DNA of 64,000 nt from Trujillonella endophytica (GCF_900110555.1 NZ_FOEE01000009.1:1-64000), one strand, 5' to 3'. Positions 1 to 64,000 are shown, numbered from the stretch's first letter. The notes: a model not told the origin generated them from the sequence alone. Translations and numbers: made by a program.

Positions 1-219
1 CGGCTCAACCGCGGCGGCGACCGCGCCGCCAACAACGCGATCCATCGGATCGTGCTCTGCCGGATGCGCCACGACGACCGCACCCGCGCCTACGTCGCCC
101 GCCGCACCGCCCAGGGACTGAGCAAGAAAGAGATCATGCGCTGCCTCAAGCGCTACGTCGTCCGTGAGGTCCACACCGCGCTACTCGCCGACTTTGACGA
201 CCTGGTCTCCACTGCTTGA
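1..219 (+). CDS. IS110-family transposase, C-terminal fragment (cut by window edge)
   Basis: The frame is open from base 1 to a TGA at 217-219 and gives 72 residues, including RAANNAIHRIVL, a middle stretch RMRHDDRTRAYVARR, and the end KEIMRCLKRYVVREVH. This matches the conserved C-terminal end of IS110/IS116/IS902 transposases (Transposase_20 region), the DEDD/serine recombinase type that needs no terminal inverted repeats. The start lies left of the window, so it is unknown whether the element is intact. No terminal repeat or target duplication is visible in the following bases. It is the only mobile-element sequence recognised in the window. The family call rests on recognised motifs only. 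Confidence 0.8.
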   Translation, partial: RLNRGGDRAANNAIHRIVLCRMRHDDRTRAYVARRTAQGLSKKEIMRCLKRYVVREVHTALLADFDDLVSTA

Positions 220-269
220 CGCCGATAGGAGCATCCCGTCGCCGTCCGGCCGCCGCGCGGTGGTGCACC

Positions 270-1106
270 ATGCCAGCCGTGCCCGGTTCCAGCCCCGTCC
301 TGCCGCACGAGGTCCTCGTCGAGGGGACGCCGGTGCGCTACGCCGTCACCGGCCGCCAGGACGACGACCGGGCCGGCGACCTGGTCCTCGTCCACGGCCA
401 CGGCGCCCACCACGTGTGGTGGCACGCCGTCGTCCCGCTGCTGGCCGACCGGTGGCGCGTGGTCACGTTCGACCTGAGCGGGCACGGCGACAGCGGGCAC
501 CGCGCCGGGTACTCCGGCCAGCAGTGGGCCCGGGAGATCGTGGCGGTCGCGGAGGCGGCGGGCGCGCGACGGCCCGTGGTGGTCGGCCACAGCCTGGGCG
601 GCCGCGTGGCCCTGCTCGCCGGCGGCGGGCACCCGGACCGGATCGCCGGCCTCGTGCTGATCGACTGCGGGATCCTCGTGCCCGAGACCCTCAAGGGCCG
701 CACCCTCCCCCCGCCGCGGCCGCCGAAGGTGTACCCGACACGGGAGGCCGCCGTCGCCGCGTTCCGGCTCGGCCCGTCGCAGCCCGAGCCGCCCGCCGAG
801 CTGTTCGCCCCGGTGGCCGAGTACTCGGTCCGGGCCGTCGAGGGCGGGTGGACGTGGAAGCACGGGGGGCAGCAGTTCCCCACGCTCTACGACGAGCACG
901 TGATGCACGCCGCGACCTCCCTGACGATCCCCGTCGCATACGTCTCCGGGGGCGCCAGCCTCGTGGTGGACGACGCCAAGGCCGCGGAGGTGACCGGGAT
1001 GCTGCCCGGCGTCCGCGCGGTCCGGGTGCCGGGCCTGCACCACCACATGGTCCTCGAGGACCCTGCTATCTGCGCGCGGCTGATCGACGAGCTCGCCCGG
1101 GCCTGA
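270..1106 (+). CDS. Alpha/beta fold hydrolase
   Basis: A 278-residue alpha/beta hydrolase. The oxyanion strand LVLVHGHGAHH lies near residue 35, the Asp-containing turn FDLSGHGDSG follows, the nucleophile elbow GHSLGG is near residue 107, and the C-terminal catalytic His is in GLHHHMVLEDP. No signal peptide is seen, so it is probably cytoplasmic. The ATG at 270 was preferred to a TTG at 216, because the extra residues are low-complexity Arg/Ala and overlap the transposase stop. No strong Shine-Dalgarno stands out. It is a single gene between the transposase remnant and ahpC. The substrate is unknown; esterase, lactonase or meta-cleavage-product hydrolase activity are all possible within this fold. 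Confidence 0.8.
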   Translation: MPAVPGSSPVLPHEVLVEGTPVRYAVTGRQDDDRAGDLVLVHGHGAHHVWWHAVVPLLADRWRVVTFDLSGHGDSGHRAGYSGQQWAREIVAVAEAAGARRPVVVGHSLGGRVALLAGGGHPDRIAGLVLIDCGILVPETLKGRTLPPPRPPKVYPTREAAVAAFRLGPSQPEPPAELFAPVAEYSVRAVEGGWTWKHGGQQFPTLYDEHVMHAATSLTIPVAYVSGGASLVVDDAKAAEVTGMLPGVRAVRVPGLHHHMVLEDPAICARLIDELARA

Positions 1107-1208
1107 GCGCCCGGCGCGGGCACGCCGCGACGTCCGTCCCACACCTCGAACCGGCCCGCCACCTGGGCAGACGTGATCCAGGTCATCGGCGCCCCGCTCG
1201 TGGCAGCT

Positions 1209-1241
1209 CGTGCCTTTCTTGTATGGTTCAAGAAAAGCACG
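1209..1241 (+). promoter_or_regulatory. Near-perfect palindrome over the probable ahpC -10
   Basis: Arms CGTGCCTTTCTTG (1209-1221) and CAAGAAAAGCACG (1229-1241) are reverse complements except at one position, and are separated by TATGGTT. TATGGT at 1222-1227 could serve as an actinobacterial -10 (TAnnnT). The centre lies about 47 nt upstream of the ahpC ATG and no T-run follows. An operator for a redox-responsive repressor or activator is likelier than a terminator. It does not match the ATAG-N7-CTAT OxyR consensus. Confidence 0.55.
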
Positions 1242-1271
1242 GCAGTCCCACCAACGAGCGGAGGCATCTCC

Positions 1272-1835
1272 ATGGCCCTCATCAACACCGAGATCAAGCC
1301 GTTCGCGGCCACCGCGTTCCACAACGGCGCGTTCGTCGACGTCTCCGACACCGACCTGCGCGGGAAGTGGTCGGTCGTCTTCTTCTACCCGGCCGACTTC
1401 ACCTTCGTCTGCCCCACCGAGCTGGGCGACCTCGCCGACCTGTACGAGGACTTCCGGGCGATCGGCGTGGAGATCTACTCGGTCTCCACCGACACCCACT
1501 TCACCCACAAGGCGTGGCACGAGACGTCGGACACGATCGTCAAGGTCCAGTACCCGATGATCGGCGACCCGACCGGCGCGATCACGAACAACTTCGAGGT
1601 CATGCGCCCGGGCCAGGGCCTGGCCGACCGCGCCACGTTCCTGATCGACCCCGACGGCGTCATCCAGTTCATGGAGATCTCGTCCGAGGGCGTCGGCCGC
1701 AACGCCGCCGAGCTGCTGCGCAAGGCCAAGGCCGCGCAGTACGTCCGGGAGCACCCGAACGAGGTCTGCCCGGCCAAGTGGGAAGAGGGCGACAGCACCC
1801 TCGCCCCGAGCCTGGACCTCGTCGGCAAGATCTGA
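1272..1835 (+). CDS. ahpC: Alkyl hydroperoxide reductase subunit C (2-Cys peroxiredoxin)
   Basis: A 187-residue typical 2-Cys peroxiredoxin of the AhpC subgroup. It reduces hydrogen peroxide, organic peroxides and peroxynitrite in the cytosol. The peroxidatic Cys47 sits in FTFVCPTEL and the resolving Cys166 in [22 protein letters not shown] and the C-terminal tail are also typical, and the length is normal for AhpC. The ATG at 1272 is chosen because a GGAG lies 10 nt upstream and the protein starts [11 protein letters not shown] as in the family; the in-frame start at 1173 would add unrelated residues. ahpF follows 120 nt downstream, so it is probably reduced by AhpF rather than by the AhpD system usual in mycobacteria. 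A palindrome sits in its promoter region. Confidence 0.96.
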
Positions 1836-1870
1836 CTCCGGTCAGCACCTGACGCCCCCGGGCGTCGCAC

Positions 1871-1913
1871 GCCGGTGCGGGGCGGGCTGCCGCTCGCCCC
1901 GCCCCGCACCGGC
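1871..1913 (+). terminator. Hairpin(s) between ahpC and ahpF
   Basis: A 16-bp perfect stem, GCCGGTGCGGGGCGGG (1871-1886) with its complement at 1898-1913, has an 11-nt loop. It is preceded by a 7-bp hairpin, GACGCCC/GGGCGTC, at 1851-1866. There is no T-run, as is common in actinobacteria. It may attenuate transcription into ahpF, giving more peroxiredoxin than reductase. Confidence 0.6.
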
Positions 1914-1955
1914 CCCCGGCTCCTCCAGCACCCCCTCTCATCCCGGAGGCCTCCC

Positions 1956-3539
1956 GTGCCCGTGCTCGACCCCGCCCTCAGCAAGCAGCTCGCCCAGCAC
2001 CTGACCCTGGTCAAGCGGCCGATCGAGCTGGTCGCCTCCCTCGACGACAGCGCCAAGTCCTCGCAGACGGACGAGCTGCTCACCGAGGTCGCCGCCCTCT
2101 CCGACCAGGTCACCTACGTCCGGCGGGACGACGACGAGCGCCGCCCCTCCTTCGCCATCGAGCGGGTCGGGACCGACATCTCGGTGCGCTTCGCGGGCCT
2201 GCCGCTGGGCCACGAGTTCACCTCGTTCGTGCTCGCGCTCCTGCACGTCGGCGGCCACACCCCCAACATCGCGCCCGAACTGGTCGAGCAGATCCAGGCC
2301 CTGGACGGCGAGTACTCCTTCGAGACCGTCTTCTCCCTGACCTGTCAGAACTGCCCCGACGTGGTGCAGGCGCTCAACGTCATGAGCGTGCTCAACCCGC
2401 GGATCCGGCACACCGCCATCGACGGCGGCGTGTTCCGCGAGGAGGTGGAGGAGCGCGGCGTGCTCGCCGTCCCCACCGTCTTCGTCAACGGCGAGGTCTT
2501 CGACCAGGGCCGGATGACCCTCGAGCAGATCCTGGGCAAGCTCGACACCAGCGCCACCGAGCGCGCCGCGGAGGCCATCGAGGGCAAGGACCCCTTCGAC
2601 GTCCTCGTCGTCGGCGCCGGCCCCGCCGGGTTCTCCGCCGGCATCTACGCCGCCCGCAAGGGCATCCGGACCGGCGTGATCGGCGAGCGGCTCGGCGGCC
2701 AGGTGCTCGACACCATGGCCATCGAGAACCTCATCTCGGTGCCCTACACCGAGGGCCCGAAGCTGGCCGCCGCGCTCGAGCAGCACGCCGCCGAGTACGA
2801 GATCGACGTCATGGGCCTGCAGCGCGCCGCGAAGCTCGTGCCGGCGGAGACCGACGGCGACCTGCACACGGTCGAGCTGGCCAGCGGCGCCCGGGTCCAG
2901 GGCCGCGCCGTGGTCCTGGCCACCGGCGCGCGGTGGCGGCACATCGGCGTCCCCGGCGAGCAGGAGTACCGCAACAAGGGCGTCACCTACTGCCCGCACT
3001 GCGACGGCCCGCTGTTCAAGGGCAAGCGCGTCGCGGTGATCGGCGGCGGCAACTCCGGAGTCGAGGCGGCGATCGACCTGGCCGGCGTCGTCGAGCACGT
3101 CACGCTGGTCGAGTTCGACGACCGGCTGCGGGCCGACGACGTCCTGCAGCGCAAGCTGCACAGCCTGCCCAACGTCGACGTCGTCCTGTCCGCCGCGACC
3201 AGCGAGGTCCTCGGCGACGGCAACCGGGTGACCGGCCTGACCTACACCGACCGGCCCTCGGGCGAGACGCGGCGGCTGGACCTGGCCGGCGTGTTCGTCC
3301 AGATCGGCCTGCTGCCCAACACCGAGTGGCTCGAGGGCAGCGTCGAGCTGACCCGGCGCGGCGAGGTCGTGGTCGACGAGCGCGGCGCGACGTCGATCCC
3401 CGGGGTCTACGCCGCGGGCGACTGCACGACCGAGCCCTACAAGCAGATCGTGACCGCGATGGGCACCGGCTCCACCGCCGCGCTCAGCGCGTTCGACCAC
3501 CTGATCCGGACGTCGGCGCCGGCGGGTGCGACCGCCTGA
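1956..3539 (+). CDS. ahpF: Alkyl hydroperoxide reductase subunit F
   Basis: A 527-residue AhpF, the flavoprotein that passes electrons from NAD(P)H to AhpC. An N-terminal double-thioredoxin-fold domain (about residues 1-200) carries the redox pair Cys130-xx-Cys133 in TCQNCPD. A thioredoxin-reductase-like part then begins with the FAD motif [19 protein letters not shown] near residue 217. Its own disulfide Cys346-xx-Cys349 lies in [13 protein letters not shown], followed by the NAD(P)H motif [12 protein letters not shown] and a C-terminal FAD contact [14 protein letters not shown]. All four redox cysteines are present. The GTG at 1956 has CGGAGG 7-12 nt upstream. It follows ahpC; a strong hairpin ends the pair at 3558. 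Confidence 0.96.
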
Positions 3540-3557
3540 CCGCCGGCAGCACGGCAG

Positions 3558-3595
3558 GAGGGGCCGGTACGGATCTCGATCCGTACCGGCCCCTC
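3558..3595 (+). terminator. Terminator after ahpF
   Basis: A perfect 18-bp inverted repeat, GAGGGGCCGGTACGGATC (3558-3575) and its complement (3578-3595), has a 2-nt centre and lies 19 nt after the ahpF stop. Confidence 0.85.
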
Positions 3596-3757
3596 GCGTT
3601 CCCCGCCCCCCTCACCGCACGGCCGCCGAGCCCTTGGCCCCTGCCGCGCCCCGGGGCCGGGTCCTAGCGTCGCTCGCGCGGCCGCCCTCCGGGGGCGCGG
3701 GACGGCGGTCGCCGTGGCGCACCGTCCCGCGCCCGCGAGCTGCAGGGGTGGACCCGG

Positions 3758-4183
3758 ATGACCTCCACGACGACGGGCACCGAGCGGGACACGGCCGCGA
3801 TCGCCGACCGGATCCGCGCGGCCTACGCGGCGATGGCACGGGGCGACGTGGAGCCGCTGCGGCAGCTGATGACCGACGACGTCACGTACGTCGACGTCAG
3901 CGGCGGCATCACCGGCGGCGTGCACCGGGGCTGGGACAGCATCCTGCACCTGTGGACCCAGGCGTCCCAGGTCGCCGGAGGCCCGGTCCGGCTGACCCTG
4001 GAGGACGTCGTCGTCCCCGACGAGAAGCGCGCCGTGGTCTTCATCAGGGCGAGCGCGGACATCGACGGCAGGACGGTGGAGGACGCGTCGGTGTTCGTCT
4101 ACTACCTCGAGGACGGCCGCGTCCGGACGGCCTATCTCATGCACGAGGACCCCGCCGCCCCGGAGGCCTTCGCCGACCGGTGA
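3758..4183 (+). CDS. NTF2-like (SnoaL/DUF4440-type) protein
   Basis: A 141-residue protein with the cone-shaped NTF2/SnoaL-like fold signature: helical start (IADRIRAAYAAMARGDVEPL), then LMTDDVTYVDVSGGITGGVHRGWDSI and alternating beta strands ending VFVYYLEDGRVRTAYLMHEDP. Such proteins bind or isomerise small hydrophobic ligands or have no known activity. No catalytic residue can be assigned. It stands alone, flanked by hairpins at 3558-3595 and 4202-4240, so it is probably monocistronic. The ATG at 3758 follows a purine-rich CAGGGGTGG. The family call is firm, the function open. Confidence 0.75.
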   Translation: MTSTTTGTERDTAAIADRIRAAYAAMARGDVEPLRQLMTDDVTYVDVSGGITGGVHRGWDSILHLWTQASQVAGGPVRLTLEDVVVPDEKRAVVFIRASADIDGRTVEDASVFVYYLEDGRVRTAYLMHEDPAAPEAFADR

Positions 4184-4535
4184 CGACCCGGCCCGGACGG
4201 CGAGAGGGGCCGGTGCGGATGATCCGCGCCGGCCCCTCTCGTTCCCCCCGGTCGGTGGCTGCGTCCCCCCGTGCGTCGCAGACGCCGACCGTGTCCGGCC
4301 CTTCCCGTTCCCGGCTCCCCCCGACCAGCGGCTCCGTCCCCCCGTGCGATGGAGACGCTGGTCGAACCGGGCCCGCGAGGGCCTGAGCTGTGGTGCGCCG
4401 CCGTTCCCGGCGACAAGGAGGACTCTGCCGACCGAACCGCAGGCGTCCCGCCCGGCAACCGCAAGGTCACCGCAAGATCCGCCGACCCGGCCTCGAGCTG
4501 CGAAAACCCCTTGTCGGGGCACCTACCGTCGCCTC
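4184..4535. other. Intergenic stretch, 352 nt
   Basis: It contains the terminator at 4202-4240. Two loosely similar tracts follow (around 4270 and 4340, both with CCGTGCG then GAGACG or CAGACG). A small CCCC-TTGT-CGGGG hairpin lies at about 4507-4519, and TACCGT at 4524-4529 could be a -10 for the next gene. No credible coding sequence is seen. Confidence 0.5.
4202..4240 (+). terminator. Terminator after the NTF2-like gene
   Basis: A 19-bp stem, GAGAGGGGCCGGTGCGGAT (4202-4220) and 4222-4240, has one G-T wobble and a 1-nt centre. It is very similar in sequence to the hairpin at 3558-3595. Confidence 0.8.
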
Positions 4536-4904
4536 GTGACCCCCTCCCCCGGCACGGCGCCGCCCCGGCTCCCCGTGCACCGCCCGCACGACGGCGAGCT
4601 GGTCGGCCGGCTGTCCGCCGAGCGGCGCGACGGTGCCGACGTGTGGGTGGCGCACACCCTCTTCGGCGTCGAGCTGGCCACGTTCGGCGGCCGCGAGGAG
4701 GCGGCGGGGTTCCTGCACGCCCGCGGCCTGGCGGTGCTGGCCGAGCGGTGGTGGTGGACCTCGCCGGAGGAGGGCCGGGTGCCCGTGACCCTCGTCGAGG
4801 CCCGCCCCGACGCGGTGACCTTCCGCCTCGAGCTCGACCCGGCGAGCCCGCTGCGCACCGTCTCCGGCGCGGCTCTGGCGTCGCTGTCGCGCACCCCGGA
4901 CTGA
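4536..4904 (+). CDS. Conserved hypothetical protein
   Basis: A 122-residue protein of unknown function. A proline-rich start (VTPSPGTAPPRLPVHRPHDG) is followed by a compact alpha/beta domain: ELVGRLSAERRDGADVWVAH, EEAAGFLHARGL, RWWWTSPEEG, then VPVTLVEARPDAVTFRLEL. No cysteines, membrane segment or known catalytic motif are seen. The GTG at 4536 is chosen because TACCGT (4524-4529) ends 6 nt before it, the spacing expected of a leaderless actinobacterial promoter. Longer in-frame readings would start in low-complexity sequence. It is followed, on the same strand, by the flavin oxidoreductase. Confidence 0.55.
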   Translation: MTPSPGTAPPRLPVHRPHDGELVGRLSAERRDGADVWVAHTLFGVELATFGGREEAAGFLHARGLAVLAERWWWTSPEEGRVPVTLVEARPDAVTFRLELDPASPLRTVSGAALASLSRTPD

Positions 4905-4962
4905 GGAAGGTCCGCGCCGGTCGGGGCGTTGACCGGCGTGTGACCAGCAGCCGGGCCGTGGA

Positions 4963-6006
4963 GTGGTGGTGGTCGGGGGCGGCCAGGGCGGGCTGAGCAC
5001 GGCCTACCACCTCGCCCGCCTCGGCTTCGCCCGCGAGAGGGGCTTCGTCGTCCTGGACGGCGACGACGGCCCCGGAGGCGCGTGGCGGCACCGCTGGCCC
5101 GCGCTGACGGTCGGCACCACCCACCGCGTGCACGACCTGCCGGGGCTGCCGTTCCCCGGGCGGGGCGAGCAGTCGGCCGCGGAGGCGGTGCCGGCCTACT
5201 TCGCCGAGTACGAGCGCCGCTTCGACCTGCCGGTGCACCGGCCGGTCCGCGTCACCGCCGTCCGGCGGGCGGGCCTCGGGTTCGTCGTCGAGACCCCCGA
5301 CGGCGACTGGTCGGCCCGCGCCGTCGTCAACGCCACCGGCACGTGGACCCGGCCGTTCGTGCCTCGCTACCCGGGCCAGGAGACCTTCCGCGGCCGGCAG
5401 CTGCACGCCGCCGACTACCGGTCGGCGGAGGAGTTCGCCGGCGGGTCGGTGGTCGTCGTGGGCGGGGGCGCCTCCGCCGTCCAGCTGCTCGGCGAGATCG
5501 GCGAGGTGGCGACGACGACCTGGGTGACCCGGCGCCCGCCCGTGTGGCGGGAGGGCCCGTTCGACGAGGCCGCCGGACGCGCGGCCGTCGCCCGGGTGGC
5601 CGCCGCGATCCGCGAGGGCCGCTCGCCGGGCAGCGTCGTCGGCACCACCGGGCTGGTCGTGACCCCGTGGGTCCGCGGGGCCCGCGACCGCGGCCTGCTC
5701 GAGCGGTTGCCGGTGTTCGACCGCATCACCCCCGACGGCGTCGTCTGGGACGACGGGCGGTCGGTCCGGGCCGACGCGATCCTGTGGGCCACCGGCTTCC
5801 GCGCCGCCGTCGGGCACCTGGCGCCGCTGCGGCTGCGCGCGCCGGGCGGCGCGATCCCGCTGGAGGGCACCCGGGTCGTCGGCGAGACGCGGCTGCACCT
5901 GGTCGGCTACGGCCCCAGCGCCAGCACCATCGGCGCGAACCGGGCCGGGCGCGCCGCGGCCGTGGAGCTCGCCAGGCAGCTCCTCCCGGACCGCGCCGCG
6001 GCCTGA
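4963..6006 (+). CDS. FAD/NAD(P)-binding oxidoreductase, flavin monooxygenase-like
   Basis: A 347-residue flavoprotein with two dinucleotide-binding motifs: VVVGGGQGGLSTAYHL for FAD at the very start and VVVVGGGASAVQLLGEIG for NAD(P)H near residue 160. GGAWRHRWPAL and FRGRQLHAADYR between them follow the pattern of small flavin monooxygenase/CzcO-like enzymes. The start is unusual. The first Gly-rich strand begins at residue 2, and a GTG at 4940 in another frame encodes VTSSRAVE, which looks like the missing N-terminus. One extra G near 4961-4963 would join them. Either the gene uses the GTG at 4963 or it has a frame disruption. The substrate is unknown. Confidence 0.75.
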   Translation: MVVVGGGQGGLSTAYHLARLGFARERGFVVLDGDDGPGGAWRHRWPALTVGTTHRVHDLPGLPFPGRGEQSAAEAVPAYFAEYERRFDLPVHRPVRVTAVRRAGLGFVVETPDGDWSARAVVNATGTWTRPFVPRYPGQETFRGRQLHAADYRSAEEFAGGSVVVVGGGASAVQLLGEIGEVATTTWVTRRPPVWREGPFDEAAGRAAVARVAAAIREGRSPGSVVGTTGLVVTPWVRGARDRGLLERLPVFDRITPDGVVWDDGRSVRADAILWATGFRAAVGHLAPLRLRAPGGAIPLEGTRVVGETRLHLVGYGPSASTIGANRAGRAAAVELARQLLPDRAAA

Positions 6007-6046
6007 CCCGCCCGCCGTCCGCCCCCTCTCCCCGCCGCCTGCCCCC

Positions 6047-6107
6047 GCCGAGATCGGCGATCTCGGCGGCATCGGGCCCCGATGGTGCCGAGATCGGCGA
6101 TCTCGGC
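6047..6107. repeat. Two identical 21-bp palindromes 40 bp apart
   Basis: The palindrome consists of GCCGAGATCG, a central G, and the reverse complement of that arm. It occurs at 6047-6067 and again, identically, at 6087-6107. Between them lies another palindrome, CATCGGG-C-CCCGATG (6070-6084). The block sits between the flavin oxidoreductase stop and the ABC ATPase start. It could be a paired operator for the ABC operon, a terminator, or a genome-wide intergenic repeat. Confidence 0.7.
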
Positions 6108-6239
6108 AGGCTGGAGACCCCCGAGCGGTCTCCTGGGGGACGGATGGGGGTCGGGTCAGGGCGCTCCCGGATGTCCCCGGACGGCGGCGCCCGACAGCCT
6201 CGACGGCATGACTCCTCCCCTCCTGCCCGGGACGGCGCC

Positions 6240-7157
6240 GTGATCATCGCCCGGGACCTCACCAAGACCTACGGCCCCCGGACCGCCGTCGACGGCATCT
6301 CCTTCACCGTCGAGCCCGGCCGGGTGACCGGCTTCCTCGGCCCCAACGGCGCGGGCAAGTCGACGACGATGCGGATGGTGCTGGGGCTGGACCGGCCCAC
6401 CAGCGGCAGCGTCACGGTCAACGGCTCCCGCTACGCCGACTCCCCCGCCCCGCTGCGCGAGGTCGGCGCGCTGCTGGAGGCCCGCGCCCTGCACCCGGGC
6501 CGCACCGCCCGCAACCACCTGCGCTGGCTGGCGGCCAGCAACGCGCTCCCCGCGACGCGCATCGACGCGGTCCTGGGGCTCGTCGGTCTGGAAGGGGTGG
6601 CCGACCAGCGGGTCGGCCGGTTCTCCCTCGGCATGAGCCAGCGGCTCGGCATCGCCGTGGCGCTGCTCGGCGACCCCGCCGTCGTCGTCCTCGACGAGCC
6701 GGTGAACGGCCTGGACCCCGAGGGCATCCGCTGGGTCCGCACCCTCGCCCGGCAGCTGGCCGCGGAGGGGCGCACCGTGTTCGTCTCCAGCCACCTCATG
6801 GCCGAGATGGCGCTGACCGCCGACCACCTGGTCGTCATCGGGCGGGGCCGGGTGCTCGCCGACTGCCCCACGGCGGACTTCATCGCCCGGCACGCCGCCG
6901 CGCACGTGCGGGTGCGCAGCCCGCAGTCGGGCGAGCTCGCCGCGGTGCTGCGCCGCTCCGGCGCCCACGTCACCGCCGATGGCGAGGGGCTGCGCGTGGA
7001 GGGCCTCGACACGAGCGGCATCGGCGACCTCGCCGGCGCGCACGGCCTCGTCCTGCACGAGCTCACGCTCGTCCGGTCGTCCCTGGAGGACGCCTTCATG
7101 ACCCTCACCGCCGACAGCGTCGAGTACGGCACCACTCCCGCGGGGGCCGCGCGATGA
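6240..7157 (+). CDS. ABC transporter ATP-binding protein
   Basis: A 305-residue ABC ATPase of the multidrug/bacitracin-type exporter group. Walker A GPNGAGKST is near residue 38, the signature FSLGMSQRLGIA near 131, Walker B VVVLDEPVNGLDPEG follows, and the switch His is in FVSSHLMAEM. The C-terminal extension (HVRVRSPQSG...LHELTLVRSSLEDAFMTLT) is typical of this group. The GTG at 6240 starts directly before IIARDLTKTYG; upstream in-frame sequence is non-conserved. It overlaps the permease by 4 nt (ATGA), so the two form one exporter operon. Drug, lipid or peptide export is plausible; no substrate is visible. Confidence 0.93.
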   Translation: MIIARDLTKTYGPRTAVDGISFTVEPGRVTGFLGPNGAGKSTTMRMVLGLDRPTSGSVTVNGSRYADSPAPLREVGALLEARALHPGRTARNHLRWLAASNALPATRIDAVLGLVGLEGVADQRVGRFSLGMSQRLGIAVALLGDPAVVVLDEPVNGLDPEGIRWVRTLARQLAAEGRTVFVSSHLMAEMALTADHLVVIGRGRVLADCPTADFIARHAAAHVRVRSPQSGELAAVLRRSGAHVTADGEGLRVEGLDTSGIGDLAGAHGLVLHELTLVRSSLEDAFMTLTADSVEYGTTPAGAAR

Positions 7158-7987
7158 CCGCCGCCGTGACCGCCGACCGGCCCGTCCCGACCACCCCGCC
7201 GGCCGCCGCCGGCGCCTCCCGGCCCGGTTTCGGGAACGTGCTGCGCGCCGAGTGGATCAAGTTCTGGTCGGTGCGCTCCACCGCCTGGTCGGTCGCGACC
7301 CTGTTCGTGCTCGGCGCCGGGCTGACCGTGCTCGTGTGCGCCACCAGCGCGGAGTGGCTGGCCGGCGACGAGGCCGACGAGTCGCCGGCCTCCTTCGTCA
7401 CGTGGGGCCTGATGCTCGCCCAGGTCACCGCCGTGGTGCTGGGCACGCTCGTGGCGACCAGCGAGTACGGCACCGGGATGATCCGCGCGACCCTCGCCGC
7501 CGTCCCCCGGCGCGGGCCGGTGCTGGCGGCCAAGGCGGCCGTCCTCACCAGCACCCTGCTCGTGGCCGGCACGGTCACGGCCTTCGCGGGCTACCTGGGC
7601 GGCAACGCGTTCCTCTCCGCGGAGGGCATCGGCCTGTCCCTGGACGACGACGGCGTGCTGCGCGCCCTCGTCGGTAGCGGCCTCTACCTGGCCGGGCTGG
7701 GACTGCTGTCGATGGCGGTCGGCCTCCTCGTGCGGCACACCGCCGCGGCGCTGGCGACGGTGCTCGGGATCGTCTTCGTCGTCGGCAACATGGCGTTCCT
7801 GCTGCCCGGCGGATGGGGCGAGTGGGTGGCCAAGGTGCTCCCGGGCAACGCCGGCTCGGCGGTCGCGACCCCGGTGTCGTTCAATCCGGAGCTGCTCGAC
7901 CCGTGGCCCGGGTTCGCGGTGTTCGCCGTCGAGGTGGCGGTGCTGCTCGCGGTGGCGACGGTGGCCTTCCGGCGCCGCGACGCCTGA
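7154..7987 (+). CDS. ABC transporter permease (ABC-2 type)
   Basis: A 277-residue integral membrane protein with about six hydrophobic segments, including STAWSVATLFVLGAGLTVL, FVTWGLMLAQVTAVVLGTLV, VLGIVFVVGNMAFLLPGG and FAVFAVEVAVLLAVATVAF. An N-terminal cytoplasmic stretch contains NVLRAEWIKFWSVRST, the usual entry of ABC-2 permeases paired with CcmA-like ATPases. It overlaps the ATPase stop by 4 nt and must form the membrane half of that exporter, probably as a homodimer. TSEYGTGMIRATLAAVPRR is the conserved loop of this family. A 30-nt gap leads to the next small gene. Confidence 0.9.
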   Translation: MTAAVTADRPVPTTPPAAAGASRPGFGNVLRAEWIKFWSVRSTAWSVATLFVLGAGLTVLVCATSAEWLAGDEADESPASFVTWGLMLAQVTAVVLGTLVATSEYGTGMIRATLAAVPRRGPVLAAKAAVLTSTLLVAGTVTAFAGYLGGNAFLSAEGIGLSLDDDGVLRALVGSGLYLAGLGLLSMAVGLLVRHTAAALATVLGIVFVVGNMAFLLPGGWGEWVAKVLPGNAGSAVATPVSFNPELLDPWPGFAVFAVEVAVLLAVATVAFRRRDA

Positions 7988-8017
7988 AGGGCGGGCCGGC
8001 GGTGGGACAGTGGGCGG

Positions 8018-8362
8018 GTGACCGCCCCCGATGACCTCACCGCCGGCCGCGACCGGGCCGACGAGCTGCTGCGCCGCCTGGCCGACGACGAGGCGAGCGC
8101 GGAGGCGCTGCTGGAGGAGCTCACCGAGGTCCGCGACCTCGCCTTCGTCGGCGCGGGGCTGACCGCGATCGCGCGCACCGAGGCCCGCCGGCTCCCCCCG
8201 GCGCAGCGCGCCCAGGCCGCCACCCGGCAGGTGCATCTCGGCGCGCTGCGCGACCGCTCCCGCACCGACCCGGCCGGCCTGCGGACCTGGCTCCGCCGGG
8301 CGGCCGAGGAGGTGCTCCTGCTCCGCCGGCTGCGGGAGACGGCCGACCGCGTCGCCGGCTGA
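8018..8362 (+). CDS. Small hypothetical helical protein
   Basis: A 114-residue, strongly charged, probably all-helical cytoplasmic protein (RADELLRRLADDEASAEALL, then RRAAEEVLLLRRLRETADRV at the end). No cysteine, membrane segment or known motif is seen. GACAGT at 8006-8011 ends 6 nt before the GTG, so it may have its own leaderless promoter, although it lies only 30 nt after the ABC permease. It converges with the next gene, with 3 nt between the stops and no terminator visible. The function is not recognised. Confidence 0.5.
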   Translation: MTAPDDLTAGRDRADELLRRLADDEASAEALLEELTEVRDLAFVGAGLTAIARTEARRLPPAQRAQAATRQVHLGALRDRSRTDPAGLRTWLRRAAEEVLLLRRLRETADRVAG

Positions 8363-8365
8363 GGG

Positions 8366-9283
8366 TCACTCCGGGACCGGGAGGATCCGCGGCGGGGCCG
8401 CGGCCGCTGCCCGGAGGCTGTCCAGGGTGGGAGTGCCGGCCAGGAAGCGCTCCGCCTCCGTCGGGTCGAAGTCGGGCAGGGCCAGCCGTCCGTCGTCGCC
8501 GACCGTGACGAGCAGGTCCGCGCCGCCCCACTCCACGCGGTGGATGCTCGGGTCGTAGGCGAAGGCCCCCGACCTCAGGAAGAGGACGACCTCGCCCAGC
8601 GCGGGCAGTCCGTCCCGCGCCACCTCGAAGGGGACATCGGGGCCCCAGGGGACACCCACCACGATCGTCCGAACATTCAGCTGCCCGCCGAGCACCGTCG
8701 TCACGTCCACCTGTGCATGCACCGTTCGCCACTCGAGGTCGCGGGGATCGTCGAACGCCGTCACCACGGTGTCGGGCTCGTCGCCTCCCGGTGGGGTGTA
8801 GAAGCCCCGTCCCGGGCCGACCTGCGTGACGCGGCCGACGACGACGAGCTCCGTCGCGGGCCCGCCGACCGAACCGTCGGGCAACCGGAACCGCGTGTTG
8901 GGCAGGGCCTCCGCGAGGGTCCGGTACGGCGGCGGCACAAAGGCCCCCGCGTCCTGGCTCCCCCGGAGGAGGCGGAGGTATTCCTCGGCCGCCTCCGCCC
9001 GGTCGGCGGGGTCGGTGAACTGCGGCGACTCCCAGGTCGCGGCCGCCGCATGCCCGCCCGACGGCTCGCCACCCCCGTCGCCGACCACGAGGAAGACGCC
9101 CGCGGCGGCCGCTGCCACGGCGGTGCCCAGTGCGAGGGGTGGCGCCCAGCGGCGGACCCGGCTGCGCCGGGGCGGGCCGGACGGCGCGGATCGGCTGTCG
9201 AGGGCGCTGTCCGGGTCTGCCCCGGCGAGGTCGGCATAGGCGGCGAAGGCGCGCTCCAGGCGCTGCTCGATGTCAGTGCTCAT
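8366..9283 (-). CDS. Membrane-anchored protein encoded with a SigE-family sigma factor
   Basis: A 305-residue protein with a cytoplasmic N-terminus of about 45 residues (MSTDIEQRLERAFAAYADLA, then a basic stretch), one transmembrane segment (APPLALGTAVAAAAAGVFLV, about residues 46-66), and an extracytoplasmic domain rich in beta strands. Its ATG overlaps the upstream sigma-factor stop by 11 nt, so the two are translationally coupled. This layout suits a regulator of that sigma factor, but the N-terminal part has no HxxxCxxC zinc anti-sigma motif. The anti-sigma role is therefore only an inference from position. The extracytoplasmic domain is not recognised. Confidence 0.65.
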   Translation of the reverse strand: MSTDIEQRLERAFAAYADLAGADPDSALDSRSAPSGPPRRSRVRRWAPPLALGTAVAAAAAGVFLVVGDGGGEPSGGHAAAATWESPQFTDPADRAEAAEEYLRLLRGSQDAGAFVPPPYRTLAEALPNTRFRLPDGSVGGPATELVVVGRVTQVGPGRGFYTPPGGDEPDTVVTAFDDPRDLEWRTVHAQVDVTTVLGGQLNVRTIVVGVPWGPDVPFEVARDGLPALGEVVLFLRSGAFAYDPSIHRVEWGGADLLVTVGDDGRLALPDFDPTEAERFLAGTPTLDSLRAAAAAPPRILPVPE

Positions 9284-9869
9284 CGGTGGCTCCCAGGCGG
9301 TTCGACAGCGTGGCCAGCGCGCGGAACGCACTGGTCTTGACGGTGCCCGCGGACACCCCGAGCGTGCGGGCGATCTCGGCCTCGCTCAGCCCCGACCAGT
9401 ACCGCAGCACCAGCACCTCCCGCTGGCGCCTCGGCAGCCGGCGGACCGCCCCCAGGACGGCGCGGTGCTCCTCGGCCAGCAGCAGCCCGGCGTCGGGGCC
9501 GGCGGTCGAGGCCGGGTCGGGCGGCGGCGGGCGCCGGCGGGCCAGCGCTCGCCGCCGGTGCGCCGACCGGGCACCGTTCACCACCGACGAGCGGAGGTAG
9601 GCCGCCGCCGACGACCTGTCGTCGAGATCGCCCCACCGCCGGTGCAACCCCAGGAACGCCTCCTGGGCCAGGTCCTCGGCGAGGCCGAGGTCGTCGGTGA
9701 GGAGGAAGCCGAGCCTCCGCAGGGACGCCCACTCCGCCCGGAAGAGCACCTCGACGGCCGCGTCCCGGTCGTGCGGCACGAGCTCCTCCGTGGCGTCCAC
9801 CCACGCACCGCCTCTCGCGTCGCCGATCTCCCACCAGGACAGACGCACGACTCCCGCCGAGGTTGACAT
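9273..9869 (-). CDS. RNA polymerase sigma factor, SigE/ECF family
   Basis: A 198-residue ECF-type sigma factor. Region 2 spans FRAEWASLRRLGFLLTDDLG and AEDLAQEAFLGLHRRWGDLD; SAAAYLRSSVVNGARSAHRR is characteristic of the actinobacterial SigE subfamily. Region 4 (LPRRQREVLVLRYWSGLSEAEIARTLGVSAG, TVKTSAFRAL) carries the helix-turn-helix for -35 recognition. The ATG at 9869 is chosen, though a start further downstream could be real, as the first ~35 residues lie outside the conserved regions. It overlaps the membrane partner by 11 nt and lies 37 nt after the MFS gene on the same strand. Its target promoters cannot be told. Confidence 0.88.
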   Translation of the reverse strand: MSTSAGVVRLSWWEIGDARGGAWVDATEELVPHDRDAAVEVLFRAEWASLRRLGFLLTDDLGLAEDLAQEAFLGLHRRWGDLDDRSSAAAYLRSSVVNGARSAHRRRALARRRPPPPDPASTAGPDAGLLLAEEHRAVLGAVRRLPRRQREVLVLRYWSGLSEAEIARTLGVSAGTVKTSAFRALATLSNRLGATDEH

Positions 9870-9906
9870 GCGGGTCGAGGAAGTTCCGAGGTCGGCCGGC
9901 GGCGTC

Positions 9907-11091
9907 CTATGCCTCCGGCGGACGGGCCACCGCGGCCACCGGCCGGGTCGCCGCCACCGCCAGCGGGGTCGTGACCGCCAGCAGGACCGCGACCCAGGCG
10001 TAGGTCCACGGCAGGCCCAGCCCGCCGGCGACCCAGCCGAGCGCCAGGGCACCCATCGCCGTGCCCGCGTCGAACGAGGCGTTCCACATCGCGCTGGCTG
10101 CCGTCGCCCCACCCGCTCCCGCCCGGGCGAAGGCCGTCAGCAGCGTCAGGTTCTGCACCGCGCCGTAGCTGATCCCGAACAGCGCGACCCCGACCAGCAG
10201 CGCGGCGTCGTCCCACCGCAGGCCGGCGCCCAGCAGGGCCATGCCGACGGCGCCGACCGCCACCCCCGCCGGCAGCAGGAGGCGGGTGCCCAGCCGGTCG
10301 GCCAGCACGCCCACGCGCCAGCGGGCCAGGGCCGCCCCGACGCCCATGACGACCAGCGCCACGGTGGCCAGCGCGCCGTCCGGTCGCTCGATCGGCAGGA
10401 ACGTGACCACCCCGCCGCCGGCGAGCGTGACCGCGAGCAGCACCGCCGACGGCGCCAGGGCCGCCCCGACCGCGCGCCTGCCCGCCCCGCCACCGGGCGA
10501 GGGCACGAGCGGCGCCGCGGCCCGCATCAGCGCGGGCAGGAACAGCAGCCCCAGCAGCGGCGAGGCGGACAGCCACGCCATCCACGCCGCGTGCCCGTCG
10601 AGGACCAGCGCCACCCCCGCCGGGACGCCGATCAGGTTCGGCACGGCGACGGCCAGGCCGTACAGGCCGATCGCCTCCCCGCGGCGCTCCGCGGGCGCCA
10701 CCGCCGCGGCCAGCAGCGCCCCGAGGACGGTGATGATGCCGAACCCGACCCCGCGGACCGCCGACAGCACGGACAGCCAGAGCAGGCCGTCGTCCAAGGC
10801 GTACAGCGGGGAGGGCAGCCCCATCGCCAGCAGTCCCAGCGCCAGCACCGGCCCGGTGCCGAACCGCGCGGTCAGGGCCGGCACGGCGATCTGGGCGGCG
10901 ATGGTCACCCCGAGGAAGACCGCGGTCACCACCCCGGCGGTGCTCGCGTCCGCACCGCCCTCGACGGCGTAGGTGGGCAGCGACGCCAGGGTCAGGCAGT
11001 AGCTGGCGAACCCGAGCACGGTGACGGCGAGCAGCGCCTGCAGGGCCGGCTCCCGCAGCAACGACGTCCGCGCCGCCCGCCCGCCGTCCAT
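9907..11091 (-). CDS. MFS transporter
   Basis: A 394-residue, 12-helix major facilitator superfamily protein. Typical segments include LLAVTVLGFASYCLTLASLP, a loop ending VPALTARFGTGPVLALGLL (weak motif A), VRGVGFGIITVLGALLAAAV and, in the second half, GVGAALARWRVGVLADRLG. It resembles proton-driven drug exporters. The ATG at 11091 has AGGGCAGGA just upstream; a longer in-frame reading adds only Arg-rich sequence. It is divergent from the DUF488 gene with an 84-nt gap. The sigma factor follows 37 nt downstream, so co-transcription is possible. The substrate is unknown. Confidence 0.88.
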   Translation of the reverse strand: MDGGRAARTSLLREPALQALLAVTVLGFASYCLTLASLPTYAVEGGADASTAGVVTAVFLGVTIAAQIAVPALTARFGTGPVLALGLLAMGLPSPLYALDDGLLWLSVLSAVRGVGFGIITVLGALLAAAVAPAERRGEAIGLYGLAVAVPNLIGVPAGVALVLDGHAAWMAWLSASPLLGLLFLPALMRAAAPLVPSPGGGAGRRAVGAALAPSAVLLAVTLAGGGVVTFLPIERPDGALATVALVVMGVGAALARWRVGVLADRLGTRLLLPAGVAVGAVGMALLGAGLRWDDAALLVGVALFGISYGAVQNLTLLTAFARAGAGGATAASAMWNASFDAGTAMGALALGWVAGGLGLPWTYAWVAVLLAVTTPLAVAATRPVAAVARPPEA

Positions 11092-11175
11092 TCCTGCCCT
11101 CCCCCGGGCCCGAGCGGCCCGCCGACCAGCATGGCCCGCGCGTCGGCGGCACCGTCCCCGGGGTAGGGAGCAGGC

Positions 11176-11724
11176 GTGCGGCTGCTGACCGTGGGCCACG
11201 GGCCCGCCCCCCGCGAGGTGCTCGGCCCCCGTCTCTCGGCGGCCGGGGTCGACCTCGTGGTGGACGTGCGCCGCTTCCCCGGCAGCCGTAGCAACCCCGA
11301 CGTCGGCCGCGAGGCCCTGGCGGCGTGGCTACCCGGCGTCGGGGTCGGGTACCGGTGGGAGGAGCGGCTGGGCGGGCGCCGGCACCTGCCCACGGGGGAG
11401 CCCGTCGCCGACGACTGGTGGACCGTCGCCCAGTTCGCCGCGTACGCCGCCCACACCCGCACGCCGGAGTTCGCCGCCGCGCTGGACGAGGTGCTGGCCG
11501 AGGCGGCCGCTGCGACGGTCGCGGTGATGTGCAGCGAGAGCGTGTGGTGGCGCTGCCACCGGCGGCTGATCGCCGACGTCGTCGTCCTCGGCCGGGGCCT
11601 GCCCGTCCGCCACCTCCTCCCCGACGGGCGGACCACGCCGCACCCGCCGGCCGAGGGCGCCGTCCTGGGCCCGGACGGGCTGGTCCGCTGGCCCGCGGCG
11701 CCCCGCGGGGATCAGGGAACCTGA
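11176..11724 (+). CDS. DUF488 family protein
   Basis: A 182-residue DUF488 protein. Family marks are the start LLTVGHG, then VDLVVDVRRFPGSRSNPDVG, YRWEERLGGRR, and the CSESVWWRCHRRLIADVVV segment. The last contains the family's conserved Cys/Trp/Cys/His cluster, perhaps a metal- or nucleotide-binding site. The biochemical role of DUF488 is unknown. TAGGGA at 11164-11169 ends 6 nt before the GTG, so the mRNA may be leaderless. The stop codon lies inside a palindrome (11708-11728) that precedes the terminator. Confidence 0.85.
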   Translation: MRLLTVGHGPAPREVLGPRLSAAGVDLVVDVRRFPGSRSNPDVGREALAAWLPGVGVGYRWEERLGGRRHLPTGEPVADDWWTVAQFAAYAAHTRTPEFAAALDEVLAEAAAATVAVMCSESVWWRCHRRLIADVVVLGRGLPVRHLLPDGRTTPHPPAEGAVLGPDGLVRWPAAPRGDQGT

Positions 11725-11789
11725 TCCCGCAGCGTCCTCCCTCACCTCCTGCGGTGAGGGAGGACGCCGCATGATCAGGGGACCTGATC
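11708..11789. repeat. Paired ATCAGG-N3-CCTGAT palindromes flanking a hairpin
   Basis: GGGATCAGG-GAA-CCTGATCCC at 11708-11728 includes the DUF488 stop codon. GATCAGG-GGA-CCTGATC lies at 11773-11789. They are 45 nt apart and bracket the terminator at 11732-11767 symmetrically. The second ends 26 nt before the P5C dehydrogenase stop. Confidence 0.65.
11732..11767. terminator. Bidirectional terminator, DUF488 / P5C dehydrogenase
   Basis: A perfect 15-bp stem, GCGTCCTCCCTCACC (11732-11746) and 11753-11767, has a 6-nt loop. It lies between convergent genes. Confidence 0.85.
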
Positions 11790-11814
11790 GTGGCCGGTCG
11801 ACCGGCGACTCCGC

Positions 11815-13440
11815 TCAGGACATGTGCGGGTAGCGGTAGTCGGTCGGCGGCACGAACGTCTCCTTGATCACCCGGGTGCTGGTCCAGCGCAGCAGGTTCT
11901 GCGCGGCCCCGGCCTTGTCGTTCGTGCCCGAGGCGCGGCCGCCGCCGAAGGGCTGCTGACCGACGACGGCCCCGGTGGGCTTGTCGTTGACGTAGAAGTT
12001 CCCGGCCGCGAAGCGCAGGACCCGCTCGGCGGCGGCGATGGCGGCGCGGTCCCGGGCGACGACGGCCCCGGTCAGCGCGTACGGCGCCACCGACTCCAGC
12101 TGGGTGAGCACCGCGTCGTAGTCGGCGTCGTCGTAGACGTGCACCGCGAGCACCGGGCCGAAGTACTCGGTGGTGAAGACCTCGTGCCCGGGGTCGGTGC
12201 CCTCGACGATCGTGGGCCGGACGAAGAAGCCCTCGGCGTCGTCCGCGGTGCCGCCGGCGACCACGGTCAGGGCGTCGTCCGACCGGGCCCGGTCCAGCAC
12301 CCGGGCGAGGCGGTCGAAGGCGCGGCGGTCGATCACCGCGCCCAGGAAGTGCGACAGGTCGCTGACGTCGCCCATGGACAGCGCCTCGGTGGTGTCGACC
12401 AGGTCGTCCCGCAGCCGCGTCCACACGCTGCGCGGCACGTAGGCCCGCGAGGCCGCCGAGCACTTCTGCCCCTGGTACTCGAACGCGCCGCGGACCAGGG
12501 CGGTGCGCAGCACGTCGACGTCGGCCGAGGGATGGGCGACGACGAAGTCCTTGCCGCCGGTCTCTCCCACGAGGCGGGGATAGGAGCGATACCCCCCGAT
12601 GTTCTCCCCGACGGTGCGCCACAGGTGCTGGAAGACCCGCGTCGACCCGGTGAAGTGGATGCCGGCGAGCGCCGGGTCGGCCAGCGCCACCTCCGAGACC
12701 GCCGCGCCGTCGCCGGTCACCATGGTGATCACCCCGGGCGGCAGGCCGGCCGCCTCGAGCAGTCGCATCAGGAAGTGCGCGGCGAACTGCTGGGTCGGCG
12801 CCGGCTTCCAGACGACGGTGTTGCCCATCAACGCCGGGGCGGTCGGCAGGTTGCCCGCGATCGCGGTGAAGTTGAACGGGGTGATCGCGTAGACGAAGCC
12901 CTCGAGCGGGCGGTGGTCGCTGCGGTTCCAGGTGCCGGGGGCGGACTCCGGCTGCTCGGCGAGCACCTGCCGGGCGAAGTGCACGTTGTAGCGCCAGAAG
13001 TCGGCGAGCTCGCACGCACTGTCGATCTCCGCCTGCTGCACGGTCTTGCTCTGACCGAGCATCGTGGCGGCGTTGAGGGTCTGCCGCCACGGCCCGGCGA
13101 GCAGGTCGGCGGCCCGGAGGAAGACGGCGGCGCGGTCGTCGGGGGACAGCTCCCGCCAGGCGGGGGCGGCGTCCCGGGCGCACCGGATCGCCGCCTGCGC
13201 GTCGGCGGGGGTGGCCTGCGCGCAGACGCCGAGGACGGCCGCGTGCCGATGCGGCTGGACGACGTCGAAGCGCTCGCCGCCGGCCATGCGTTGCTCGTCG
13301 CCGAGGGTGAGGGTCAGCTCCAGCGGTGCGCCGGCGAGCTCCGCGAGCCGGGTCCGCAGCTCCGCCCGCTCGGGGCTGCCCGGGGCGTAGGTCAGCACGG
13401 GCTCGTTGCGGGGCGGGGGGACGCGCGTGCTGCCGTCCAT
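11815..13440 (-). CDS. pruA: L-glutamate gamma-semialdehyde (P5C) dehydrogenase
   Basis: A 541-residue aldehyde dehydrogenase of the delta-1-pyrroline-5-carboxylate type. It oxidises glutamate semialdehyde to glutamate with NAD+, the second step of proline use. Evidence: N-terminal RNEPVLTYAPGSPERAELRT and GGERFDVVQPHRH, the cofactor region FAYAITPFNFTAIAGN-like (here FVYAITPFNFTAIAGNLP), GETGGKDFVVAHPSAD, the catalytic Cys in YQGQKCSAASRAYVP, and PFGGGRASGTNDKAGA near the end. The length is normal for the monofunctional enzyme. GGAAGG lies upstream of the ATG. The proline dehydrogenase gene lies just upstream (14-nt gap) in the same operon. Confidence 0.96.
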   Translation of the reverse strand: MDGSTRVPPPRNEPVLTYAPGSPERAELRTRLAELAGAPLELTLTLGDEQRMAGGERFDVVQPHRHAAVLGVCAQATPADAQAAIRCARDAAPAWRELSPDDRAAVFLRAADLLAGPWRQTLNAATMLGQSKTVQQAEIDSACELADFWRYNVHFARQVLAEQPESAPGTWNRSDHRPLEGFVYAITPFNFTAIAGNLPTAPALMGNTVVWKPAPTQQFAAHFLMRLLEAAGLPPGVITMVTGDGAAVSEVALADPALAGIHFTGSTRVFQHLWRTVGENIGGYRSYPRLVGETGGKDFVVAHPSADVDVLRTALVRGAFEYQGQKCSAASRAYVPRSVWTRLRDDLVDTTEALSMGDVSDLSHFLGAVIDRRAFDRLARVLDRARSDDALTVVAGGTADDAEGFFVRPTIVEGTDPGHEVFTTEYFGPVLAVHVYDDADYDAVLTQLESVAPYALTGAVVARDRAAIAAAERVLRFAAGNFYVNDKPTGAVVGQQPFGGGRASGTNDKAGAAQNLLRWTSTRVIKETFVPPTDYRYPHMS

Positions 13441-13454
13441 GGCGGGCCTTCCCT

Positions 13455-14384
13455 TCAGCCGGGGACGAGGGAGCGCAGGAAGAAGCGGAGGTTGGCCGGC
13501 CGCTCGGCCAGCCGGCGCACGAGGTAGCCGTACCAGTCGGCGCCGTAGGGCACGTACGCCCGCACGCGCACGCCCGCGGCGGCCAGCCGGACCTGCTCGG
13601 CGGAGCGGATGCCGTACAGCATCTGCACCTCCCAGGAGTCCGCCGCGCGCCCGTACTCGGCGGCCAGCCGCCGGGCCAGCGCGACCATCCGCGGGTCGTG
13701 GCTGCCGACCATCGGGTACCCGCCGCCGCGCATCAGCACCCCGAGGCAGCGCGCGTAGGCGGCGTCGACGTCGTCCCGGTCGACGTGCGCGACCGACGGC
13801 GGCTCGTCGTAGGCGCCCTTGACCAGGCGGACCCGCGCCCCGGGGACGGCCAGGGCCGCCACGTCGTCCGCCGTGCGGAACAGGGCCGCCTGCAGGACCG
13901 CGCCCGTGCCCGGGAAGTCGCAGCGGAGCGCGGCGAGCGTGCGGAGGGTGGCGTCGACGGTGGCCGACTGCTCCATGTCCAGGGTGACGGTGGTGCCCAG
14001 CCCGGTCGCCGCCGCGACCACCGGCCGGACCAGCTCCAGCGAGAGCGCCTCTCCCCCGGGCAGCGCCTGGCCGAACGCCGACAGCTTCACCGACAGCTCC
14101 GCGGCGGGACCCAGCCGCAGCGGCGCCAGCCCCTCCAGCGCGGCGAGGCAGGCGTCGCGGGACCGGCGGGCCGTCGCCGGGTCGGTCACCGCCTCGCCGA
14201 GGTGGTCGAGGGTCACCGCGACGCCGTCCGCGGCGAGGCGGCGGACGGCGGTCAGCGCGTCCTCCAGCGTCTCCCCGGCCACGAAGCGGTCGACGACGCG
14301 GCGGGTGACCGGCAGGCCCACCAGCGCCCGGCGCAGTGCCGGCCGGCGGGAGGCGGCCAGCAGGACTGCCCTGGAGCTCAGCAC
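13455..14384 (-). CDS. Proline dehydrogenase
   Basis: A 309-residue monofunctional proline dehydrogenase (FAD-dependent TIM barrel). It oxidises proline to pyrroline-5-carboxylate and passes electrons to the quinone pool, so it is probably membrane-associated. Visible features are VTLDHLGEAV, ELSVKLSAFG, VTLDMEQSATVD, RVRLVKGAYDEP, GSHDPRMV, WEVQMLYGIR and the substrate-binding end RAYVPYGADWYGYLVRRLAER. It is the first gene of a two-gene operon with the P5C dehydrogenase, together converting proline to glutamate. The start (ATG then LSSRAVLLAASRRPALRR) is well placed. Confidence 0.95.
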   Translation of the reverse strand: MLSSRAVLLAASRRPALRRALVGLPVTRRVVDRFVAGETLEDALTAVRRLAADGVAVTLDHLGEAVTDPATARRSRDACLAALEGLAPLRLGPAAELSVKLSAFGQALPGGEALSLELVRPVVAAATGLGTTVTLDMEQSATVDATLRTLAALRCDFPGTGAVLQAALFRTADDVAALAVPGARVRLVKGAYDEPPSVAHVDRDDVDAAYARCLGVLMRGGGYPMVGSHDPRMVALARRLAAEYGRAADSWEVQMLYGIRSAEQVRLAAAGVRVRAYVPYGADWYGYLVRRLAERPANLRFFLRSLVPG

Positions 14385-14539
14385 GGCGACCTCCGGCGAC
14401 CGGGGACGGTCCGGTCGACGCTAGGCGCGGGGAGCCGCCGCTGCCAGGGCTCGCCGGCCGCCCCTCCGACCGGGGCATCGGGACCGCGCGCTCCCGGTGA
14501 CCTAGGCTCGGGAGCGGTTCGGCTGGAGGAGGAGAGGCG

Positions 14540-15151
14540 TTGCCTCGAGAGAGCGGGGGCGCCGACGTCCTCACGGTGCTGCGGTCGGCGACGGCCCCGG
14601 AGCACGAGCGCGTCGAGGAGATCCTCGGCCTCGTGGACCCGGAGCTCACCCGGGAGCGGCTGGCCGTCGTCCTCACCCTGATGCTCGGTTTCTGGCTGGC
14701 CGCCGAGGAGGGGCTGGACGCCTGGGCCGAGCGGGAACCCGCCGCCGCCGAGGCCCTCACGTGGAGCCGGCGCCGCCGTGCCGGGCTGTTCGCCGCCGAC
14801 CTCGCGACCCTCGGGCACGCCGACGGGCTCCCCGCCCGTCCGGAACTCCCGCCCGTCGCCGACACCGACGCCGCGCTCGGCCGGATGTACGTGCTGGAGG
14901 GCTCCACCCTCGGCGGCACGTTCATCGACCGGCACCTGGCCACGCTGCCGGATCTCTCCGGCGGCGTCCGGCTCCGCGCGTTCAGCCCGTACGGCCCCGA
15001 CACCGGCCCGATGTGGCAGGCCTTCCGGCGCGCCGTCCGGGGGCACGTGGCCGGCGGCGGGGACGCCGACCGCGTGGTGGGCGCCGCCCGCGGCACGTTC
15101 ACGGTCCTCGCCGACTGGTGCTCCGCCGCGCGGACGGCGGACGGGGCGTGA
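14540..15151 (+). CDS. bphO: Biliverdin-producing heme oxygenase (BphO-type)
   Basis: A 203-residue heme oxygenase that opens heme to biliverdin IXalpha, CO and iron, supplying the chromophore of the phytochrome encoded next. The proximal heme-ligand His is expected in TAPEHERVEEILG, and the distal helix has MYVLEGSTLGGTFIDRHL, the conserved glycine-rich heme contact of bacterial heme oxygenases. The TTG at 14540 is preceded by a strong GGAGGAGAGG, and TAGGCT at 14503-14508 could be the -10. The stop overlaps the phytochrome start by 4 nt (GTGA), so the two are translationally coupled. Confidence 0.9.
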   Translation: MPRESGGADVLTVLRSATAPEHERVEEILGLVDPELTRERLAVVLTLMLGFWLAAEEGLDAWAEREPAAAEALTWSRRRRAGLFAADLATLGHADGLPARPELPPVADTDAALGRMYVLEGSTLGGTFIDRHLATLPDLSGGVRLRAFSPYGPDTGPMWQAFRRAVRGHVAGGGDADRVVGAARGTFTVLADWCSAARTADGA

Positions 15152-17463
15152 GCGGGGAGGTCGAGCTCCTCCCGCCCGGGACGCCGATCGACCTGAGCAA
15201 CTGCGAGCGCGAGCCGATCCACGTGCCGGGCAGCATCCAGCCGCGCGGCGTGCTGCTGACCGTCGACGAGCCCGGGCAGGTGGTCCAGCAGGCCTCGCGC
15301 AACCTGGCCGACCTGATCGGCGTCCCGTGGGAGTCCGCGCTGGGCCGGTCGCTGGCGGAGGTGCTCGGGGTGCCCGCCGCCGACGCGGTCGCCCGCTCCG
15401 CCAGCGCCTTCGGCGACCTCCGCGAGCGGAACCCGATCGAGCTGACCCTCGACGTCGGCGGCCAGCCGGTGCCGGTCGACGCGATCCTGCACCGCGTGGC
15501 GCTGCGCGCCGCCGGCGACGCCACCCCGGATCTGCCCGCGGTCACGACGCTGGTGGTCGAGCTCGAGCCCGCCCGCGGCCCGCGGCCCTTCTCGTTCCCC
15601 AACACCTACCAGGCGGTGCGCGGCACCGTCGGCGAGCTGAACCGCGCCTCGTCGCTGCAGGAGCTCTACGACATCACCGCCCGCGCGGTGCAGTCGCTGA
15701 CCGGCTTCGACCGGGTGATGGTCTACCGCTACGACGCCGACTACAACGGCGAGGTCGTGGCCGAGGCCAAGGTCGACGGCCTGAACTCGTTCCTCGGGCT
15801 GCACTACCCCGCATCGGACATCCCGGCCCAGGCCCGGGCGCTGTACGAGAAGAACTGGATCCGGCTCATCTCCGACGTGGACTACGCGCCGGCGCCGATC
15901 GAGCCGACGGCGCACCCGGCGACCGGTGAGCCGCTGGACCTCACCTACTCCACGCTGCGCAGCGTCTCGCCGATCCACTGCGAGTACCTCGGGAACATGG
16001 GCGTGCGCGCCTCCATGTCGATCTCGCTGCTGCGCGACGACCGGCTGTGGGGGCTCATCGCCTGCCACCACTACGCGGGCACGCACGCCCCGCCCTTCGC
16101 CACCCGGGCGGCCGCGGAGTTCCTCGGCTCGACGCTGTCGCTGCGGCTGGTCGACCGCGCCTCGGAAGAGGAGGTGCACCGCGCGCTGCGGGTGCGCTCG
16201 ACCCTCGCCTGGCTCACCGCCGCCACCCTCGACGAGGACCGCCCGCTCACCGACACCCTGCTCGGTTCCCCGAGCCTGCTGGACCTCATCCCCGGCGAGG
16301 GGGTGAGCGTGTGCCTGCAGGGCGCCGCCGGCAGCCGGGGCGCGCCGCTGCCCGAGGGGATCGCGGCCGCCGTCGCCGCCTGGGCCGCCGGCCTGGGGGA
16401 CGACGTCGTCGCCACCGATGCCCTGCCCGCCCTCGCGCCCCAGCTGGGCGCGCCCGTCGACGTGGCCTGCGGCGTGCTCGTGCTGCCGCTGCTGGAGGGC
16501 CAGTACCTGCTGTGGCACCGGGGCGAGACGGTGCAGCAGATCGACTGGGGCGGCGACCCGGACAACAAGGCGATCGCCGAGCGCGAGGGCGACGAGATCC
16601 GGCTGAGCCCGCGCAAGTCCTTCGAGCGGTGGCGGGAGACCGTGCGCGGCCGGTCCGAGGCGTGGACCCCGCAGGAGATCGCCGAGGCCACGGAGCTGCG
16701 CACGCATCTGCTCGAGGCGCTCTACGCGCGGCAGCGCAGCATCGTCCGCGCCGCCGAGATCCTGCAGCGCAGCCTGCTGTCGGACCCGCCCAGCCGCCCG
16801 GACCTGCGCATGGCCGTGCGCTACGTGCCCGCCACGCGCGAGGCCCAGGTCGGCGGCGACTGGTACGACGTGTTCACCCAGCCCGACGGCTCCACGGTGC
16901 TGGTCATCGGCGACGTCGTCGGCCACGACACGGCGGCCGCGGCGGACATGGCGCAGCTGCGCGGCCTGCTGCGGGGCATCGCCTACGACAACGCCGCCGG
17001 CCCGGCCTGCGTGCTGGGCCGGCTCGATGCCGCGATCGAGGGCCTGGGGCTGGGCGCCATGGCCACGGTGCTGCTGGCCCGGCTCACGCCCGGGGTCGAC
17101 GGGCGCGTCACGGTCCGCTGGGCCAGCGCCGGCCACCTGCCCCCGCTGGTCGTGGACCCCGACGGCACGGTGCGGGTGCTCGACGGCGGCCGCCCCGGCC
17201 TGCTGCTCGGCGTCTCCCCCGGCGCCCACCGGTCCGACACCGACACCGTCCTGGCCGACGGCTCCACCCTGGTGCTCTGCACCGACGGCCTGGTGGAGCG
17301 CCGCGACCAGCTGTTCGACACCGGGGTGGAGCGGCTGCGGGATGCCCTCGCCGAGCTGCGCTCGGCCCCCGTCGAGGAGGTCTGCGACGGCGTGCTGGCC
17401 CAGCTCGTGCCCGACGGGGCCGAGGACGACGTCGCGCTCGTCGTCGTCCGCCTGCAGAGCTGA
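15148..17463 (+). CDS. bphP: Bacteriophytochrome with C-terminal PP2C-type phosphatase domain
   Basis: A 771-residue red/far-red photoreceptor. The biliverdin-attaching Cys19 lies in LSNCEREPIHVPGSIQPRG, as in other bacteriophytochromes. The PAS domain is about residues 20-130, the GAF domain about 145-320 with PASDIP near 221, and the PHY domain about 330-510 with the tongue WGGDPDNKAIAER followed by LSPRKSFERW. There is no histidine kinase. The output (about 530-771) is a SpoIIE/PP2C serine phosphatase with GGDWYDVF near 570, VIGDVVGHD and LCTDGLVERRD, all metal-binding motifs present. It is coupled to the heme oxygenase gene by a GTGA overlap. A light-controlled partner-switching (anti-sigma/anti-anti-sigma) role is inferred. 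Confidence 0.92.
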   Translation: MSGEVELLPPGTPIDLSNCEREPIHVPGSIQPRGVLLTVDEPGQVVQQASRNLADLIGVPWESALGRSLAEVLGVPAADAVARSASAFGDLRERNPIELTLDVGGQPVPVDAILHRVALRAAGDATPDLPAVTTLVVELEPARGPRPFSFPNTYQAVRGTVGELNRASSLQELYDITARAVQSLTGFDRVMVYRYDADYNGEVVAEAKVDGLNSFLGLHYPASDIPAQARALYEKNWIRLISDVDYAPAPIEPTAHPATGEPLDLTYSTLRSVSPIHCEYLGNMGVRASMSISLLRDDRLWGLIACHHYAGTHAPPFATRAAAEFLGSTLSLRLVDRASEEEVHRALRVRSTLAWLTAATLDEDRPLTDTLLGSPSLLDLIPGEGVSVCLQGAAGSRGAPLPEGIAAAVAAWAAGLGDDVVATDALPALAPQLGAPVDVACGVLVLPLLEGQYLLWHRGETVQQIDWGGDPDNKAIAEREGDEIRLSPRKSFERWRETVRGRSEAWTPQEIAEATELRTHLLEALYARQRSIVRAAEILQRSLLSDPPSRPDLRMAVRYVPATREAQVGGDWYDVFTQPDGSTVLVIGDVVGHDTAAAADMAQLRGLLRGIAYDNAAGPACVLGRLDAAIEGLGLGAMATVLLARLTPGVDGRVTVRWASAGHLPPLVVDPDGTVRVLDGGRPGLLLGVSPGAHRSDTDTVLADGSTLVLCTDGLVERRDQLFDTGVERLRDALAELRSAPVEEVCDGVLAQLVPDGAEDDVALVVVRLQS

Positions 17464-17470
17464 GGCGGCG

Positions 17471-17734
17471 CTACCGCTCCGGTGCGCTGAACTCCGCCTC
17501 CAGGCCGTCGCCCTGGAGGCCGCCCTTCGCCGGCAGCGGCACCTCGTCCGCGGCGGCGCGCAGCTCGGCGTCGCTGCCGCGGTCCAGGCTCTCGACCCCC
17601 CGTTGCAGCTCCGCGAGCAGCCGCTGCTCGTCCGGGCTCAGGTCTCCCCCGCGCAGGCGCTCGCCGGGCGCGCCGGCGTCGGATCCGCTCGCCATGCCCG
17701 AGTCGGGCAGGTCGAGCTCGTCGGGCTCGGTCAT
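17471..17734 (-). CDS. Small acidic hypothetical protein
   Basis: An 87-residue acidic, probably partly disordered protein (MTEPDELDLPDSGM start, LSPDEQRLLAELQRGVESL helix in the middle). No cysteine or membrane segment is seen. GAGGAG lies upstream of the ATG at 17734. It ends 8 nt from the phytochrome stop on the opposite strand and is encoded 11 nt after the SDR stop on its own strand, so it is probably co-transcribed with the SDR. The function is not recognised. Confidence 0.6.
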   Translation of the reverse strand: MTEPDELDLPDSGMASGSDAGAPGERLRGGDLSPDEQRLLAELQRGVESLDRGSDAELRAAADEVPLPAKGGLQGDGLEAEFSAPER

Positions 17735-17745
17735 CGCGACACTCC

Positions 17746-18525
17746 TCAGCGGGGGAAGTTCGGTTCGAGACGGGGCACGATCTGCATCTCGGGCACGAAG
17801 GCCGACGGGTGCAGGGTGATGAGGTAGCGGACCATCTCCGCGACCGCGGACGGCGGCATCATCAGGTGCGGTGGGATCCCCCACTGCTCCATCATCGGGG
17901 TGTCCATCGCGGCGGGGATCACCGCCTGCACCCGGCAGGGAAACGGCCGCTCGGTGCCGTCGTCGGCCCGGGTCGCCTTCTCCCTCAGCTCCCGCTGGAT
18001 GCACCGGGTGGCGTTCAGGAAGCCGGCCTTGGAGCCGTTGTAGGCGATCGCGCCGCTGCCGGAGGTGACGGCCGAGAGGCTCACGATGTGGACGACGTCG
18101 GCCGTGCGCCCCTCGGGCAGGTGCTGGACCCGCTTCATGAACTCGCTGGTGAGGAAGAGCGGGCCCTCGCAGTTGACCGCCTGCACCCGCTGGTAGTCGG
18201 CGAGGTCGATGTCGGTGACGTAGCCGGGCCGGTCGATGCCCGCGACGTTGACCAGGACGTCGAACGCGTCGCCGTGCTGCTCGAACAGCTGCGCGACCAC
18301 GGCCCGGCGGCCGGCGTCGTCGGTGACGTCCAGGGCGACGACGTCGGCCTTTCCGCCCGCCTCGCCGACCAGCTGCGCCGTCCGCTCGCTGCCCGCGGCG
18401 TCGATGTCGGCGACGACGACGTGCGCGCCGGCCCCGGCCAGCGCGACGCAGGTGGCCCGCCCGAGCCCGCTCGCCCCGCCGGTGACGAGGGCGACCCGCC
18501 CGTCCAGCGACCGACTGCCCGCCAT
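17746..18525 (-). CDS. SDR family oxidoreductase
   Basis: A 259-residue classical short-chain dehydrogenase/reductase. The cofactor motif is TGGASGLGRA, followed by VVADID (acidic end of beta-2, favouring NAD+), then NVAGIDRPG, catalytic Ser in HIVSLSAVTSGSG and YxxxK in AYNGSKAGF. The C-terminal half (VQAVIPAAMDTPMMEQWGIPP and FVPEMQIVPRLEPNFPR) is like that of SDRs with substrate-binding loops for large hydrophobic alcohols. The ATG at 18525 has GGGGGAGGCGAGG upstream. It heads a two-gene unit with the small acidic protein. The substrate is unknown. Confidence 0.9.
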   Translation of the reverse strand: MAGSRSLDGRVALVTGGASGLGRATCVALAGAGAHVVVADIDAAGSERTAQLVGEAGGKADVVALDVTDDAGRRAVVAQLFEQHGDAFDVLVNVAGIDRPGYVTDIDLADYQRVQAVNCEGPLFLTSEFMKRVQHLPEGRTADVVHIVSLSAVTSGSGAIAYNGSKAGFLNATRCIQRELREKATRADDGTERPFPCRVQAVIPAAMDTPMMEQWGIPPHLMMPPSAVAEMVRYLITLHPSAFVPEMQIVPRLEPNFPR

Positions 18526-18712
18526 CCTCGCCTCCCCCACGCCGTCCGCGCCGCCGCGACCACGGCGTCCCCGCCAGCCTCGCCGATGCCGCCGGATGCC
18601 GCAGGTCGACGACGATCCGGGCGACTCCGCCCTTCTGCCCCGGGCAATACCGCGCTTCTGCACGGAGCAACAGAGCCCTTCCGCACCGGTGGCCGCCCCC
18701 CCGCACCGCCGG

Positions 18713-19492
18713 TCAGCGCGGCGCGGCCCACACGTCGGCCAGCGTGACCGTCTCCAGCGCGCGCTCCTCGATCAGCTCCACCAGCTGGTCGAGCACCGTG
18801 GTGACGGTGTCGTGGTTGGCGTGCCCGATCACGATGCACTGCGCGGCGAACCACCGCCGGGCCGCGGCCATCAGCTCCTCCGCCCCGAGCACCCGGTGGT
18901 CTCCCAGCGTGCCCTCCCACATGGCGACGGTGGGGTGCCCGCAGTCGGCGGCGATGCGGTCGACCCGCTCGTCGCGGGAGCCGTAGGGCGGCCGGAAGAA
19001 CGGGGTCTCCCCCGCGCCGAAGGTGTCGGCGAGGAACCGCCGGTTGCGGCCGATGTCCTCGGCGACCGCGGCGTCGTCCAGGGTGCGCAGGTCCGCGTGC
19101 GACCAGGTGTGGTTGCCCAGCGCCACCTGCCCGGAGTCCACCAGCGGTCGCAGCGCGCGGGCGTTGTCGGACCAGGAGCGGTAGCAGCCGTTGGGGAAGA
19201 ACGTCAGGCGCAGCCCGGTGTCGGCGGCGAGCTCGGCGAAGGCGGCGACCACGGCGGAGCTGACGCCGTCGTCGATGGTGAGGGCGAGCCGGCTGCCGGT
19301 CCCGGGGAGCCGGTCGACCACCCCGGACGGCGGCGGGCTGGTGCCCGGAGGCTGCTGGGGGGTGGCCGCGGCGGGCAGGGCCACCGGCCACGCCCCGCCC
19401 TCCCGGTCCGCCACCAGCTCGGCGGTTCCCCGGCCGACGGCGGCACCGAGCACCCCGCCGGCCGCCAGCAGCAGGAGTCGTCGGCGGTCCAC
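18713..19492 (-). CDS. Polysaccharide deacetylase family protein, secreted or membrane-anchored
   Basis: A 259-residue protein with an N-terminal signal/anchor, RRRLLLLAAGGVLGAAVGRG, whose Arg cluster may be Tat-like, a Pro-rich linker, then a NodB-type deacetylase domain. The domain has LALTIDDGVS (catalytic Asp pair), LTFFPNGCY, ALGNHTWSHADL (metal His pair) and FFRPPYGSRDERVDR. It likely removes acetyl groups from cell-wall glycans outside the membrane. The GTG at 19492 is preferred because TAGCGT lies 8 nt upstream on this strand; a GTG at 19540 is the alternative. It lies 125 nt after idi on the same strand. Confidence 0.87.
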   Translation of the reverse strand: MDRRRLLLLAAGGVLGAAVGRGTAELVADREGGAWPVALPAAATPQQPPGTSPPPSGVVDRLPGTGSRLALTIDDGVSSAVVAAFAELAADTGLRLTFFPNGCYRSWSDNARALRPLVDSGQVALGNHTWSHADLRTLDDAAVAEDIGRNRRFLADTFGAGETPFFRPPYGSRDERVDRIAADCGHPTVAMWEGTLGDHRVLGAEELMAAARRWFAAQCIVIGHANHDTVTTVLDQLVELIEERALETVTLADVWAAPR

Positions 19493-19617
19493 GAGGCGGG
19501 ACGCTAGGGAGGCCGCTGCGCGCGTCCCGGCCAGCGACACCCCGGCACCCGCGCGCCCGCCACGCGCCGTCGTCCCCCGGCTACGGCTCCGCCAGCACTT
19601 CGCGCGCGACAGTCTCC

Positions 19618-20151
19618 TCAGGCGGCCGGGACGAGCCCGGCGGTCTCGATCAAGCGCGCCTGCTCGCGGCACCACGGCGACCAGGCGTCGCCCTCGGTCT
19701 CCTGCCGGCGCCGGAACGCCGTCCACTCCAGCAGCTGCCAGTCGCCGACCTCGGTCGGGTCCGGCGCCGGGGTGCCGGTGAACCGGCCGAGGTAGACGGG
19801 GCAGATCTCGTTCTCCACCACGCCACGGAACTCGGCGCGGTAGCGGTAGCCGGGCAGCGCCGGACGCAGGTCGGCGACGCCGAGGCCGAGCTCGAAGCCG
19901 GCCCGGCGGGCGATCGCGGCGGCGTCGTCCTCGTCGGGGCCGGGATGCCCGCAGACCGTGTTGGTCCACATCCCCGGGAACGTCTGCTTGTCCGCCGCGC
20001 GGCGGGTCACCAGGAGCCGCCCGTCGTCGGCGAACAGGTAGGCGGAGAACGCCCGGTGCAACGGCGTCTCCCCGTGGTGCACCAACGGCTTGGGCATGCT
20101 GCCGATCGCCGTTCCGTCCTCGTCGACCAGCACGATCAGCTCCTGAACCAC
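19618..20151 (-). CDS. idi: Isopentenyl-diphosphate delta-isomerase, type I
   Basis: A 177-residue type I IPP isomerase (Nudix-like fold) that interconverts IPP and DMAPP, the starters of carotenoids, quinones and polyprenols. The catalytic Cys lies in TNTVCGHPGPDE and the Glu in ENEICPVYLGRF. Metal His residues are in PLVHHGETPLHRAFSAYLF, and FPGMW and WCREQARLIE complete the family pattern. The GTG at 20151 has AGGAG immediately adjacent. A GTG at 20133 has AGGAG at ideal spacing and could be the true start. It is divergent from the membrane protein/TetR pair. Confidence 0.95.
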   Translation of the reverse strand: MVQELIVLVDEDGTAIGSMPKPLVHHGETPLHRAFSAYLFADDGRLLVTRRAADKQTFPGMWTNTVCGHPGPDEDDAAAIARRAGFELGLGVADLRPALPGYRYRAEFRGVVENEICPVYLGRFTGTPAPDPTEVGDWQLLEWTAFRRRQETEGDAWSPWCREQARLIETAGLVPAA

Positions 20152-20193
20152 TCCTGCAGTGTCCCCGATCGTCGGCCCTCGGGGATCGGGGCA

Positions 20194-20222
20194 TTGATAA
20201 ACCGAGCGACCGGTCGGACAAT
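20194..20222 (+). promoter_or_regulatory. Leaderless promoter with palindrome in the spacer
   Basis: -35 TTGATA (20194-20199), a 17-bp spacer and -10 GACAAT (20217-20222) end 6 nt before the ATG at 20229. The spacer ends in CGACCGGTCG (20207-20216), a palindrome of the same type as those found upstream of catabolic genes further right. Because a TetR gene overlaps the first gene's end, autoregulation is likely. Confidence 0.6.
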
Positions 20223-20228
20223 GCCCTC

Positions 20229-20951
20229 ATGACCGGCGCCCGCCTCCGCTGGCACGAGCGGCTCCTCGAGGTCCGGATCGCGCGCCGTGGCGTCCGGACA
20301 CGGGTCACGCTGCTGGTCGATTCCGCCCCCGCGGCCGAGGTGGACGGCCTCGGCCTGCTCCGCCTGCCGGTCCGCCTCGGCGACGGGAGGGCGGCGGTCG
20401 TCGTCGTGGTCACCCCCCTGCCCGGCGTGGCACTGCGCACGGTGCTGCTGCGGCCGGCCGCCGACGCCCCCGGGGACGACGACGCCGATCCCGATCCCGA
20501 TGCGGACCCCGCCGCCCTGGCGACCGCCGAGCGCCACCCCTTCTCCCCCGCACCCGGGACGGCGGCCGCGCGCGTGCAGGCCTTCGAGCAGCGGCACCCC
20601 CGGCTGTGGGCCACCCGGCACGTCGTCCTCGGCGTCGGCAAGGCGCTGGCCGCGCTGCTGGGGCTGGCCGTGCTGCTGCAGGCGCTGGTGCGGCCACTCC
20701 TGCAGTGGCTGGCGGGGCTGGTCCCCGCCCTCGACCTGCCGTCGATCCCCTGGCCGGACGTCGACCTGCCCTCGATCCCGTGGCCCGACGTGGACCTGCC
20801 CGACCTCGCGCCGCCCGGCTGGGTGGCCGCGGTGCTCGCGACGGCGAAGTTCTGGGTCCCGGTGCTCGTCGGCGTCGTCCTGGCCGTGCGCGAGGCCCGT
20901 CGCCGGCGCCGGCCACCCCCGGGAGAGGATGACCCGGATGCGCACCGTTGA
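20229..20951 (+). CDS. Hypothetical membrane protein with an internal 10-residue repeat
   Basis: A 240-residue protein of unknown function. The first ~85 residues form a soluble beta-rich part, then an Asp-rich linker (DDDADPDPDADP), two hydrophobic segments (VVLGVGKALAALLGLAVLLQ and FWVPVLVGVVLAVREARR), and between them a tandem repeat LPSIPWPDVD twice. The Pro/Trp/Asp repeat would sit on one side of the membrane between the helices. The promoter is well formed and leaderless, with an operator-like palindrome. The end overlaps the TetR gene by 14 nt, so the two are co-regulated. No family is recognised. Confidence 0.65.
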   Translation: MTGARLRWHERLLEVRIARRGVRTRVTLLVDSAPAAEVDGLGLLRLPVRLGDGRAAVVVVVTPLPGVALRTVLLRPAADAPGDDDADPDPDADPAALATAERHPFSPAPGTAAARVQAFEQRHPRLWATRHVVLGVGKALAALLGLAVLLQALVRPLLQWLAGLVPALDLPSIPWPDVDLPSIPWPDVDLPDLAPPGWVAAVLATAKFWVPVLVGVVLAVREARRRRRPPPGEDDPDAHR

Positions 20952-21573
20952 CCCCGTCCGGCACCGGGAGCGCCGGATGGCCATCGTGGGGGCGGCGCTG
21001 GAGCTGTTCGCCACCCAGGGCCTCGCCGGCACCACCACCGCCGAGATCGCCCGCGCGGCCGGCATCTCCAGCGGCGCGCTGTTCCACTACTTCCCGTCCA
21101 AGCGCGCCGTCTTCCTCGCGCTGTTCGACGCCGACCGGGAGGAGTGGGACGAGGCCTTCGCCGCCGCCCGACGGCAGCCGGACCCGTGGACGGCGCTGAC
21201 CGGCATCGTCGACCGGCTGGCGGCCGAGGCGGCCCATCCGCTCATGGCGGGGCTCGTCGTCGAGGTGCTGGCCCAGGCGCACCGCGACCCGGAGGTGGCC
21301 GGGCTGGTCGCCGCGAACGACCGCCGGATGCTCGCCGGCGTCGCCGAGCTGGTCGAGCGGATGTGCCGGGACGGGTCGGCCGACCCCGGCATGCCCGCCG
21401 CGACGGCGGCCCGCTGGGTGCTCACCCTGACCGACGCCTTCCAGACCCGGGGCTATCCCGAGCCCGACCGGGACCGCGCGGCCGAGGCGGCCACGGCCAC
21501 GCTGCTGATCGCCCGGGTCCTGCGCCGCACCGGGCCGGGTTCCCCCGGCCGACCGCGCCGACGGACCGGCTGA
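20938..21573 (+). CDS. TetR/AcrR family transcriptional regulator
   Basis: A 211-residue TetR repressor. The N-terminal HTH is RRMAIVGAALELFATQGLAG, TTTAEIARAAGISSGALFHY, then FPSKRAVFLALFD; the rest is a helical ligand-binding domain. The ATG at 20938 is chosen, with GGGAGAGG 10-17 nt upstream; an in-frame ATG at 20929 is the alternative. It overlaps the preceding membrane protein gene by 14 nt, which points to one transcript from the leaderless promoter carrying a CGACCGGTCG palindrome. That site is a good candidate for its own operator. The effector is unknown. Confidence 0.9.
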   Translation: MRTVDPVRHRERRMAIVGAALELFATQGLAGTTTAEIARAAGISSGALFHYFPSKRAVFLALFDADREEWDEAFAAARRQPDPWTALTGIVDRLAAEAAHPLMAGLVVEVLAQAHRDPEVAGLVAANDRRMLAGVAELVERMCRDGSADPGMPAATAARWVLTLTDAFQTRGYPEPDRDRAAEAATATLLIARVLRRTGPGSPGRPRRRTG

Positions 21574-21626
21574 CGGCGCCGTCGCACCGGCTGGCGGTCC
21601 CGGCGGCCCGGGGGCAGGGTCGCGGC

Positions 21627-22466
21627 ATGGACAGCTTCCGCCGCCAGGGCATGGAGTTCGACGTGCGCGACGCCGGCCCGGCGGACGGTGTGCCGGTGGT
21701 CCTGCTGCACGGTTTCCCGCAGGACTCCAGCGCCTTCGACCGGCTGGCGCCCGTGCTGCACGGCGCGGGGCTGCGGACCCTCGCCCCGGACCAGCGCGGC
21801 TACTCCCCCGGCTCCCGCCCCCTCGGGCGCGCCGACTACCGGCTGCGGGAGACCGCGCAGGACGTGCTGGCGCTCCTCGACGCCGCCGGGCTGGAGTCCG
21901 CACACGTCGTGGGCCACGACTGGGGCGGCATCGTCGGCTGGGCGCTGGGCGCCTGGTACCCCGAGCGGGTGCGCACCCTCACCGCGCTGTCGGTGCCGCA
22001 CCCCGCGGCGATGGCGAAGTCGCTGGTGACCAGCGACCAGGGGCTGCGGTCGGCCTACATGGCGCTGTTCCAGCTGCCGGTCGTCCCGGAGCGCCTGCTG
22101 CTGGCCGGGGGCGGGTCGGCGCTGCGCCGGGTCCTGCACCGCGGAGGGTTGCCGGACGAGGTGGTCGACCGCTACGTACGGCGGATGCAGGAGCCCGGCG
22201 CCCTCACCGCGGCGCTCAACTGGTACCGCGCGCTGCCGTTCGGCGCCCGGGACGCGATCGGCCGGGTGGGGGTGCCGACGCTGCACGTCTGGAGCACCGG
22301 CGACCCCTTCCTGGGCCGCGCGGCCACGGACGCCACCCGGCAGTACGTGACCGGCCCCTACCGGCTCGAGGTGATCGAGGGCCTGCCGCACTGGATCCCC
22401 GAGCTCGCCGCCGAGCGCACCGGCGAGCTGGTGGTGGCGCACGTCCGGAGTCTCGATCCGGCCTGA
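21627..22466 (+). CDS. Alpha/beta fold hydrolase (epoxide hydrolase-like)
   Basis: A 279-residue alpha/beta hydrolase near the epoxide hydrolase/haloalkane dehalogenase branch. The oxyanion motif is LLHGFPQDSSAF, the nucleophile is an Asp in VVGHDWGGIVGW (GHDWGG is the epoxide-hydrolase signature, unlike the GHSxGG of esterases), and the acid/base region is HVWSTGDPFLGRAA with His in IEGLPHWIPELAAE. A cap domain lies between (about residues 125-210). The Asp nucleophile supports epoxide or ester hydrolysis through a covalent alkyl intermediate. It lies 53 nt after the TetR gene on the same strand. Confidence 0.87.
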   Translation: MDSFRRQGMEFDVRDAGPADGVPVVLLHGFPQDSSAFDRLAPVLHGAGLRTLAPDQRGYSPGSRPLGRADYRLRETAQDVLALLDAAGLESAHVVGHDWGGIVGWALGAWYPERVRTLTALSVPHPAAMAKSLVTSDQGLRSAYMALFQLPVVPERLLLAGGGSALRRVLHRGGLPDEVVDRYVRRMQEPGALTAALNWYRALPFGARDAIGRVGVPTLHVWSTGDPFLGRAATDATRQYVTGPYRLEVIEGLPHWIPELAAERTGELVVAHVRSLDPA

Positions 22467-22507
22467 CCGCGCGCAAATCGCTGGCGGGCGTCCGGAGAAT
22501 CGTCGCC

Positions 22508-23158
22508 GTGACCTATCCGGCCGGCCCCAGAACCGTTCCCACCCGCATCCGCGAGCGCGTCGGCTACGACCGCGCGACCGTGCACGCGGTCCTCGACGAG
22601 GCGCTGGTGTGCCACGCCGGGTTCGTCGTCGACGGGCGGCCCGTCGTCCTCCCGCAGTTGCACGCCCGCATCGACGACCGGCTCTACCTGCACGGCTCCA
22701 CGGGGGCGCGCGCCCTGCGCCGCGCGATCGACGGCGGGCTCGACGTCTGCGTGACCGTGACGCTCGTGGACGGGCTGGTGCTCGCCCGCTCGGCGTTCCA
22801 CCACTCGATCAACTACCGGTCGGTGGTCGCGCTGGGCACCGCGACCGTCGTCACCGACCCGGAGGAGAAGGCGCGCGCCCTGTCGGCGCTGGTGGACGGC
22901 GTCGTCCCGGGGCGCAGCGCCGGAAGCCGCGCGCCCGACCGCAGGGAGCTCGCCGCCACCACGGTGCTGGTGCTCCCGCTGGAGGAGGTGTCGGTGAAGG
23001 TCCGGACCGGCCCGCCGAACGACGACGCCGAGGACCTGGACCTGCCGTACTGGGCCGGGGTGCTGCCGCTGCGCGGCGTGGCCGGCGAGCCCGAGCCGGG
23101 GCCGGACCTGGCCGCGGGCATCGCCGTCCCCGAGCACGTCCGGGCGTACCGGCCGTAG
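22508..23158 (+). CDS. Pyridoxamine 5'-phosphate oxidase family protein
   Basis: A 216-residue flavin-binding split-barrel protein of the Pyridox_ox_2 type. It has LDEALVCHAGFVVDGRPVVL, LYLHGSTGARALRRAI, CVTVTLVDGLVLARSAFHHS and INYRSVVALGTA, where the H-S-x-N-Y-R-S run is the hallmark of this group. A C-terminal part has VKVRTGPPNDDAEDLDLPYW. Such proteins bind FMN or F420 and their substrates are mostly unknown. True PNPOx activity is unlikely because the length and C-terminus differ. The GTG at 22508 lies 41 nt after the hydrolase stop. Confidence 0.85.
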   Translation: MTYPAGPRTVPTRIRERVGYDRATVHAVLDEALVCHAGFVVDGRPVVLPQLHARIDDRLYLHGSTGARALRRAIDGGLDVCVTVTLVDGLVLARSAFHHSINYRSVVALGTATVVTDPEEKARALSALVDGVVPGRSAGSRAPDRRELAATTVLVLPLEEVSVKVRTGPPNDDAEDLDLPYWAGVLPLRGVAGEPEPGPDLAAGIAVPEHVRAYRP

Positions 23159-23197
23159 CTCGTGCGGCCGCCCGGCGGGAAGCGAGGGGGTCCTGGC

Positions 23198-23716
23198 TCA
23201 GGCGACGTGGTGGGCCGGGGTGCCCTCGACGAGGCCGACGTGGGTTCCGCGGGGGCGGGACGCCGACGCCGGGACGCGCAGGGGAACGGTGCACCCGGAG
23301 CAGTCCAGCCGGTCACCGGGGAGGACGTCGGTCCGCGTGGTCGCGAAGCAGTGCGGGCACCACACGCGGCGCTGCTCGTGGGCGGTGATCACAGCACGGA
23401 CCTCGGCGTCCACCAGGCCCAGCCGGATCGCCGCGTCCCGGGCAGCGCGCACGTCGGCCTCCGGGCCGGCCAGCATCAGCCGCCAGCCGACGTGCGCCGC
23501 GGTCACCAGCCGCTCCAGCTCGGTCAGCGTGACCATGTCGGCCGTCTGCGCGGCCGCCCAGGTGACCGGGGTGCGTGCGGGGACCTGTTCGATCCAGCGC
23601 CGGACGACGCGCATGCCGACCGCACCGAAGCCCAGCATGCCGATCGCCCGGGCGGAGGGGTCGACGACGACCTCGGGAGCCGCCTCCGAGAGGACCGGCG
23701 GCACGGGCTGTGACAT
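23198..23716 (-). CDS. DmmA-like zinc-ribbon protein
   Basis: A 172-residue protein. The N-terminal two-thirds has AIGMLGFGAVGMRVVRRWIE and GWRLMLAGPEADVRAARDAA, and the C-terminus has a four-Cys ribbon WCPHCFATTRTDVLPGDRLD followed by CSGC. The CxxC...CxxC tail followed by PRGTHVGLVEG resembles the C-terminal domain of DmmA, a subunit of dimethylamine monooxygenase. No DmmB, DmmC or DmmD genes are near, so dimethylamine use is not supported. On its strand TACCGT (plus positions 23752-23757) is a plausible -10. It is divergent from the MFS gene. Confidence 0.6.
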   Translation of the reverse strand: MSQPVPPVLSEAAPEVVVDPSARAIGMLGFGAVGMRVVRRWIEQVPARTPVTWAAAQTADMVTLTELERLVTAAHVGWRLMLAGPEADVRAARDAAIRLGLVDAEVRAVITAHEQRRVWCPHCFATTRTDVLPGDRLDCSGCTVPLRVPASASRPRGTHVGLVEGTPAHHVA

Positions 23717-23937
23717 GGAGGCTCCGGGGGGAGAAGCGGTGGTGGTCCCACCACGGTAGGGACCAATGACCCTCGCGGAGGTTACCGGATCGTTACTTCC
23801 TGTCCACTCCCGGCGACCGATCGCTCCGACGGGCCCGCGATCGGCACCGCGGCGCCCCCTCCGCGGGGTGTCCCGTTGCCCGCCGGCCTCCCGAGACGCT
23901 CCGCGTGACCCCGCCGGGACCGGGGTAGCGCCGACGG

Positions 23938-25287
23938 GTGAGCACGCACGCCCCGCCCGCCGCGCCCACCCGGTCCCAGCGGCTGGACCGGCTGCCCTTC
24001 ACCCGCGAGCACGGCCGCCTCGTCGGCGGCTCGGGCATCGGCTGGGCCCTCGACGCCATGGACGTCGGTCTCATCTCCTTCGTCATGGCGGCGCTGCGCG
24101 AGCAGTGGTCGCTGAGCTCGACCCAGCTGTCGTGGATCGCCTCGATCGGCTTCGTCGGGATGGCGCTGGGGGCCACGCTCGGCGGCCTGCTCGCGGACCG
24201 CTTCGGGCGGCGGCAGGTCTTCGCGCTCACGCTGCTGCTGTTCGGGTTCGCCACCGGCGCGGCGGCGCTGTCCTGGTCGGTCGGCGCGCTGCTGGTGTTC
24301 CGGTTCCTCATCGGCCTCGGGCTGGGCGCCGAGCTGCCCGTCGCCTCCACCCTGGTGAGCGAGTACGCCCCCGCGCGGCTGCGCGGGCGGATCGTGGTCG
24401 CGCTCGAGGCGTTCTGGGCGGTGGGGTGGCTGCTCGCGGCGATCATCGGCTACGTCGTCGTCCCGCGCAGCGACGCCGGCTGGCGCTGGGCCCTGCTGCT
24501 GGGCGCCGCGCCGGCGGTGTACGCGGTGGTGGTCCGCCGCGGGCTGCCCGAGTCGGTGCGGTTCCTCGAGCTCCGGGGCCGCACCGGGGAGGCCGAGGCC
24601 GCCGTCCGGCGGTTCGAGCGCTCGGCCGGGGTGGCGCCCCCCGCCGGGGAGCCTCCGGCGGGCGACGCCGCACCCCCGTCGGTCCCCGCCTCCCCGGCGC
24701 GGCTCTGGGACCCCGCCCACCGCCGCCGCACCGCGGCGCTGTGGACGGTCTGGTTCGGCATCAACTTCGCCTACTACGGCGCCTTCATCTGGCTGCCCAC
24801 GCTGCTGGTCGCCTCCGGCCTGTCGCTGGTGCAGTCCTTCGGGTACACGCTGGTGATCACGCTGGCGCAGCTGCCCGGCTACGCGGTGGCCGCCGTCCTC
24901 GTCGAGGTCTGGGGGCGCCGGCCGACGCTGGCGACCTTCCTGGCGGGATCCGCGCTGAGCGCCGGGCTGTTCGCCGTCGCCGACGGCACGGCCACGGTGC
25001 TCGCGTTCGGCATGGCGCTGTCGTTCTTCAACCTGGGCGCGTGGGGGGCGGTCTACGCGGTGACGCCGGAGGTCTATCCGACGGCCCTGCGCGGCACGGG
25101 CGCCGGCGCCGCGGCCGGCTTCGGCCGGATCGCCTCCATCGCGGCCCCGCTGTGCGTCCCGCCGCTGCTGGACGCCGGCGGCGAGCCGCTGGTCTTCGGG
25201 GTGTTCGCGGCCTTCTTCCTGATGGCGGCCACCGCCTCGCTGTGGCTGCCCGAGCAGCGTGGCCGGACGCTGGAGGACGCCGCCTGA
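23938..25287 (+). CDS. MFS transporter (aromatic acid/sugar symporter type)
   Basis: A 449-residue, 12-helix major facilitator. An N-terminal cytoplasmic tail of ~30 residues precedes VGGSGIGWALDAMDVGLISF, motif A GGLLADRFGRRQVFA, FRFLIGLGLGAELPVASTLV then SEYAPARLRGR, and a central loop of ~50 residues. The repeat motif in the second half is VEVWGRRPTL. The D-x-x-D in helix 1 (ALDAMDVG) and the SEY motif are typical of aromatic acid:H+ symporters and related metabolite transporters. TAGCGC at 23926-23931 ends 6 nt before the GTG, so the mRNA is probably leaderless. Uptake of a carboxylate is plausible, not proven. Confidence 0.87.
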   Translation: MSTHAPPAAPTRSQRLDRLPFTREHGRLVGGSGIGWALDAMDVGLISFVMAALREQWSLSSTQLSWIASIGFVGMALGATLGGLLADRFGRRQVFALTLLLFGFATGAAALSWSVGALLVFRFLIGLGLGAELPVASTLVSEYAPARLRGRIVVALEAFWAVGWLLAAIIGYVVVPRSDAGWRWALLLGAAPAVYAVVVRRGLPESVRFLELRGRTGEAEAAVRRFERSAGVAPPAGEPPAGDAAPPSVPASPARLWDPAHRRRTAALWTVWFGINFAYYGAFIWLPTLLVASGLSLVQSFGYTLVITLAQLPGYAVAAVLVEVWGRRPTLATFLAGSALSAGLFAVADGTATVLAFGMALSFFNLGAWGAVYAVTPEVYPTALRGTGAGAAAGFGRIASIAAPLCVPPLLDAGGEPLVFGVFAAFFLMAATASLWLPEQRGRTLEDAA

Positions 25288-25334
25288 CCCGCGGCCGACG
25301 GGTGGACGCCGGTCGGCACGGGTAGCGGCAGCCC

Positions 25335-26393
25335 ATGGCCGACTCACCCGGACACCTGCAGGGCCTGCGGGTCGCCGTCACCGGCGCCAGCGGCAACGTC
25401 GGGACCGCCCTGCTGCGCCGGCTGACCGATCCCGCGCTCGGCGTCGCCGAGGTGCGGGGGCTGGCCCGCCGGCAACCGCCGGAGCTCACCCCGTACGCCG
25501 GTGTCGACTGGCACCTGGTCGATCTCGGCGAGCCGGCGAGCGAGGAGCGGCTGCCCGAGTTCGTCGCGGGCGTGGACGCCGTCGTGCACCTGGCCTGGGC
25601 CCTGCAGCCCGGCCGGCGCCCCGGGTTGCTGCACGCGGTCAACGTCGACGGCACCTACCGGGTGGCCCGCGCCGCGGCCCGCGCCGGGGTGCCGCAGTTC
25701 GTGCACATGTCCTCCCTCGGCGCCTACGCCGCCGGTGCCCGGGACCAGCAGGTGAGCGAGAACTGGCCGACGACGGGCATCCCCAGCTCGCAGTACAGCC
25801 GCGACAAGAGCGCGGCCGAGCGGGTGGTGCGCCAGGTGCTCGGCCACCGCCCGGACACCGTGCTGACCGTCGTCCGCCCCACCCTGGTGCTGCAGCCCGA
25901 CGCCGCCAGCGAGATCGGCCGCTACTTCCTCGGCCCGCTGCTGTACGCCGCGGCGCGAGCGCTGCCCGGGCCGGTGGCACAGGCGCTCCCGCTCCCGCTG
26001 CCGGCGCTGCGCGTGGGGTTCGTGCACGCCGACGACGTCGCCGACGCGCTGGTCCGCATGCTCGACCGCCGTGCTCCGGGGCCGTTCAACCTGACCGCCG
26101 AACCCACGCTGGACGCCGACGGCCTCGCCCGCGCGCTCGGCACCCGACGCATCGCGGTGCCGGCGGTGGCGCTGCGGGCGGCGCTGGCGGCGGCGCACGC
26201 GGCCTACCTGGTCCCGACCGAGCCCGGCTGGCTGGACCTCGGCCTGGGCGCGCCCGCGCTCGACGCCACCCGCGCCCGCACCCAGCTCGGCTGGGCGCCG
26301 ATCCACGCCGGCGACGACGTGCTGCGCGAGTTCGTCGCGGCGCTCGGCCGCGGGGACGGCGCCCCCGGCCCGCTGCTGGCCCCGGCCGGCTGA
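25335..26393 (+). CDS. NAD-dependent epimerase/dehydratase family protein (extended SDR)
   Basis: A 352-residue extended SDR. It has the cofactor motif VAVTGASGNVGTALLRRL, DVVHLAW-like AVVHLAWALQPG, catalytic Tyr and Lys in SQYSRDKSAAERVVRQ, and FVHADDVADALVRML in the substrate domain. Extended SDRs of this kind act on nucleotide sugars or on hydroxysteroids and other large alcohols; no subgroup can be fixed. TAGCGG at 25323-25328 ends 6 nt before the ATG, again leaderless. It converges with the next SDR, the two stops lying 10 nt apart within a short hairpin. Confidence 0.85.
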   Translation: MADSPGHLQGLRVAVTGASGNVGTALLRRLTDPALGVAEVRGLARRQPPELTPYAGVDWHLVDLGEPASEERLPEFVAGVDAVVHLAWALQPGRRPGLLHAVNVDGTYRVARAAARAGVPQFVHMSSLGAYAAGARDQQVSENWPTTGIPSSQYSRDKSAAERVVRQVLGHRPDTVLTVVRPTLVLQPDAASEIGRYFLGPLLYAAARALPGPVAQALPLPLPALRVGFVHADDVADALVRMLDRRAPGPFNLTAEPTLDADGLARALGTRRIAVPAVALRAALAAAHAAYLVPTEPGWLDLGLGAPALDATRARTQLGWAPIHAGDDVLREFVAALGRGDGAPGPLLAPAG

Positions 26394-26408
26394 CCGACCG
26401 CGGTCAGC
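26389..26408. terminator. Short bidirectional hairpin over convergent stops
   Basis: GCTGACC (26389-26395) and GGTCAGC (26402-26408) form a 7-bp stem with a 6-nt loop. It covers both stop codons. It is weak but well placed. Confidence 0.4.
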
Positions 26409-27147
26409 TCACGACGTCCTCGCGGGCGCGGAGGATCGCGCGCAGCCGTTGCTCGACCTCGTCGGTGCTGTGGTCGTCGGTGAACACGTAGTCCCGTCCC
26501 CGGCGGATCGCGTCGACGACGTTGGCGGCCACCTGCTCGGCGGTCACCGTGCCGTAGGGGTTCATGCCCGTCCTGATGGCGCCCGGCATCACGACGCTCA
26601 CCCCCACCGGCGCCCCGAGGGCCGCGAGCTCGGCGCGGAGCACGTCGGACAGCCCCAGCAGTCCGTGCTTGGCGACCGTGTAGGGACCGAGCTTCGCGAT
26701 GATGTTGACGGCGGCCATCGATGCCGTGTTCACGACGTGCCCCTCCTCGCCCGTGGCCAGGATGCGGGGCACGAACGCCCGGATGCCGTGGATGACCCCC
26801 CACAGGTTCACGTCGAGCACGCGGTGCCACTCCTCGAGCGACAGCTCCCACGAGTTGCCCCGGTTGACGATCCCGGCGTTGTTGACCGCGACGTTCACCC
26901 CGCCGAACCGGTCGACGGCGACCCGGCCGAGGTCCTCGACCGCGGCCGGGTCGCGCACGTCCACGGTCGCCGCCAGCACCTGCGCGCCCCCGGCGGCCAA
27001 CCGGTCGGCGTGCCCACGGACGGCGTCGGGGTCGAGATCGGCCAGCACCACGCGCATGCCCTCGGCCACGAACGCCTCGGAGACCGCGAGCCCGATGCCG
27101 CTGCCCGCCCCGGTCACCACGGCGACGCGGCCCTCCAGGCGCTGCAT
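26404..27147 (-). CDS. SDR family NAD(P)-dependent oxidoreductase
   Basis: A 247-residue classical SDR with TGAGSGIGLAV, VLADLDPDAVRG (Asp at the end of beta-2, favouring NAD+), AVNNAGIV, catalytic Ser in NTASMAAVN and YTVAKHG. The C-terminal VMPGAIRTGMNPYG and DDHSTDEVEQRLR are typical of SDRs in catabolic clusters of mycobacteria and relatives. It follows the aldehyde dehydrogenase by 11 nt on the same strand. The two enzymes could oxidise an alcohol to aldehyde and then to acid. Confidence 0.9.
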   Translation of the reverse strand: MQRLEGRVAVVTGAGSGIGLAVSEAFVAEGMRVVLADLDPDAVRGHADRLAAGGAQVLAATVDVRDPAAVEDLGRVAVDRFGGVNVAVNNAGIVNRGNSWELSLEEWHRVLDVNLWGVIHGIRAFVPRILATGEEGHVVNTASMAAVNIIAKLGPYTVAKHGLLGLSDVLRAELAALGAPVGVSVVMPGAIRTGMNPYGTVTAEQVAANVVDAIRRGRDYVFTDDHSTDEVEQRLRAILRAREDVVS

Positions 27148-27158
27148 CCCGGGGCCGC

Positions 27159-28628
<1,470 letters not shown>

Positions 28629-28715
28629 CGTCCTGGCCTTCCGTGCTCGTCGGTGAGCTGAGGGTCCTGCTGTGCCGTGGACCGCCGGCGCGTGGCCGAC
28701 GGAGGTGGGAGGAGC

Positions 28716-28762
28716 CCACGGCGTCCCGCCGGTCCCGAACCGGGACCGGCGGGACGCCGTGG
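28716..28762 (-). terminator. Terminator of the acyl-CoA dehydrogenase/phosphotransferase operon
   Basis: A perfect 22-bp stem (28716-28737 with 28741-28762) has a 3-nt AAC loop. It lies 9 nt after the phosphotransferase stop on the minus strand. Confidence 0.88.
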
Positions 28763-28770
28763 CGGAGCGG

Positions 28771-29823
28771 TCAGCCCCGGTAGTCGCTGGTCGAGGCCAG
28801 CTCGGCGGCGTCCGCCATCATCGACAGCGCGATCGGTCCGAAGGCCTCGCGCGTGGAACCCGGCGTCGAGCGCTGGAACCCCTGCTCCAGGACGATGGCG
28901 TGCTTGAACTTGATCAGCACGTTGTAGTAGTCCATGTCGTCGACCTGGCGGCCGGCGCTCGTCGAGAAGTGCTCGAGCAGCTCCTCCCGGCCGGGCATCC
29001 CGCGCAGGTCCACGTAGCCCTGACCCTTCTCCGTGGGCGCGTCCGGGTCGTCGGGCCAGCCGCCGACCACGAGGGCCAGGTCGAGCTTGGGGTCCCCGAT
29101 GGTGCCCATCTCCCAGTCGATGATCGCCGCGAGCCGGGCGGGAGCGCCGTGCTTGAACATGACGTTGGCGAACTGGTAGTCGCCGTGCATCAGGCCCGGC
29201 ACGAAGTCCAGCGGCTTGTGGCTGCGCAGCCAGGCCGACGTCTCCTCGAAGCCCGGGAGCTGCCGGGCCCCCTCGACCCGCTGGAGGAACGTCGTCCAGC
29301 GGTCGACCTGCCGCTCGTGGAAGTTGTCCGGCCGGCCCAGGCCCTCGAGCCCGGCCGCCTTCCAGTCCAGCTTCGACATCAGGGCGATGCCCTCGACCAG
29401 CTGCAGCGCCAGGCCGCGGCGGGCCGACAGGTCGCTGCCGAAGGGCTCGGGCCACTTGCGGTCGGCCATGTTCATCGGCGACCAGCCGTCGACGAAGCCC
29501 ATGATGTAGAACGGCCGGCCCAGCACCGAGGAGTCCTCGCACACCGCGATGGCGGGGGTGTGCGGCACCTCGCTGCCGTCGAGCGCGGCGATGATCCGCC
29601 ACTCCCGGAGGATGCCGTCGTCCCGCTGGGCGGGGGCGTCGGTCGGCGGCATCCGGAGCGCGCCGTGGACGTCGCCCCGCCGGATCTCGTAGATCTCGTT
29701 CTGCGATCCGCCGGAGACGAACCGGTGCTCCAGCGGTGCGCCGACGGCCACCCCCTGGGAGTCGAGCCATGTACCGAGCCGCTCAACGTCCAGGGTCTTG
29801 GCGCCCTCCTCCACGGCGGTCAC
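28771..29823 (-). CDS. Phosphotransferase family protein (APH-fold, LvaA/ACAD10-11 kinase-like)
   Basis: A 350-residue kinase-fold protein. It has RFVSGGSQNEIYEIRRGD (glycine-rich loop region), the catalytic loop PGLMHGDYQFANVMF (HGD-x4-N) and the metal motif AIIDWEMGTIGDPKLDLAL. This variant is typical of the group that accompanies acyl-CoA dehydrogenases, such as Pseudomonas LvaA and the kinase domain of human ACAD10/11, rather than antibiotic kinases. It starts with a GTG overlapping the acyl-CoA dehydrogenase stop by 4 nt. From this coupling I infer phosphorylation of a hydroxyacyl-CoA, probably at the 4-position, for the partner enzyme. No substrate is shown by the sequence. Confidence 0.85.
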   Translation of the reverse strand: MTAVEEGAKTLDVERLGTWLDSQGVAVGAPLEHRFVSGGSQNEIYEIRRGDVHGALRMPPTDAPAQRDDGILREWRIIAALDGSEVPHTPAIAVCEDSSVLGRPFYIMGFVDGWSPMNMADRKWPEPFGSDLSARRGLALQLVEGIALMSKLDWKAAGLEGLGRPDNFHERQVDRWTTFLQRVEGARQLPGFEETSAWLRSHKPLDFVPGLMHGDYQFANVMFKHGAPARLAAIIDWEMGTIGDPKLDLALVVGGWPDDPDAPTEKGQGYVDLRGMPGREELLEHFSTSAGRQVDDMDYYNVLIKFKHAIVLEQGFQRSTPGSTREAFGPIALSMMADAAELASTSDYRG

Positions 29824-31256
29824 GGCTGGGCCACGAGCTCGGCGTCGGGGTGGACGGCCTCGACCCGGCCGGCCCCGGCCGCGGCGTTGGCCCGGACCGA
29901 TGCCTCGGTGCCCGGCCAGGGGTAGTCCGACTGCACGGTGGGCACGGTCCCCGGGAAGGGCTCGGTGGGCGACGGGTTCACCTGGGTCATGCCGAACTTG
30001 GCCAGCGCGGCCGCGCGCTTGGCCGGGACGAAGGCGCTGGGGTTGCCGTCGACCGGGGTGTAGTCGCGCAGCACCTGCCGGGCGACGGTCACCTGGTGCA
30101 CCTCGGTCGGCCCGTCGACGACGGCCATGGTCTCCGCGCCGAACATCATGTGGGCCAGGGGCATGTCGTTGCTGACGCCGAGGGCGCCGTGCAGGTGCAG
30201 GGCCCGCTGGGCGATGTCGTGGTAGACCTTCGGCATCACGGCCTTGCAGGCGGCGATGTCCTTGCGGACCTTGCGGTAGTCGTTGTACTTGTCGATCTTC
30301 CAGGCCGTCTGCAGCACCATCAGCCGGAACATCTGCAGCTGGGCCCAGGAGTCGGCGATGTAGCCCTGGACGAACTGCTTGTCGGCCAGCAGGGTGCCCT
30401 GCGTCCGGCGGCTGATCGCCCGCTCGGCCAGCATGTCCAGCGCCTGCCCGGCCTGCGCGATCGTGCGCATGGCGTGGTGGATGCGCCCGCCGCCGAGGCG
30501 GGTCTGGGAGATGACGAACGCCTGGCCCACGCCGCCGAGCACCGAGTCGCCCGGGATCCGGACGTCGGTGAACCGCAGGTCGGCGTGCAGCGCCTCGTCC
30601 TCGGTGTCGAACGCCAGTCCGACGTTGCGCTCGATGCGGATGCCGGGCGTGGTGGCCGGCACCAGGAACATCGTCATGCTCTTGTACGGGTCGGCGTCGA
30701 GGTCGGTCTTCGCCATCACGATGAAGAACGACGCCGTCTTCGCGTTCGAGGCGTAGTACTTCGCGCCGTTGATGACCCAGTCGTCGCCGTCGCGCACGGC
30801 CTTGGTGGTGAACTGCTTGGGGTCCGACCCGCCGTGCGGCTCGGTCATCGCGTAGCAGGAGAAGATCTCCCCCTCCAGCAGCGGCTTGAGGTAGCGCTCC
30901 TTCTGCTCCTCGGTGCCGTAGTGGGCCAGGATCTCGGCGTTGCCCGTGTCCGGCGCCTGCGTCCCGAAGACGATCGGCGCCCACTGCGACCGGCCCAGGA
31001 TCTCGTTGAGCAGGGCCAGCTTCACCTGCCCGAACCCCTGCCCGCCCAGCTCCGGCGCGAGGTGGGTCGCCCAGAGGCCCTGCTCCCGGACCTTCTCCTT
31101 CAGCGGCTGGACGACCTCACGCGCCTTGCCGCGCAGCGGATCGAACATCTGCATCGGGAAGGCCAGGTCCAGCGGCTCGACCTCCTCGCGCACGAAGCGG
31201 TCCGCCCAGTCCAGCTTCTCCTGGTACTCGGCGTCGGTCTCGAAGTCCCACGACAT
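29820..31256 (-). CDS. Acyl-CoA dehydrogenase (ACAD10/11- and LvaC-like group)
   Basis: A 478-residue acyl-CoA dehydrogenase. It contains YAMTEPHGGSDPKQFTTKAV (FAD-side loop), ALHADLRFTDVRIPGDSVLG, RTIAQAGQALDMLAERAISR and, at the usual catalytic Glu position, VVDGPTEVHQVTVARQVLRD. DGPTEVH replaces the common YEGTSEIQR and marks the ACAD10/11 type. A C-terminal tail of ~60 residues after the normal end (KRAAALAKFGM) is Pro/Ala-rich and unusual. It is coupled to the kinase-like gene by a GTGA overlap. The promoter at 31311-31340 overlaps a palindrome. A second, more distant member of this type begins at the right window edge. Confidence 0.92.
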   Translation of the reverse strand: MSWDFETDAEYQEKLDWADRFVREEVEPLDLAFPMQMFDPLRGKAREVVQPLKEKVREQGLWATHLAPELGGQGFGQVKLALLNEILGRSQWAPIVFGTQAPDTGNAEILAHYGTEEQKERYLKPLLEGEIFSCYAMTEPHGGSDPKQFTTKAVRDGDDWVINGAKYYASNAKTASFFIVMAKTDLDADPYKSMTMFLVPATTPGIRIERNVGLAFDTEDEALHADLRFTDVRIPGDSVLGGVGQAFVISQTRLGGGRIHHAMRTIAQAGQALDMLAERAISRRTQGTLLADKQFVQGYIADSWAQLQMFRLMVLQTAWKIDKYNDYRKVRKDIAACKAVMPKVYHDIAQRALHLHGALGVSNDMPLAHMMFGAETMAVVDGPTEVHQVTVARQVLRDYTPVDGNPSAFVPAKRAAALAKFGMTQVNPSPTEPFPGTVPTVQSDYPWPGTEASVRANAAAGAGRVEAVHPDAELVAQP

Positions 31257-31310
31257 TGCTTGTTTCCTTCCGACTCACTGCTCAGTGCTGTCCCGATCAA
31301 CGCTGTCCCG

Positions 31311-31355
31311 ACAGTGACAGGACAAGGTTCTTGCCGTCAAGAACAACATTCTGGC
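31311..31355. promoter_or_regulatory. Promoter and two overlapping palindromes, acyl-CoA dehydrogenase / binding-protein gap
   Basis: Minus strand: -35 TTGACG (plus 31335-31340), 18-bp spacer, -10 CACTGT (plus 31311-31316). Overlapping the -35 is GTTCTTG-CCGT-CAAGAAC (31327-31344). GAAC-AAC-ATTC followed by TGG (31341-31354) overlaps its right arm. This second motif recurs at 35023 and 60766. On the plus strand TTGCCG at 31332 with a 17-bp spacer to CATCCT could serve the binding-protein gene. Confidence 0.55.
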
Positions 31356-31508
31356 ATCCTTTCCGTCGACCGGGCATGACGTGCATCACAATCTGCCAGC
31401 ACCACCGGCCCGGGCACAGACCCATCCGAGGAGCGAACTCCGCCGCTCGACGTCCCACCGGTCCACCGCACCACCTGGCACTGCTCATCGACGAGGAGAC
31501 GACGGACT

Positions 31509-32747
31509 ATGCGAACGAGACGACTGACGGCGATCGCCGGTACGGCCGCACTGCTGATCGCCATGGCTGCGTGCGGGAGCGACGACGAGGAGGGCGGCGA
31601 CGAGAGCTCCAGCGGGGGCGGTGGCGGGGGCTCCCAGACGGTGAAGGTCGGCATCCTCACCCCGCTGAGCGGACCCGCCGCGGCCACCTACGGCGACGCC
31701 GCCCGGACCGGGGTCGAGGCCCGGCTGGCCGCGTACGCCGAGGAGGGCGGCGAGTGCGCCGACGTCGAGTTCGAGGTCGTCGAGGCCGACACGGTCGATC
31801 CCGCCGGCGCGCTGACCAGCGCGCAGCGCCTCGTCCAGCAGGAGGAGGTCTACGCCATCCTGTCGACGTCGCCGTTCGTCTACGGCGCGTCCGCCTACCT
31901 CACCACGCAGGCCTCCGACGTCCCGGTCCTCGGCGACGCCTCCGACCAGGACCCGGGATGGCGGGCGCTGGACAACAACATGTTCCAGGCCCAGCCCATC
32001 CCCGACGCCGGCGCGGCCTACACCGTCATCGGCGACTACTTCGACACGATCGGCGGGACGAAGATCGCCGGGGCCTCCTTCCCGGTCGCCAGCTCCAGCG
32101 GCGCCCTGGACGCGGCCGCGGTGTCGGCCGAGGAGGCCGGCCTCGACGTGGGCTACCTCAACACCGAGGTGCCCTTCGGCTCCACGGACGTCGGGGCCAT
32201 CGTGCTCGGCATCCGGGACTCCGGCGCCGACGTCCTCTACCTGCCGATCACCTTCGACACGGCGCTGGCGATCGTCGAGGGGCTGCGGCAGAACGACGTC
32301 GAGCTCGCGGGGATCCTCGCCGCGACCGGCTACGGCAACGACCTGCTCGAGTCCGAGCCGGCCGTGGCGGCCGCGCAGGGCGTGAGCTTCTCGATCGCCT
32401 ACGCCCCGGTCTCGCTCGGCACCGAGTCGACCGAGCGCCTGGCCAACGCCGTCCGGGAGCAGGGCATCGAGTCGGGGATCCCGACCTACGGCATGGTCTC
32501 GGGCTGGTTCAACGCGGATCTGCTGATCTACGGGCTCGAGCAGGCCGGCTGCGACGCCTCGCAGACCGACTTCATCGCCGCCGTGAACGAGAGCGACAGC
32601 TACGACGGGAGCGGGCTGTTCCCCGCTCCGATCGACTACACCACCACGGAGGCCGACGAGCTGTGCCAGTACTTCGTGACGCTGGAGGGCGAGGAGTTCG
32701 TCGCTGTGGAGGGTGCGGCGCCGCTGTGCGGCACACGCATCGAATGA
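31509..32747 (+). CDS. ABC transporter substrate-binding lipoprotein (branched-chain amino acid/LivK type)
   Basis: A 412-residue type I periplasmic binding protein. The lipoprotein signal peptide MRTRRLTAIAGTAALLIAMA ends in lipobox MAAC, with Cys22 as the lipidation site, followed by an Asp/Glu/Ser/Gly linker. The mature part begins KVGILTPLSGPAAATYGDAA and continues with AYAEEGGECADVEFEVVEAD and ASDVPVLGDASDQDPG, the Leu/Ile/Val-binding fold that also serves aromatic acids, amides and steroids. No permease or ATPase gene follows, so it is an orphan that must share components encoded elsewhere or act as a sensor. Its position in the catabolic region suggests binding of the growth substrate. 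Confidence 0.9.
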   Translation: MRTRRLTAIAGTAALLIAMAACGSDDEEGGDESSSGGGGGGSQTVKVGILTPLSGPAAATYGDAARTGVEARLAAYAEEGGECADVEFEVVEADTVDPAGALTSAQRLVQQEEVYAILSTSPFVYGASAYLTTQASDVPVLGDASDQDPGWRALDNNMFQAQPIPDAGAAYTVIGDYFDTIGGTKIAGASFPVASSSGALDAAAVSAEEAGLDVGYLNTEVPFGSTDVGAIVLGIRDSGADVLYLPITFDTALAIVEGLRQNDVELAGILAATGYGNDLLESEPAVAAAQGVSFSIAYAPVSLGTESTERLANAVREQGIESGIPTYGMVSGWFNADLLIYGLEQAGCDASQTDFIAAVNESDSYDGSGLFPAPIDYTTTEADELCQYFVTLEGEEFVAVEGAAPLCGTRIE

Positions 32748-32762
32748 CCTGACCCGGTGGTG

Positions 32763-32821
32763 GACGGTCGGGCCGGCCGGTCCCGTGCGCATTCGTCGCG
32801 CGGGCGGTCGGCCCGACCGTC
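32763..32821 (+). terminator. Terminator after the binding-protein gene
   Basis: A 12-bp stem, GACGGTCGGGCC (32763-32774) and GGCCCGACCGTC (32810-32821), has a long GC-rich loop. It lies 15 nt after the stop. Confidence 0.6.
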
Positions 32822-32869
32822 GTCCACCGACCGACACACCGAGCGCAGAGCAGAGGAGCAGGGATCGAC

Positions 32870-33736
32870 GTGGGTAATTCGATGGAGGGCAAGGTCGCGT
32901 TCGTGACGGGCGCGGCCCGCGGTCAGGGCCGCAGTCACGCGGTGCGTCTGGCCGAGGAGGGCGCCGACATCATCGCGATCGACATCTGCGCGAAGATCGA
33001 GTCGTCGTCGCACAGCATGGGCACCGAGGCCGACCTGGCCGAGACCGCGAAGCTGGTGGAGGCACTCGACCGGCGGATCGTCACGCGGGTCGCCGACGTG
33101 CGGGAACGGGCCCAGCTCGCCGCCGCCGTCGAGGCGGGGGTGGCCGAGCTCGGCCGTCTCGACGTCGTGGTCGCCAACGCCGGCATCTCACCGATGGGCC
33201 CGGACGTCCCGGTGATCGGGTTCTTCGACGTCCTGTCGGTCAACCTGTGCGGCGTGATCAACACCGTCGAGGCGGCGTTCCCGCACCTGGGCCCCGGCGC
33301 CTCGATCGTCTGCACCGGATCGATGGCCGCGCTGATGCCCGGCGCGATGGACAGCCCGGAGGCCGGGCCCGGAGCGGCCGCCTACGGGCACGCCAAGCGG
33401 GAGGTCGCCCGGTTCGTGCACGACACGGCGCTGCAGCTGGCCCGCCACTCGATCCGGGTCAACGCCGTGCACCCCGGCAACATCGAGACGGACATGCTGC
33501 ACCACGACGCGATGTACCGGCTGTTCCGGCCCGACCTGGAGAACCCGACCCGGGACGACGCCCTCCCCGCGTTCGGCGCGATGCACAAGATGCCGGTCAC
33601 CACCATCCCGCCCCGGGACATCAGCGAGGCCGTCCTGTTCTTCGCCTCGGACGCGTCGCGGTTCGTGACCGGCGCCCAACTGCGGGTGGACGCCGGCGCC
33701 CTGCTGCCGATGATGAACTCGGGAGCCCCGGCGTGA
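32870..33736 (+). CDS. Mycofactocin-coupled SDR family oxidoreductase
   Basis: A 288-residue SDR. The start MEGKVAFVTGAARGQGRSHA and VRLAEEGADIIAIDIC are the signature of the mycofactocin-coupled subfamily (TIGR03971 type), whose tightly bound NAD+ is recycled by mycofactocin instead of free exchange. The catalytic Ser is in CTGSMAALMPG and YxxxK in YGHAKREV. FNAVHPG-like VNAVHPGNIETDML and FFASDASRFVTGAQLRVDAG complete it. Such enzymes oxidise alcohols of steroid, terpene or xenobiotic substrates. GTG at 32870 has AGGAG upstream; an ATG at 32882 is possible. It overlaps the VOC gene by 4 nt. Confidence 0.9.
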   Translation: MGNSMEGKVAFVTGAARGQGRSHAVRLAEEGADIIAIDICAKIESSSHSMGTEADLAETAKLVEALDRRIVTRVADVRERAQLAAAVEAGVAELGRLDVVVANAGISPMGPDVPVIGFFDVLSVNLCGVINTVEAAFPHLGPGASIVCTGSMAALMPGAMDSPEAGPGAAAYGHAKREVARFVHDTALQLARHSIRVNAVHPGNIETDMLHHDAMYRLFRPDLENPTRDDALPAFGAMHKMPVTTIPPRDISEAVLFFASDASRFVTGAQLRVDAGALLPMMNSGAPA

Positions 33737-34179
33737 GGGCCGGCGACCTCTACCACGTGGGCATCGTCACCGACGACCTCGACGGCGTGCGCGACGAGAT
33801 GTCGGAGCTCCTCGGGTACGAGTGGACCCAGGAGGTCACCGCCCGCACGGCGGTCTGCCTGCTCGGGGTCGACACGGCCCTGGACCTCCGCCTGGTCTAC
33901 TCGCGGACCACGCCGCGGGTCGAACTGGTCGCCAGCCTGCCCGGCAATCCCGTGTGGACGCCCGCCGGCGGCTCCGGCGTCCACCACCTCGGCTACTGGT
34001 CCGACGACCTGGCGGCCGACCGGGCCGAGCTGGAGGAACGCGGGTTCGTCGCCGAGGCTCTGGGGCAGGAGCCGGGCGGGCCGGCGATGTGGGGCTACTT
34101 CGCCCGCGAGGGAGCACCCCGGATCGAGTTGGTCTCCCGCGCGATGCAGGAGTACATGGAGCAGTCCTGGCGCGCCTAG
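33733..34179 (+). CDS. VOC (glyoxalase/epimerase fold) family protein
   Basis: A 148-residue vicinal-oxygen-chelate protein with two babab modules. Metal ligands are likely His in LYHVGIVTDDL, His in GVHHLGYWSDDL and Glu in PRIELVSRAM. The layout resembles methylmalonyl-CoA epimerase and related CoA-ester isomerases more than dioxygenases. The GTG start overlaps the SDR stop (GTGA), and a thioesterase-like gene follows 16 nt downstream, so the three form one operon. Epimerisation or isomerisation of a CoA ester is a reasonable inference. Confidence 0.82.
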   Translation: MRAGDLYHVGIVTDDLDGVRDEMSELLGYEWTQEVTARTAVCLLGVDTALDLRLVYSRTTPRVELVASLPGNPVWTPAGGSGVHHLGYWSDDLAADRAELEERGFVAEALGQEPGGPAMWGYFAREGAPRIELVSRAMQEYMEQSWRA

Positions 34180-34195
34180 GGCGGCGCCGGCCGGG

Positions 34196-35005
34196 GTGCG
34201 GGACGCCGTGATGTTCCCCCGCACCCCGGCCGAACTGGCGCCGCTCCTGGACCTCCGCCCCCGGGAGCGCGGCTTCACCGTCGACACCCTGCCCACCGAC
34301 CACGGGGCGATCCTGGGCGCCCACGAACTCCTGCAGCAGGTCCTGGCCGCCGAGCGGGCCGCCCCCGGCAAGCGCGTGCTCTCGCTGCACACCGTCTTCT
34401 CCTCCGGTGGCCGCAGCGGCGAGCCGGTCGACATCGCTGTCGAGACCACGCAGAGCGGGCGTTCCTTCGCGGGGGTGACCCTGACGCTGACCCAGGGACC
34501 GCTCCTGATCAGCCGGGCCGTCGTCCTGCTCACGGCGGACGAACCCGACACCCTCCACCACCGCGCGCCCGGCCCGCGCCCCGCGCCCCCGGACGACTGG
34601 ACCGAGATCGACTGGGGGCTGTGGCCCGGCCGCACCTGGCAGCGGGCGCCCGGGGAGTCCGGCGAGGTGGCGCAGCGGCTGGCCACCGAGGGGCTGGCCG
34701 GCGACCCCGGGGTGGAGCGGGGGCTGATCGCCATGTCGACCGAGGCCCTGGTCATGTCCGCGCTGATCACGCGGCTGGAGGGGGGCTTCGCGTTCCGCCA
34801 GGGATCGAGCAACGTCCTCGCGCAGAGCGTCACCTTCCTCGAGCCGGTGGACGGCGCGGAGGCGCTGGTCGTGACCGCGGTGCCCACCTACGCCGGTCGC
34901 GGGCGGGCGCACGGCACCGGCACGGTGACCGACGACGACGGGCGGCTGCTGGCCACGTTCCAGACCACGGGCGTGCTGCGGGGGCCGTCTCGCCCGCCGG
35001 CCTGA
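34196..35005 (+). CDS. Acyl-CoA thioesterase-like (double hotdog) protein
   Basis: A 269-residue protein with a TesB-like double-hotdog pattern. The N-terminal hotdog has LGAHELLQQVLAAERAAPGK, VLSLHTVFSSGGRSGEPVDI, VETTQSGRSFAGVTLTLTQG; the C-terminal one has FAFRQGSSNVLAQSVTFLEP and GRGRAHGTGTVTDDDGRLLA. Family members hydrolyse acyl-CoA esters; catalytic Asp/Gln/Thr residues cannot be assigned with certainty here. A GTG at 34196 is used; an ATG at 34211 is possible. It is the third gene of the SDR/VOC/thioesterase unit and could release CoA from dead-end intermediates. Confidence 0.75.
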   Translation: MRDAVMFPRTPAELAPLLDLRPRERGFTVDTLPTDHGAILGAHELLQQVLAAERAAPGKRVLSLHTVFSSGGRSGEPVDIAVETTQSGRSFAGVTLTLTQGPLLISRAVVLLTADEPDTLHHRAPGPRPAPPDDWTEIDWGLWPGRTWQRAPGESGEVAQRLATEGLAGDPGVERGLIAMSTEALVMSALITRLEGGFAFRQGSSNVLAQSVTFLEPVDGAEALVVTAVPTYAGRGRAHGTGTVTDDDGRLLATFQTTGVLRGPSRPPA

Positions 35006-35015
35006 CGCACGCCCG

Positions 35016-35037
35016 TAGGATCGAACGACTGTTCTGG
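35016..35037 (+). promoter_or_regulatory. TetR-gene promoter with GAAC-GACT-GTTC palindrome
   Basis: TAGGAT at 35016-35021 is a likely -10. Immediately downstream GAAC-GACT-GTTC followed by TGG (35023-35037) covers the expected transcription start. It is similar to the motifs at 31341-31354 and 60766-60779. Position over +1 suits autorepression by the TetR encoded at 35070. Confidence 0.5.
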
Positions 35038-35069
35038 CTCCCTGGAACAGGGATCTGACGGGAGACACC

Positions 35070-35729
35070 ATGAGCGAGGAAGTCCTGGGGCGTGTCGTGC
35101 AGCGTGCCCTCGCCCAGCGCGGCATGACCTACGAGGAGGAGGTCCGCCGGCTCCTCGACGCCGGGCTCGAGGTGATGATCCGCTGCGGAACCGCCGCCAG
35201 CCCGCGGGTGTCCGACATCGTCGCCGCCGCTGGGCTGTCCAACGACGCCTTCTACCGGTACTTCCCGTCCAAGGGTGCCCTCGTCGCGGCGCTGCTGGAG
35301 CACGGGACGGAGCGGCTGCGCAGCTACCTGGCCCACCAGATGGCGAAGGAGTCCACCCCCGAGGGCCGCATCCGGCGCTGGGTGGAGGGCGTCCTCATCC
35401 AGGCCCAGGACGACGTCGCCGCCACGACCCGGGCCGTCATGTGGAACGCGCCCACCGCCGGCAGCGGCGCTCCGTACGGGCGACACTTCGCGAGCGAGGT
35501 CCTGGCCGCGCTCATCGAGCCGTCCTTCGCCGAGCTGGGCAACCCGTCGCCCGAGCGGAACGCGACGTTCGTGACGTACGCGACCCTGGGCGTTCTGGCC
35601 GAGCACGTGTGGGCCGAGACGGTGCCCACGGCCGCGGAGCAGGACGAGCTCGTCACCACGTGCCTCACGGTGGCCCGGGCGGCGGACCGGGCTCCGGCGG
35701 GCGTCCCGCAGGCCGGCCCGGCCTCCTGA
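35070..35729 (+). CDS. TetR/AcrR family transcriptional regulator
   Basis: A 219-residue TetR-family repressor. The HTH part reads PRVSDIVAAAGLSNDAFYRY then FPSKGALVAALLEHG, preceded by a helix VRRLLDAGLEVMIRCGTAAS. The ligand domain is helical with no recognised effector motif. An ATG at 35070 has GGGAG upstream. It follows the SDR/VOC/thioesterase unit but has its own -10 and a palindrome over the start region. It is the best candidate regulator for the GAAC-N3/4-GTTC sites at 31.3, 35.0 and 60.8 kb (inference). Confidence 0.9.
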   Translation: MSEEVLGRVVQRALAQRGMTYEEEVRRLLDAGLEVMIRCGTAASPRVSDIVAAAGLSNDAFYRYFPSKGALVAALLEHGTERLRSYLAHQMAKESTPEGRIRRWVEGVLIQAQDDVAATTRAVMWNAPTAGSGAPYGRHFASEVLAALIEPSFAELGNPSPERNATFVTYATLGVLAEHVWAETVPTAAEQDELVTTCLTVARAADRAPAGVPQAGPAS

Positions 35730-35766
35730 GGGAGGCCGCCCGGGCAGCCCGGGCGGCCTCCCTCAG
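35726..35766. terminator. Bidirectional terminator that contains both stop codons
   Basis: A perfect 19-bp stem, CTGAGGGAGGCCGCCCGGG (35726-35744) and 35748-35766, has a CAG loop. The TGA of the TetR gene and the TGA of the convergent E2-like gene lie symmetrically in the two arms. Confidence 0.88.
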
Positions 35767-36521
35767 CGGATCGTCTCCTCCACCGCGCGGGCGACCGCGT
35801 CCAGCGCGCGCACCACCTGCGCCGCCCGTCCTCCGTCGGGCACGGTGACGGCGAGACGCGCACTGCGGCGCTCGCCGAGTACCAGACCCGACGACCGCCG
35901 GTACGACACGACGGTCGAGACGACGGGTCCCAGGGTCGCGATGCCGCGCTCGACGCCGAGACCCCAGTCCCCCAGCGGGCGCGCCCGGGTGGCGCGCGCG
36001 TCGACCACCGTGAGCGTGCCCCCGTCGGCGCTCGGGACGTCGGCCCCCAGCGAGCCCCGCAGGGCGGCGACGGCGTGGGCCGAGCGATCGACCGCGCGGT
36101 CGGCCCGGGCGCCGGCGAGTCCCCCGTCGGTGGGCGCCACGATCCGCAGCGCGGAGCCGTCGTCGATGAGCCCCTCGCGGGCGCACGCCACGACCAGCGC
36201 GGCGACGACCTCGGCGAACAGGTCGTCCGCCGGCCGCTCCGCGAGGCGGGTCACGTCGAGGTCGACCTCCGCGGAGAACGGGACCCCGGCCGCCTGCCCT
36301 CCCGGGCCGCCCGCCGGGGACGGCACCGGCGCGGGGGGCGACGCCGTTGCCATCGCCGGCGCGGGAGGCAGCACCGCCGCCGGCGCCGGCGCGGGAGGCA
36401 GCACCGCCGCCGGCGCCGGCGCGGGAGGCGGCACCGCCGCCGGCCCGGCGACCCGCCGGACGAAACCCTCGGGAGCCCGCTGCGGCTGGTCCGCCGCCCG
36501 CGGTGCGCGCTGCACCCTCAT
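35763..36521 (-). CDS. Degenerate 2-oxoacid dehydrogenase E2-like protein without lipoyl domain
   Basis: A 252-residue protein. A short basic start is followed by a Pro/Ala-rich linker with a 10-residue tandem repeat (PAPAPAAVLP, encoded by 30-bp units from 36361), then an E2-type acyltransferase-like domain: VPFSAEVDLDVTRLAERPAD, LRIVAPTDGGLAGARAD and LTVVDARATRARPLGDWGLG. The usual lipoyl domain is absent. At the end, where E2 enzymes have the catalytic DHRxxDG, only ARLAVTVPDGGRAAQVVRAL remains, so the catalytic His is missing. It overlaps the fused E1 gene by 4 nt. A structural core or adaptor for E1 is inferred; classical acyl transfer looks impossible. Confidence 0.7.
   Translation of the reverse strand: MRVQRAPRAADQPQRAPEGFVRRVAGPAAVPPPAPAPAAVLPPAPAPAAVLPPAPAMATASPPAPVPSPAGGPGGQAAGVPFSAEVDLDVTRLAERPADDLFAEVVAALVVACAREGLIDDGSALRIVAPTDGGLAGARADRAVDRSAHAVAALRGSLGADVPSADGGTLTVVDARATRARPLGDWGLGVERGIATLGPVVSTVVSYRRSSGLVLGERRSARLAVTVPDGGRAAQVVRALDAVARAVEETIR
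36361..36444 (-). repeat. 30-bp tandem repeat inside the E2-like gene
   Basis: Units at 36361-36390 and 36391-36420 are identical. A third, imperfect unit starts at 36421 and diverges after about 24 bp. They encode the PAPAPAAVLP linker. Confidence 0.85.
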
Positions 36522-38554
36522 CGCGTGCCCACCTCCATGAGCCGGCGCAGGGCGTCGGCGATGACCCCCCGGTCGGGTAGCCAGGCCTTCTCCAGCGCGG
36601 GCGAGTACGGCGCGGGCATCGCCTGCGGCGCGACGCGGACGACCGGCGCATCGAGGTGCCAGAAGCCCTCGTTGGCGGCCAGCGCCGCGATCTCGGCGCC
36701 CACCCCGAAATCCATCACGGCCTCGTGGGCGATCACCAGCCGCCGCGTGCGCCGGAGCGACTCGAGCACCGTGGCCCGGTCGAACGGCGCGATCGTGCGC
36801 AGGTCGACGACCTCGACCTCGATGCCCTCGGCGGCGACCTCCGTGGCGGCCGCGAGCACCTCCTGCAGCATGCGGGACCAGGTGACCACCGTGACGTCGC
36901 GGCCGGGCCGCACGATGCGCGCCTTCCCCAGCGGGATCAGGTGGTCGGCGTTGGGCCGGGGCGCCTTCATGCCGTACTGGAGGCGGTTCTCGACGAACAC
37001 CACCGGGTTGGGGCTGCGGATCGCCGACCGGAGGAGGCCGTAGGTCTCGACCGGGTCCGACGGCATCACGACGGTCAGCCCGGGGATGTGCGCCAGCAGC
37101 GCCTCCAGGCTCTGCGAGTGCTGGCTGCCCGAGGAGCGGCCGGCGCCGAACTGGGTGCGCACGACCAGCGGCAGCGAGGCCTTGCCGCCGGTCATGAACC
37201 GCAGCTTCGCGGCCTGGTTCATCAGCGCGTCCAGGCAGACCCCGATGAAGTCCATGTACATGACCTCGACGACGGGACGCATGCCCGCCATGGCGGCCCC
37301 GACGGCGCCGCCGACGATGGCCGTCTCCGAGATCGGGGTGTCGCGCACCCGGCCGGGGAACCGGTCGGCGAGACCGCGCGTGAGGCCGAAGACGTTCCCG
37401 CCGCGGCCGACGTCGATGCCCGCGACGAAGACGGTCGGGTCGTTCTCCAACTCGTAGGTGAGCGCCTCGCGGACGGCGTCCATGGTCTTGAAGACCTCGC
37501 CCTTCTCGGGCACCTGCTCGGGGGTGTCGTCGGACTCCACCCACACGAAGTCGAGCAGGTCGGCCGGGTCGGGGAACGGCGACCGTCGGGCCGCGTCGAT
37601 CGCCGCCCGCACCTCCGCCTCCACCTCGCGGTCGATTCCGTCGGCCACCTCGGCGTCGACCCCGAGGTCGGCCAGCCGGGCGCGGGCGACGACGAGCGGG
37701 TCGCGCAGCTTCCACGCGGCGAGTTCCTCGGCCTCGCGGTAGCGGATGGGGTCGCCCTCGTAGTGACCGTGCCAGCGGTAGGTGTCCGCCTCGACGATGA
37801 CCGGGCCGGCCCCCGCCCGGAGCTCGCCGACCAGCCGCTGCATGAGCTCGGCCACCGCGACGACGTCGTTGCCGTCGACCGACTCGTAGCGCACGCCGTA
37901 CCCGACGGCCCGCAGCGCCAGCCCGGCGCGGGTCTGGTCCTCCTCGCGGGAGAACTCGGAGTAGTGGTTGTTCTCGCAGAAGAAGACGACCGGGAGGTCC
38001 CAGACGGCGGCCAGGTTCACCGACTCGTGGAACATGCCCTGGGCCACGGCGCCGTCACCGAAGAACCCGACCGCGACGCCGCCGTTCCCGCGGATCTGGG
38101 CCGCGGTGCCCGCTCCGGTGATGATCGGCAGGCCGGCCCCCACGATGCCGTTGGCGCCGAGGATGCCCAGCCGGGGGTCGGCGATGTGCATCGAGCCGCC
38201 GCGGCCGGAGCAGGTGCCGCCCTCGCGGCCCATCAGCTCGGCGAACATCTCCGTCATGTCCAGGCCCTTGGCCAGGCAGTGGCCGTGCCCGCGGTGCGTG
38301 GAGGTGATGGCGTCGTCGTCGCGCAGGTGCCAGCAGGCCCCGACCGCCGTCGCCTCCTGGCCGATCGACAGGTGCACGAAGCCGGGCACCTCGGTGTCGG
38401 CGTACAGCTTCGACGCCGCCTGCTCGAAGAGCCGGATCCGGACCATCCGCCGGTACATCTCCACGACCTCGTCCGCCGGGAGCGCCCCGGCCGGGCTCGG
38501 CGGGGATCCGGCGGCCGTCGCCTCGCGGGTGTCGGCAGCTCCTTCGACGCTCAT
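36518..38554 (-). CDS. Thiamine-dependent 2-oxoacid dehydrogenase, fused E1 alpha-beta
   Basis: A 678-residue fusion of E1 alpha and E1 beta. Alpha (about residues 30-345): MYRRMVRIRLFEQAASKLYA, SIGQEATAVGACWHL, THRGHGHCLAKG, and the ThDP motif GDGAVAQGMFHESVNLAAVW to ENNHYSEF. Beta (about 360-678): GIDVGRGGNVFGLTRGLADR, DTPISETAIVGGAVGAAMAG, VVRTQFGAGRSSGSQHSQSL and WSRMLQEVLAAATEVA. It decarboxylates a 2-oxo acid, branched-chain, acetoin-like or pathway-specific. Start and stop overlap the ligase and the E2-like gene by 4 nt each. No genuine lipoyl E2 or E3 is nearby, so its acyl acceptor is unclear. Confidence 0.92.
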   Translation of the reverse strand: MSVEGAADTREATAAGSPPSPAGALPADEVVEMYRRMVRIRLFEQAASKLYADTEVPGFVHLSIGQEATAVGACWHLRDDDAITSTHRGHGHCLAKGLDMTEMFAELMGREGGTCSGRGGSMHIADPRLGILGANGIVGAGLPIITGAGTAAQIRGNGGVAVGFFGDGAVAQGMFHESVNLAAVWDLPVVFFCENNHYSEFSREEDQTRAGLALRAVGYGVRYESVDGNDVVAVAELMQRLVGELRAGAGPVIVEADTYRWHGHYEGDPIRYREAEELAAWKLRDPLVVARARLADLGVDAEVADGIDREVEAEVRAAIDAARRSPFPDPADLLDFVWVESDDTPEQVPEKGEVFKTMDAVREALTYELENDPTVFVAGIDVGRGGNVFGLTRGLADRFPGRVRDTPISETAIVGGAVGAAMAGMRPVVEVMYMDFIGVCLDALMNQAAKLRFMTGGKASLPLVVRTQFGAGRSSGSQHSQSLEALLAHIPGLTVVMPSDPVETYGLLRSAIRSPNPVVFVENRLQYGMKAPRPNADHLIPLGKARIVRPGRDVTVVTWSRMLQEVLAAATEVAAEGIEVEVVDLRTIAPFDRATVLESLRRTRRLVIAHEAVMDFGVGAEIAALAANEGFWHLDAPVVRVAPQAMPAPYSPALEKAWLPDRGVIADALRRLMEVGTR

Positions 38555-40089
38555 GAGTCCTGCACCTCGGGCATCGTCCGCAGCTCCCTCTTCACGACCT
38601 TGCCCGACGCGGTACGGGGCAGGTGCCCCACGACCGTCGTGTACGCCGGGACCTTGAACTTGGCCAGCCGCGCCCGGCAGAACGCGGCGACGTCCTCCGG
38701 GGTGAGCGTCGCCCCCTCGCGGACGACGACGAACGCGTGCGGCACCTCGCCCCACCGGTCGTCGGGGTGGCCCACCACCGCGGCCTCGAGGACGTCGGGG
38801 TGCTCGTAGAGCACGCGCTCGACCTCGGGCGTGGCGATGTTCTCCCCGCCGGAGACGATCATGTCCTTCTTGCGGTCCTCGATGTAGAGGAACCCGTCCT
38901 CGTCGAGCCGGCCGACGTCACCGGTCTTGAACCAGCCGTCGACGAACGCCCGCTCGGTGGCCTCGGGGTCGCGCCAGTAGCCGGCGAACACCTTGGCGCC
39001 GCGGACCAGGATCTCGCCGACGGAGCCGGCGGGGACGTCGTGGCCGTCCTCGTCGCCGACCCGCACCTCGTGCTGGGAGAGCGGCTTGCCGACCGACCCG
39101 AGCTTGGCGCGCATGTGCTCGTACGGCAGGAACGTGTCGCTGGAGACGGTCTCGGTGAGGCCGTACGCGTCGGCGAACCAGACGTCGGGCAGCACGTCGA
39201 GGATCTGCCGCAGCCGCGCCTCGGGCATCTTCTCGCCGCCGGACATGATGACCCGGAGCGCGCCGAGGTCGGCCGACGCCAGCCGCTCCTGCTGGAGCAG
39301 GCCGTTGACCATGGCCGGCGCCAGCCAGACCGTCGTCGCCCGGTGCCGCTCCATCAGGCCGATGAGGTCCGGTGCGTCGAACCGCCGCTGGACCACGAGG
39401 CTGCCGCCGACGTGCAGCGTCGCGAGGCCGCCCATGTCCAGCGCGCCCACGTGGTACAGCGGCCCGGCGACGGCCGTGACGTCCCGCGCGGTCAGGCCGA
39501 ACTCGATGATCAGCCCGAGGTTCTTCGCGACGAGGTTGGCGTGGCTGATGCACACGCCCTTCGGCCGCGACGTCGTGCCCGAGGTGTACATCAGCCGCTG
39601 GAGCGCCGACCCGGGCACGTCGGCGACCGGGACGACGGCGCCGGCGTGGGCGCCGACGAGGTCCTCGTACCCGGTCCACGCCTCCGGCGCCGTTCCCCCG
39701 CCGACGACGACCCGGGTGCGCAGACCCGGCAGCTGCGGCAGCACGTCGGCCAGCTGCGGCAGGAACTCCGCGTCCGCGACCAGGACGGTGGCCTCGCTGT
39801 GCCCGAGGACGTACTCCCACTCCGCCGGCGCCAGTCGCACGTTGAGCGGCAGGAACGCCGCCCCGATGCGGTTCACGGCGTAGACGAGCTCCAGGAACTC
39901 CAGGCAGTTGGGCAGCAGCAGCGCGACGACGTCCCCGCGCCGGACGCCGCGGTCGGCCAGCGCCGCGGCGAGCGCGTTGACCCGCTGCAGCAGTTCGGCG
40001 TTCGTCCGGGTGGTCTGGTCCTGGGTGAGGACGACCTTGTCCGGGCGGCGGTCGGCGGCGTGGTCGAGGGTGGCGGCGAAGTTGTCCAT
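38551..40089 (-). CDS. AMP-dependent acyl-CoA synthetase/ligase
   Basis: A 512-residue ANL-superfamily ligase that activates a carboxylic acid with ATP and CoA. It has the P-loop YTSGTTSRPKGVCISHANL, the substrate/adenine region MSGGEKMPEARLRQ and DAYGLTETVSSDTFLP, then GWFKTGDVGRLDEDGFLYIE, the hinge DRKKDMIVSGGENIATPEVE, and the catalytic Lys in PRTASGKVVKRELR. The length is normal for medium/long-chain or cyclic acid ligases (FadD-like). It lies in a six-gene operon between an acyl-CoA dehydrogenase (20-nt gap) and fused E1 (4-nt overlap), so it probably activates the acid that the dehydrogenase then desaturates. Confidence 0.93.
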   Translation of the reverse strand: MDNFAATLDHAADRRPDKVVLTQDQTTRTNAELLQRVNALAAALADRGVRRGDVVALLLPNCLEFLELVYAVNRIGAAFLPLNVRLAPAEWEYVLGHSEATVLVADAEFLPQLADVLPQLPGLRTRVVVGGGTAPEAWTGYEDLVGAHAGAVVPVADVPGSALQRLMYTSGTTSRPKGVCISHANLVAKNLGLIIEFGLTARDVTAVAGPLYHVGALDMGGLATLHVGGSLVVQRRFDAPDLIGLMERHRATTVWLAPAMVNGLLQQERLASADLGALRVIMSGGEKMPEARLRQILDVLPDVWFADAYGLTETVSSDTFLPYEHMRAKLGSVGKPLSQHEVRVGDEDGHDVPAGSVGEILVRGAKVFAGYWRDPEATERAFVDGWFKTGDVGRLDEDGFLYIEDRKKDMIVSGGENIATPEVERVLYEHPDVLEAAVVGHPDDRWGEVPHAFVVVREGATLTPEDVAAFCRARLAKFKVPAYTTVVGHLPRTASGKVVKRELRTMPEVQDS

Positions 40090-40109
40090 GACGGGTCCCC
40101 TGCGGATCG

Positions 40110-41270
40110 TCAGCGGCCGGCTTCGGCGATCACCAGGCGGGAGATCACGTTGCGCTGGATCTCGCTGGTGCCCTCGCCGATCTCGAGGATCTTGGCGTCG
40201 GAGTAGAAGCGGGAGATCGGCGACTCGAGCATCCAGCCGTAGCCGCCGTGGATCTGGACGCTGGCGCTCGCGACCCGGTTCGCGACCTCGGAGGCGTAGA
40301 GCTTCGCCATGGCCGCCTCCTTGCGGTTCGGGAGCTTCTGGTCGGCCAGCCAGGCCGCGCGGTAGACCATCCACCGGGCCGCCTCCACCTCGGTCGCCAT
40401 GTCGGCGATCTTGTGCTGGATGGCCTGGAAGGAGCCGATGTGCTTGCCGAACTGCTTGCGCTGGCCGGCGTACCGGACGGCGAGCTCGAGGGCGGCCTGC
40501 GCGAGGGACAGCCCGAGCGCGGCGACGCTGACCCGGCCCGGGTCGAGGGCGGTGAGGAACTGGCTCAGCCCGTTGACCGGGTCACCGACCAGGTGGTCGT
40601 CGCTCACGAAGCAATCGGTGAAGGTCAGCTCGCGGGTGTCCAGGGCGTGCCAGCCGAGCTTCCGCAGCGGGGCGCCCATGCCGTAGCCGGGGGTGCCGGT
40701 GGGCACGAAGAAGGCGCCGAACTGCTTGCGCCCCTCGGGCCCCACCCCGGTCTGGGCCAGCACGGTCACGCCGAGGGTCATGGGGGTGCCGGCGTTGCTG
40801 ATGAAGATCTTCGCCCCGTCGAGGACCCAGCCCCCGTCGACGCGCTTCGCGCGGGTCGAGATGCCGGCGGCGTCCGACCCGGCGTCGGGCTCCGTGAGCC
40901 CGAAGGCGGCGATCTTCTCGCCTGCGGCCAGGGGTCGCAGCCAGTTCTCCTTCTGCTGCTCGGTACCGAAGAGCGCCAGCGGCAGCGAGGCGATGGTGGA
41001 GTGGGCGTTCCACGCCGCGGCCACCGACTGGTCGGCCCGGCCGATCTCCTCCATCACGGCGACGTAGGCCACCATGCCGGCGTCCATCCCGCCCCACTCC
41101 TCGGGCAGGAGCATGCCCATGAGGCCCAGGTCACCGAGCTTGCGGAAGACCGCCACGGGGAACTCCCCGCGCTCGGACCACCCCGCGGCGTGCGGCGCGA
41201 TCTCCTTGTCCGCGAAGTCGCGGACCATCTTCTTCAGGGCCACGATCTCGGGGTCCAGGGAGAAGTCCAT
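40110..41270 (-). CDS. Acyl-CoA dehydrogenase
   Basis: A 386-residue standard acyl-CoA dehydrogenase (FAD). N-terminal helices MVRDFADKEIAPHAAGWSER, the FAD/substrate loop FGLTEPDAGSDAAGISTRAK, WVLDGAKIFISNAGTPM, RKQFGKHIGSFQAIQHKIAD, QIHGGYGWMLESPISRFYSD, and the catalytic Glu in EIGEGTSEIQRNVISRL are all present. It belongs to the short/branched- or medium-chain type. The start overlaps the alcohol dehydrogenase stop by 1 nt (TGATG), showing tight coupling. It likely makes the alpha,beta double bond after CoA activation of the pathway acid. Confidence 0.95.
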   Translation of the reverse strand: MDFSLDPEIVALKKMVRDFADKEIAPHAAGWSERGEFPVAVFRKLGDLGLMGMLLPEEWGGMDAGMVAYVAVMEEIGRADQSVAAAWNAHSTIASLPLALFGTEQQKENWLRPLAAGEKIAAFGLTEPDAGSDAAGISTRAKRVDGGWVLDGAKIFISNAGTPMTLGVTVLAQTGVGPEGRKQFGAFFVPTGTPGYGMGAPLRKLGWHALDTRELTFTDCFVSDDHLVGDPVNGLSQFLTALDPGRVSVAALGLSLAQAALELAVRYAGQRKQFGKHIGSFQAIQHKIADMATEVEAARWMVYRAAWLADQKLPNRKEAAMAKLYASEVANRVASASVQIHGGYGWMLESPISRFYSDAKILEIGEGTSEIQRNVISRLVIAEAGR

Positions 41271-42322
41271 CAGATCTCCTGCGGGGTGAGCAGCACCTTG
41301 ACGTGCTGGTTGGGCGAGGAGAGCTCCTCGAGGGTGGCGGCACCGTCGGCCAGCGGCCGGACGCCGGTGATCAGCGGCGCCGGGTCGATGTGCCCGGAGG
41401 CCATCAGGCCCAGGACCCGCGGGATGTCGAAGTTGTAGCCCAGCGAGCCGACCAGCTGCCGCTCGTAGAGCACGATCTGGCGCAGGTCGATGGCCAGTTC
41501 GGACGGCGAGATGCCGGCGATGGCCATGCGGCCGCCGCGGCGCAGCGAACGCACGCCCAGGTCGATGGCCTCGGGCCGGCCCGTGCCGTCGATGACCGCG
41601 TCGGGCCCGATCCGGCCGGTGCCGGTGAAGACCTCCTTGCGCACGTCGTCGGTGGTCGGGTCGAAGACCGCCGTCGCCCCCATCGACCGGGCGATCTCGG
41701 CCCGGGCGGGGTTGGGCTCGCTGACGAAGACGGTGGCCGCGCCGGCCACCCGCGCGCCGATCAGCGCCGCCAGCCCGATCGGGCCGGCGCCGAGCACGAG
41801 GACGTGGTCGCCCGGCCCGACCTGTGCCCGCATCGCGGCGTGCAGCCCGACGGCGAGCGGCTCGGCGAGCGCGGCGTGCTGGTCGGAGACGCCGTCGGGG
41901 ATCGCGTGCAGCTCGATCAGCGGCACGCGCACCAGCGGGGCCAGGCCGCCGTCGGCCGCCAGCCCGATCGAGCCGCCCTTCGCGCAGATGTGGTACTCGC
42001 CGCGCAGGCACCACCGGCAGACGCCGCAGCGCAGGCAGGGGTCGGCCACGACGCGGCTGCCGACGGCGATCCCGGGGACCTCGCCGTCCATCGCGACGAC
42101 CCGGCCGCTGAACTCGTGACCCAGGGTGATCGGCGGCCGCGCACCGCTCAGGGGGTGCGCGCCCGGCCGGATCATGACCGGGCCGTGGGTGTACTCGTGG
42201 ACATCGGTGCCGCAGAGGCCGCAGAAGGCCACCTCGACCAGCGCCGTGCCCGGGAGCAGCTGCGGTTCCTCGACCTCGTCCAGCCGGACGTCGCGGGCGG
42301 CGTGCCAGCGCAGTGCCTCCAC
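41270..42322 (-). CDS. Zinc-dependent alcohol dehydrogenase
   Basis: A 350-residue medium-chain dehydrogenase. Catalytic zinc ligands lie in GLCGTDVHEY and GHEFSGRV. The structural zinc site has the four cysteines of DPCLRCGVCRWCLRGEYHIC. The cofactor motif is VLVLGAGPIGLAALIGARVA, followed by VFVSEPNPARAEIARSMGA (Glu, favouring NAD+). It resembles butanediol/sorbitol/threonine dehydrogenase relatives that oxidise secondary alcohols. GTG at 42322 has GGAGAGG 7 nt upstream. Second gene of the six-gene operon, 64 nt after the SDR. Confidence 0.93.
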   Translation of the reverse strand: MEALRWHAARDVRLDEVEEPQLLPGTALVEVAFCGLCGTDVHEYTHGPVMIRPGAHPLSGARPPITLGHEFSGRVVAMDGEVPGIAVGSRVVADPCLRCGVCRWCLRGEYHICAKGGSIGLAADGGLAPLVRVPLIELHAIPDGVSDQHAALAEPLAVGLHAAMRAQVGPGDHVLVLGAGPIGLAALIGARVAGAATVFVSEPNPARAEIARSMGATAVFDPTTDDVRKEVFTGTGRIGPDAVIDGTGRPEAIDLGVRSLRRGGRMAIAGISPSELAIDLRQIVLYERQLVGSLGYNFDIPRVLGLMASGHIDPAPLITGVRPLADGAATLEELSSPNQHVKVLLTPQEI

Positions 42323-42386
42323 AGTCGCACCTCTCCTCGTCGGGACCGCTCCGTCGCGGTCCACGCCAGTCCGCCGCGCGTGGCGC

Positions 42387-43169
42387 TCAGCGGAGTGAGT
42401 AGCCGCCGTCCACCGTGAGGGTCGCCCCGGTCACGTAGGCCGAGGACCCCGACGCCAGGTACAGGTACATGCCGGCCAGGTCGGCCGCATTCCCCCACCG
42501 CCCGAGCGCGGTGTGCGCCACGATGCCCTGCTCGCGCTCGGCGTCGCGGTGCCAGTGGCGCCCCAGGCCGGTGTCGAACCACCCGAGGGCCACGGTGTTC
42601 ACGGTGATCGCCCGCGGGCCCAGCTCCTGGGCCAGCGACTGCACCAGCGCCTGCACCCCGCTCTTGGAGGCGGAGTACGCGCCGAGCCCGCCCAGTGGGC
42701 GGTCGCCGAGGACGGAGCCGGTCACGATGATGCGACCGCCCTCCCCCATCACCGCGGCGGCCGCGCGGGCGCCGAGAAAGGTCCCCGTCAGGTTGACGTC
42801 CACGATCTCGCGCCACGCGTCGGGTTCCATGTCGAGCACGGAGGTGAACTCCGGCGAGACACCCGCGTTGGCGATCCAGACGTCGAGACCGCCGAAGCGC
42901 TCCACCATGCCGCGGGCGACGGACTCGTTGAAGGCGGAGTCCCGGACGTCGCCCGCGCAGACGAGCGCCTCGCCGTCGAGGGAGGCAGCCACCTTCTGCA
43001 GCGCGTCCTCGGAGCGGGCGACCAGGCCCACCGAGGCGCCGGCGGCGTCGAAGGCCTCCGCCAGCAGGCGGCCGAGGCCGCGCCCGGCACCCGTGATGAC
43101 CACGCGCCGACCCGCCACATCGCCCCAGCCGGGGATCACCGCGTAGGTTTGACCGGTCGGTACAGACAC
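42387..43169 (-). CDS. SDR family oxidoreductase, first gene of the E1/ligase operon
   Basis: A 260-residue classical SDR with VVITGAGRGLGRLLAEAFDA, WIANAGVSPEF, catalytic Ser in IIVTGSVLGDRPLGG, YSASKSGVQ and the end VTGATLTVDGGYSLR. The start is decided by the promoter: TAGTTT (plus 43176-43181) ends 6 nt before the GTG at 43169, matching the other leaderless genes here. A GTG at 43139, just before VIPGWGDVAGRRV, is the alternative. A TetR-type palindrome covers the first codons. It leads the operon SDR-ADH-acyl-CoA dehydrogenase-ligase-E1-E2-like, extending to 35763. Confidence 0.88.
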   Translation of the reverse strand: MSVPTGQTYAVIPGWGDVAGRRVVITGAGRGLGRLLAEAFDAAGASVGLVARSEDALQKVAASLDGEALVCAGDVRDSAFNESVARGMVERFGGLDVWIANAGVSPEFTSVLDMEPDAWREIVDVNLTGTFLGARAAAAVMGEGGRIIVTGSVLGDRPLGGLGAYSASKSGVQALVQSLAQELGPRAITVNTVALGWFDTGLGRHWHRDAEREQGIVAHTALGRWGNAADLAGMYLYLASGSSAYVTGATLTVDGGYSLR

Positions 43170-43181
43170 AGCGCGAAACTA
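43149..43181. promoter_or_regulatory. Divergent control region with ACCGACCGGTC palindrome
   Basis: On the minus strand -10 TAGTTT (plus 43176-43181) precedes the GTG at 43169 by 6 nt. The motif GTACCGACCGGTCAA (minus; plus 43149-43163) then lies just downstream of the start point, where a bound repressor would block transcription. On the plus strand TTGACC (43149-43154) within the same palindrome could act as -35 for the crotonase gene at 43206. Confidence 0.6.
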
Positions 43182-43205
43182 ACACAGGACGCGGAGGACC
43201 CGACA

Positions 43206-44009
43206 GTGACCAGCACGCCGCAGACCGCCCCGGTGACACTCCGGCCACACCCCGCCGACGGGCGGCTGGCGGTCCTCCGCCTCGACCGCGCGCCCGTGAA
43301 CGCGCTCGACCAGGCGATGTGGGACCTGCTCGCCGCGGCCGCCGCGGAGTTGCACGACCCGGGCTCCCCCTACCGGGCCGTCGTGATCACCGGCGGCCCG
43401 AAGCACTTCGCGGCGGGCGCGGACATCCGGGAGATGGTCGACCTGACCCCCGAGGAGTTCGACCGGCGCAACCGCGTGCTCCAGGGGGCCTTCCACGGCC
43501 TGGCGACGGCGCCGCAGATCGTGCTCGCGGCCGTCAACGGCTACGCGCTCGGCGGCGGCTGCGAGCTGGCCCTCGCGGCCGACTTCCGCGTCGCCGGGAG
43601 CCGGACGGTGCTGGGTCTGCCCGAGGTGACGCTCGGCATCATGCCCGGCTCGGGCGGGACCCAGCGGCTCGCGCACGTCGTCGGCCTGCCCCGCGCGAAG
43701 GACCTCGTCCTGTCCGGCCGCCGCGTCGCCGCCGAGGAGGCGCTCGCGATCGGGCTTGTGGACCGGGTGGTGGACGACGCCGAGGTGTTCGACAGCGCCG
43801 TCGAGCAGGCGCTGGGCTTCGCCCGCGGCCCCCTCGCCCTCCGGCACGCGAAGCGGGCGCTCGACGCCAGCGTGGCGCTTCCCATCGAGGCCGGCCTGGC
43901 CCTGGAGGCCGATCTGATCGCGGCGTGCTTCGGCAGCGAGGACGCCCAGCGGGGGCTCCGCAGCTTCCTGGCGGACGGGCCCGGCAAGGCCTCGTTCACC
44001 GGCCGGTGA
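43206..44009 (+). CDS. Enoyl-CoA hydratase/isomerase family protein
   Basis: A 267-residue crotonase-fold enzyme. It has the CoA/oxyanion loops KHFAAGADIREMVDLTPEEF and GYALGGGCELALAADFRVAG, and the second catalytic Glu in LPEVTLGIMPGSGGTQRLAH. Both Glu residues expected of a true enoyl-CoA hydratase (CEL and PEV) are present, so syn-hydration of a 2-enoyl-CoA is likely. GTG at 43206 has GGAGG 8-12 nt upstream. It is divergent from the SDR-ADH operon and shares its palindrome; another SDR gene follows 95 nt downstream with its own promoter. Confidence 0.93.
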   Translation: MTSTPQTAPVTLRPHPADGRLAVLRLDRAPVNALDQAMWDLLAAAAAELHDPGSPYRAVVITGGPKHFAAGADIREMVDLTPEEFDRRNRVLQGAFHGLATAPQIVLAAVNGYALGGGCELALAADFRVAGSRTVLGLPEVTLGIMPGSGGTQRLAHVVGLPRAKDLVLSGRRVAAEEALAIGLVDRVVDDAEVFDSAVEQALGFARGPLALRHAKRALDASVALPIEAGLALEADLIAACFGSEDAQRGLRSFLADGPGKASFTGR

Positions 44010-44023
44010 GCACCCCCCTCCCA

Positions 44024-44052
44024 TTGTGTGTATCGACCGGTCTGCCTAGCGT
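44024..44052 (+). promoter_or_regulatory. Promoter with operator in the -35/-10 spacer
   Basis: -35 TTGTGT (44024-44029), exact 17-bp spacer, -10 TAGCGT (44047-44052). The spacer holds ATCGACCGGTCTG, the recurrent palindrome core. The ATG follows at 44105 with AGGAG 6 nt upstream. Confidence 0.7.
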
Positions 44053-44104
44053 GGCCGGGATTGCGGTCCACTGATCCATCGACGGCGTACGGCAGGAGTT
44101 CCAG

Positions 44105-45028
44105 ATGAGCACGTTCAGCTTCGAGGGCCGAGTGGCGGTCGTCAGCGGCGCCGGTCGCGGGATCGGCCGGGGCTACGCGCGCCTGCTGGCCGCGCGCGGC
44201 GCGAAGGTCGTCGTCAACGACCTCGGCGGGTCGATCGAGGGCGACGGCACCGACGCCGGACCGGCCCAGACCGTCGTCGACGAGATCGTGGCCGCGGGTG
44301 GCGAGGCGGTCGCCGACACCTCCGACGTGTCCACCGCCGCCGGCGGCGAGACGATCGTCGCCACCGCGGTGGAGCGCTTCGGTCGCATCGACGCCCTGGT
44401 CAACAACGCCGGCATCATCCGGTGGGCCGGCCTCCCCGAGGTCGATCTCGACAACCTCGAGCGCCACCTGGCCGTCCACCTCGCCGGGTCCTTCAACACG
44501 ATGCGGGCGGCCTGGCCGCACTTCGTCGAGCAGCAGTACGGCCGCGTCGTGCACACCACGTCGACCGGCCTGCTCGGCCTGCCGAACAACCTCGGGTACG
44601 CCGCGGCGAAGGCCGGGACGATCGGCATGGCCCGCAGCGCGAAGCTCGCGGGCGCCCCGCACGGGATCAAGGTCAACTGCATCGCGCCGGCGGCCATGAC
44701 CCGGATGGGCGGCGGCGACCCGCTGGGCGAGGAGGCCCCGCGCCGGGCCGGGCAGCCGTACATGCCCTCGGACGCGGTGGCGCCCCTGGTGGCCTACCTC
44801 GCCCACGAGGACTGCCCGGTCAGCGGCGAGGTCTACGTCGCCGGCGCGGGCCGCTACTCCCGGCTCTTCATCGCCTCGACCGAGGGCTGGCTGCACGACG
44901 CGGAGGGCACCGCGACGGTGGAGGACGTCGCCGCCAACTTCGCGGCGATCAACGACGAGTCCGGCTACTACGTGCCCGCCGATCTGATGGCGTGGTCGGG
45001 CGCCTTCCTCAAGCACCAGCTGGGCTGA
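44105..45028 (+). CDS. SDR family protein, multifunctional-enzyme-type 3-hydroxyacyl-CoA dehydrogenase-like
   Basis: A 307-residue SDR whose N-terminal half matches the D-3-hydroxyacyl-CoA dehydrogenase domain of peroxisomal multifunctional enzyme type 2: VAVVSGAGRGIGRGYARLLA, VVVNDLGGSIEGDGTDAGPA (the NDLGG motif is diagnostic), VNNAGIIRWAG, Ser in HTTSTGLLGLPNN and YAAAKAGTIG. No hydratase or SCP2 domain is attached. It probably oxidises a 3-hydroxyacyl-CoA with NAD+, following the hydratase encoded just upstream. Own promoter with operator-like palindrome; a hairpin follows at 45035. Confidence 0.9.
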   Translation: MSTFSFEGRVAVVSGAGRGIGRGYARLLAARGAKVVVNDLGGSIEGDGTDAGPAQTVVDEIVAAGGEAVADTSDVSTAAGGETIVATAVERFGRIDALVNNAGIIRWAGLPEVDLDNLERHLAVHLAGSFNTMRAAWPHFVEQQYGRVVHTTSTGLLGLPNNLGYAAAKAGTIGMARSAKLAGAPHGIKVNCIAPAAMTRMGGGDPLGEEAPRRAGQPYMPSDAVAPLVAYLAHEDCPVSGEVYVAGAGRYSRLFIASTEGWLHDAEGTATVEDVAANFAAINDESGYYVPADLMAWSGAFLKHQLG

Positions 45029-45034
45029 GGCGCC

Positions 45035-45066
45035 GCCCGCTCCGGCCTGACCCGGCCGGAGCGGGC
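45035..45066. terminator. Bidirectional terminator, SDR / TetR
   Basis: A 13-bp stem, GCCCGCTCCGGCC (45035-45047) and 45054-45066, has a 6-nt loop and lies between convergent genes. Confidence 0.8.
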
Positions 45067-45074
45067 CCCGCGGA

Positions 45075-45770
45075 TCAGGACGCGACGTCGGCCGGGTCGC
45101 GCAGGGACTCCAGGAGGGCGCGGCCGCGCGCGAGGTCGTCGGCGTCGTCGCCCGCGTCGGCGGGTGCCGAGGCGATGCCGTCGAGGAAGATCCGGCAGTA
45201 GAACGCCGCCAGGCCCTCCACCGTCAGGTCCCGCCGCCCGCCGAGCCACTGGTACGTGTAGTTGTGCAGGTTGAGGAACGCCAGGGTGGCGAGCTCGAGG
45301 TCCTCGGCCTGGACCAGACCCTGCTCCTGCCCCTCGGCCAGCGCATCCCGCACGCGCTGCTCGAACCGCTGGCGCTTGGCGCGGAACAGCGTCCGCGGCT
45401 CCCCCTGCAACTGCTGGTACTCGTGCAGGAAGACCCAGACGTGGTCGCGCCGGTGGAGGATCTGCCAGAGCAGGGACTCCGACAGCAGCCGCAGCCGCGC
45501 GCGGAAGCCCACCTCGAGCGAGGCGAGCGCCGCGGCCTCGGTGAGCAGCGGGTCCATGACCCGGTCGTGGATCTCGGCGAGCAGCGCTTCCTTGGAGCCG
45601 ATGTAGTAGTACAGCGCTCCCCGGGCCAGGCCGGCCGCGTCACCGATGTCGGCGACGCCGGTGCTCGCGTACCCGTTCTTGGAGAACAGTTCGACCGCCA
45701 CGTCGATGACGTGCTCGCGCTTGCGGTGGTAGCGCATGGTCTTCGCGCGCTCGCTACCAGGTGTGGACAT
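45075..45770 (-). CDS. TetR family transcriptional regulator
   Basis: A 231-residue TetR repressor. The HTH is HVIDVAVELFSKNGYASTGV, ADIGDAAGLARGALYYYIGS then KEALLAEIHDRVMDPL. The ligand domain is helical with VFLHEYQQLQGEPRTLFRAK, a pattern seen in fatty-acyl/steroid-type regulators. ATG at 45770 is chosen over a longer reading of non-conserved sequence. It sits in the middle of the genes carrying ACCGAYCGGTC palindromes (43.1, 44.0, 47.0, 49.7 kb) and is the natural candidate to bind them; its own upstream region shows no clear copy. An acyl-CoA intermediate as inducer is plausible. Confidence 0.9.
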   Translation of the reverse strand: MSTPGSERAKTMRYHRKREHVIDVAVELFSKNGYASTGVADIGDAAGLARGALYYYIGSKEALLAEIHDRVMDPLLTEAAALASLEVGFRARLRLLSESLLWQILHRRDHVWVFLHEYQQLQGEPRTLFRAKRQRFEQRVRDALAEGQEQGLVQAEDLELATLAFLNLHNYTYQWLGGRRDLTVEGLAAFYCRIFLDGIASAPADAGDDADDLARGRALLESLRDPADVAS

Positions 45771-45887
45771 CTCACCGATCCTCGAAGCCGGACGCCGCGA
45801 CCGGGGAACGGAGGTCAGACCCTCGGCGGTCGGCGGCACCGCGAGCGTCACGCTACACATCGTGCCGGGCGTCCCGGGCGACCGTGC

Positions 45888-45941
45888 GGGGTCCTCACCC
45901 TGGAGGAGGAGGCGATGCCGCCCCGCCCCGGTGAGGACCCC
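45888..45941 (-). terminator. Possible terminator after the cyclase-family gene
   Basis: GGGGTCCTCACC (45888-45899) and GGTGAGGACCCC (45930-45941) form a 12-bp perfect stem with a 30-nt loop. It begins 7 nt after the stop on the minus strand. Confidence 0.5.
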
Positions 45942-45948
45942 GCCGGCG

Positions 45949-46992
45949 TCACACGGTGGCGACCGGCGTCAGCGGGGACCCCTGGGTCCCGGGCAGCCGC
46001 AGCGGCGGCGCGGTGAGCAGGAAGCGGCTCCGCTCGTTCTCCCGCAGCCACGCCGCCAGGTCGTTCAGGTACCAGAGCTCACCCAGCGGCACCCCGAGCT
46101 TGAACAGGCACAGGTGGTGGATGGGCAGCAGGGTGTGCGGCTCGGGCTTGCGCGCCGCCCACCCCTCGACGGCGTAGTTGTCGGCCACCAGCGCCGAGAT
46201 CCCGGAGTCGGCGATCCACTCGAGCAGGGCCGGGTCGTCGCCGTCCAGGTAGGAGTGCATCGCCTGGATCCGGCTCGCGTCCGGGTTCCCGCCCCACTCC
46301 ATGACCTGGGTGGCGAAGCCGGTGTGCAGCAGCAGCATGTCGCCGGGCTCCACGACCACCTTGTCGGCCGCCATGATCTCCTGCAGCGTCTTCAGGTTCA
46401 CCGGCTGCCAGTCGTCGCCCAGGTGGTGGCGCAGGTCGATCAGCACGCCCCGGCCCTGGACGCCGTGCGCGGCCATGTGCTCGAGGCCGAGGTGGCGGGC
46501 GAAGCTCAGGCTGCCGCTGCCGTCACCCTTCGCGTCCTCCTTCGGGCCGACGATGTCGTCACCGGCGCGGTAGCCGTTGTAGTAGACGGCCTCGGGGACC
46601 CCGTCGCCGTCGGCGTCGAACTCCGCGCCCTGGTGGGCCAGCGCGTCCCACTGGGTCGAGTACTGCAGCCACAGCGTCACGACGTCGTCGGACCAGACGT
46701 CGATGTAGTGCTTGCTGATCGACTCGCGCGCGACGACGTTGTAGAAGACGTCCTGCTTGTGCTGCAGGTCCTCGGTGGGCCGCAGGATCGGCGGGTAGCG
46801 CCGCTGGTTCAGCGCCGAACCGCCGGGCAGGTCCAGCGGCAGGCTCAGGCTGAACGTCCGGCCTTCCCGGACCTCGCGGACCCCCTGGAGGACCTTCTCC
46901 GAGGTGAGCAGGTTGATCCGCCCCAACTCGTCGTCCTCGCCCCAGTCACCCCAGGTCGAACCGGGCGGACGTTGCTGCCACCGCTTGGCCAT
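45949..46992 (-). CDS. Cyclase family protein (metal-dependent hydrolase, kynurenine formamidase-like fold)
   Basis: A 347-residue member of the Cyclase (PF04199-type) family, long subgroup. It starts KRWQQRPPGSTWGDWGEDDE LGRINLL-like and contains YSTQWDALAHQGAEFDADGD, where the family motif HxGTHxDxPxH appears as STQWDxLxH: the Asp and last His are kept, the first His is not evident. RGVLIDLRHHLG, PGDMLLLHTGFATQVMEWGG and DNYAVEGWAARKPEPHTLLP follow. Relatives hydrolyse cyclic amides or open rings; some occur in cyclic-ketone and terpene catabolism. Its promoter (-35 TTGACC, -10 TACTAT) overlaps the recurrent palindrome, so it is part of the presumed regulon. Confidence 0.85.
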   Translation of the reverse strand: MAKRWQQRPPGSTWGDWGEDDELGRINLLTSEKVLQGVREVREGRTFSLSLPLDLPGGSALNQRRYPPILRPTEDLQHKQDVFYNVVARESISKHYIDVWSDDVVTLWLQYSTQWDALAHQGAEFDADGDGVPEAVYYNGYRAGDDIVGPKEDAKGDGSGSLSFARHLGLEHMAAHGVQGRGVLIDLRHHLGDDWQPVNLKTLQEIMAADKVVVEPGDMLLLHTGFATQVMEWGGNPDASRIQAMHSYLDGDDPALLEWIADSGISALVADNYAVEGWAARKPEPHTLLPIHHLCLFKLGVPLGELWYLNDLAAWLRENERSRFLLTAPPLRLPGTQGSPLTPVATV

Positions 46993-47038
46993 TCGGCGCT
47001 CCTCGTGGTCGGGACCGTCCGCAGTGACGGCCCCTCCG

Positions 47039-47070
47039 ATAGTATGGATTCCTGTACCGATCGGTCAATG
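47039..47070 (-). promoter_or_regulatory. Promoter with ACCGATCGGTC operator, cyclase / NTF2 gap
   Basis: Minus strand: -35 TTGACC (plus 47063-47068), 18-bp spacer, -10 TACTAT (plus 47039-47044). The plus-strand sequence TGTACCGATCGGTCAATG (47053-47070) is the palindrome and overlaps the -35 and half the spacer. The divergent NTF2-like gene starts at 47085 and may share the site. Confidence 0.72.
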
Positions 47071-47084
47071 AAGCGGAGGGCCCC

Positions 47085-47483
47085 ATGGCCGGAGTCGACA
47101 AGGCGTCGGTCGACGCCGGGGTGCGCGCCGCGATCGCGGCCCTGAGCCGGGCGCAGGACGCCGGCCGGCCGGACGACCTGGTCGCGCTGTACACCGCGGA
47201 CGCGACCCTGGAACTGCCGGGAGCGGACCCCGTCGTCGGCGCCGCCGCGCTGCGCGAGGCCTTCGCCGCCTGGGCACCCAAGGTGCCGCAGTTGCACCTG
47301 GTCGGCAACGTCGTCGTCACCCCGGGCGGCCCCGACGAGGCGACGGCGGTCAGCGACGTGGCGATGATGCAGCGCGGCGAGTCCGGCTGGGCCGTCCGGA
47401 TCGTCGGCCGGTACCGGGACACGTTCCTCCTGCAGGGCGACGGCTGGCGCCTGCACCGGCGCAGCACCACGTTCTCCGCCTGA
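47085..47483 (+). CDS. NTF2/SnoaL-like protein, copy 1
   Basis: A 132-residue NTF2-like protein: helical start VRAAIAALSRAQDAGRPDDL, LYTADATLELPGADPVVGAA, WAPKVPQLHLVGNVVVTPGG, VSDVAMMQRGESGWAVRIVG and RYRDTFLLQGDGWRLHRRST. It is clearly paralogous to the next gene (shared PQLHLVGN, ATAVSD, GRYxDT, GW-L-RR). Family members include steroid delta-isomerases, limonene-epoxide-hydrolase-like enzymes and polyketide cyclases; the catalytic residues are not certain here. GCGGAGG lies 7 nt upstream of the ATG. The two copies may form a heterodimer. Confidence 0.82.
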   Translation: MAGVDKASVDAGVRAAIAALSRAQDAGRPDDLVALYTADATLELPGADPVVGAAALREAFAAWAPKVPQLHLVGNVVVTPGGPDEATAVSDVAMMQRGESGWAVRIVGRYRDTFLLQGDGWRLHRRSTTFSA

Positions 47484-47526
47484 CCGCACCGCCCGCTCCC
47501 CCATCCGCACCAGCACCGGAGGATCC

Positions 47527-47925
47527 GTGACCCTGCCCCCCGACCCGTCGGTCTCGGCCGCCGTGCACAACGCGGTCGCCGCCTACGCGCACGCGCTGGA
47601 CGCCGGGCGCACCGAGGACCTGGCCGCCCTGTTCACCCCCGACGGCGTCGCCGAGGTGGTCGGCTCCGCGCTGTACGAGGGCCGCGACGCCATCCGCGAG
47701 GGCTACGCGGCCTTCGCCCCGACCGCGCCGCAGTTGCACCTCGTGGGCAACACGGCGATCACGTCGTGGTCGCAGGACGCCGCGACGGCCGTCAGCGACC
47801 TGGCGTTCCTGCGCCGCGGCAAGGGCGGCTGGAGCGTCCAGCTGACCGGCCGGTACGACGACACGCTGCGCCGCACCGACGAGGGCTGGCTGTTCACCCG
47901 CCGGGTCCTGACCCTCGCGCCCTGA
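47527..47925 (+). CDS. NTF2/SnoaL-like protein, copy 2
   Basis: A 132-residue paralogue of the preceding gene: VHNAVAAYAHALDAGRTEDL, LFTPDGVAEVVGSALYEGRD, FAPTAPQLHLVGNTAITSWS, VSDLAFLRRGKGGWSVQLTG and RYDDTLRRTDEGWLFTRRVL. Same length, same strand, 43-nt gap, so a tandem duplication followed by divergence. A heterodimeric cone-shaped ligand-binding enzyme, as in some steroid-side-chain hydratases and isomerases, is possible. The stop codon lies in the first unit of a 14-bp tandem repeat, which runs into a terminator. Confidence 0.82.
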   Translation: MTLPPDPSVSAAVHNAVAAYAHALDAGRTEDLAALFTPDGVAEVVGSALYEGRDAIREGYAAFAPTAPQLHLVGNTAITSWSQDAATAVSDLAFLRRGKGGWSVQLTGRYDDTLRRTDEGWLFTRRVLTLAP

Positions 47926-47968
47926 CCCGCACACCCTGACCCGCACACCCTGACCCGCACACCCTGAC
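47921..47968. repeat. 14-bp direct repeat, 3.4 copies
   Basis: The unit CCTGACCCGCACAC occurs at 47921-47934, 47935-47948 and 47949-47962, then CCTGAC at 47963-47968. It includes the stop codon of the NTF2-like copy 2 and merges with the terminator stem. Extra in-frame-independent TGA triplets recur in each unit. Confidence 0.9.
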
Positions 47969-47994
47969 GGGGCCGGCGACCCGGCCCCGTCAGG
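47963..47994. terminator. Bidirectional terminator, NTF2 copy 2 / BVMO
   Basis: A perfect 14-bp stem, CCTGACGGGGCCGG (47963-47976) and 47981-47994, has a CGAC loop. It lies between convergent genes. Confidence 0.85.
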
Positions 47995-48004
47995 GGCGTC
48001 GCGG

Positions 48005-49660
48005 TCAGGCGGCGGGGACCTGCAGCTTCGAGAAGGTCAGCGTGGGGAACCCGGTCTCGGCGTCCCGCGCCATCATCTTGCGCAGCGTCGGGCGCCCCGT
48101 CGGGTTCAGCAGCTGCCGCACCGGCTTGCCGGGGATGTTGCCGCCGTAGAAGTAGCTGCTGTCCAGGAACGACGACATCCGCGAGCTGTCGTTCATCATC
48201 GCGGTCCACTGCTCCTCGGCGGCGTCGTCGACCTCCACGACGTCCTGCCCGTGCTCCCGCGCGTGCAGCAGGACGTCCATCACGTAGTCGACCTGGTCCC
48301 CGGCGTAGCGCGGGTTGTTGCCGAGCGCGCCGTGCGGACCGCCGGGGAAGAAGAAGTTCGGGAAGCCCGCCGTCATGATGCCGAGATAGGTGCGCGGCCC
48401 GTCGGCCCAGTGCTCCTCCAGGGCCAGGCCCTGGCGCCCGCGGACGCCGAGGCGGTTCAGCGCGCCGGTGCCGAAGTCGTACCCCGTCGCCCAGATGATG
48501 ACGTCGTACTCCCGGTGACCCTCACTGGTCTCGATCCCCGTCTCGGTGATCCGCAGGATCGGCGTCTCGCGCAGGGAGACCAGGTCGACGTTCGGGTTGT
48601 TGTAGGCCTCGTAGTAGCCCGTGCCGAACGGCGGACGGCGGCCGCCGTAGCCGCTGTCCTTGGGGATGAGCCGCTCCGCGGTTACCGGATCGGAGACGAT
48701 GGCGCGGATCTTCGCCGCCATGAACTCGCACCACTCACGGTTGACCTCGGGGTTGAAGAGGAGGTCGATGTAGCTCTCGGTGAGCTTGCGGAACCCGGAG
48801 CTCGCCCACATCTGCTCGAAGAGCTCCTGCCACTGCTCCCGGGTGTCCTCGGTCGACTTGCGGCCGGTCGACGTGTGCAGGAACCCGCTGGGCGAGGCGT
48901 CCAGCGCCGCGACGATCTCGGCGAAGCGGGCCTTCAGGTCGGCATGCTCCTCCGGCGGGATGGGCCGGTTGTTCAGCGGTGTCACCCAGTCGGCGTTCAT
49001 CTGGTAGACGGTCAGGTTCGCGACCTCGTCGGCGATCGCCGGAACGATCTGCACGCCGCTGGAGCCGGTGCCGATCTGCGCGACCCGCAGGCCGCGGAAG
49101 TCGACGGACTCCTTGGGCCAGAGGCCGGTGTGGAGCTGCCGGCCGCGGAAGGCCTCCCGGCCCTCGATCGCCGGGATGAAGGGCACCGAGAGGTTGCCGC
49201 TCGCGGCCACCACGTAGCGGGCGCGCCAGGTGCGGCCGTCCTGGGTCCCGACGGTGGAGATGCCCGTCGCCTCGTCGAAGACCACCGAGGTCACCTTGGC
49301 GCCGAACTCGATGTGCCGGCGCATGTCGCACCGGTCGAGGACGAAGTCGAAGTACCCCTCGATCTCGGGCTGGCCCGCGTACTGCTCGGACCACTCCCAC
49401 TCCTGCCACAGCTCCTCGGAGAAGAGGAAGCCGTAGGACCAGCTCTCGGAGTCGAAGCGGGCCCCCGGGTAGCGGTTCCAGTGCCACACGCCACCCGGGC
49501 CGTCCGCGGCCTCGAGGAGGGTCACCGAGTAGCCGGCCTCCCGGGCGCGCCACAGCTGGTAGATGCCGGTCACGCCGGCACCGATGACGAGGACGTCGAC
49601 CGGAGCCCCTGCCGTCGCGCCGTCCTCTTCCGTTCCCGACGCCATCGACGGTCCCGTCAT
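48005..49660 (-). CDS. Baeyer-Villiger monooxygenase (class B flavoprotein monooxygenase)
   Basis: A 551-residue FAD- and NADPH-dependent monooxygenase that inserts oxygen next to a ketone, giving an ester or lactone. It has the FAD motif DVLVIGAGVTGIYQLWRARE, GGVWHWNRYPGARFDSESWS, the BVMO fingerprint FRGRQLHTGLWP (FxGxxxHxxxWP), the NADPH motif AQIGTGSSGVQIVPAIADE and IIWATGYDFGTGALNRLGV. The length and motifs match cyclohexanone/steroid monooxygenase relatives. Start at 49660 or a nearby ATG at 49645. The upstream gap has a GACCGATCGGTC palindrome. It is the likely ring-opening or side-chain-cleaving enzyme of the cluster. Confidence 0.95.
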   Translation of the reverse strand: MTGPSMASGTEEDGATAGAPVDVLVIGAGVTGIYQLWRAREAGYSVTLLEAADGPGGVWHWNRYPGARFDSESWSYGFLFSEELWQEWEWSEQYAGQPEIEGYFDFVLDRCDMRRHIEFGAKVTSVVFDEATGISTVGTQDGRTWRARYVVAASGNLSVPFIPAIEGREAFRGRQLHTGLWPKESVDFRGLRVAQIGTGSSGVQIVPAIADEVANLTVYQMNADWVTPLNNRPIPPEEHADLKARFAEIVAALDASPSGFLHTSTGRKSTEDTREQWQELFEQMWASSGFRKLTESYIDLLFNPEVNREWCEFMAAKIRAIVSDPVTAERLIPKDSGYGGRRPPFGTGYYEAYNNPNVDLVSLRETPILRITETGIETSEGHREYDVIIWATGYDFGTGALNRLGVRGRQGLALEEHWADGPRTYLGIMTAGFPNFFFPGGPHGALGNNPRYAGDQVDYVMDVLLHAREHGQDVVEVDDAAEEQWTAMMNDSSRMSSFLDSSYFYGGNIPGKPVRQLLNPTGRPTLRKMMARDAETGFPTLTFSKLQVPAA

Positions 49661-49721
49661 CTGTCCTCCGCTCTCGAGCCGCCCCTGCGCCGCGGCGGCA
49701 CGATCTTGTCGGTCGACAGTG

Positions 49722-49742
49722 TTTCGACCGATCGGTCCAAAG
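49722..49742 (-). promoter_or_regulatory. GACCGATCGGTC palindrome upstream of the BVMO gene
   Basis: The perfect 12-bp palindrome GACCGATCGGTC lies at 49726-49737, within TTTCGACCGATCGGTCCAA. On the minus strand TTGGAC (plus 49735-49740) could be a -35, but no good -10 is visible at 17-18 bp. The BVMO start is 62 nt away. Confidence 0.55.
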
Positions 49743-49808
49743 CCAGATTAGGGCAGAGCGTCCTCCGCGGGCAACGGGCGCCGCCGCGGGATGCCGGGCG
49801 ACCGGACG

Positions 49809-49837
49809 TTGCCTGTACCGACCGCTTGTTCTAATTT
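49809..49837 (+). promoter_or_regulatory. Promoter of the SDR-crotonase operon with half-operator in spacer
   Basis: -35 TTGCCT (49809-49814), exact 17-bp spacer, -10 TAATTT (49832-49837). The spacer starts GTACCGACCGCTTG, a degenerate copy of the recurrent palindrome. The gene starts at 49956 with ACGAGGAGCGG upstream. Confidence 0.68.
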
Positions 49838-49955
49838 CAGCTGACCGCTCGATCGCCCAGCCCTCCGGCCACCCCGAGGGGCGGCGACGCGCGTTCCCGT
49901 CCGCACCGGGGATCGCGCGGCCGGCCCCCGATATCCCTACAGACGAGGAGCGGAC

Positions 49956-50696
49956 ATGTCGCTGAACGGAAAGGTCGCGGTCGTCACCGGCGGCGCGCGC
50001 GGCATCGGACGGGCGATCGCCCTCGTGCTCGCCCGGCACGGTGCCGCGGTCGCGGTCTGGGACCTCGACCTCGCCGGGGCCGAGGAGGCCGCCGCCGAGA
50101 TCCGCGCGGCCGGCGGAACCGCCGTCGCCGTCGGCGGCGACGCCGCCGAGGCGTCCTCCGTCCGCGCCGCCGCCGAGCGGACGCGTGCCGAGCTGGGCCC
50201 GGTCACCGTGCTCGTGAACAACGCCGGGATCAACGAGACCGCACGGTTCACCGAGCTGGCCGAGGACGCCTGGGACCGGGTGATCCGGATCAATCTGAAG
50301 GGCCCCTTCCTCGTCACCCAGGCGCTCGTCCCCGACATGCTCGAGGCCGGCTGGGGACGCATCGTCAACATCTCGTCCTCGTCCGCCCAGACCGGATCGC
50401 CCAACATGGCGCACTACGTGTCGTCCAAGGGCGGGGTGATCGGACTGACCAAGGCGCTGGCGATGGAGTACGTCGCCAAGGGCATCACCGTCAACCACGT
50501 GCCGCCGGGCTTCATCGACACCCCGCTCACCCGGGAGACGCTCGGCGACGTCGCCGCCGTCGCCAAGATGATGCCGATGAAGCGGGCCGGCACCCCGGAG
50601 GACGTCGCGCACGCCGTGGCGTACCTGGCCTCGGAGGAGGCCGGCTACGTGACCGGCCAGACGCTCAGCCCCAACGGCGGCCGGTACCTGGTCTGA
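49956..50696 (+). CDS. SDR family NAD(P)-dependent oxidoreductase
   Basis: A 246-residue classical SDR close to 3-oxoacyl-ACP reductase/FabG-like enzymes: VAVVTGGARGIGRAIALVLA, AVWDLDLAGAEEAAAEIRAA, LVNNAGINETARF, catalytic Ser in NISSSSAQTGSPN, YVSSKGGVIGL and YVTGQTLSPNGGRYLV. It probably oxidises an alcohol or reduces a ketone in the pathway, perhaps supplying the ketone to the BVMO encoded divergently. It has its own promoter with an operator-like half-site. Two further genes follow (60-nt gap, then a 4-nt overlap), forming an operon to 52831. Confidence 0.92.
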   Translation: MSLNGKVAVVTGGARGIGRAIALVLARHGAAVAVWDLDLAGAEEAAAEIRAAGGTAVAVGGDAAEASSVRAAAERTRAELGPVTVLVNNAGINETARFTELAEDAWDRVIRINLKGPFLVTQALVPDMLEAGWGRIVNISSSSAQTGSPNMAHYVSSKGGVIGLTKALAMEYVAKGITVNHVPPGFIDTPLTRETLGDVAAVAKMMPMKRAGTPEDVAHAVAYLASEEAGYVTGQTLSPNGGRYLV

Positions 50697-50756
50697 GCTC
50701 GAGCACATCCGGGGGGCCTCCCCGTCGTCAGTCAGCGCAACGAAGCGAGGAGAGAC

Positions 50757-52055
50757 ATGGACGAGAGCACCCCCCGACCGATCCGCGTGGTCCAGTGGGC
50801 GACCGGCAACATCGGCTCGCGCGCCCTGCGCGCCGTGATCGAGCACCCCGAGCTGGAGCTCGCGGGCGTCTACGTCACGAACCCGGACAAGGTGGGCCGG
50901 GACGCCGGCACGCTCGCGGGCACCGGCGTCACGACGGGCGTGCTGGCCACCGGTGACGCGGACGCGATCGTGGCCCTGGACGCCGACGTGGCGCTGTACA
51001 TGCCGTTGCGGTGCGACTTCGACGAGGTCTGCCGGCTGCTCGCGGCCGGCCTGGACGTCGTCACCACGCGCGGGGAGTTCCACCACCCGGCGAGCCTGGA
51101 CCCGGACGTGCGCGCCCGCGTCGAGCGGGCCTGCGCGGAGGGCGGCACCTCGATCCACGCCACGGGGAGCAGTCCCGGCTTCATCACCGAGGCCATCCCC
51201 CTGGTGCTGACGTCGATCGCGCGCCGGCTCGACCACCTCTCCATCGACGAGTACGCCGACCTCTCCCGGCGGAACTCACCCGGCCTGGTCTTCGACATCA
51301 TGGGCTTCGGAAAGCGGCCGGAGGAGCTGGGCAGGAAGCGGGCCGCGCACCTCGCGGCCGCCTTCGGCCCCTCCCTGCGCGTGACCGCCGAGGCCCTCGG
51401 TCTGCCGCTGGACGCCGTCGAGGCCACCGAGGAGCTCGCGCTCGCCACGCGGGACGTGCAGATCGCCGCCGGGCCGGTCCCCGCGGGCACCGTCGCCGGT
51501 CAGCGCACCGTCATCTCCGGGATGCGCAACGGCGTCGAGCTGATCCGGTTCCGGGCCAACTGGATCGTCACGACCGACATCGACGCCGACTGGGACATGC
51601 AGGCCACCGGCTGGCGGGTCCAGGTGGCCGGCGACACCCCGCTCGACGTCCGGCTCGAGTTCGCCGTCCCGCTGGAGCGGATGGCCGAGTACTCCCCCGG
51701 CTACACCGCCCACCGCGCCGTCAACGCCATCGCGGCGGTGCGCGCCGCCGCACCGGGGATCCGGACCAGCATGGACCTGCCGCAGGTGGTCGCGCGGCTC
51801 GGGGACCCGCCGATCAGCGACGCCGAGGCGGCGGAGCTCTCCGGGCTGGTGACCGCGGGCGCCCAGGACCCGAACTTCCTCCCGATGGAGGCCGACCGGA
51901 TGGCCGGGGAGACCGCGGCGAACGCCGCCCACGAGCACGACGCCGAGGACGCCGCGGGGCTGGTGGGCACGCCCAGCCACGATCCGAACTTCCTCCCCGT
52001 CGAGACCGGGCGGGTCGTCGGTGAGGACGACGCCGGGGACCTGGCACGGTCGTGA
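50757..52055 (+). CDS. NAD(P)H-dependent amine dehydrogenase / dihydrodipicolinate reductase-like protein
   Basis: A 432-residue protein with an N-terminal Rossmann domain RVVQWATGNIGSRALRAVIE (the family start; VQWxTGNxG), then GVYVTNPDKVGRDAGTLAG, DVVTTRGEFHHPASL, and a C-terminal domain with GFGKRPEELGRKRAAHLAAA. Relatives include 2,4-diaminopentanoate dehydrogenase, but many actinobacterial members sit in terpene/steroid/aromatic clusters with unknown roles. The last ~75 residues are unusual: the motif DPNFLP occurs twice, in AQDPNFLPMEADRM and SHDPNFLPVETGRV, 36 residues or so apart. GAGGAGAG precedes the ATG. It overlaps the crotonase gene by 4 nt. Confidence 0.82.
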   Translation: MDESTPRPIRVVQWATGNIGSRALRAVIEHPELELAGVYVTNPDKVGRDAGTLAGTGVTTGVLATGDADAIVALDADVALYMPLRCDFDEVCRLLAAGLDVVTTRGEFHHPASLDPDVRARVERACAEGGTSIHATGSSPGFITEAIPLVLTSIARRLDHLSIDEYADLSRRNSPGLVFDIMGFGKRPEELGRKRAAHLAAAFGPSLRVTAEALGLPLDAVEATEELALATRDVQIAAGPVPAGTVAGQRTVISGMRNGVELIRFRANWIVTTDIDADWDMQATGWRVQVAGDTPLDVRLEFAVPLERMAEYSPGYTAHRAVNAIAAVRAAAPGIRTSMDLPQVVARLGDPPISDAEAAELSGLVTAGAQDPNFLPMEADRMAGETAANAAHEHDAEDAAGLVGTPSHDPNFLPVETGRVVGEDDAGDLARS

Positions 52056-52831
52056 GCGACGACCTGGGGACGCCGTTCCTGAGGCTGGAGCGCGAGGGAC
52101 CGATCGCCTGGTGCGTGATCGACCGCCCCGCGGCGCGCAACGCCCTCACGTCGGCCATGTACTACGGCATCAAGCGGGCGGTGTACCTGGTCAACGGCGA
52201 CCCCGACCTGGCCGCCCTCGTCATCACGGGGACCGGCGACGTCTTCGCTCCCGGCGGCGACCTGGGCGGGGGGTCGGACGCCGGTGAGCAGCCCGTGGCG
52301 GCGCTGGGGCCGGACACGCTGCCCTTCCTGGCCGTCCGCGACAGCCGGGCGCCGGTGATCGCCGCGGTCAACGGAATCTGCCAGGGCGGCGGCCTGCTCA
52401 TCGCGATGATGGCCGACATCGCCGTCGCCAGCGATCGGGCCACCTTCCGCGCGCCGGAACTGCTGCGCGGGATCGTGGACGCCACGTTCGCCGCGACGCT
52501 GCCCGCGCACGTCGGCGTGGCCGTCGCCCGCGATCTGCTGCTCTCGGCGCGGCGCCTCGACGCGGCCGAGGCCCAGCGGCTCGGGATCATCTCCCGCGTC
52601 GTCCCGCACGACGGGCTGCGGGAGGCCGCACTGTCAGCCGCCGCCGAGGTCCTGCGGACCGCCCCCGGGGCACGGGCCCAGACCAAGCGGATGCTCAACG
52701 AGCACTACCGGCCCATCGACTACCCCACGATGTTCGCCGCGCTCGAGGAGTCGCCCGAGCCGCGCGAGGGGATGCGGGCCTTCATGGAGAAGCGCCCGCC
52801 GGCCTGGGTTCCCCCGGACCTGCCGGCCTGA
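52052..52831 (+). CDS. Enoyl-CoA hydratase/isomerase family protein lacking one catalytic Glu
   Basis: A 259-residue crotonase-fold protein. The oxyanion loops are FAPGGDLGGGSDAG and GICQGGGLLIAMMADIAVAS. In hydratases the second loop carries Glu (CEL); here it is LLI, while the other Glu is kept in APELLRGIVD. One-Glu crotonases are usually isomerases, ring-opening hydrolases or decarboxylases rather than hydratases, so the reaction is open. It starts with a GTG overlapping the amine-dehydrogenase-like gene (GTGA) and ends the operon that begins at 49956. A 38-bp palindromic terminator follows. Confidence 0.87.
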   Translation: MSDDLGTPFLRLEREGPIAWCVIDRPAARNALTSAMYYGIKRAVYLVNGDPDLAALVITGTGDVFAPGGDLGGGSDAGEQPVAALGPDTLPFLAVRDSRAPVIAAVNGICQGGGLLIAMMADIAVASDRATFRAPELLRGIVDATFAATLPAHVGVAVARDLLLSARRLDAAEAQRLGIISRVVPHDGLREAALSAAAEVLRTAPGARAQTKRMLNEHYRPIDYPTMFAALEESPEPREGMRAFMEKRPPAWVPPDLPA

Positions 52832-52839
52832 TCGCCGTC

Positions 52840-52877
52840 CCCGGGACGTCCGCACCGATCGGTGCGGACGTCCCGGG
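52840..52877. terminator. Bidirectional terminator, crotonase / FMO
   Basis: A perfect 38-bp palindrome centred at 52858/52859 starts CCCGGGACGTCCGCACC. It lies between stops at 52831 and 52883. Its centre, ACCGATCGGT, coincidentally matches the operator core, but no promoter is near. Confidence 0.85.
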
Positions 52878-52882
52878 CCGGC

Positions 52883-54760
52883 TCAGCCCAGGGCCGGCGT
52901 CGCGGCGTCGGAGTCCGCGCGGTCGTGCGGCGTGAAGCCGGCGCTCGCGGCCCAGGCCGGGTCCCCGCTCGGGTCCATGGGCTCGATACCCGACTCGATG
53001 GCCTTGATCTGCAGCGCCATGAACTTCGAGTAGTACCGCGCCATCCGGATGAACCCGGTGCCGAACCAGAGCCCGGGCTGGGCCGACCGGCGCCAGGTGT
53101 TCGCGTACTCGCCGTCCGCCGCGCGTCCGTAGGCCTTGTCGATCCTCGCCGCCGCCGTGCCGAGGGTGGGCCGGATGGACGCCCACAGCCAGTCGTAGCC
53201 CGTGGCGAAGACGATGAGGTCGAGCTGCATCTCGGACCCGTCGCTGAAGACGCCGGTCCGCCCGTCCTTGATCTCGACGAGCTCCACGCCCTGCTTGAGG
53301 CCGATCTTCCCCTCCGCGATCAGCTGGGCCGCACCGATGTTGATGTGGTAGCTGTCCTTGCCGACCGCGATGGAGCCGTAGATCCCCCCGCCGTCGGCGC
53401 CCCAGTCCAGCTTGAAGCCGCGGGCCACGAGCGCGTCGAGTAGCTCCTGGTCCTCCTTGGCTGCCAGCTTCACCAGCTTCTTCTGCAGCTCGTCCGACAG
53501 CGCGTTCGGGAGCGCGTAGGCCATCTGGTCGGCGTAGTCCGGGGGCACGGTGGTGTCCTCGTGGAACAGCCCGGCCCAGATCTTGTGGTAGGTCGGAAAG
53601 TCCACGACGTAGGTGGAGCTGCGCTGCAGCATGGTCACGTCGGTGCCGTGCTCGGCGAGGTCGTGGGCGATCTCGTGGCCGCTCACGCCGGCCCCGATGA
53701 CGAGGGCGGTCTTGCCCGGGAAGCGGTCGCCGTCCTGGAACGCGTCGGAGTGCGTGTACACGCCGGTGAAGGTCTCCAGCCCCTTGATCGCCGGAATCCT
53801 GGGGTTGCCGTACAGGCCGGCGGCGACGACGAAGTGCCGCGGGTGCAGCTCGCGGATCGACCCGTCCTCCCGGCGGACACGGACCGTCCACCGCTGCGCC
53901 ACCTCGTCGTAGTGCGCGTTGACGAACGTGGTCGAGGTCCAGACGTTCAGGTCCAGCAGCGTCACGTAGGACTCGAGGAAGTCGGCGAACTTGTCCTTGG
54001 GCGTGTGCTCGGTCCAGGTGGGCGGCAGCGGCAGGTAGGGCAGGTGGTCGCCGTACACGCTGCTGTGCAGCGCGAGCGAGGCGTAGCGCTTGCGCCAGGT
54101 GTCCCCGACCCGGGCCTCCCGGTCGATGACCAGCGTGGGCACGTCCAGCGCCTGCAGCCGCGCGGCGATCGACAGCCCGTTGTGCCCGGCGCCGAGCACC
54201 AGCACCGCCGGGTCGGAGTCCTCGAACGCCAGCTCCTTGCGCCGGTCGGCGCTCCAGCGCGTGCGGTTGGGAACGGTGCCGTGCACCTTGCCGATCGGAC
54301 GGTGGTGCCGGATCCGCTCGGGATGCCCCTGCAGCCCGTCCACCTGGGACTGGAACACCGTCGCCAGCGGACGCCCCGTCGCCGTGCTCAGCCGGACGTG
54401 CCCCCGGTCGAGCCGGTCCCTGGTGGTGAAGTCGAAGAAGGCGGCGACCTCGCCGTTGAACTCGAAGGGCGGCTGGTCGGTGTTCAGCGTGAACCCGCGG
54501 GCATCCGCGGCCTTCGCCAGCTCCAACAGGCGCGGCACCAGCTCGTCACGGCCGATCTTGTGGCTGAAGTCCCAGGTGAAGGCCATGAAGTCGCGCCAGG
54601 AGGCGTCCTCGACGAACAGGACCTCGAGGTCGGGCGCCGAGCCCCGCTCGAGTGCGTCCGCGAAGGCCGCGAGCCACTCGGCGGCGACCGTCGCCGCGGC
54701 TTCGGTAGATGCGGCCGGCGCGGGGGCGCCCTGGGTGGTCTCCTGCAGGGTGTCGGTCAC
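52883..54760 (-). CDS. Flavin-containing monooxygenase with N-terminal SnoaL-like domain
   Basis: A 625-residue fusion. Residues ~20-150 form a SnoaL/NTF2-like domain (WLAAFADALERGSAPDLEVL, FVEDASWRDFMAFTWDFSHK, VAAFFDFTTRDRLDRGHVRL). From ~170 comes a flavin monooxygenase: FAD motif VLVLGAGHNGLSIAARLQAL, DRFPGKTALVIGAGVSGHEI for NADPH, FTGVYTHSDAFQDG and LIVFATGYDWLWASIRPTL. Such fusions are common in fungi and actinobacteria; the classical BVMO fingerprint is imperfect, so oxygenation of a ketone, nitrogen or sulfur centre is possible. GTG at 54760 has GGAGG 10 nt upstream. Gap of ~90 nt to the upstream KstD-like gene suggests one operon. Confidence 0.88.
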   Translation of the reverse strand: MTDTLQETTQGAPAPAASTEAAATVAAEWLAAFADALERGSAPDLEVLFVEDASWRDFMAFTWDFSHKIGRDELVPRLLELAKAADARGFTLNTDQPPFEFNGEVAAFFDFTTRDRLDRGHVRLSTATGRPLATVFQSQVDGLQGHPERIRHHRPIGKVHGTVPNRTRWSADRRKELAFEDSDPAVLVLGAGHNGLSIAARLQALDVPTLVIDREARVGDTWRKRYASLALHSSVYGDHLPYLPLPPTWTEHTPKDKFADFLESYVTLLDLNVWTSTTFVNAHYDEVAQRWTVRVRREDGSIRELHPRHFVVAAGLYGNPRIPAIKGLETFTGVYTHSDAFQDGDRFPGKTALVIGAGVSGHEIAHDLAEHGTDVTMLQRSSTYVVDFPTYHKIWAGLFHEDTTVPPDYADQMAYALPNALSDELQKKLVKLAAKEDQELLDALVARGFKLDWGADGGGIYGSIAVGKDSYHINIGAAQLIAEGKIGLKQGVELVEIKDGRTGVFSDGSEMQLDLIVFATGYDWLWASIRPTLGTAAARIDKAYGRAADGEYANTWRRSAQPGLWFGTGFIRMARYYSKFMALQIKAIESGIEPMDPSGDPAWAASAGFTPHDRADSDAATPALG

Positions 54761-54851
54761 GATCGGTGTCCTCCGGACGGGTTCTCGGTCTCGGTTCGGG
54801 GAGCGGCGCCCGCCGTCGGGGCGGGGCAGTCGCAGGGTCTGGCGGGAGGGG

Positions 54852-56492
54852 TCACGGGGTGCCTGCCGGCGCCACGGCCGCGCGGTCGCGGACCGCCGCC
54901 CGCCCGGCGTAGAGGCCCCACACGCCCGCTACCGCGAGCGTCGCCCCGGCGCCGCCGTAGACCATGCCGGCCGGGCTCGCCATGGCATTGCCGGCCGCGT
55001 ACAGGCCGCGGATGACGTCGCCGTCCACGTCGAGGACGCGCCCCTCGCGGTCGGTCCGCGGACCGCCCTTGGTGCCCAGCGCGGAGATCGCCACCTCCAC
55101 GGCGTAGAAGGGGCCGGTCTCCACCGGCCCGAGCGTCGCGAACGGCGACTCGGGGTCGCCCATCCGGCCGCCGGGGAAGCGGTCGAAGGCGCTCTCGCCC
55201 CGGCCGAAGTCCGGGTCGACGCCGGCGCGGGCGTGCTCGTTGAACCGCTCGACCGTCGCCCGGAGCTCGTCCGCCGGCACACCGAGCGCCCCGGCCAGCT
55301 CCTCGAGCGTTCCGGCGCGGGTCACCCAGTCCGGCAGCTCGCCGCCCGGCGGGAGCCCGAAGACGCCGAACCGGTCGACGGTGGATCGGTCGAACACCAT
55401 GTAGGCCGGGACGTTGAGGTAGTCGAGCTTGGACTCGTCCAACCGGTGGAAGGCGCCGCCGATGGCGTTGTAGTTCGCGGCCTCGTTGGCGAACCGGCGG
55501 CCGTAGCGGTTGACCATGATGGCGCCGGGCAGGGCCCGCTCCCGCGAGGCGAGCAGGCCGTTGGGTCCGCCGTCCCGGCGCGTGCCGGGGTACAGCACGA
55601 TCGGCGACCACCAGGCCTCGCGCATGTTGCCCAGCTGAGCGCCCAGGCGCATCGCCATGCGCAGACCGTCGCCGGAGTCGGTCGGCGCACCGAACGGCTC
55701 GGTGAGCGGCCCGCGCAGGAAGTCGCGGACCAGGGCGCGGTCGTACTCGAAGCCGCCCGTGGCGAGGACCACCGCGCCGGCGTGCACCTCCTGCGCGCCG
55801 TCGGCCGTCTCGATCTCGACGCCGGTGACGGCGCCGCCGTCGGTGAGCAGCCGCAGGCCCCGGCTGCCGGTCGCGACATGGACGCCGCGCTCCAGGCAGG
55901 CGCGCAGCAGGCCACCCACGAGGGCCCGGCCCAGGCCCTCGATCCGCGCCTCCTCGCGCTCGGCGAGCACCTCGGGGGTCAGGAACCCGGTGCCGCCGCC
56001 CAGGGGGGACTCGGCGATCAGCATCCGGCGCACGTCGCCGGCGATGCGGTCGACCCACTCCTCCATGCCCACGAAGGAGAAGAAGTCCGGCTCGATCGAC
56101 CGGCCCCCGCCGGGCATGCCGCCCGGGTGCTCGGGGTGGTAGTCGGGATAGCCCTCGACCAATCGCAGCCGGAGCTCGGTGTTCGCCTCGAGGAAGTCGA
56201 CGAACTGCGGCCCGCCATCGACCAGCGCCTCGGCGAGCTCGGGGAGGATCAGCCCGTTCGACAGGCTGGCCAGGTACTCCAGGCCCCGCTCGCGGGAGTC
56301 CTCGACACCGGCCGCGCGCGCCGGCTGGTTGTTGGGGAACCAGATGGTCCCGCCGGAGAGGGCGGTCGTCCCCCCGAGCAGCTCGGCCTTCTCGTACAGG
56401 GCGACGGTGCCGCCCTCCACCGCCGCGGCGAGCGCCGCGGTCAGCCCCGCCGCTCCTGATCCGAGGACCACCACGTCGTAGGTCTGTCGCAT
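54852..56492 (-). CDS. FAD-dependent oxidoreductase, 3-ketosteroid-delta1-dehydrogenase/fumarate reductase-like
   Basis: A 546-residue flavoprotein of the FAD_binding_2 family. The start YDVVVLGSGAAGLTAALAAA then LYEKAELLGGTTALSGGTIW is the family's ADP-binding motif; VVLATGGFEYDRALVRDFL, RFANEAANYNAIGGAFHRLD and the FAD-contacting end GLYAAGNAMASPAGMVYGGA with GATLAVAGVWG follow. It resembles KstD-type enzymes that desaturate ring A next to a ketone, but the exact ketosteroid residues cannot be confirmed by eye. The ATG at 56492 gives the family-like start MRQTYDVVVLG. Desaturation of a cyclic ketone is the most likely role. Confidence 0.87.
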   Translation of the reverse strand: MRQTYDVVVLGSGAAGLTAALAAAVEGGTVALYEKAELLGGTTALSGGTIWFPNNQPARAAGVEDSRERGLEYLASLSNGLILPELAEALVDGGPQFVDFLEANTELRLRLVEGYPDYHPEHPGGMPGGGRSIEPDFFSFVGMEEWVDRIAGDVRRMLIAESPLGGGTGFLTPEVLAEREEARIEGLGRALVGGLLRACLERGVHVATGSRGLRLLTDGGAVTGVEIETADGAQEVHAGAVVLATGGFEYDRALVRDFLRGPLTEPFGAPTDSGDGLRMAMRLGAQLGNMREAWWSPIVLYPGTRRDGGPNGLLASRERALPGAIMVNRYGRRFANEAANYNAIGGAFHRLDESKLDYLNVPAYMVFDRSTVDRFGVFGLPPGGELPDWVTRAGTLEELAGALGVPADELRATVERFNEHARAGVDPDFGRGESAFDRFPGGRMGDPESPFATLGPVETGPFYAVEVAISALGTKGGPRTDREGRVLDVDGDVIRGLYAAGNAMASPAGMVYGGAGATLAVAGVWGLYAGRAAVRDRAAVAPAGTP

Positions 56493-56680
56493 CGCACGCC
56501 TCACCACTCTGGGGATTCGCGACGTCGAGAGAGTGCCGTCGGGCCCGTCATCGGGCTCGCTCCGCCATCCCGGCATCGTTCACATGTTGCACAGCACTGT
56601 TCGTAGATAGCTACAGGGAGACTAGGCAGGGGCTCCGCCGCCCGCAAGGGGCCCGGGGGTGCCGCGGTCCCGGCCGGCTT

Positions 56681-56719
56681 CCGTGCCCCGATCCGACCAC
56701 CGGCCGGATCGGGGCACGG
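56681..56719 (-). terminator. Terminator of the P450-ferredoxin operon
   Basis: A 15-bp stem, CCGTGCCCCGATCCG (56681-56695) and 56705-56719, has a 9-nt loop. It begins 3 nt after the ferredoxin stop on the minus strand. Confidence 0.85.
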
Positions 56720-56722
56720 AGC

Positions 56723-56926
56723 TCAGTCGTCGTCCTCGCCGGCCAGGCTCAGGGCCCCGGTCGGGCACGCCGAGATCGCGTCCCGGACCTCTTCCTCCGT
56801 GCCGCCGTCCGGGTCGAGGACGAACGCGATCGTCGACTCGTCCTGGGCAAAGGTCTTCGGCGCGTAGATGGTGCACTGACCCGACCCCATGCACAGGTCG
56901 CGGTTCACGCGGATGTCGAGGGCCAC
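56723..56926 (-). CDS. Ferredoxin, 3Fe-4S type
   Basis: A 67-residue single-cluster ferredoxin. Cluster ligands are Cys in DLCMGSGQCTIYAPKTF (C-x5-C) and Cys in AISACPTGALSL, the three-Cys pattern of P450-associated [3Fe-4S] ferredoxins. It carries electrons one at a time to the P450 encoded just upstream. The GTG at 56926 has AGGA 8 nt upstream; a GTG at 56953, overlapping the P450 stop as GTGA, would add nine residues and is also possible. No ferredoxin reductase gene is seen in the window. Confidence 0.9.
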   Translation of the reverse strand: MALDIRVNRDLCMGSGQCTIYAPKTFAQDESTIAFVLDPDGGTEEEVRDAISACPTGALSLAGEDDD

Positions 56927-56949
56927 GGTGCCATTCCTCGCTGACGTCG

Positions 56950-58224
56950 TCACTGGGTGAACTGGAGGTGCAGGTTCATCAGGCCACGGAACATGTACGT
57001 CGGCATGTACTGGTAGCGACGGGCGCCGGCCGGGCCGTGGTGGGACTCCGAGACGGCGATGTCCGTCGTCCGGTCGAACAGCCGCTCGATCGAGATCCGT
57101 ACCTCCGAGCGGGCCAGCGGCGCCCCCGGGCAGGTGTGCACGCCGTGCCCGAACGCCACGTGCCGGCGGACGTTGGGACGGTCGGGGCGGAACTCCATCG
57201 GGTCCTCGAACTGGCGAGGATCGCGGTTGGCCGCCCCGTGCAGCAGCAGGATCCGCATGCCGGCCTTGAGCTCCACGCCACCGAGGGTCGTCGTCTTGCG
57301 GACCAGGCGGAAGGCGCCCTTGATCGGCCCCTCGGTGCGGAGCACCTCCTCGAGGAACCGGGGGATCAGCGCCCGGTCGGCACGCAGTGCCTTCTGCAGC
57401 TCCGGGTCGTCGCCGATGATCTGGAGGGCCGTGCCCAGCAGGCGGACGGTCGTCTCCTGGCCGGCGGCGAAGAGGTTGGACGCGATGCGCGCGACCTCCA
57501 GCGGCTCCGGCAGGGTGCCGTCGGGGAAGGTCGCGGTGGCCATGCCGGTCAGCACGTCCTCGCGCGGCTCCCGGCGGCGCTCCTCGATCCGCTCGACGAA
57601 GTAGTCGTAGAGGGGGGCGAGCGAGTGGTGGGCCGACCGCTCGTGCAGGTCACCGTCGCCCAGCGAGTTCTGCCCCATCCCGGCCAGCTCCAGCAGGTGG
57701 GCGTGGTCGGACTCGGGGACCCCGAGCAGGTCGGCGATGATCAGCAGCGTGTACGGCTGGGCGTAGTCGTCGATGTACTCGCACCCGCCCCGGGGGAGGA
57801 TCACGTCGAGCTGGCGGTCGGTCTGCCGCCAGATGAACTCCTCGTTCTGCTGCAACCGCTTCGGGGTGATGAGCCCCATCAGCAGCGCCCGGTGCGCCGT
57901 GTGCTTGGGCGGGTCGAACGTGACGAGCTGGTCCCCCTGCGGCCAGGAGTCGCGGTACCGCTCCACGAGCGCGGTGATGTCGTCGCCGGCGACCTCGACG
58001 TCGGCCGGGAACGGCGAGGAGGGCCCCATGACGAGGTTGGCCGAGGAGAAGGTGTCCGTGTCCCGCCAGACGGTGAGCGCCTCCTCGAACCCCGTGACGA
58101 TGGCGCAGCCGTGCCGCTGGTCGACGAACACCGGCGCCTGGCGGACCAGGATGTCGTAGTAGGGGTACGGGTCGAGCGCCGTGGCCTTGTCGGTGAAGTG
58201 GTCGATCGAGCTCACGTCGGTCAT
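56950..58224 (-). CDS. Cytochrome P450 (with adjacent ferredoxin)
   Basis: A 424-residue soluble bacterial P450. The I-helix oxygen-activation motif is [14 protein letters not shown], the K-helix ExxR is [20 protein letters not shown], and the heme-binding Cys lies in [20 protein letters not shown]. Length and motifs are complete. It probably hydroxylates the cluster's hydrophobic substrate, using the ferredoxin encoded directly downstream. The start at 58224 gives [20 protein letters not shown]. It lies 79 nt after the carboxymuconolactone-decarboxylase-like gene, so probably one operon from the promoter near 59.1 kb. Confidence 0.95.
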
Positions 58225-58303
58225 GCGTCGGCTCCAGTCAGGCAGTTCCGGGTCTGTGGGGTGGGAAGGACGGTCGGAGCGGTCCCCGGTGCTCCGGCGC
58301 GGG

Positions 58304-58957
58304 TCATGGGATGCGCTCGGCCGGGAAGCCCTCGGCCCCGGCGTCGAGCTCGACGTCGAAGTTCTCGAGGGCCATTCCCAGCGCGTCGTAGGCGGCGACG
58401 GTGAAGACGATGTCCATCATCTGCCGCCGGTCGAAGTGCTCGCACAGGGCCGCCCAGACGTCGTCGCCGATGCGGCGGTTCTCGCACAGCTGGTCGACGG
58501 CGCGGAGGACGAGGGCGTCGACGCTGCCCCAGAGCGGCGCGTCGGGGCCGACGTCCAGGGCGGCGATCTCGTCGTCGCTCATCCCCGCCGTCCGTGCCAT
58601 GCGCACGTGCTGGGCCCACTCGTACTCGCTACGGCGCAGCCACGCCGTCCGGACGGTGATCATCTCGCGGACGCGATCGGTCAGTGTCGACCGGAAGAGG
58701 TGGTTGTTGAACACGAACCAGCTCTTCATCAGCGCCGGGTGATGGCTGAGCACGCCGATGAGGTTGGACGTCCCGGCTCCCCGCCGGGCCGGCGTCGACT
58801 CCCGCGGCGGCGCGGAGTCCGGCGGAGCCGGCTCGGCGGGCGCGCCGTTCTCCGCCGGCGGCCGCGGCTTGCGCGGCGGCCGCAGGACCGACAGGGCGTC
58901 GAGCACGTCGGCGTCCCACTCCTCCGCCGGGAGCGGGGGGATACGGCCGTCGCTCAC
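58304..58957 (-). CDS. Carboxymuconolactone decarboxylase family protein
   Basis: A 217-residue CMD/AhpD-fold protein. A Pro/Ala-rich insert (about residues 25-60) precedes the core [50 protein letters not shown]-like and [20 protein letters not shown]. The redox CxxC of AhpD is absent; the E-x-x-W-x-x-H pattern (EYEWAQH) marks the non-redox branch, whose reactions are mostly unknown. GTG at 58957 has GAGGGAGGGG upstream. It is the first gene of the CMD-P450-ferredoxin unit and is preceded by a promoter carrying the recurrent palindrome. Confidence 0.85.
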
Positions 58958-59084
58958 GCGCCCCTCCCTCTGCCCCGGCGGTCGCCCGCCGGGCCTGATG
59001 CGCTCGTCCGAGCTGCCACGACCTCGCCCCACATCTACGTCGATGTGCGCCCCCGGACAGCGGGGCTGTCGACGGGGCGGCTTT

Positions 59085-59112
59085 TCAGTACCGACCGGTT
59101 GGTCCAAAACAA
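59085..59112 (-). promoter_or_regulatory. Promoter of the CMD-P450-ferredoxin operon with operator
   Basis: Minus strand: -35 TTGTTT (plus 59107-59112), 16-bp spacer, -10 TACTGA (plus 59085-59090). The spacer contains the recurrent palindrome, plus strand GTACCGACCGGTTGGTCC (59088-59105). The gene starts ~130 nt downstream. Confidence 0.62.
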
Positions 59113-59237
59113 TCTCGCAGACGGGCCGGGCACCGTCAAGGCGCCGCCCGCCCGCCCCCGCCGACGCGCCGGTGCCGCCATCCACCCGCCCCCGGGGCGG
59201 TGGCGGACCGGGCCCGGCCACGGCCCCCGGACATGGC

Positions 59238-59281
59238 GAACCGCCCCGGACCGGGAGGACTCCCTCGGTCCGGGGCGGTTC
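59238..59281 (-). terminator. Terminator after the amidohydrolase gene
   Basis: A 16-bp stem, GAACCGCCCCGGACCG (59238-59253) and 59266-59281, lies 29 nt after the stop on the minus strand. Confidence 0.82.
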
Positions 59282-59310
59282 TCCCCCGCCGTGGCGGGGA
59301 TGCGGTCGGA

Positions 59311-60588
59311 TCAGACCGGCTGCGGCTCCGGGGCCAGCTTCTTGCTCGTGTCGAGGCCGACGACGGCGGCGAGGGTGCCGCCGAGGATGGCGGCGCGGTC
59401 CTCGTCGGGCACGCCCTCGAAGTTCTCCTCGATGGCCGCGGCGCTCTCGCGGAAGGTCCCCTCGGCATGCGGGTAGTCGTTACCCCACATGATCGTCGAC
59501 AGCCCGGTGATGTGGCGGGCCTTCACCGCCGTCGGGTCGTCGGCGAACTGCACGTGGATCTGGCGCTGCACGTACTCGCTGGGCTTGAGCGGCAGCGGCC
59601 ACTTGGTGTTGATGTTGAACAGGCGACCCATCGTGGGCTGGTCGGTCGGCGGGCGGGAGTCGTCCCAGAAGCCGAGCCACCAGTTCTCGTCCTGGCCGGT
59701 GCCCTTGCGCCAGGCCCGGTCCATGAAGCCCATGTAGGAGACCAGCCAGCCGGCGCTGAACTCGACCAGGTTGAAGTGCAGGTTCGGGAAGCGCTCGCAC
59801 GCGCCGCTGCTGATCAGGGCGGCGATGATGTTCTGCGGGCTGGCCGCGCCGGTGTTGCCACCGCCCCGCGTGCGCTGGGTCGCCATCTGGTCGGTCAGCT
59901 GACCCTTGCCCATGTTGACGGCCATCATCAGACCCTTGACGGTGCTCGCGGTCTGGGACTGCCCCTCGTCCACCTTCACGCCGCCGGTGGCGACGTGGAA
60001 GAAGACGGGCAGTCCGTGCGCCTGGGCCGCCGCCCAGACCGGGTCGTACTCGCGCGACCAGTAGGGCATGGGCGGAACCTCGGGCAGCAGGACGGCCCGG
60101 AAGCCCAGCCGCGCCGCACGCTCGATCTCGGCGACCGCATCGGGGATGTGCGTGAGCGGGATGGCCGCCGTCGGGACCATGCGGTTGCTGTAGGGCAGGT
60201 AGCGCTCGGCGACCCAGTCGTTGTAGACGCGGGCGTGCGCCATCGACAGCTCGTGGTCGTCGGTGAACAGCACGAACAGCGAGAGGTTGGGGAACATCAC
60301 CGCCGCGTCGACGCCGTCGATGTCCATGTCGCGCAGGATGTGCTCGGGCTCGCCGTCGGGCGTGGGGCCGCCCTTCTGGCGGTACTTGGAGATCGTCCAG
60401 CCGTCGAAGCCAATGGTGTGCAGCTTCTTGAACTCGGTGTGACCGCCGGGGACGATCGGCTCGTCGAGGGTGAACTCCTCCTCCCACAGCGCGCGCTCGC
60501 GCAGGTGGACGGGCAGCCGGGTCTTGAACAGGTCGGCGGGCTCGATGATGTGCGCGTCCCCCGACACGACGAATTCCTTGAAAGCCAC
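59311..60588 (-). CDS. Amidohydrolase family protein (metal-dependent TIM barrel)
   Basis: A 425-residue amidohydrolase-2/ACMSD-type protein. Metal ligands are expected in SGDAHIIEPADLF (D-x-H), HGLPVFFHVATGG (His) and MWGNDYPHAEGTF (Asp, His). LRDMDIDGVDAAVMFPNLSL and FNLVEFSAGWLVSYMGFMDR are typical of the subgroup found in aromatic and terpenoid catabolic clusters. It hydrolyses or decarboxylates a ring-derived acid. GTG at 60588 has GAGAGGGAA upstream; longer in-frame starts add non-conserved sequence. It is divergent from the second ferredoxin-P450 pair and probably monocistronic. Confidence 0.88.
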   Translation of the reverse strand: MAFKEFVVSGDAHIIEPADLFKTRLPVHLRERALWEEEFTLDEPIVPGGHTEFKKLHTIGFDGWTISKYRQKGGPTPDGEPEHILRDMDIDGVDAAVMFPNLSLFVLFTDDHELSMAHARVYNDWVAERYLPYSNRMVPTAAIPLTHIPDAVAEIERAARLGFRAVLLPEVPPMPYWSREYDPVWAAAQAHGLPVFFHVATGGVKVDEGQSQTASTVKGLMMAVNMGKGQLTDQMATQRTRGGGNTGAASPQNIIAALISSGACERFPNLHFNLVEFSAGWLVSYMGFMDRAWRKGTGQDENWWLGFWDDSRPPTDQPTMGRLFNINTKWPLPLKPSEYVQRQIHVQFADDPTAVKARHITGLSTIMWGNDYPHAEGTFRESAAAIEENFEGVPDEDRAAILGGTLAAVVGLDTSKKLAPEPQPV

Positions 60589-60932
60589 GGAGTTCCCTCT
60601 CGCTATTTGCACACCTCTGGGCGACATCTGCATGGCCAAGGTAATGCAGGTCACCGGGCCCGGCAAGGGTCGAAAGGCAGCACGCCAGGGCGACGCGGGG
60701 TGCACTCCCGGCCGCCGGCGGCTCCAGCCCGTCCGGACTCTTTCACCGTGCGCTCTGGATTTCCAGAACGATGTTCTGGCATGCTCCCCGAATCCGGAGA
60801 CCTGGAACACACCGGCGGACCGCTTCCCCGTCGTCGGCCTGCCGACGGCGTGCGCCCTCCGCTCCCCCGCGGCCGTTCCCGGTCGTCGTCCGGACACCCA
60901 CCGCCGTACCCCAGAGCGTGAGGAGCTCCCCC
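60589..60932. other. Intergenic stretch, 344 nt, between divergent genes
   Basis: It contains the palindrome at 60763-60779. No small gene is convincing. AGGTAATGCAGG near 60640 is AT-richer than the surroundings. Confidence 0.5.
60763..60779. promoter_or_regulatory. Perfect 17-bp palindrome CCAGAAC-GAT-GTTCTGG
   Basis: Seven-bp arms around GAT lie 154 nt upstream of the ferredoxin start and 175 nt upstream of the amidohydrolase start. The right half and following bases, GTTCTGGCATGCT, match ATTCTGGCATCCT at 31349 and GTTCTGG at 35031. It is a candidate TetR operator. Confidence 0.6.
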
Positions 60933-61124
60933 GTGAAGGTCAGCGTCGACTCGAACGTCTGCCAGGGACACACGCTGTGCGCGATGACCGCGCCCGACCT
61001 CTTCGTCCTGAGCGACGAGGACGGTCACGCGTCCGCTGTCGGCGGGGACGTCCCGCCGAACCGTGAGGCGGCCGCCCGCGAGGCGGCACGGACCTGCCCC
61101 GAGCAGGCCGTCGTCCTGTCCTGA
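60933..61124 (+). CDS. Ferredoxin, 3Fe-4S type
   Basis: A 63-residue ferredoxin, KVSVDSNVCQGHTLCAMTAP with Cys ligands in C-x5-C, then ARTCPEQAVVL with the third ligand. The length and three-Cys pattern are standard for P450 partners. GTG at 60933 with GGAG 9 nt upstream. It lies 32 nt before a P450 gene on the same strand and should be its electron donor. It is distinct in sequence from the ferredoxin at 56723. Confidence 0.92.
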   Translation: MKVSVDSNVCQGHTLCAMTAPDLFVLSDEDGHASAVGGDVPPNREAAAREAARTCPEQAVVLS

Positions 61125-61156
61125 GCGCCCGACGACCGACAGAGTTGGAGACAGCC

Positions 61157-62539
61157 ATGAGCATCGACCAGGTCAACCCCGCCCCCGCAGGGGACGACGC
61201 GCGCCGGCAGCCGCGGATCGACGTCGACCGGCACAGCACGGTGTGGCGCACGGAGTTCCGCACGCTGTCCGACGATCTCCCGGCGAACGCCCCCATCGCC
61301 TGGAACGAGACCTACGGCGGCTACTGGATGGTCACGGGGAACAAGGAGGTCTTCGACATCGTCCGCCGCGCGGACGTCCTCTCCAACGACAACGACATCC
61401 ACTTCGAGCGCAACGGCTACGACGGCATCCAGATCCCTCCGCCCCCGCGGGAGCAGCGGGTCGTCCGCGGCGGGATCCTCGAGATGGACCCGCCGGAGCA
61501 GCGGTACTACCGCAACGTCATGAACCCCTACCTGTCCCCCGCGGCGGTGGCACGGTGGCAGCCCGTCATGGACGAGCTCGTGCGGGCCTGCCTGGACGAT
61601 CACATCGAGTCGGGCCGGATCGACTTCGTCGACGACCTGGCGAACATCGTGCCCGCGGTGCTGACCATGGCGATGCTGGGCCTGCCGCTCGAGGACTGGG
61701 TCGTCTACTGCGAGCCGTCGCACGCGACCGTCTACACCCATCCGGACTCGCCGGAGATCGTCCGGGTCCGCGAGCTGCAGAACCAGATGGGCATGCGGGC
61801 GATGCAGAGCATCGCCCAGCTGCGGACCGACCCCCGGCCGGGCCTCATCGACGGGCTCATCAAGGCCGACATCAGCGGTCACAGCCCCGACGACATGGAG
61901 GTGCTGTCCCAGGTCACGCTCCTCATCGGCGGCGGGTTCGACACCACGACGGCGCTGACGGCGCACGCCCTGGAGTGGCTGTCGGAGAACCCCGACCAGC
62001 GGGAGCGGCTGGTCCGGGAGTGGGAGGAGCTCCGCGACAGTGCCACCGAGGAGTTCCTCCGCTACTACACCCCCGCCCCCGGCGACGGCCGGACGTTCTC
62101 CGCGGACGTCGAGATCGACGGCAAGCAGTTCAAGGAGGGCGAGCGGCTCTGGGTCGGCTGGGCGACGTCCAACCGCGATCCGGGCCTCTTCGAGGACCCG
62201 CACGAGATCAAGCTCGACCGCAAGGGCAACCGGCACTCGAGCTTCGGCCTGGGCATCCACCGGTGCATCGGCTCCAACGTCGCCCGCGCGACGTTCAAGA
62301 CGATGCTCAAGGGCGCCCTCGACCGGATGCCGGACTTCGTCTGCGACCCGGCCGGCGCGGTGCACTACGACACCACCGGCACGATCAACGGGATGAAGCA
62401 CCTGCCGGCCACCTTCACCCCGGGCAAGCGCCTCGGCCCCGGTGTGACGGAGACCGTGGCCGGCCTCCAGCGGATCGTCGACGAGCAGCGGCTGGCCGAG
62501 CCGGTCACCGCCCGCAAGCAGGCCCGCCTCACCGACTGA
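61157..62539 (+). CDS. Cytochrome P450 (with adjacent ferredoxin)
   Basis: A 460-residue bacterial P450, somewhat longer than usual because of ~25 N-terminal and ~35 C-terminal residues. The I-helix motif is IGGGFDTTTALTAHALEW, the ExxR is EEFLRYYTPAPGDGRTF, and the heme Cys is in FGLGIHRCIGSNVARATFKT. ATG at 61157 has GGAG 5 nt upstream; an earlier TTG at 61145 is unlikely. Paired with the ferredoxin 32 nt upstream. Only distantly like the P450 at 56950, so the two probably oxidise different positions or different intermediates. A 17-bp hairpin terminates the pair. Confidence 0.95.
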   Translation: MSIDQVNPAPAGDDARRQPRIDVDRHSTVWRTEFRTLSDDLPANAPIAWNETYGGYWMVTGNKEVFDIVRRADVLSNDNDIHFERNGYDGIQIPPPPREQRVVRGGILEMDPPEQRYYRNVMNPYLSPAAVARWQPVMDELVRACLDDHIESGRIDFVDDLANIVPAVLTMAMLGLPLEDWVVYCEPSHATVYTHPDSPEIVRVRELQNQMGMRAMQSIAQLRTDPRPGLIDGLIKADISGHSPDDMEVLSQVTLLIGGGFDTTTALTAHALEWLSENPDQRERLVREWEELRDSATEEFLRYYTPAPGDGRTFSADVEIDGKQFKEGERLWVGWATSNRDPGLFEDPHEIKLDRKGNRHSSFGLGIHRCIGSNVARATFKTMLKGALDRMPDFVCDPAGAVHYDTTGTINGMKHLPATFTPGKRLGPGVTETVAGLQRIVDEQRLAEPVTARKQARLTD

Positions 62540-62550
62540 TCACCCTCCGG

Positions 62551-62599
62551 GCGCCGGTGCCCGGCCCGCGGACCGCTTCCGTGGGCCGGGCACCGGCGC
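62551..62599 (+). terminator. Terminator after the second P450
   Basis: A perfect 17-bp stem, GCGCCGGTGCCCGGCCC (62551-62567) and 62583-62599, has a 15-nt loop. Confidence 0.85.
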
Positions 62600-62652
62600 A
62601 GCCCACGATCAGGAGCAGCGCGTCGGACGACGTCGGTCGAGCCGCCCGGCCG

Positions 62653-63246
62653 CTAGGACGTCGGTGGGGCGATCCGCACCGTGAGGCGGTCGAACACCTC
62701 GGCCAGCGCAGCCGCGAAGGGCCGCGCGGGGTCGGGCCGCCACTGCACGTGCGCGGTGCCGGAGACCGACAGCGCGATGTCCAGCAGGAGCGCAGCCTCC
62801 GGCTCGGCGCCCGGCGCGGCCCGGTCGCGGACGAACTCCCGCAGGTCCACGTAGAACGGGTGCGTGTGACCGGCCGAGTGGGCGTGCAGCTCCGGTGACC
62901 GCTCGTAGAGCAGCCGGACCGCGAGCGCCTGGTCCGCGGAGAGCGCGGCGAAGTCGACCAGGATCGCGACGAGGGAGTCCCACAGCTCCTCGTCCGCCGG
63001 CCGGTCGAACAGCCTCGACCAGGCCTCCCGGTCCCCCGGCGCGGGGTCCTGGATCACGGCCGGCTTGCTCGCGAAGTAGTTGAAGAACGTCGCGCGGGAG
63101 ACGCCCGCCGCGGCGGCGATGTCCTCGACGCTCACCGCGTCGAAGCCGCGCTCGGCGATCAGCCGGTACGCCGCCTCGCGGATGGCCAGCCAGGTCTCCC
63201 GGCGCATCCGCTCGCGGACGGGGACGACCGGCTCAGGCGCGCTCAC
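62653..63246 (-). CDS. TetR family transcriptional regulator
   Basis: A 197-residue TetR repressor. The HTH is WLAIREAAYRLIAERGFDAV, SVEDIAAAAGVSRATFFNYF then ASKPAVIQDPA. The C-terminal domain is helical (FAALSADQALAVRLLYERSP). GTG at 63246 is preceded at 6 nt by GATGAT (plus 63253-63258), another leaderless-type spacing. Upstream lies a weak copy of the ACCGACCGG motif (plus 63270-63277), so this regulator is a second candidate for that operator family. It converges with the second P450 gene and is followed upstream by the acyl-CoA dehydrogenase operon on the same strand. Confidence 0.88.
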   Translation of the reverse strand: MSAPEPVVPVRERMRRETWLAIREAAYRLIAERGFDAVSVEDIAAAAGVSRATFFNYFASKPAVIQDPAPGDREAWSRLFDRPADEELWDSLVAILVDFAALSADQALAVRLLYERSPELHAHSAGHTHPFYVDLREFVRDRAAPGAEPEAALLLDIALSVSGTAHVQWRPDPARPFAAALAEVFDRLTVRIAPPTS

Positions 63247-63313
63247 CGGGCCATCATCCAGTCGGCGGACCGACCGGCACGCCACGGCCCCGGGGAACGG
63301 CACCAGCCGACGC

Positions 63314-63348
63314 CGGTGGGGCAGGCGCGGTGCGCGCCTGCCCCACCG
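63314..63348 (-). terminator. Terminator after the edge acyl-CoA dehydrogenase
   Basis: A perfect 16-bp stem, CGGTGGGGCAGGCGCG (63314-63329) and 63333-63348, has a GTG loop. It begins 2 nt after the stop on the minus strand. Confidence 0.85.
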
Positions 63349-63350
63349 CA

Positions 63351-64000
63351 TCAGACGAGGCCGAGGTCCTTGCGTGCCTGCTCCCTGCGGTGCGGCAGGA
63401 ACTCGCTCGGCCACACCGGGTCGCCCGCGGTGTAGTCCCGCAGCAGCAGCTTCGAGAGGACGACCTGGTGCACCTCGGTCGGGCCGTCGGTCAGGGCCTG
63501 GATCTCCCCGCCGTGCAGGATGCTCATCAGGGGCAGCTCGTTGCTGATGCCGAGAGCCCCGTGCATGTGCACCGCGCGGCGTGCGATGTCGTGGATGACC
63601 GAGCCGACCAGGATCTGGATCGCCGAGACGTCCTTGCGGACCTGCCGCCAGTCGTGGCACTGGTCGTACTGCCACGCCGTGTAGAGGACGTACAGCCGGA
63701 ACTGGGCCAGCTGGGCGTAGGAGTTGGCCAGGTCCATCTGCACGGCCTGCTTGTCGGCGAGCAGCTGCCCCTTGGTGCGCCGGGAGAGGGCGCGCTCGGC
63801 CATCATGTCGATGGCCTTCTGGCAGTCCCCGATCGCGCGCATGGCCGCGTGCAGCCGGCCGCCGCCGAGCCGGGTCTGCGAGACGGCGAACGCCTCCCCC
63901 GGGGCGCCGAGGATCGAGTCCGCCGGCACGCGGGCCCCGCGGAACTCGATCAGCGCGTGCGCGCCGTCGTCCGGGGTCTCCCCCCAGAGGCCGGTCTGAC
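63351..64000 (-). CDS. Acyl-CoA dehydrogenase, C-terminal part (cut by window edge)
   Basis: The frame is open from the stop at 63351 to the window end, giving about 216 C-terminal residues. It reads QTGLWGETPDDGAHALIEFR at the edge, then SQTRLGGGRLHAAMRAIGDC, RRTKGQLLADKQAVQMDLAN, HGALGISNELPLMSILHGGE and ALTDGPTEVHQVVLSKLLLR. The DGPTEVH motif places it with the acyl-CoA dehydrogenase at 29820 (ACAD10/11 type), but it lacks that protein's C-terminal tail. Its N-terminal half and any partner kinase lie beyond the window. Confidence 0.9.
   Translation of the reverse strand, partial: QTGLWGETPDDGAHALIEFRGARVPADSILGAPGEAFAVSQTRLGGGRLHAAMRAIGDCQKAIDMMAERALSRRTKGQLLADKQAVQMDLANSYAQLAQFRLYVLYTAWQYDQCHDWRQVRKDVSAIQILVGSVIHDIARRAVHMHGALGISNELPLMSILHGGEIQALTDGPTEVHQVVLSKLLLRDYTAGDPVWPSEFLPHRREQARKDLGLV

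Follow-up and report, generated by a model that had tools for sequence, protein, structure and literature searches.

The 64-kb stretch of Trujillonella endophytica DNA analysed here (the window) contains six non-coding copies of the palindrome ACCGAYCGGT (extended form TGTACCGAYCGGTCRA), which very probably are operators of the TetR-family regulator encoded at 45075–45770 and would block a set of catabolic promoters until an inducer releases the protein. Since the palindrome precedes matching genes in other soil bacteria that encode the same repressor, we regard the arrangement as a real, previously undescribed TetR-type switch. The sites, their conservation, their positions at promoters and their co-occurrence with this TetR gene can be read directly from the genomes compared.

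The palindrome and the genes behind it

All six copies listed in the preliminary description are present where it had placed them, among the following features:

36518..43142, minus strand: SDR1, Zn-ADH, acyl-CoA dehydrogenase, AMP ligase and dehydrogenase E1; proposed unit behind the 43152 site
43149..43164, minus strand: putative operator TGTACCGACCGGTCAA, core 43152–43161, between the divergent SDR1 and crotonase ECH1
43206..44009, plus strand: crotonase ECH1
44024..44052, plus strand: predicted promoter with core ATCGACCGGT (44032–44041) in its spacer, before SDR2
44105..45028, plus strand: SDR2
45075..45770, minus strand: TetR-family regulator (TetR_N and TetR_C_24), proposed binder of the sites
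45949..46992, minus strand: cyclase-family hydrolase (PF04199)
47039..47068, minus strand: predicted promoter with the operator over its -35, core 47056–47065, before the cyclase (minus) and shared with the SnoaL pair (plus)
47085–47483 and 47527–47925, plus strand: two SnoaL-like proteins
48005..49660, minus strand: BVMO1, a Baeyer-Villiger monooxygenase (nearest solved structure: phenylacetone monooxygenase)
49724..49739, minus strand: putative operator TGGACCGATCGGTCGA, core 49727–49736, before BVMO1
49809..49837, plus strand: predicted promoter with the degenerate core ACCGACCGCT (49817–49826) in its spacer, before SDR3, the DAPDH-like gene and ECH2
49956..52831, plus strand: SDR3, a DAP dehydrogenase-like protein and crotonase ECH2
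52883..58957, minus strand: BVMO2-like flavoprotein, KstD-like flavoprotein, ferredoxin, P450 and CMD protein; proposed unit(s) behind the 59090 site
59087..59106, no strand assigned: putative operator ACCGACCGGTTGGTCC with overlapping cores 59090–59099 and 59094–59103, upstream of CMD, P450, ferredoxin, KstD-like and BVMO2

With up to one mismatch, ACCGAYCGGTC has 20 matches in the window, compared with 8.6 ± 3.6 in shuffled sequence, and none of 100 shuffles reached 20. Matches in coding DNA taken by themselves show little signal; the six sites that carry it have A+T-richer flanks and are all non-coding, in a window that is 91% coding. Counting the bare core is a weak test, because CGAYCGGTC is common in this genome of 74% G+C (181 places per strand). 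This abundance, along with the chance copies found in coding DNA, is what speaks for the palindromes being products of base composition, an explanation to which we assign a negligible probability: the extended motif is confined to the cluster, its position is conserved across genera and its flanks are A+T-rich.

The confinement emerged from pattern searches with the extended motif over the 4.87-Mb genome. At one mismatch or fewer, TGTACCGAYCGGTCNA occurred at three places, all at 43–50 kb of the window, and the operators at 43149–43164 and 47056–47065 matched without any mismatch. Among the places with two mismatches, 44029 and contig position 90539 are non-coding and have good scores; nearly all of the remainder are coding and low-scoring, the exceptions being a weak non-coding match in contig C27 (score 15.3) and another with a score of 6.5. 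Genome-wide, the motif is thus non-coding and concentrated in the cluster rather than equally frequent in coding or random DNA, and in this respect the regulon of the preliminary description stands. A symmetric matrix trained on fifteen sites from the TetR loci of other genera alone, then run on the window, gave its top places to the same six sites (the 59090/59094 pair counted once), led by 49724–49739 (score 27.8) and including 59087–59106 (17.2); the next-best match was coding and lower. Simulated sequence reaches a maximum of 13.7 per 64 kb on average; by score alone the two weakest sites (14.6 and 13.2) therefore lack significance, and their assignment as putative operators relies on where they lie, on the promoter layout and on their conservation in the congener.

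The site at contig position 90539 represents a seventh putative operator, TGGACCGATCGGTCGT (C13:90539–90554; approximately 6539–6554 of locus L070), outside the window. It lies upstream of a periplasmic-binding-protein gene (PF13458; C13:90542) and is kept in the congener genome G002, by which the predicted regulon reaches past the window to this solute-binding-protein gene.

Two further copies were set aside. The related site at 20207–20216, which had been linked to the shared motif, is a different site and not a regulon member; its matrix score of 8.6 is at noise level. The region 20200–20220 holds a palindrome of its own, CCGAGCGACCGGTCGG, roughly 20 bp in front of the gene at 20229. This gene precedes the TetR gene at 20938, and the palindrome is possibly the operator of that TetR itself. 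An exact copy at 52854 was rejected as an operator, as it forms the core of a long hairpin between convergent genes (52838–52880, around ACCGATCGGT). G002 keeps this hairpin with a changed core, and we therefore assume a terminator-like element.

Conservation and the choice of regulator

TetR 45075 contains TetR_N (E 1.8e-15) and TetR_C_24 (E 1.1e-20) domains, which place it in the TetR family; the conserved palindrome would be the operator recognized by its dimer, a role predicted here from sequence. Within the genus, G002 is the only other genome found to encode this protein (90% identical), and G001 lacks it. All six sites are kept in G002, with 15 or 16 of the 16 operator positions identical versus 51–84% identity for the surrounding intergenic DNA. 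The operators at 43149–43164 and 49724–49739 are conserved at 16/16 positions, the one at 59087–59106 at 15/16, and the one within 44024–44052 also at 15/16, against 51% for the rest of its intergenic region.

This pattern bears on the question which TetR binds the sites. They could belong to the TetR at 62653, the one at 20938 or a distant one, with TetR 45075 merely travelling with the cluster; many actinobacterial TetR proteins bind CCG-rich palindromes, and about 0.7 kb separates the 20207 copy from TetR 20938 downstream of it, with a short gene of the same direction following the copy. We consider this unlikely. TetR 62653 finds its best match in G002 at only 42% identity and elsewhere in the genome, and TetR 20938 has no orthologue there at all; because G002 keeps every site, neither can be the shared regulator. 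TetR 45075, however, adjoins the sites in the congener and in Streptomyces, Amycolatopsis and Nocardia, and this conservation across genera supports the central place that the preliminary description had given it. A copy of TetR 62653–63246 with 87% identity is present at G000:C20:127933–128517.

Orthologues of TetR 45075 with 66–70% identity are encoded by two Streptomyces, one Amycolatopsis and two Nocardia, and in the DNA around them the palindrome recurs in non-coding positions, mostly before orthologues of the same genes. The pairing seen in the window is found for SDR1 in Streptomyces and Nocardia and for ECH1, SDR2, the cyclase/SnoaL pair, BVMO1 and SDR3 in Nocardia. A counterpart of the 43149–43164 site precedes the orthologues of SDR1 and ECH1 in both Streptomyces and Nocardia, SDR2 is also preceded by a site in Nocardia, and BVMO1 is preceded by one at loci L058, L101, L102 and L085. 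In Amycolatopsis, an ABC transporter unit that runs on into SnoaL, cyclase and TetR genes has two sites in front of it. In Nocardia vinacea a site precedes an amidohydrolase; the amidohydrolase of the window has none directly upstream. The locus of the Pseudonocardia nigra relative (42%) lacks such sites, a search of plasmids turned up no close TetR relative, and 396 sampled genomes of the phylum yielded no further orthologue.

Across Nocardia, 6 of 148 species contain the promoter-operator 26-mer TTGATTGTAYCGACCGRTWGKTCTAA with at most two mismatches and none contains its reversed control; TetR 45075 is encoded in the same six of 150 species. The whole cluster is inherited together, and this co-occurrence therefore does not separate regulator from cluster. 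All six species also possess a paralogue, TetR2, which is about 47% identical and has a similar operator. An exception to the pairing of sites and TetR 45075 is a Streptomyces plasmid (L085): it carries the cyclase (79.9%), BVMO, SnoaL pair, P450, ferredoxin, E1 and ligase genes together with sites, and TetR2 is the only such TetR on it (the plasmid alone was covered).

The paralogue offers another reading, in which two repressors, TetR 45075 and a relative of about 47–50% identity in Nocardia and other actinobacteria, share operators and one of them took over both sets here. The recognition stretches differ mainly by R to K (LARGALYYYI versus LAKGALYYYI), the paralogue loci carry TGTACCAGTCGGTCTA and TTGTACCGATTGTTCGA beside E1, ADH and TetR genes, and the E1/ligase genes, which adjoin the paralogue in other genomes, are behind the 43152 site here. 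In the present genome the closest other relative of TetR 45075 has only 28% identity, and TetR2 is thus absent, so this reading could describe the history of the system and not its mechanism in this organism; it is improbable, if marginally less so than control by another TetR of the genome. Copies of the diverged operator type (TGTACCAGTCGGTCTA, TTGTACCGATTGTTCGA) near TetR2 and E1/ADH genes are located at L078 (9569 and 12480), L082 (8774 and 12474) and L085 (18306).

Promoter layouts and the proposed switch

Two arrangements of operator and promoter recur. In the first, present at ten sites across several genera, the -35 ends 2 bp before the core, the -10 starts 5 bp after it at a spacing of 17 bp, and the hexamers typically are TTGATT and TAAAAT. 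The window has two such promoters, 44024–44052 (-35 TTGTGT at 44024–44029, -10 TAGCGT at 44047–44052) and 49809–49837, where TTGCCT and TAATTT flank the operator; a matching promoter precedes SDR3 in Nocardia (L058, L059, L101). In the second, the TTGACC of the operator serves as -35 and TAGCAT or TACTAT follows 17–18 bp on. The cyclase promoter of the window is of this type (minus strand; TTGACC at 47068–47063, 18 bp, TACTAT at 47044–47039), and the TTGACC/TAGCAT version is found at the cyclase promoters of L059, L102, L103 and L085, which include further Nocardia.

Three of the four promoters drawn earlier are borne out, with layouts that recur in other genera. The fourth, at 59085–59112, did not hold up: about 14% of random upstream positions in the window score as well as its hexamers, and it points away from CMD-P450. 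The putative operator at 59090 is conserved though this promoter is weak and not supported. On the scale used, about 2% of upstream positions drawn at random reach a promoter score of at least 9.5. The top-scoring hexamers at 43152 and 59090 do not exceed chance and those at 49727 hardly exceed it; the leaderless start suggested at 43149 could not be confirmed.

According to the proposed mechanism, a dimer of TetR 45075 would bind ACCGAYCGGT and, without inducer, keep RNA polymerase from the genes behind the six sites of the window and the one beyond it, because the operator is located between -35 and -10 (SDR2, SDR3) or on the -35 (cyclase promoter). A pathway intermediate, perhaps an acyl-CoA thioester (the ligand class is a guess), would then release the protein and switch on the P450, BVMO, SDR, cyclase, crotonase and ligase genes and the solute-binding protein together. 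Dimer binding, repression rather than activation and ligand release are inferred from the TetR family. The direction of control is unreadable from sequence alone, which leaves room for TetR 45075 acting as an activator; we regard this as very unlikely, since a dimer bound in the spacer or on the -35 should block polymerase, and PfmR and PaaR, which are compared below, both repress (PMC7022988, PMC2770484).

The matrix scan of the window detected no site directly upstream of 45770 that would indicate autoregulation. The TetR gene follows the cyclase gene, but, as judged by eye, hairpin-forming repeats separate them in the window, G002, L057, L058 and L059, which makes read-through into the TetR gene from the operator-bearing cyclase promoter uncertain. 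In the window the repeat is situated at 45860–45950, and the relatives have one of unrelated sequence. Behind this hairpin, the window and G002 share the identical stretch GATGTGTAGCGTGACGC, a possible promoter of the TetR gene itself.

The pathway and comparison with known systems

The enzyme set, comprising a P450 with ferredoxin, two BVMO-like proteins, three SDRs, a KstD-like protein, the cyclase-family hydrolase, crotonases, a ligase and an acyl-CoA dehydrogenase, would fit ring oxidation, ketone formation, Baeyer-Villiger insertion, hydrolysis and beta-oxidation-like steps. None of the family models names the substrate of the pathway, and literature searches found no named pathway with such a gene set; our guess is an alicyclic or terpenoid-like ketone. 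More tentatively than the operator assignment, and with somewhat less than even confidence, we propose a patchy, undescribed regulon for a cyclic (alicyclic or terpenoid-like) compound, whose promoters may be split or shared in Nocardia by two paralogous TetRs of overlapping operator preference, and in this genus a single TetR may have come to control the entire pathway. For a pathway that no family model names, the analysis supplies a candidate regulator with its putative operator, a list of genes and two conserved promoter layouts, so that the substrate can be looked for with a simple reporter screen. The TetR1/TetR2 pair furthermore provides a natural case of operator/repressor divergence. 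Otherwise this is an ordinary, though unusually clean, TetR regulon.

Three known systems invite comparison. KstR2 (4W1U, 4W97) resembles TetR 45075 in family, near-full-length similarity and its actinobacterial catabolic regulon. It differs in its operator, a palindrome of the CAAG..CTTG type, and in its regulon, which serves late cholesterol degradation. Among solved structures, the closest in sequence is 3VPR (phmmer E 1e-17), that of PfmR (PMC10636190). PfmR (TTHB023) of Thermus thermophilus binds CTGACCGATCGGTCAG at about 2 nM, and like putative ones of the window its operators (CTGACCGATCGGTCAG, TACCGACCGNTNGGTN) overlap core promoters; it controls genes of acyl-CoA metabolism (PMC7022988). 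The similarity of the proteins is remote and the phylum different, PfmR controls phenylacetic and fatty acid genes whereas the window regulon consists of BVMO, P450 and cyclase genes, and PfmR has sites at its own promoter whereas TetR 45075 has none directly upstream; given the remote similarity and the different regulon genes, TetR 45075 was rejected as a PfmR orthologue. In Burkholderia cenocepacia, paaA is under a negative control that depends on the TetR-type PaaR and on the conserved ACCGACCGGTCGGT, located between -10 and -35 (PMC2770484). PaaR is likewise a TetR-type repressor of a catabolic regulon, that of the phenylacetic acid pathway, and the comparison with it covered operator and layout. 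The layout of these two systems, ACCG-NN-CGGT overlapping -35/-10, is found at three promoters of the window. Operator and layout are hence of a known kind (PfmR, PaaR), and the regulon is new to the sources searched.
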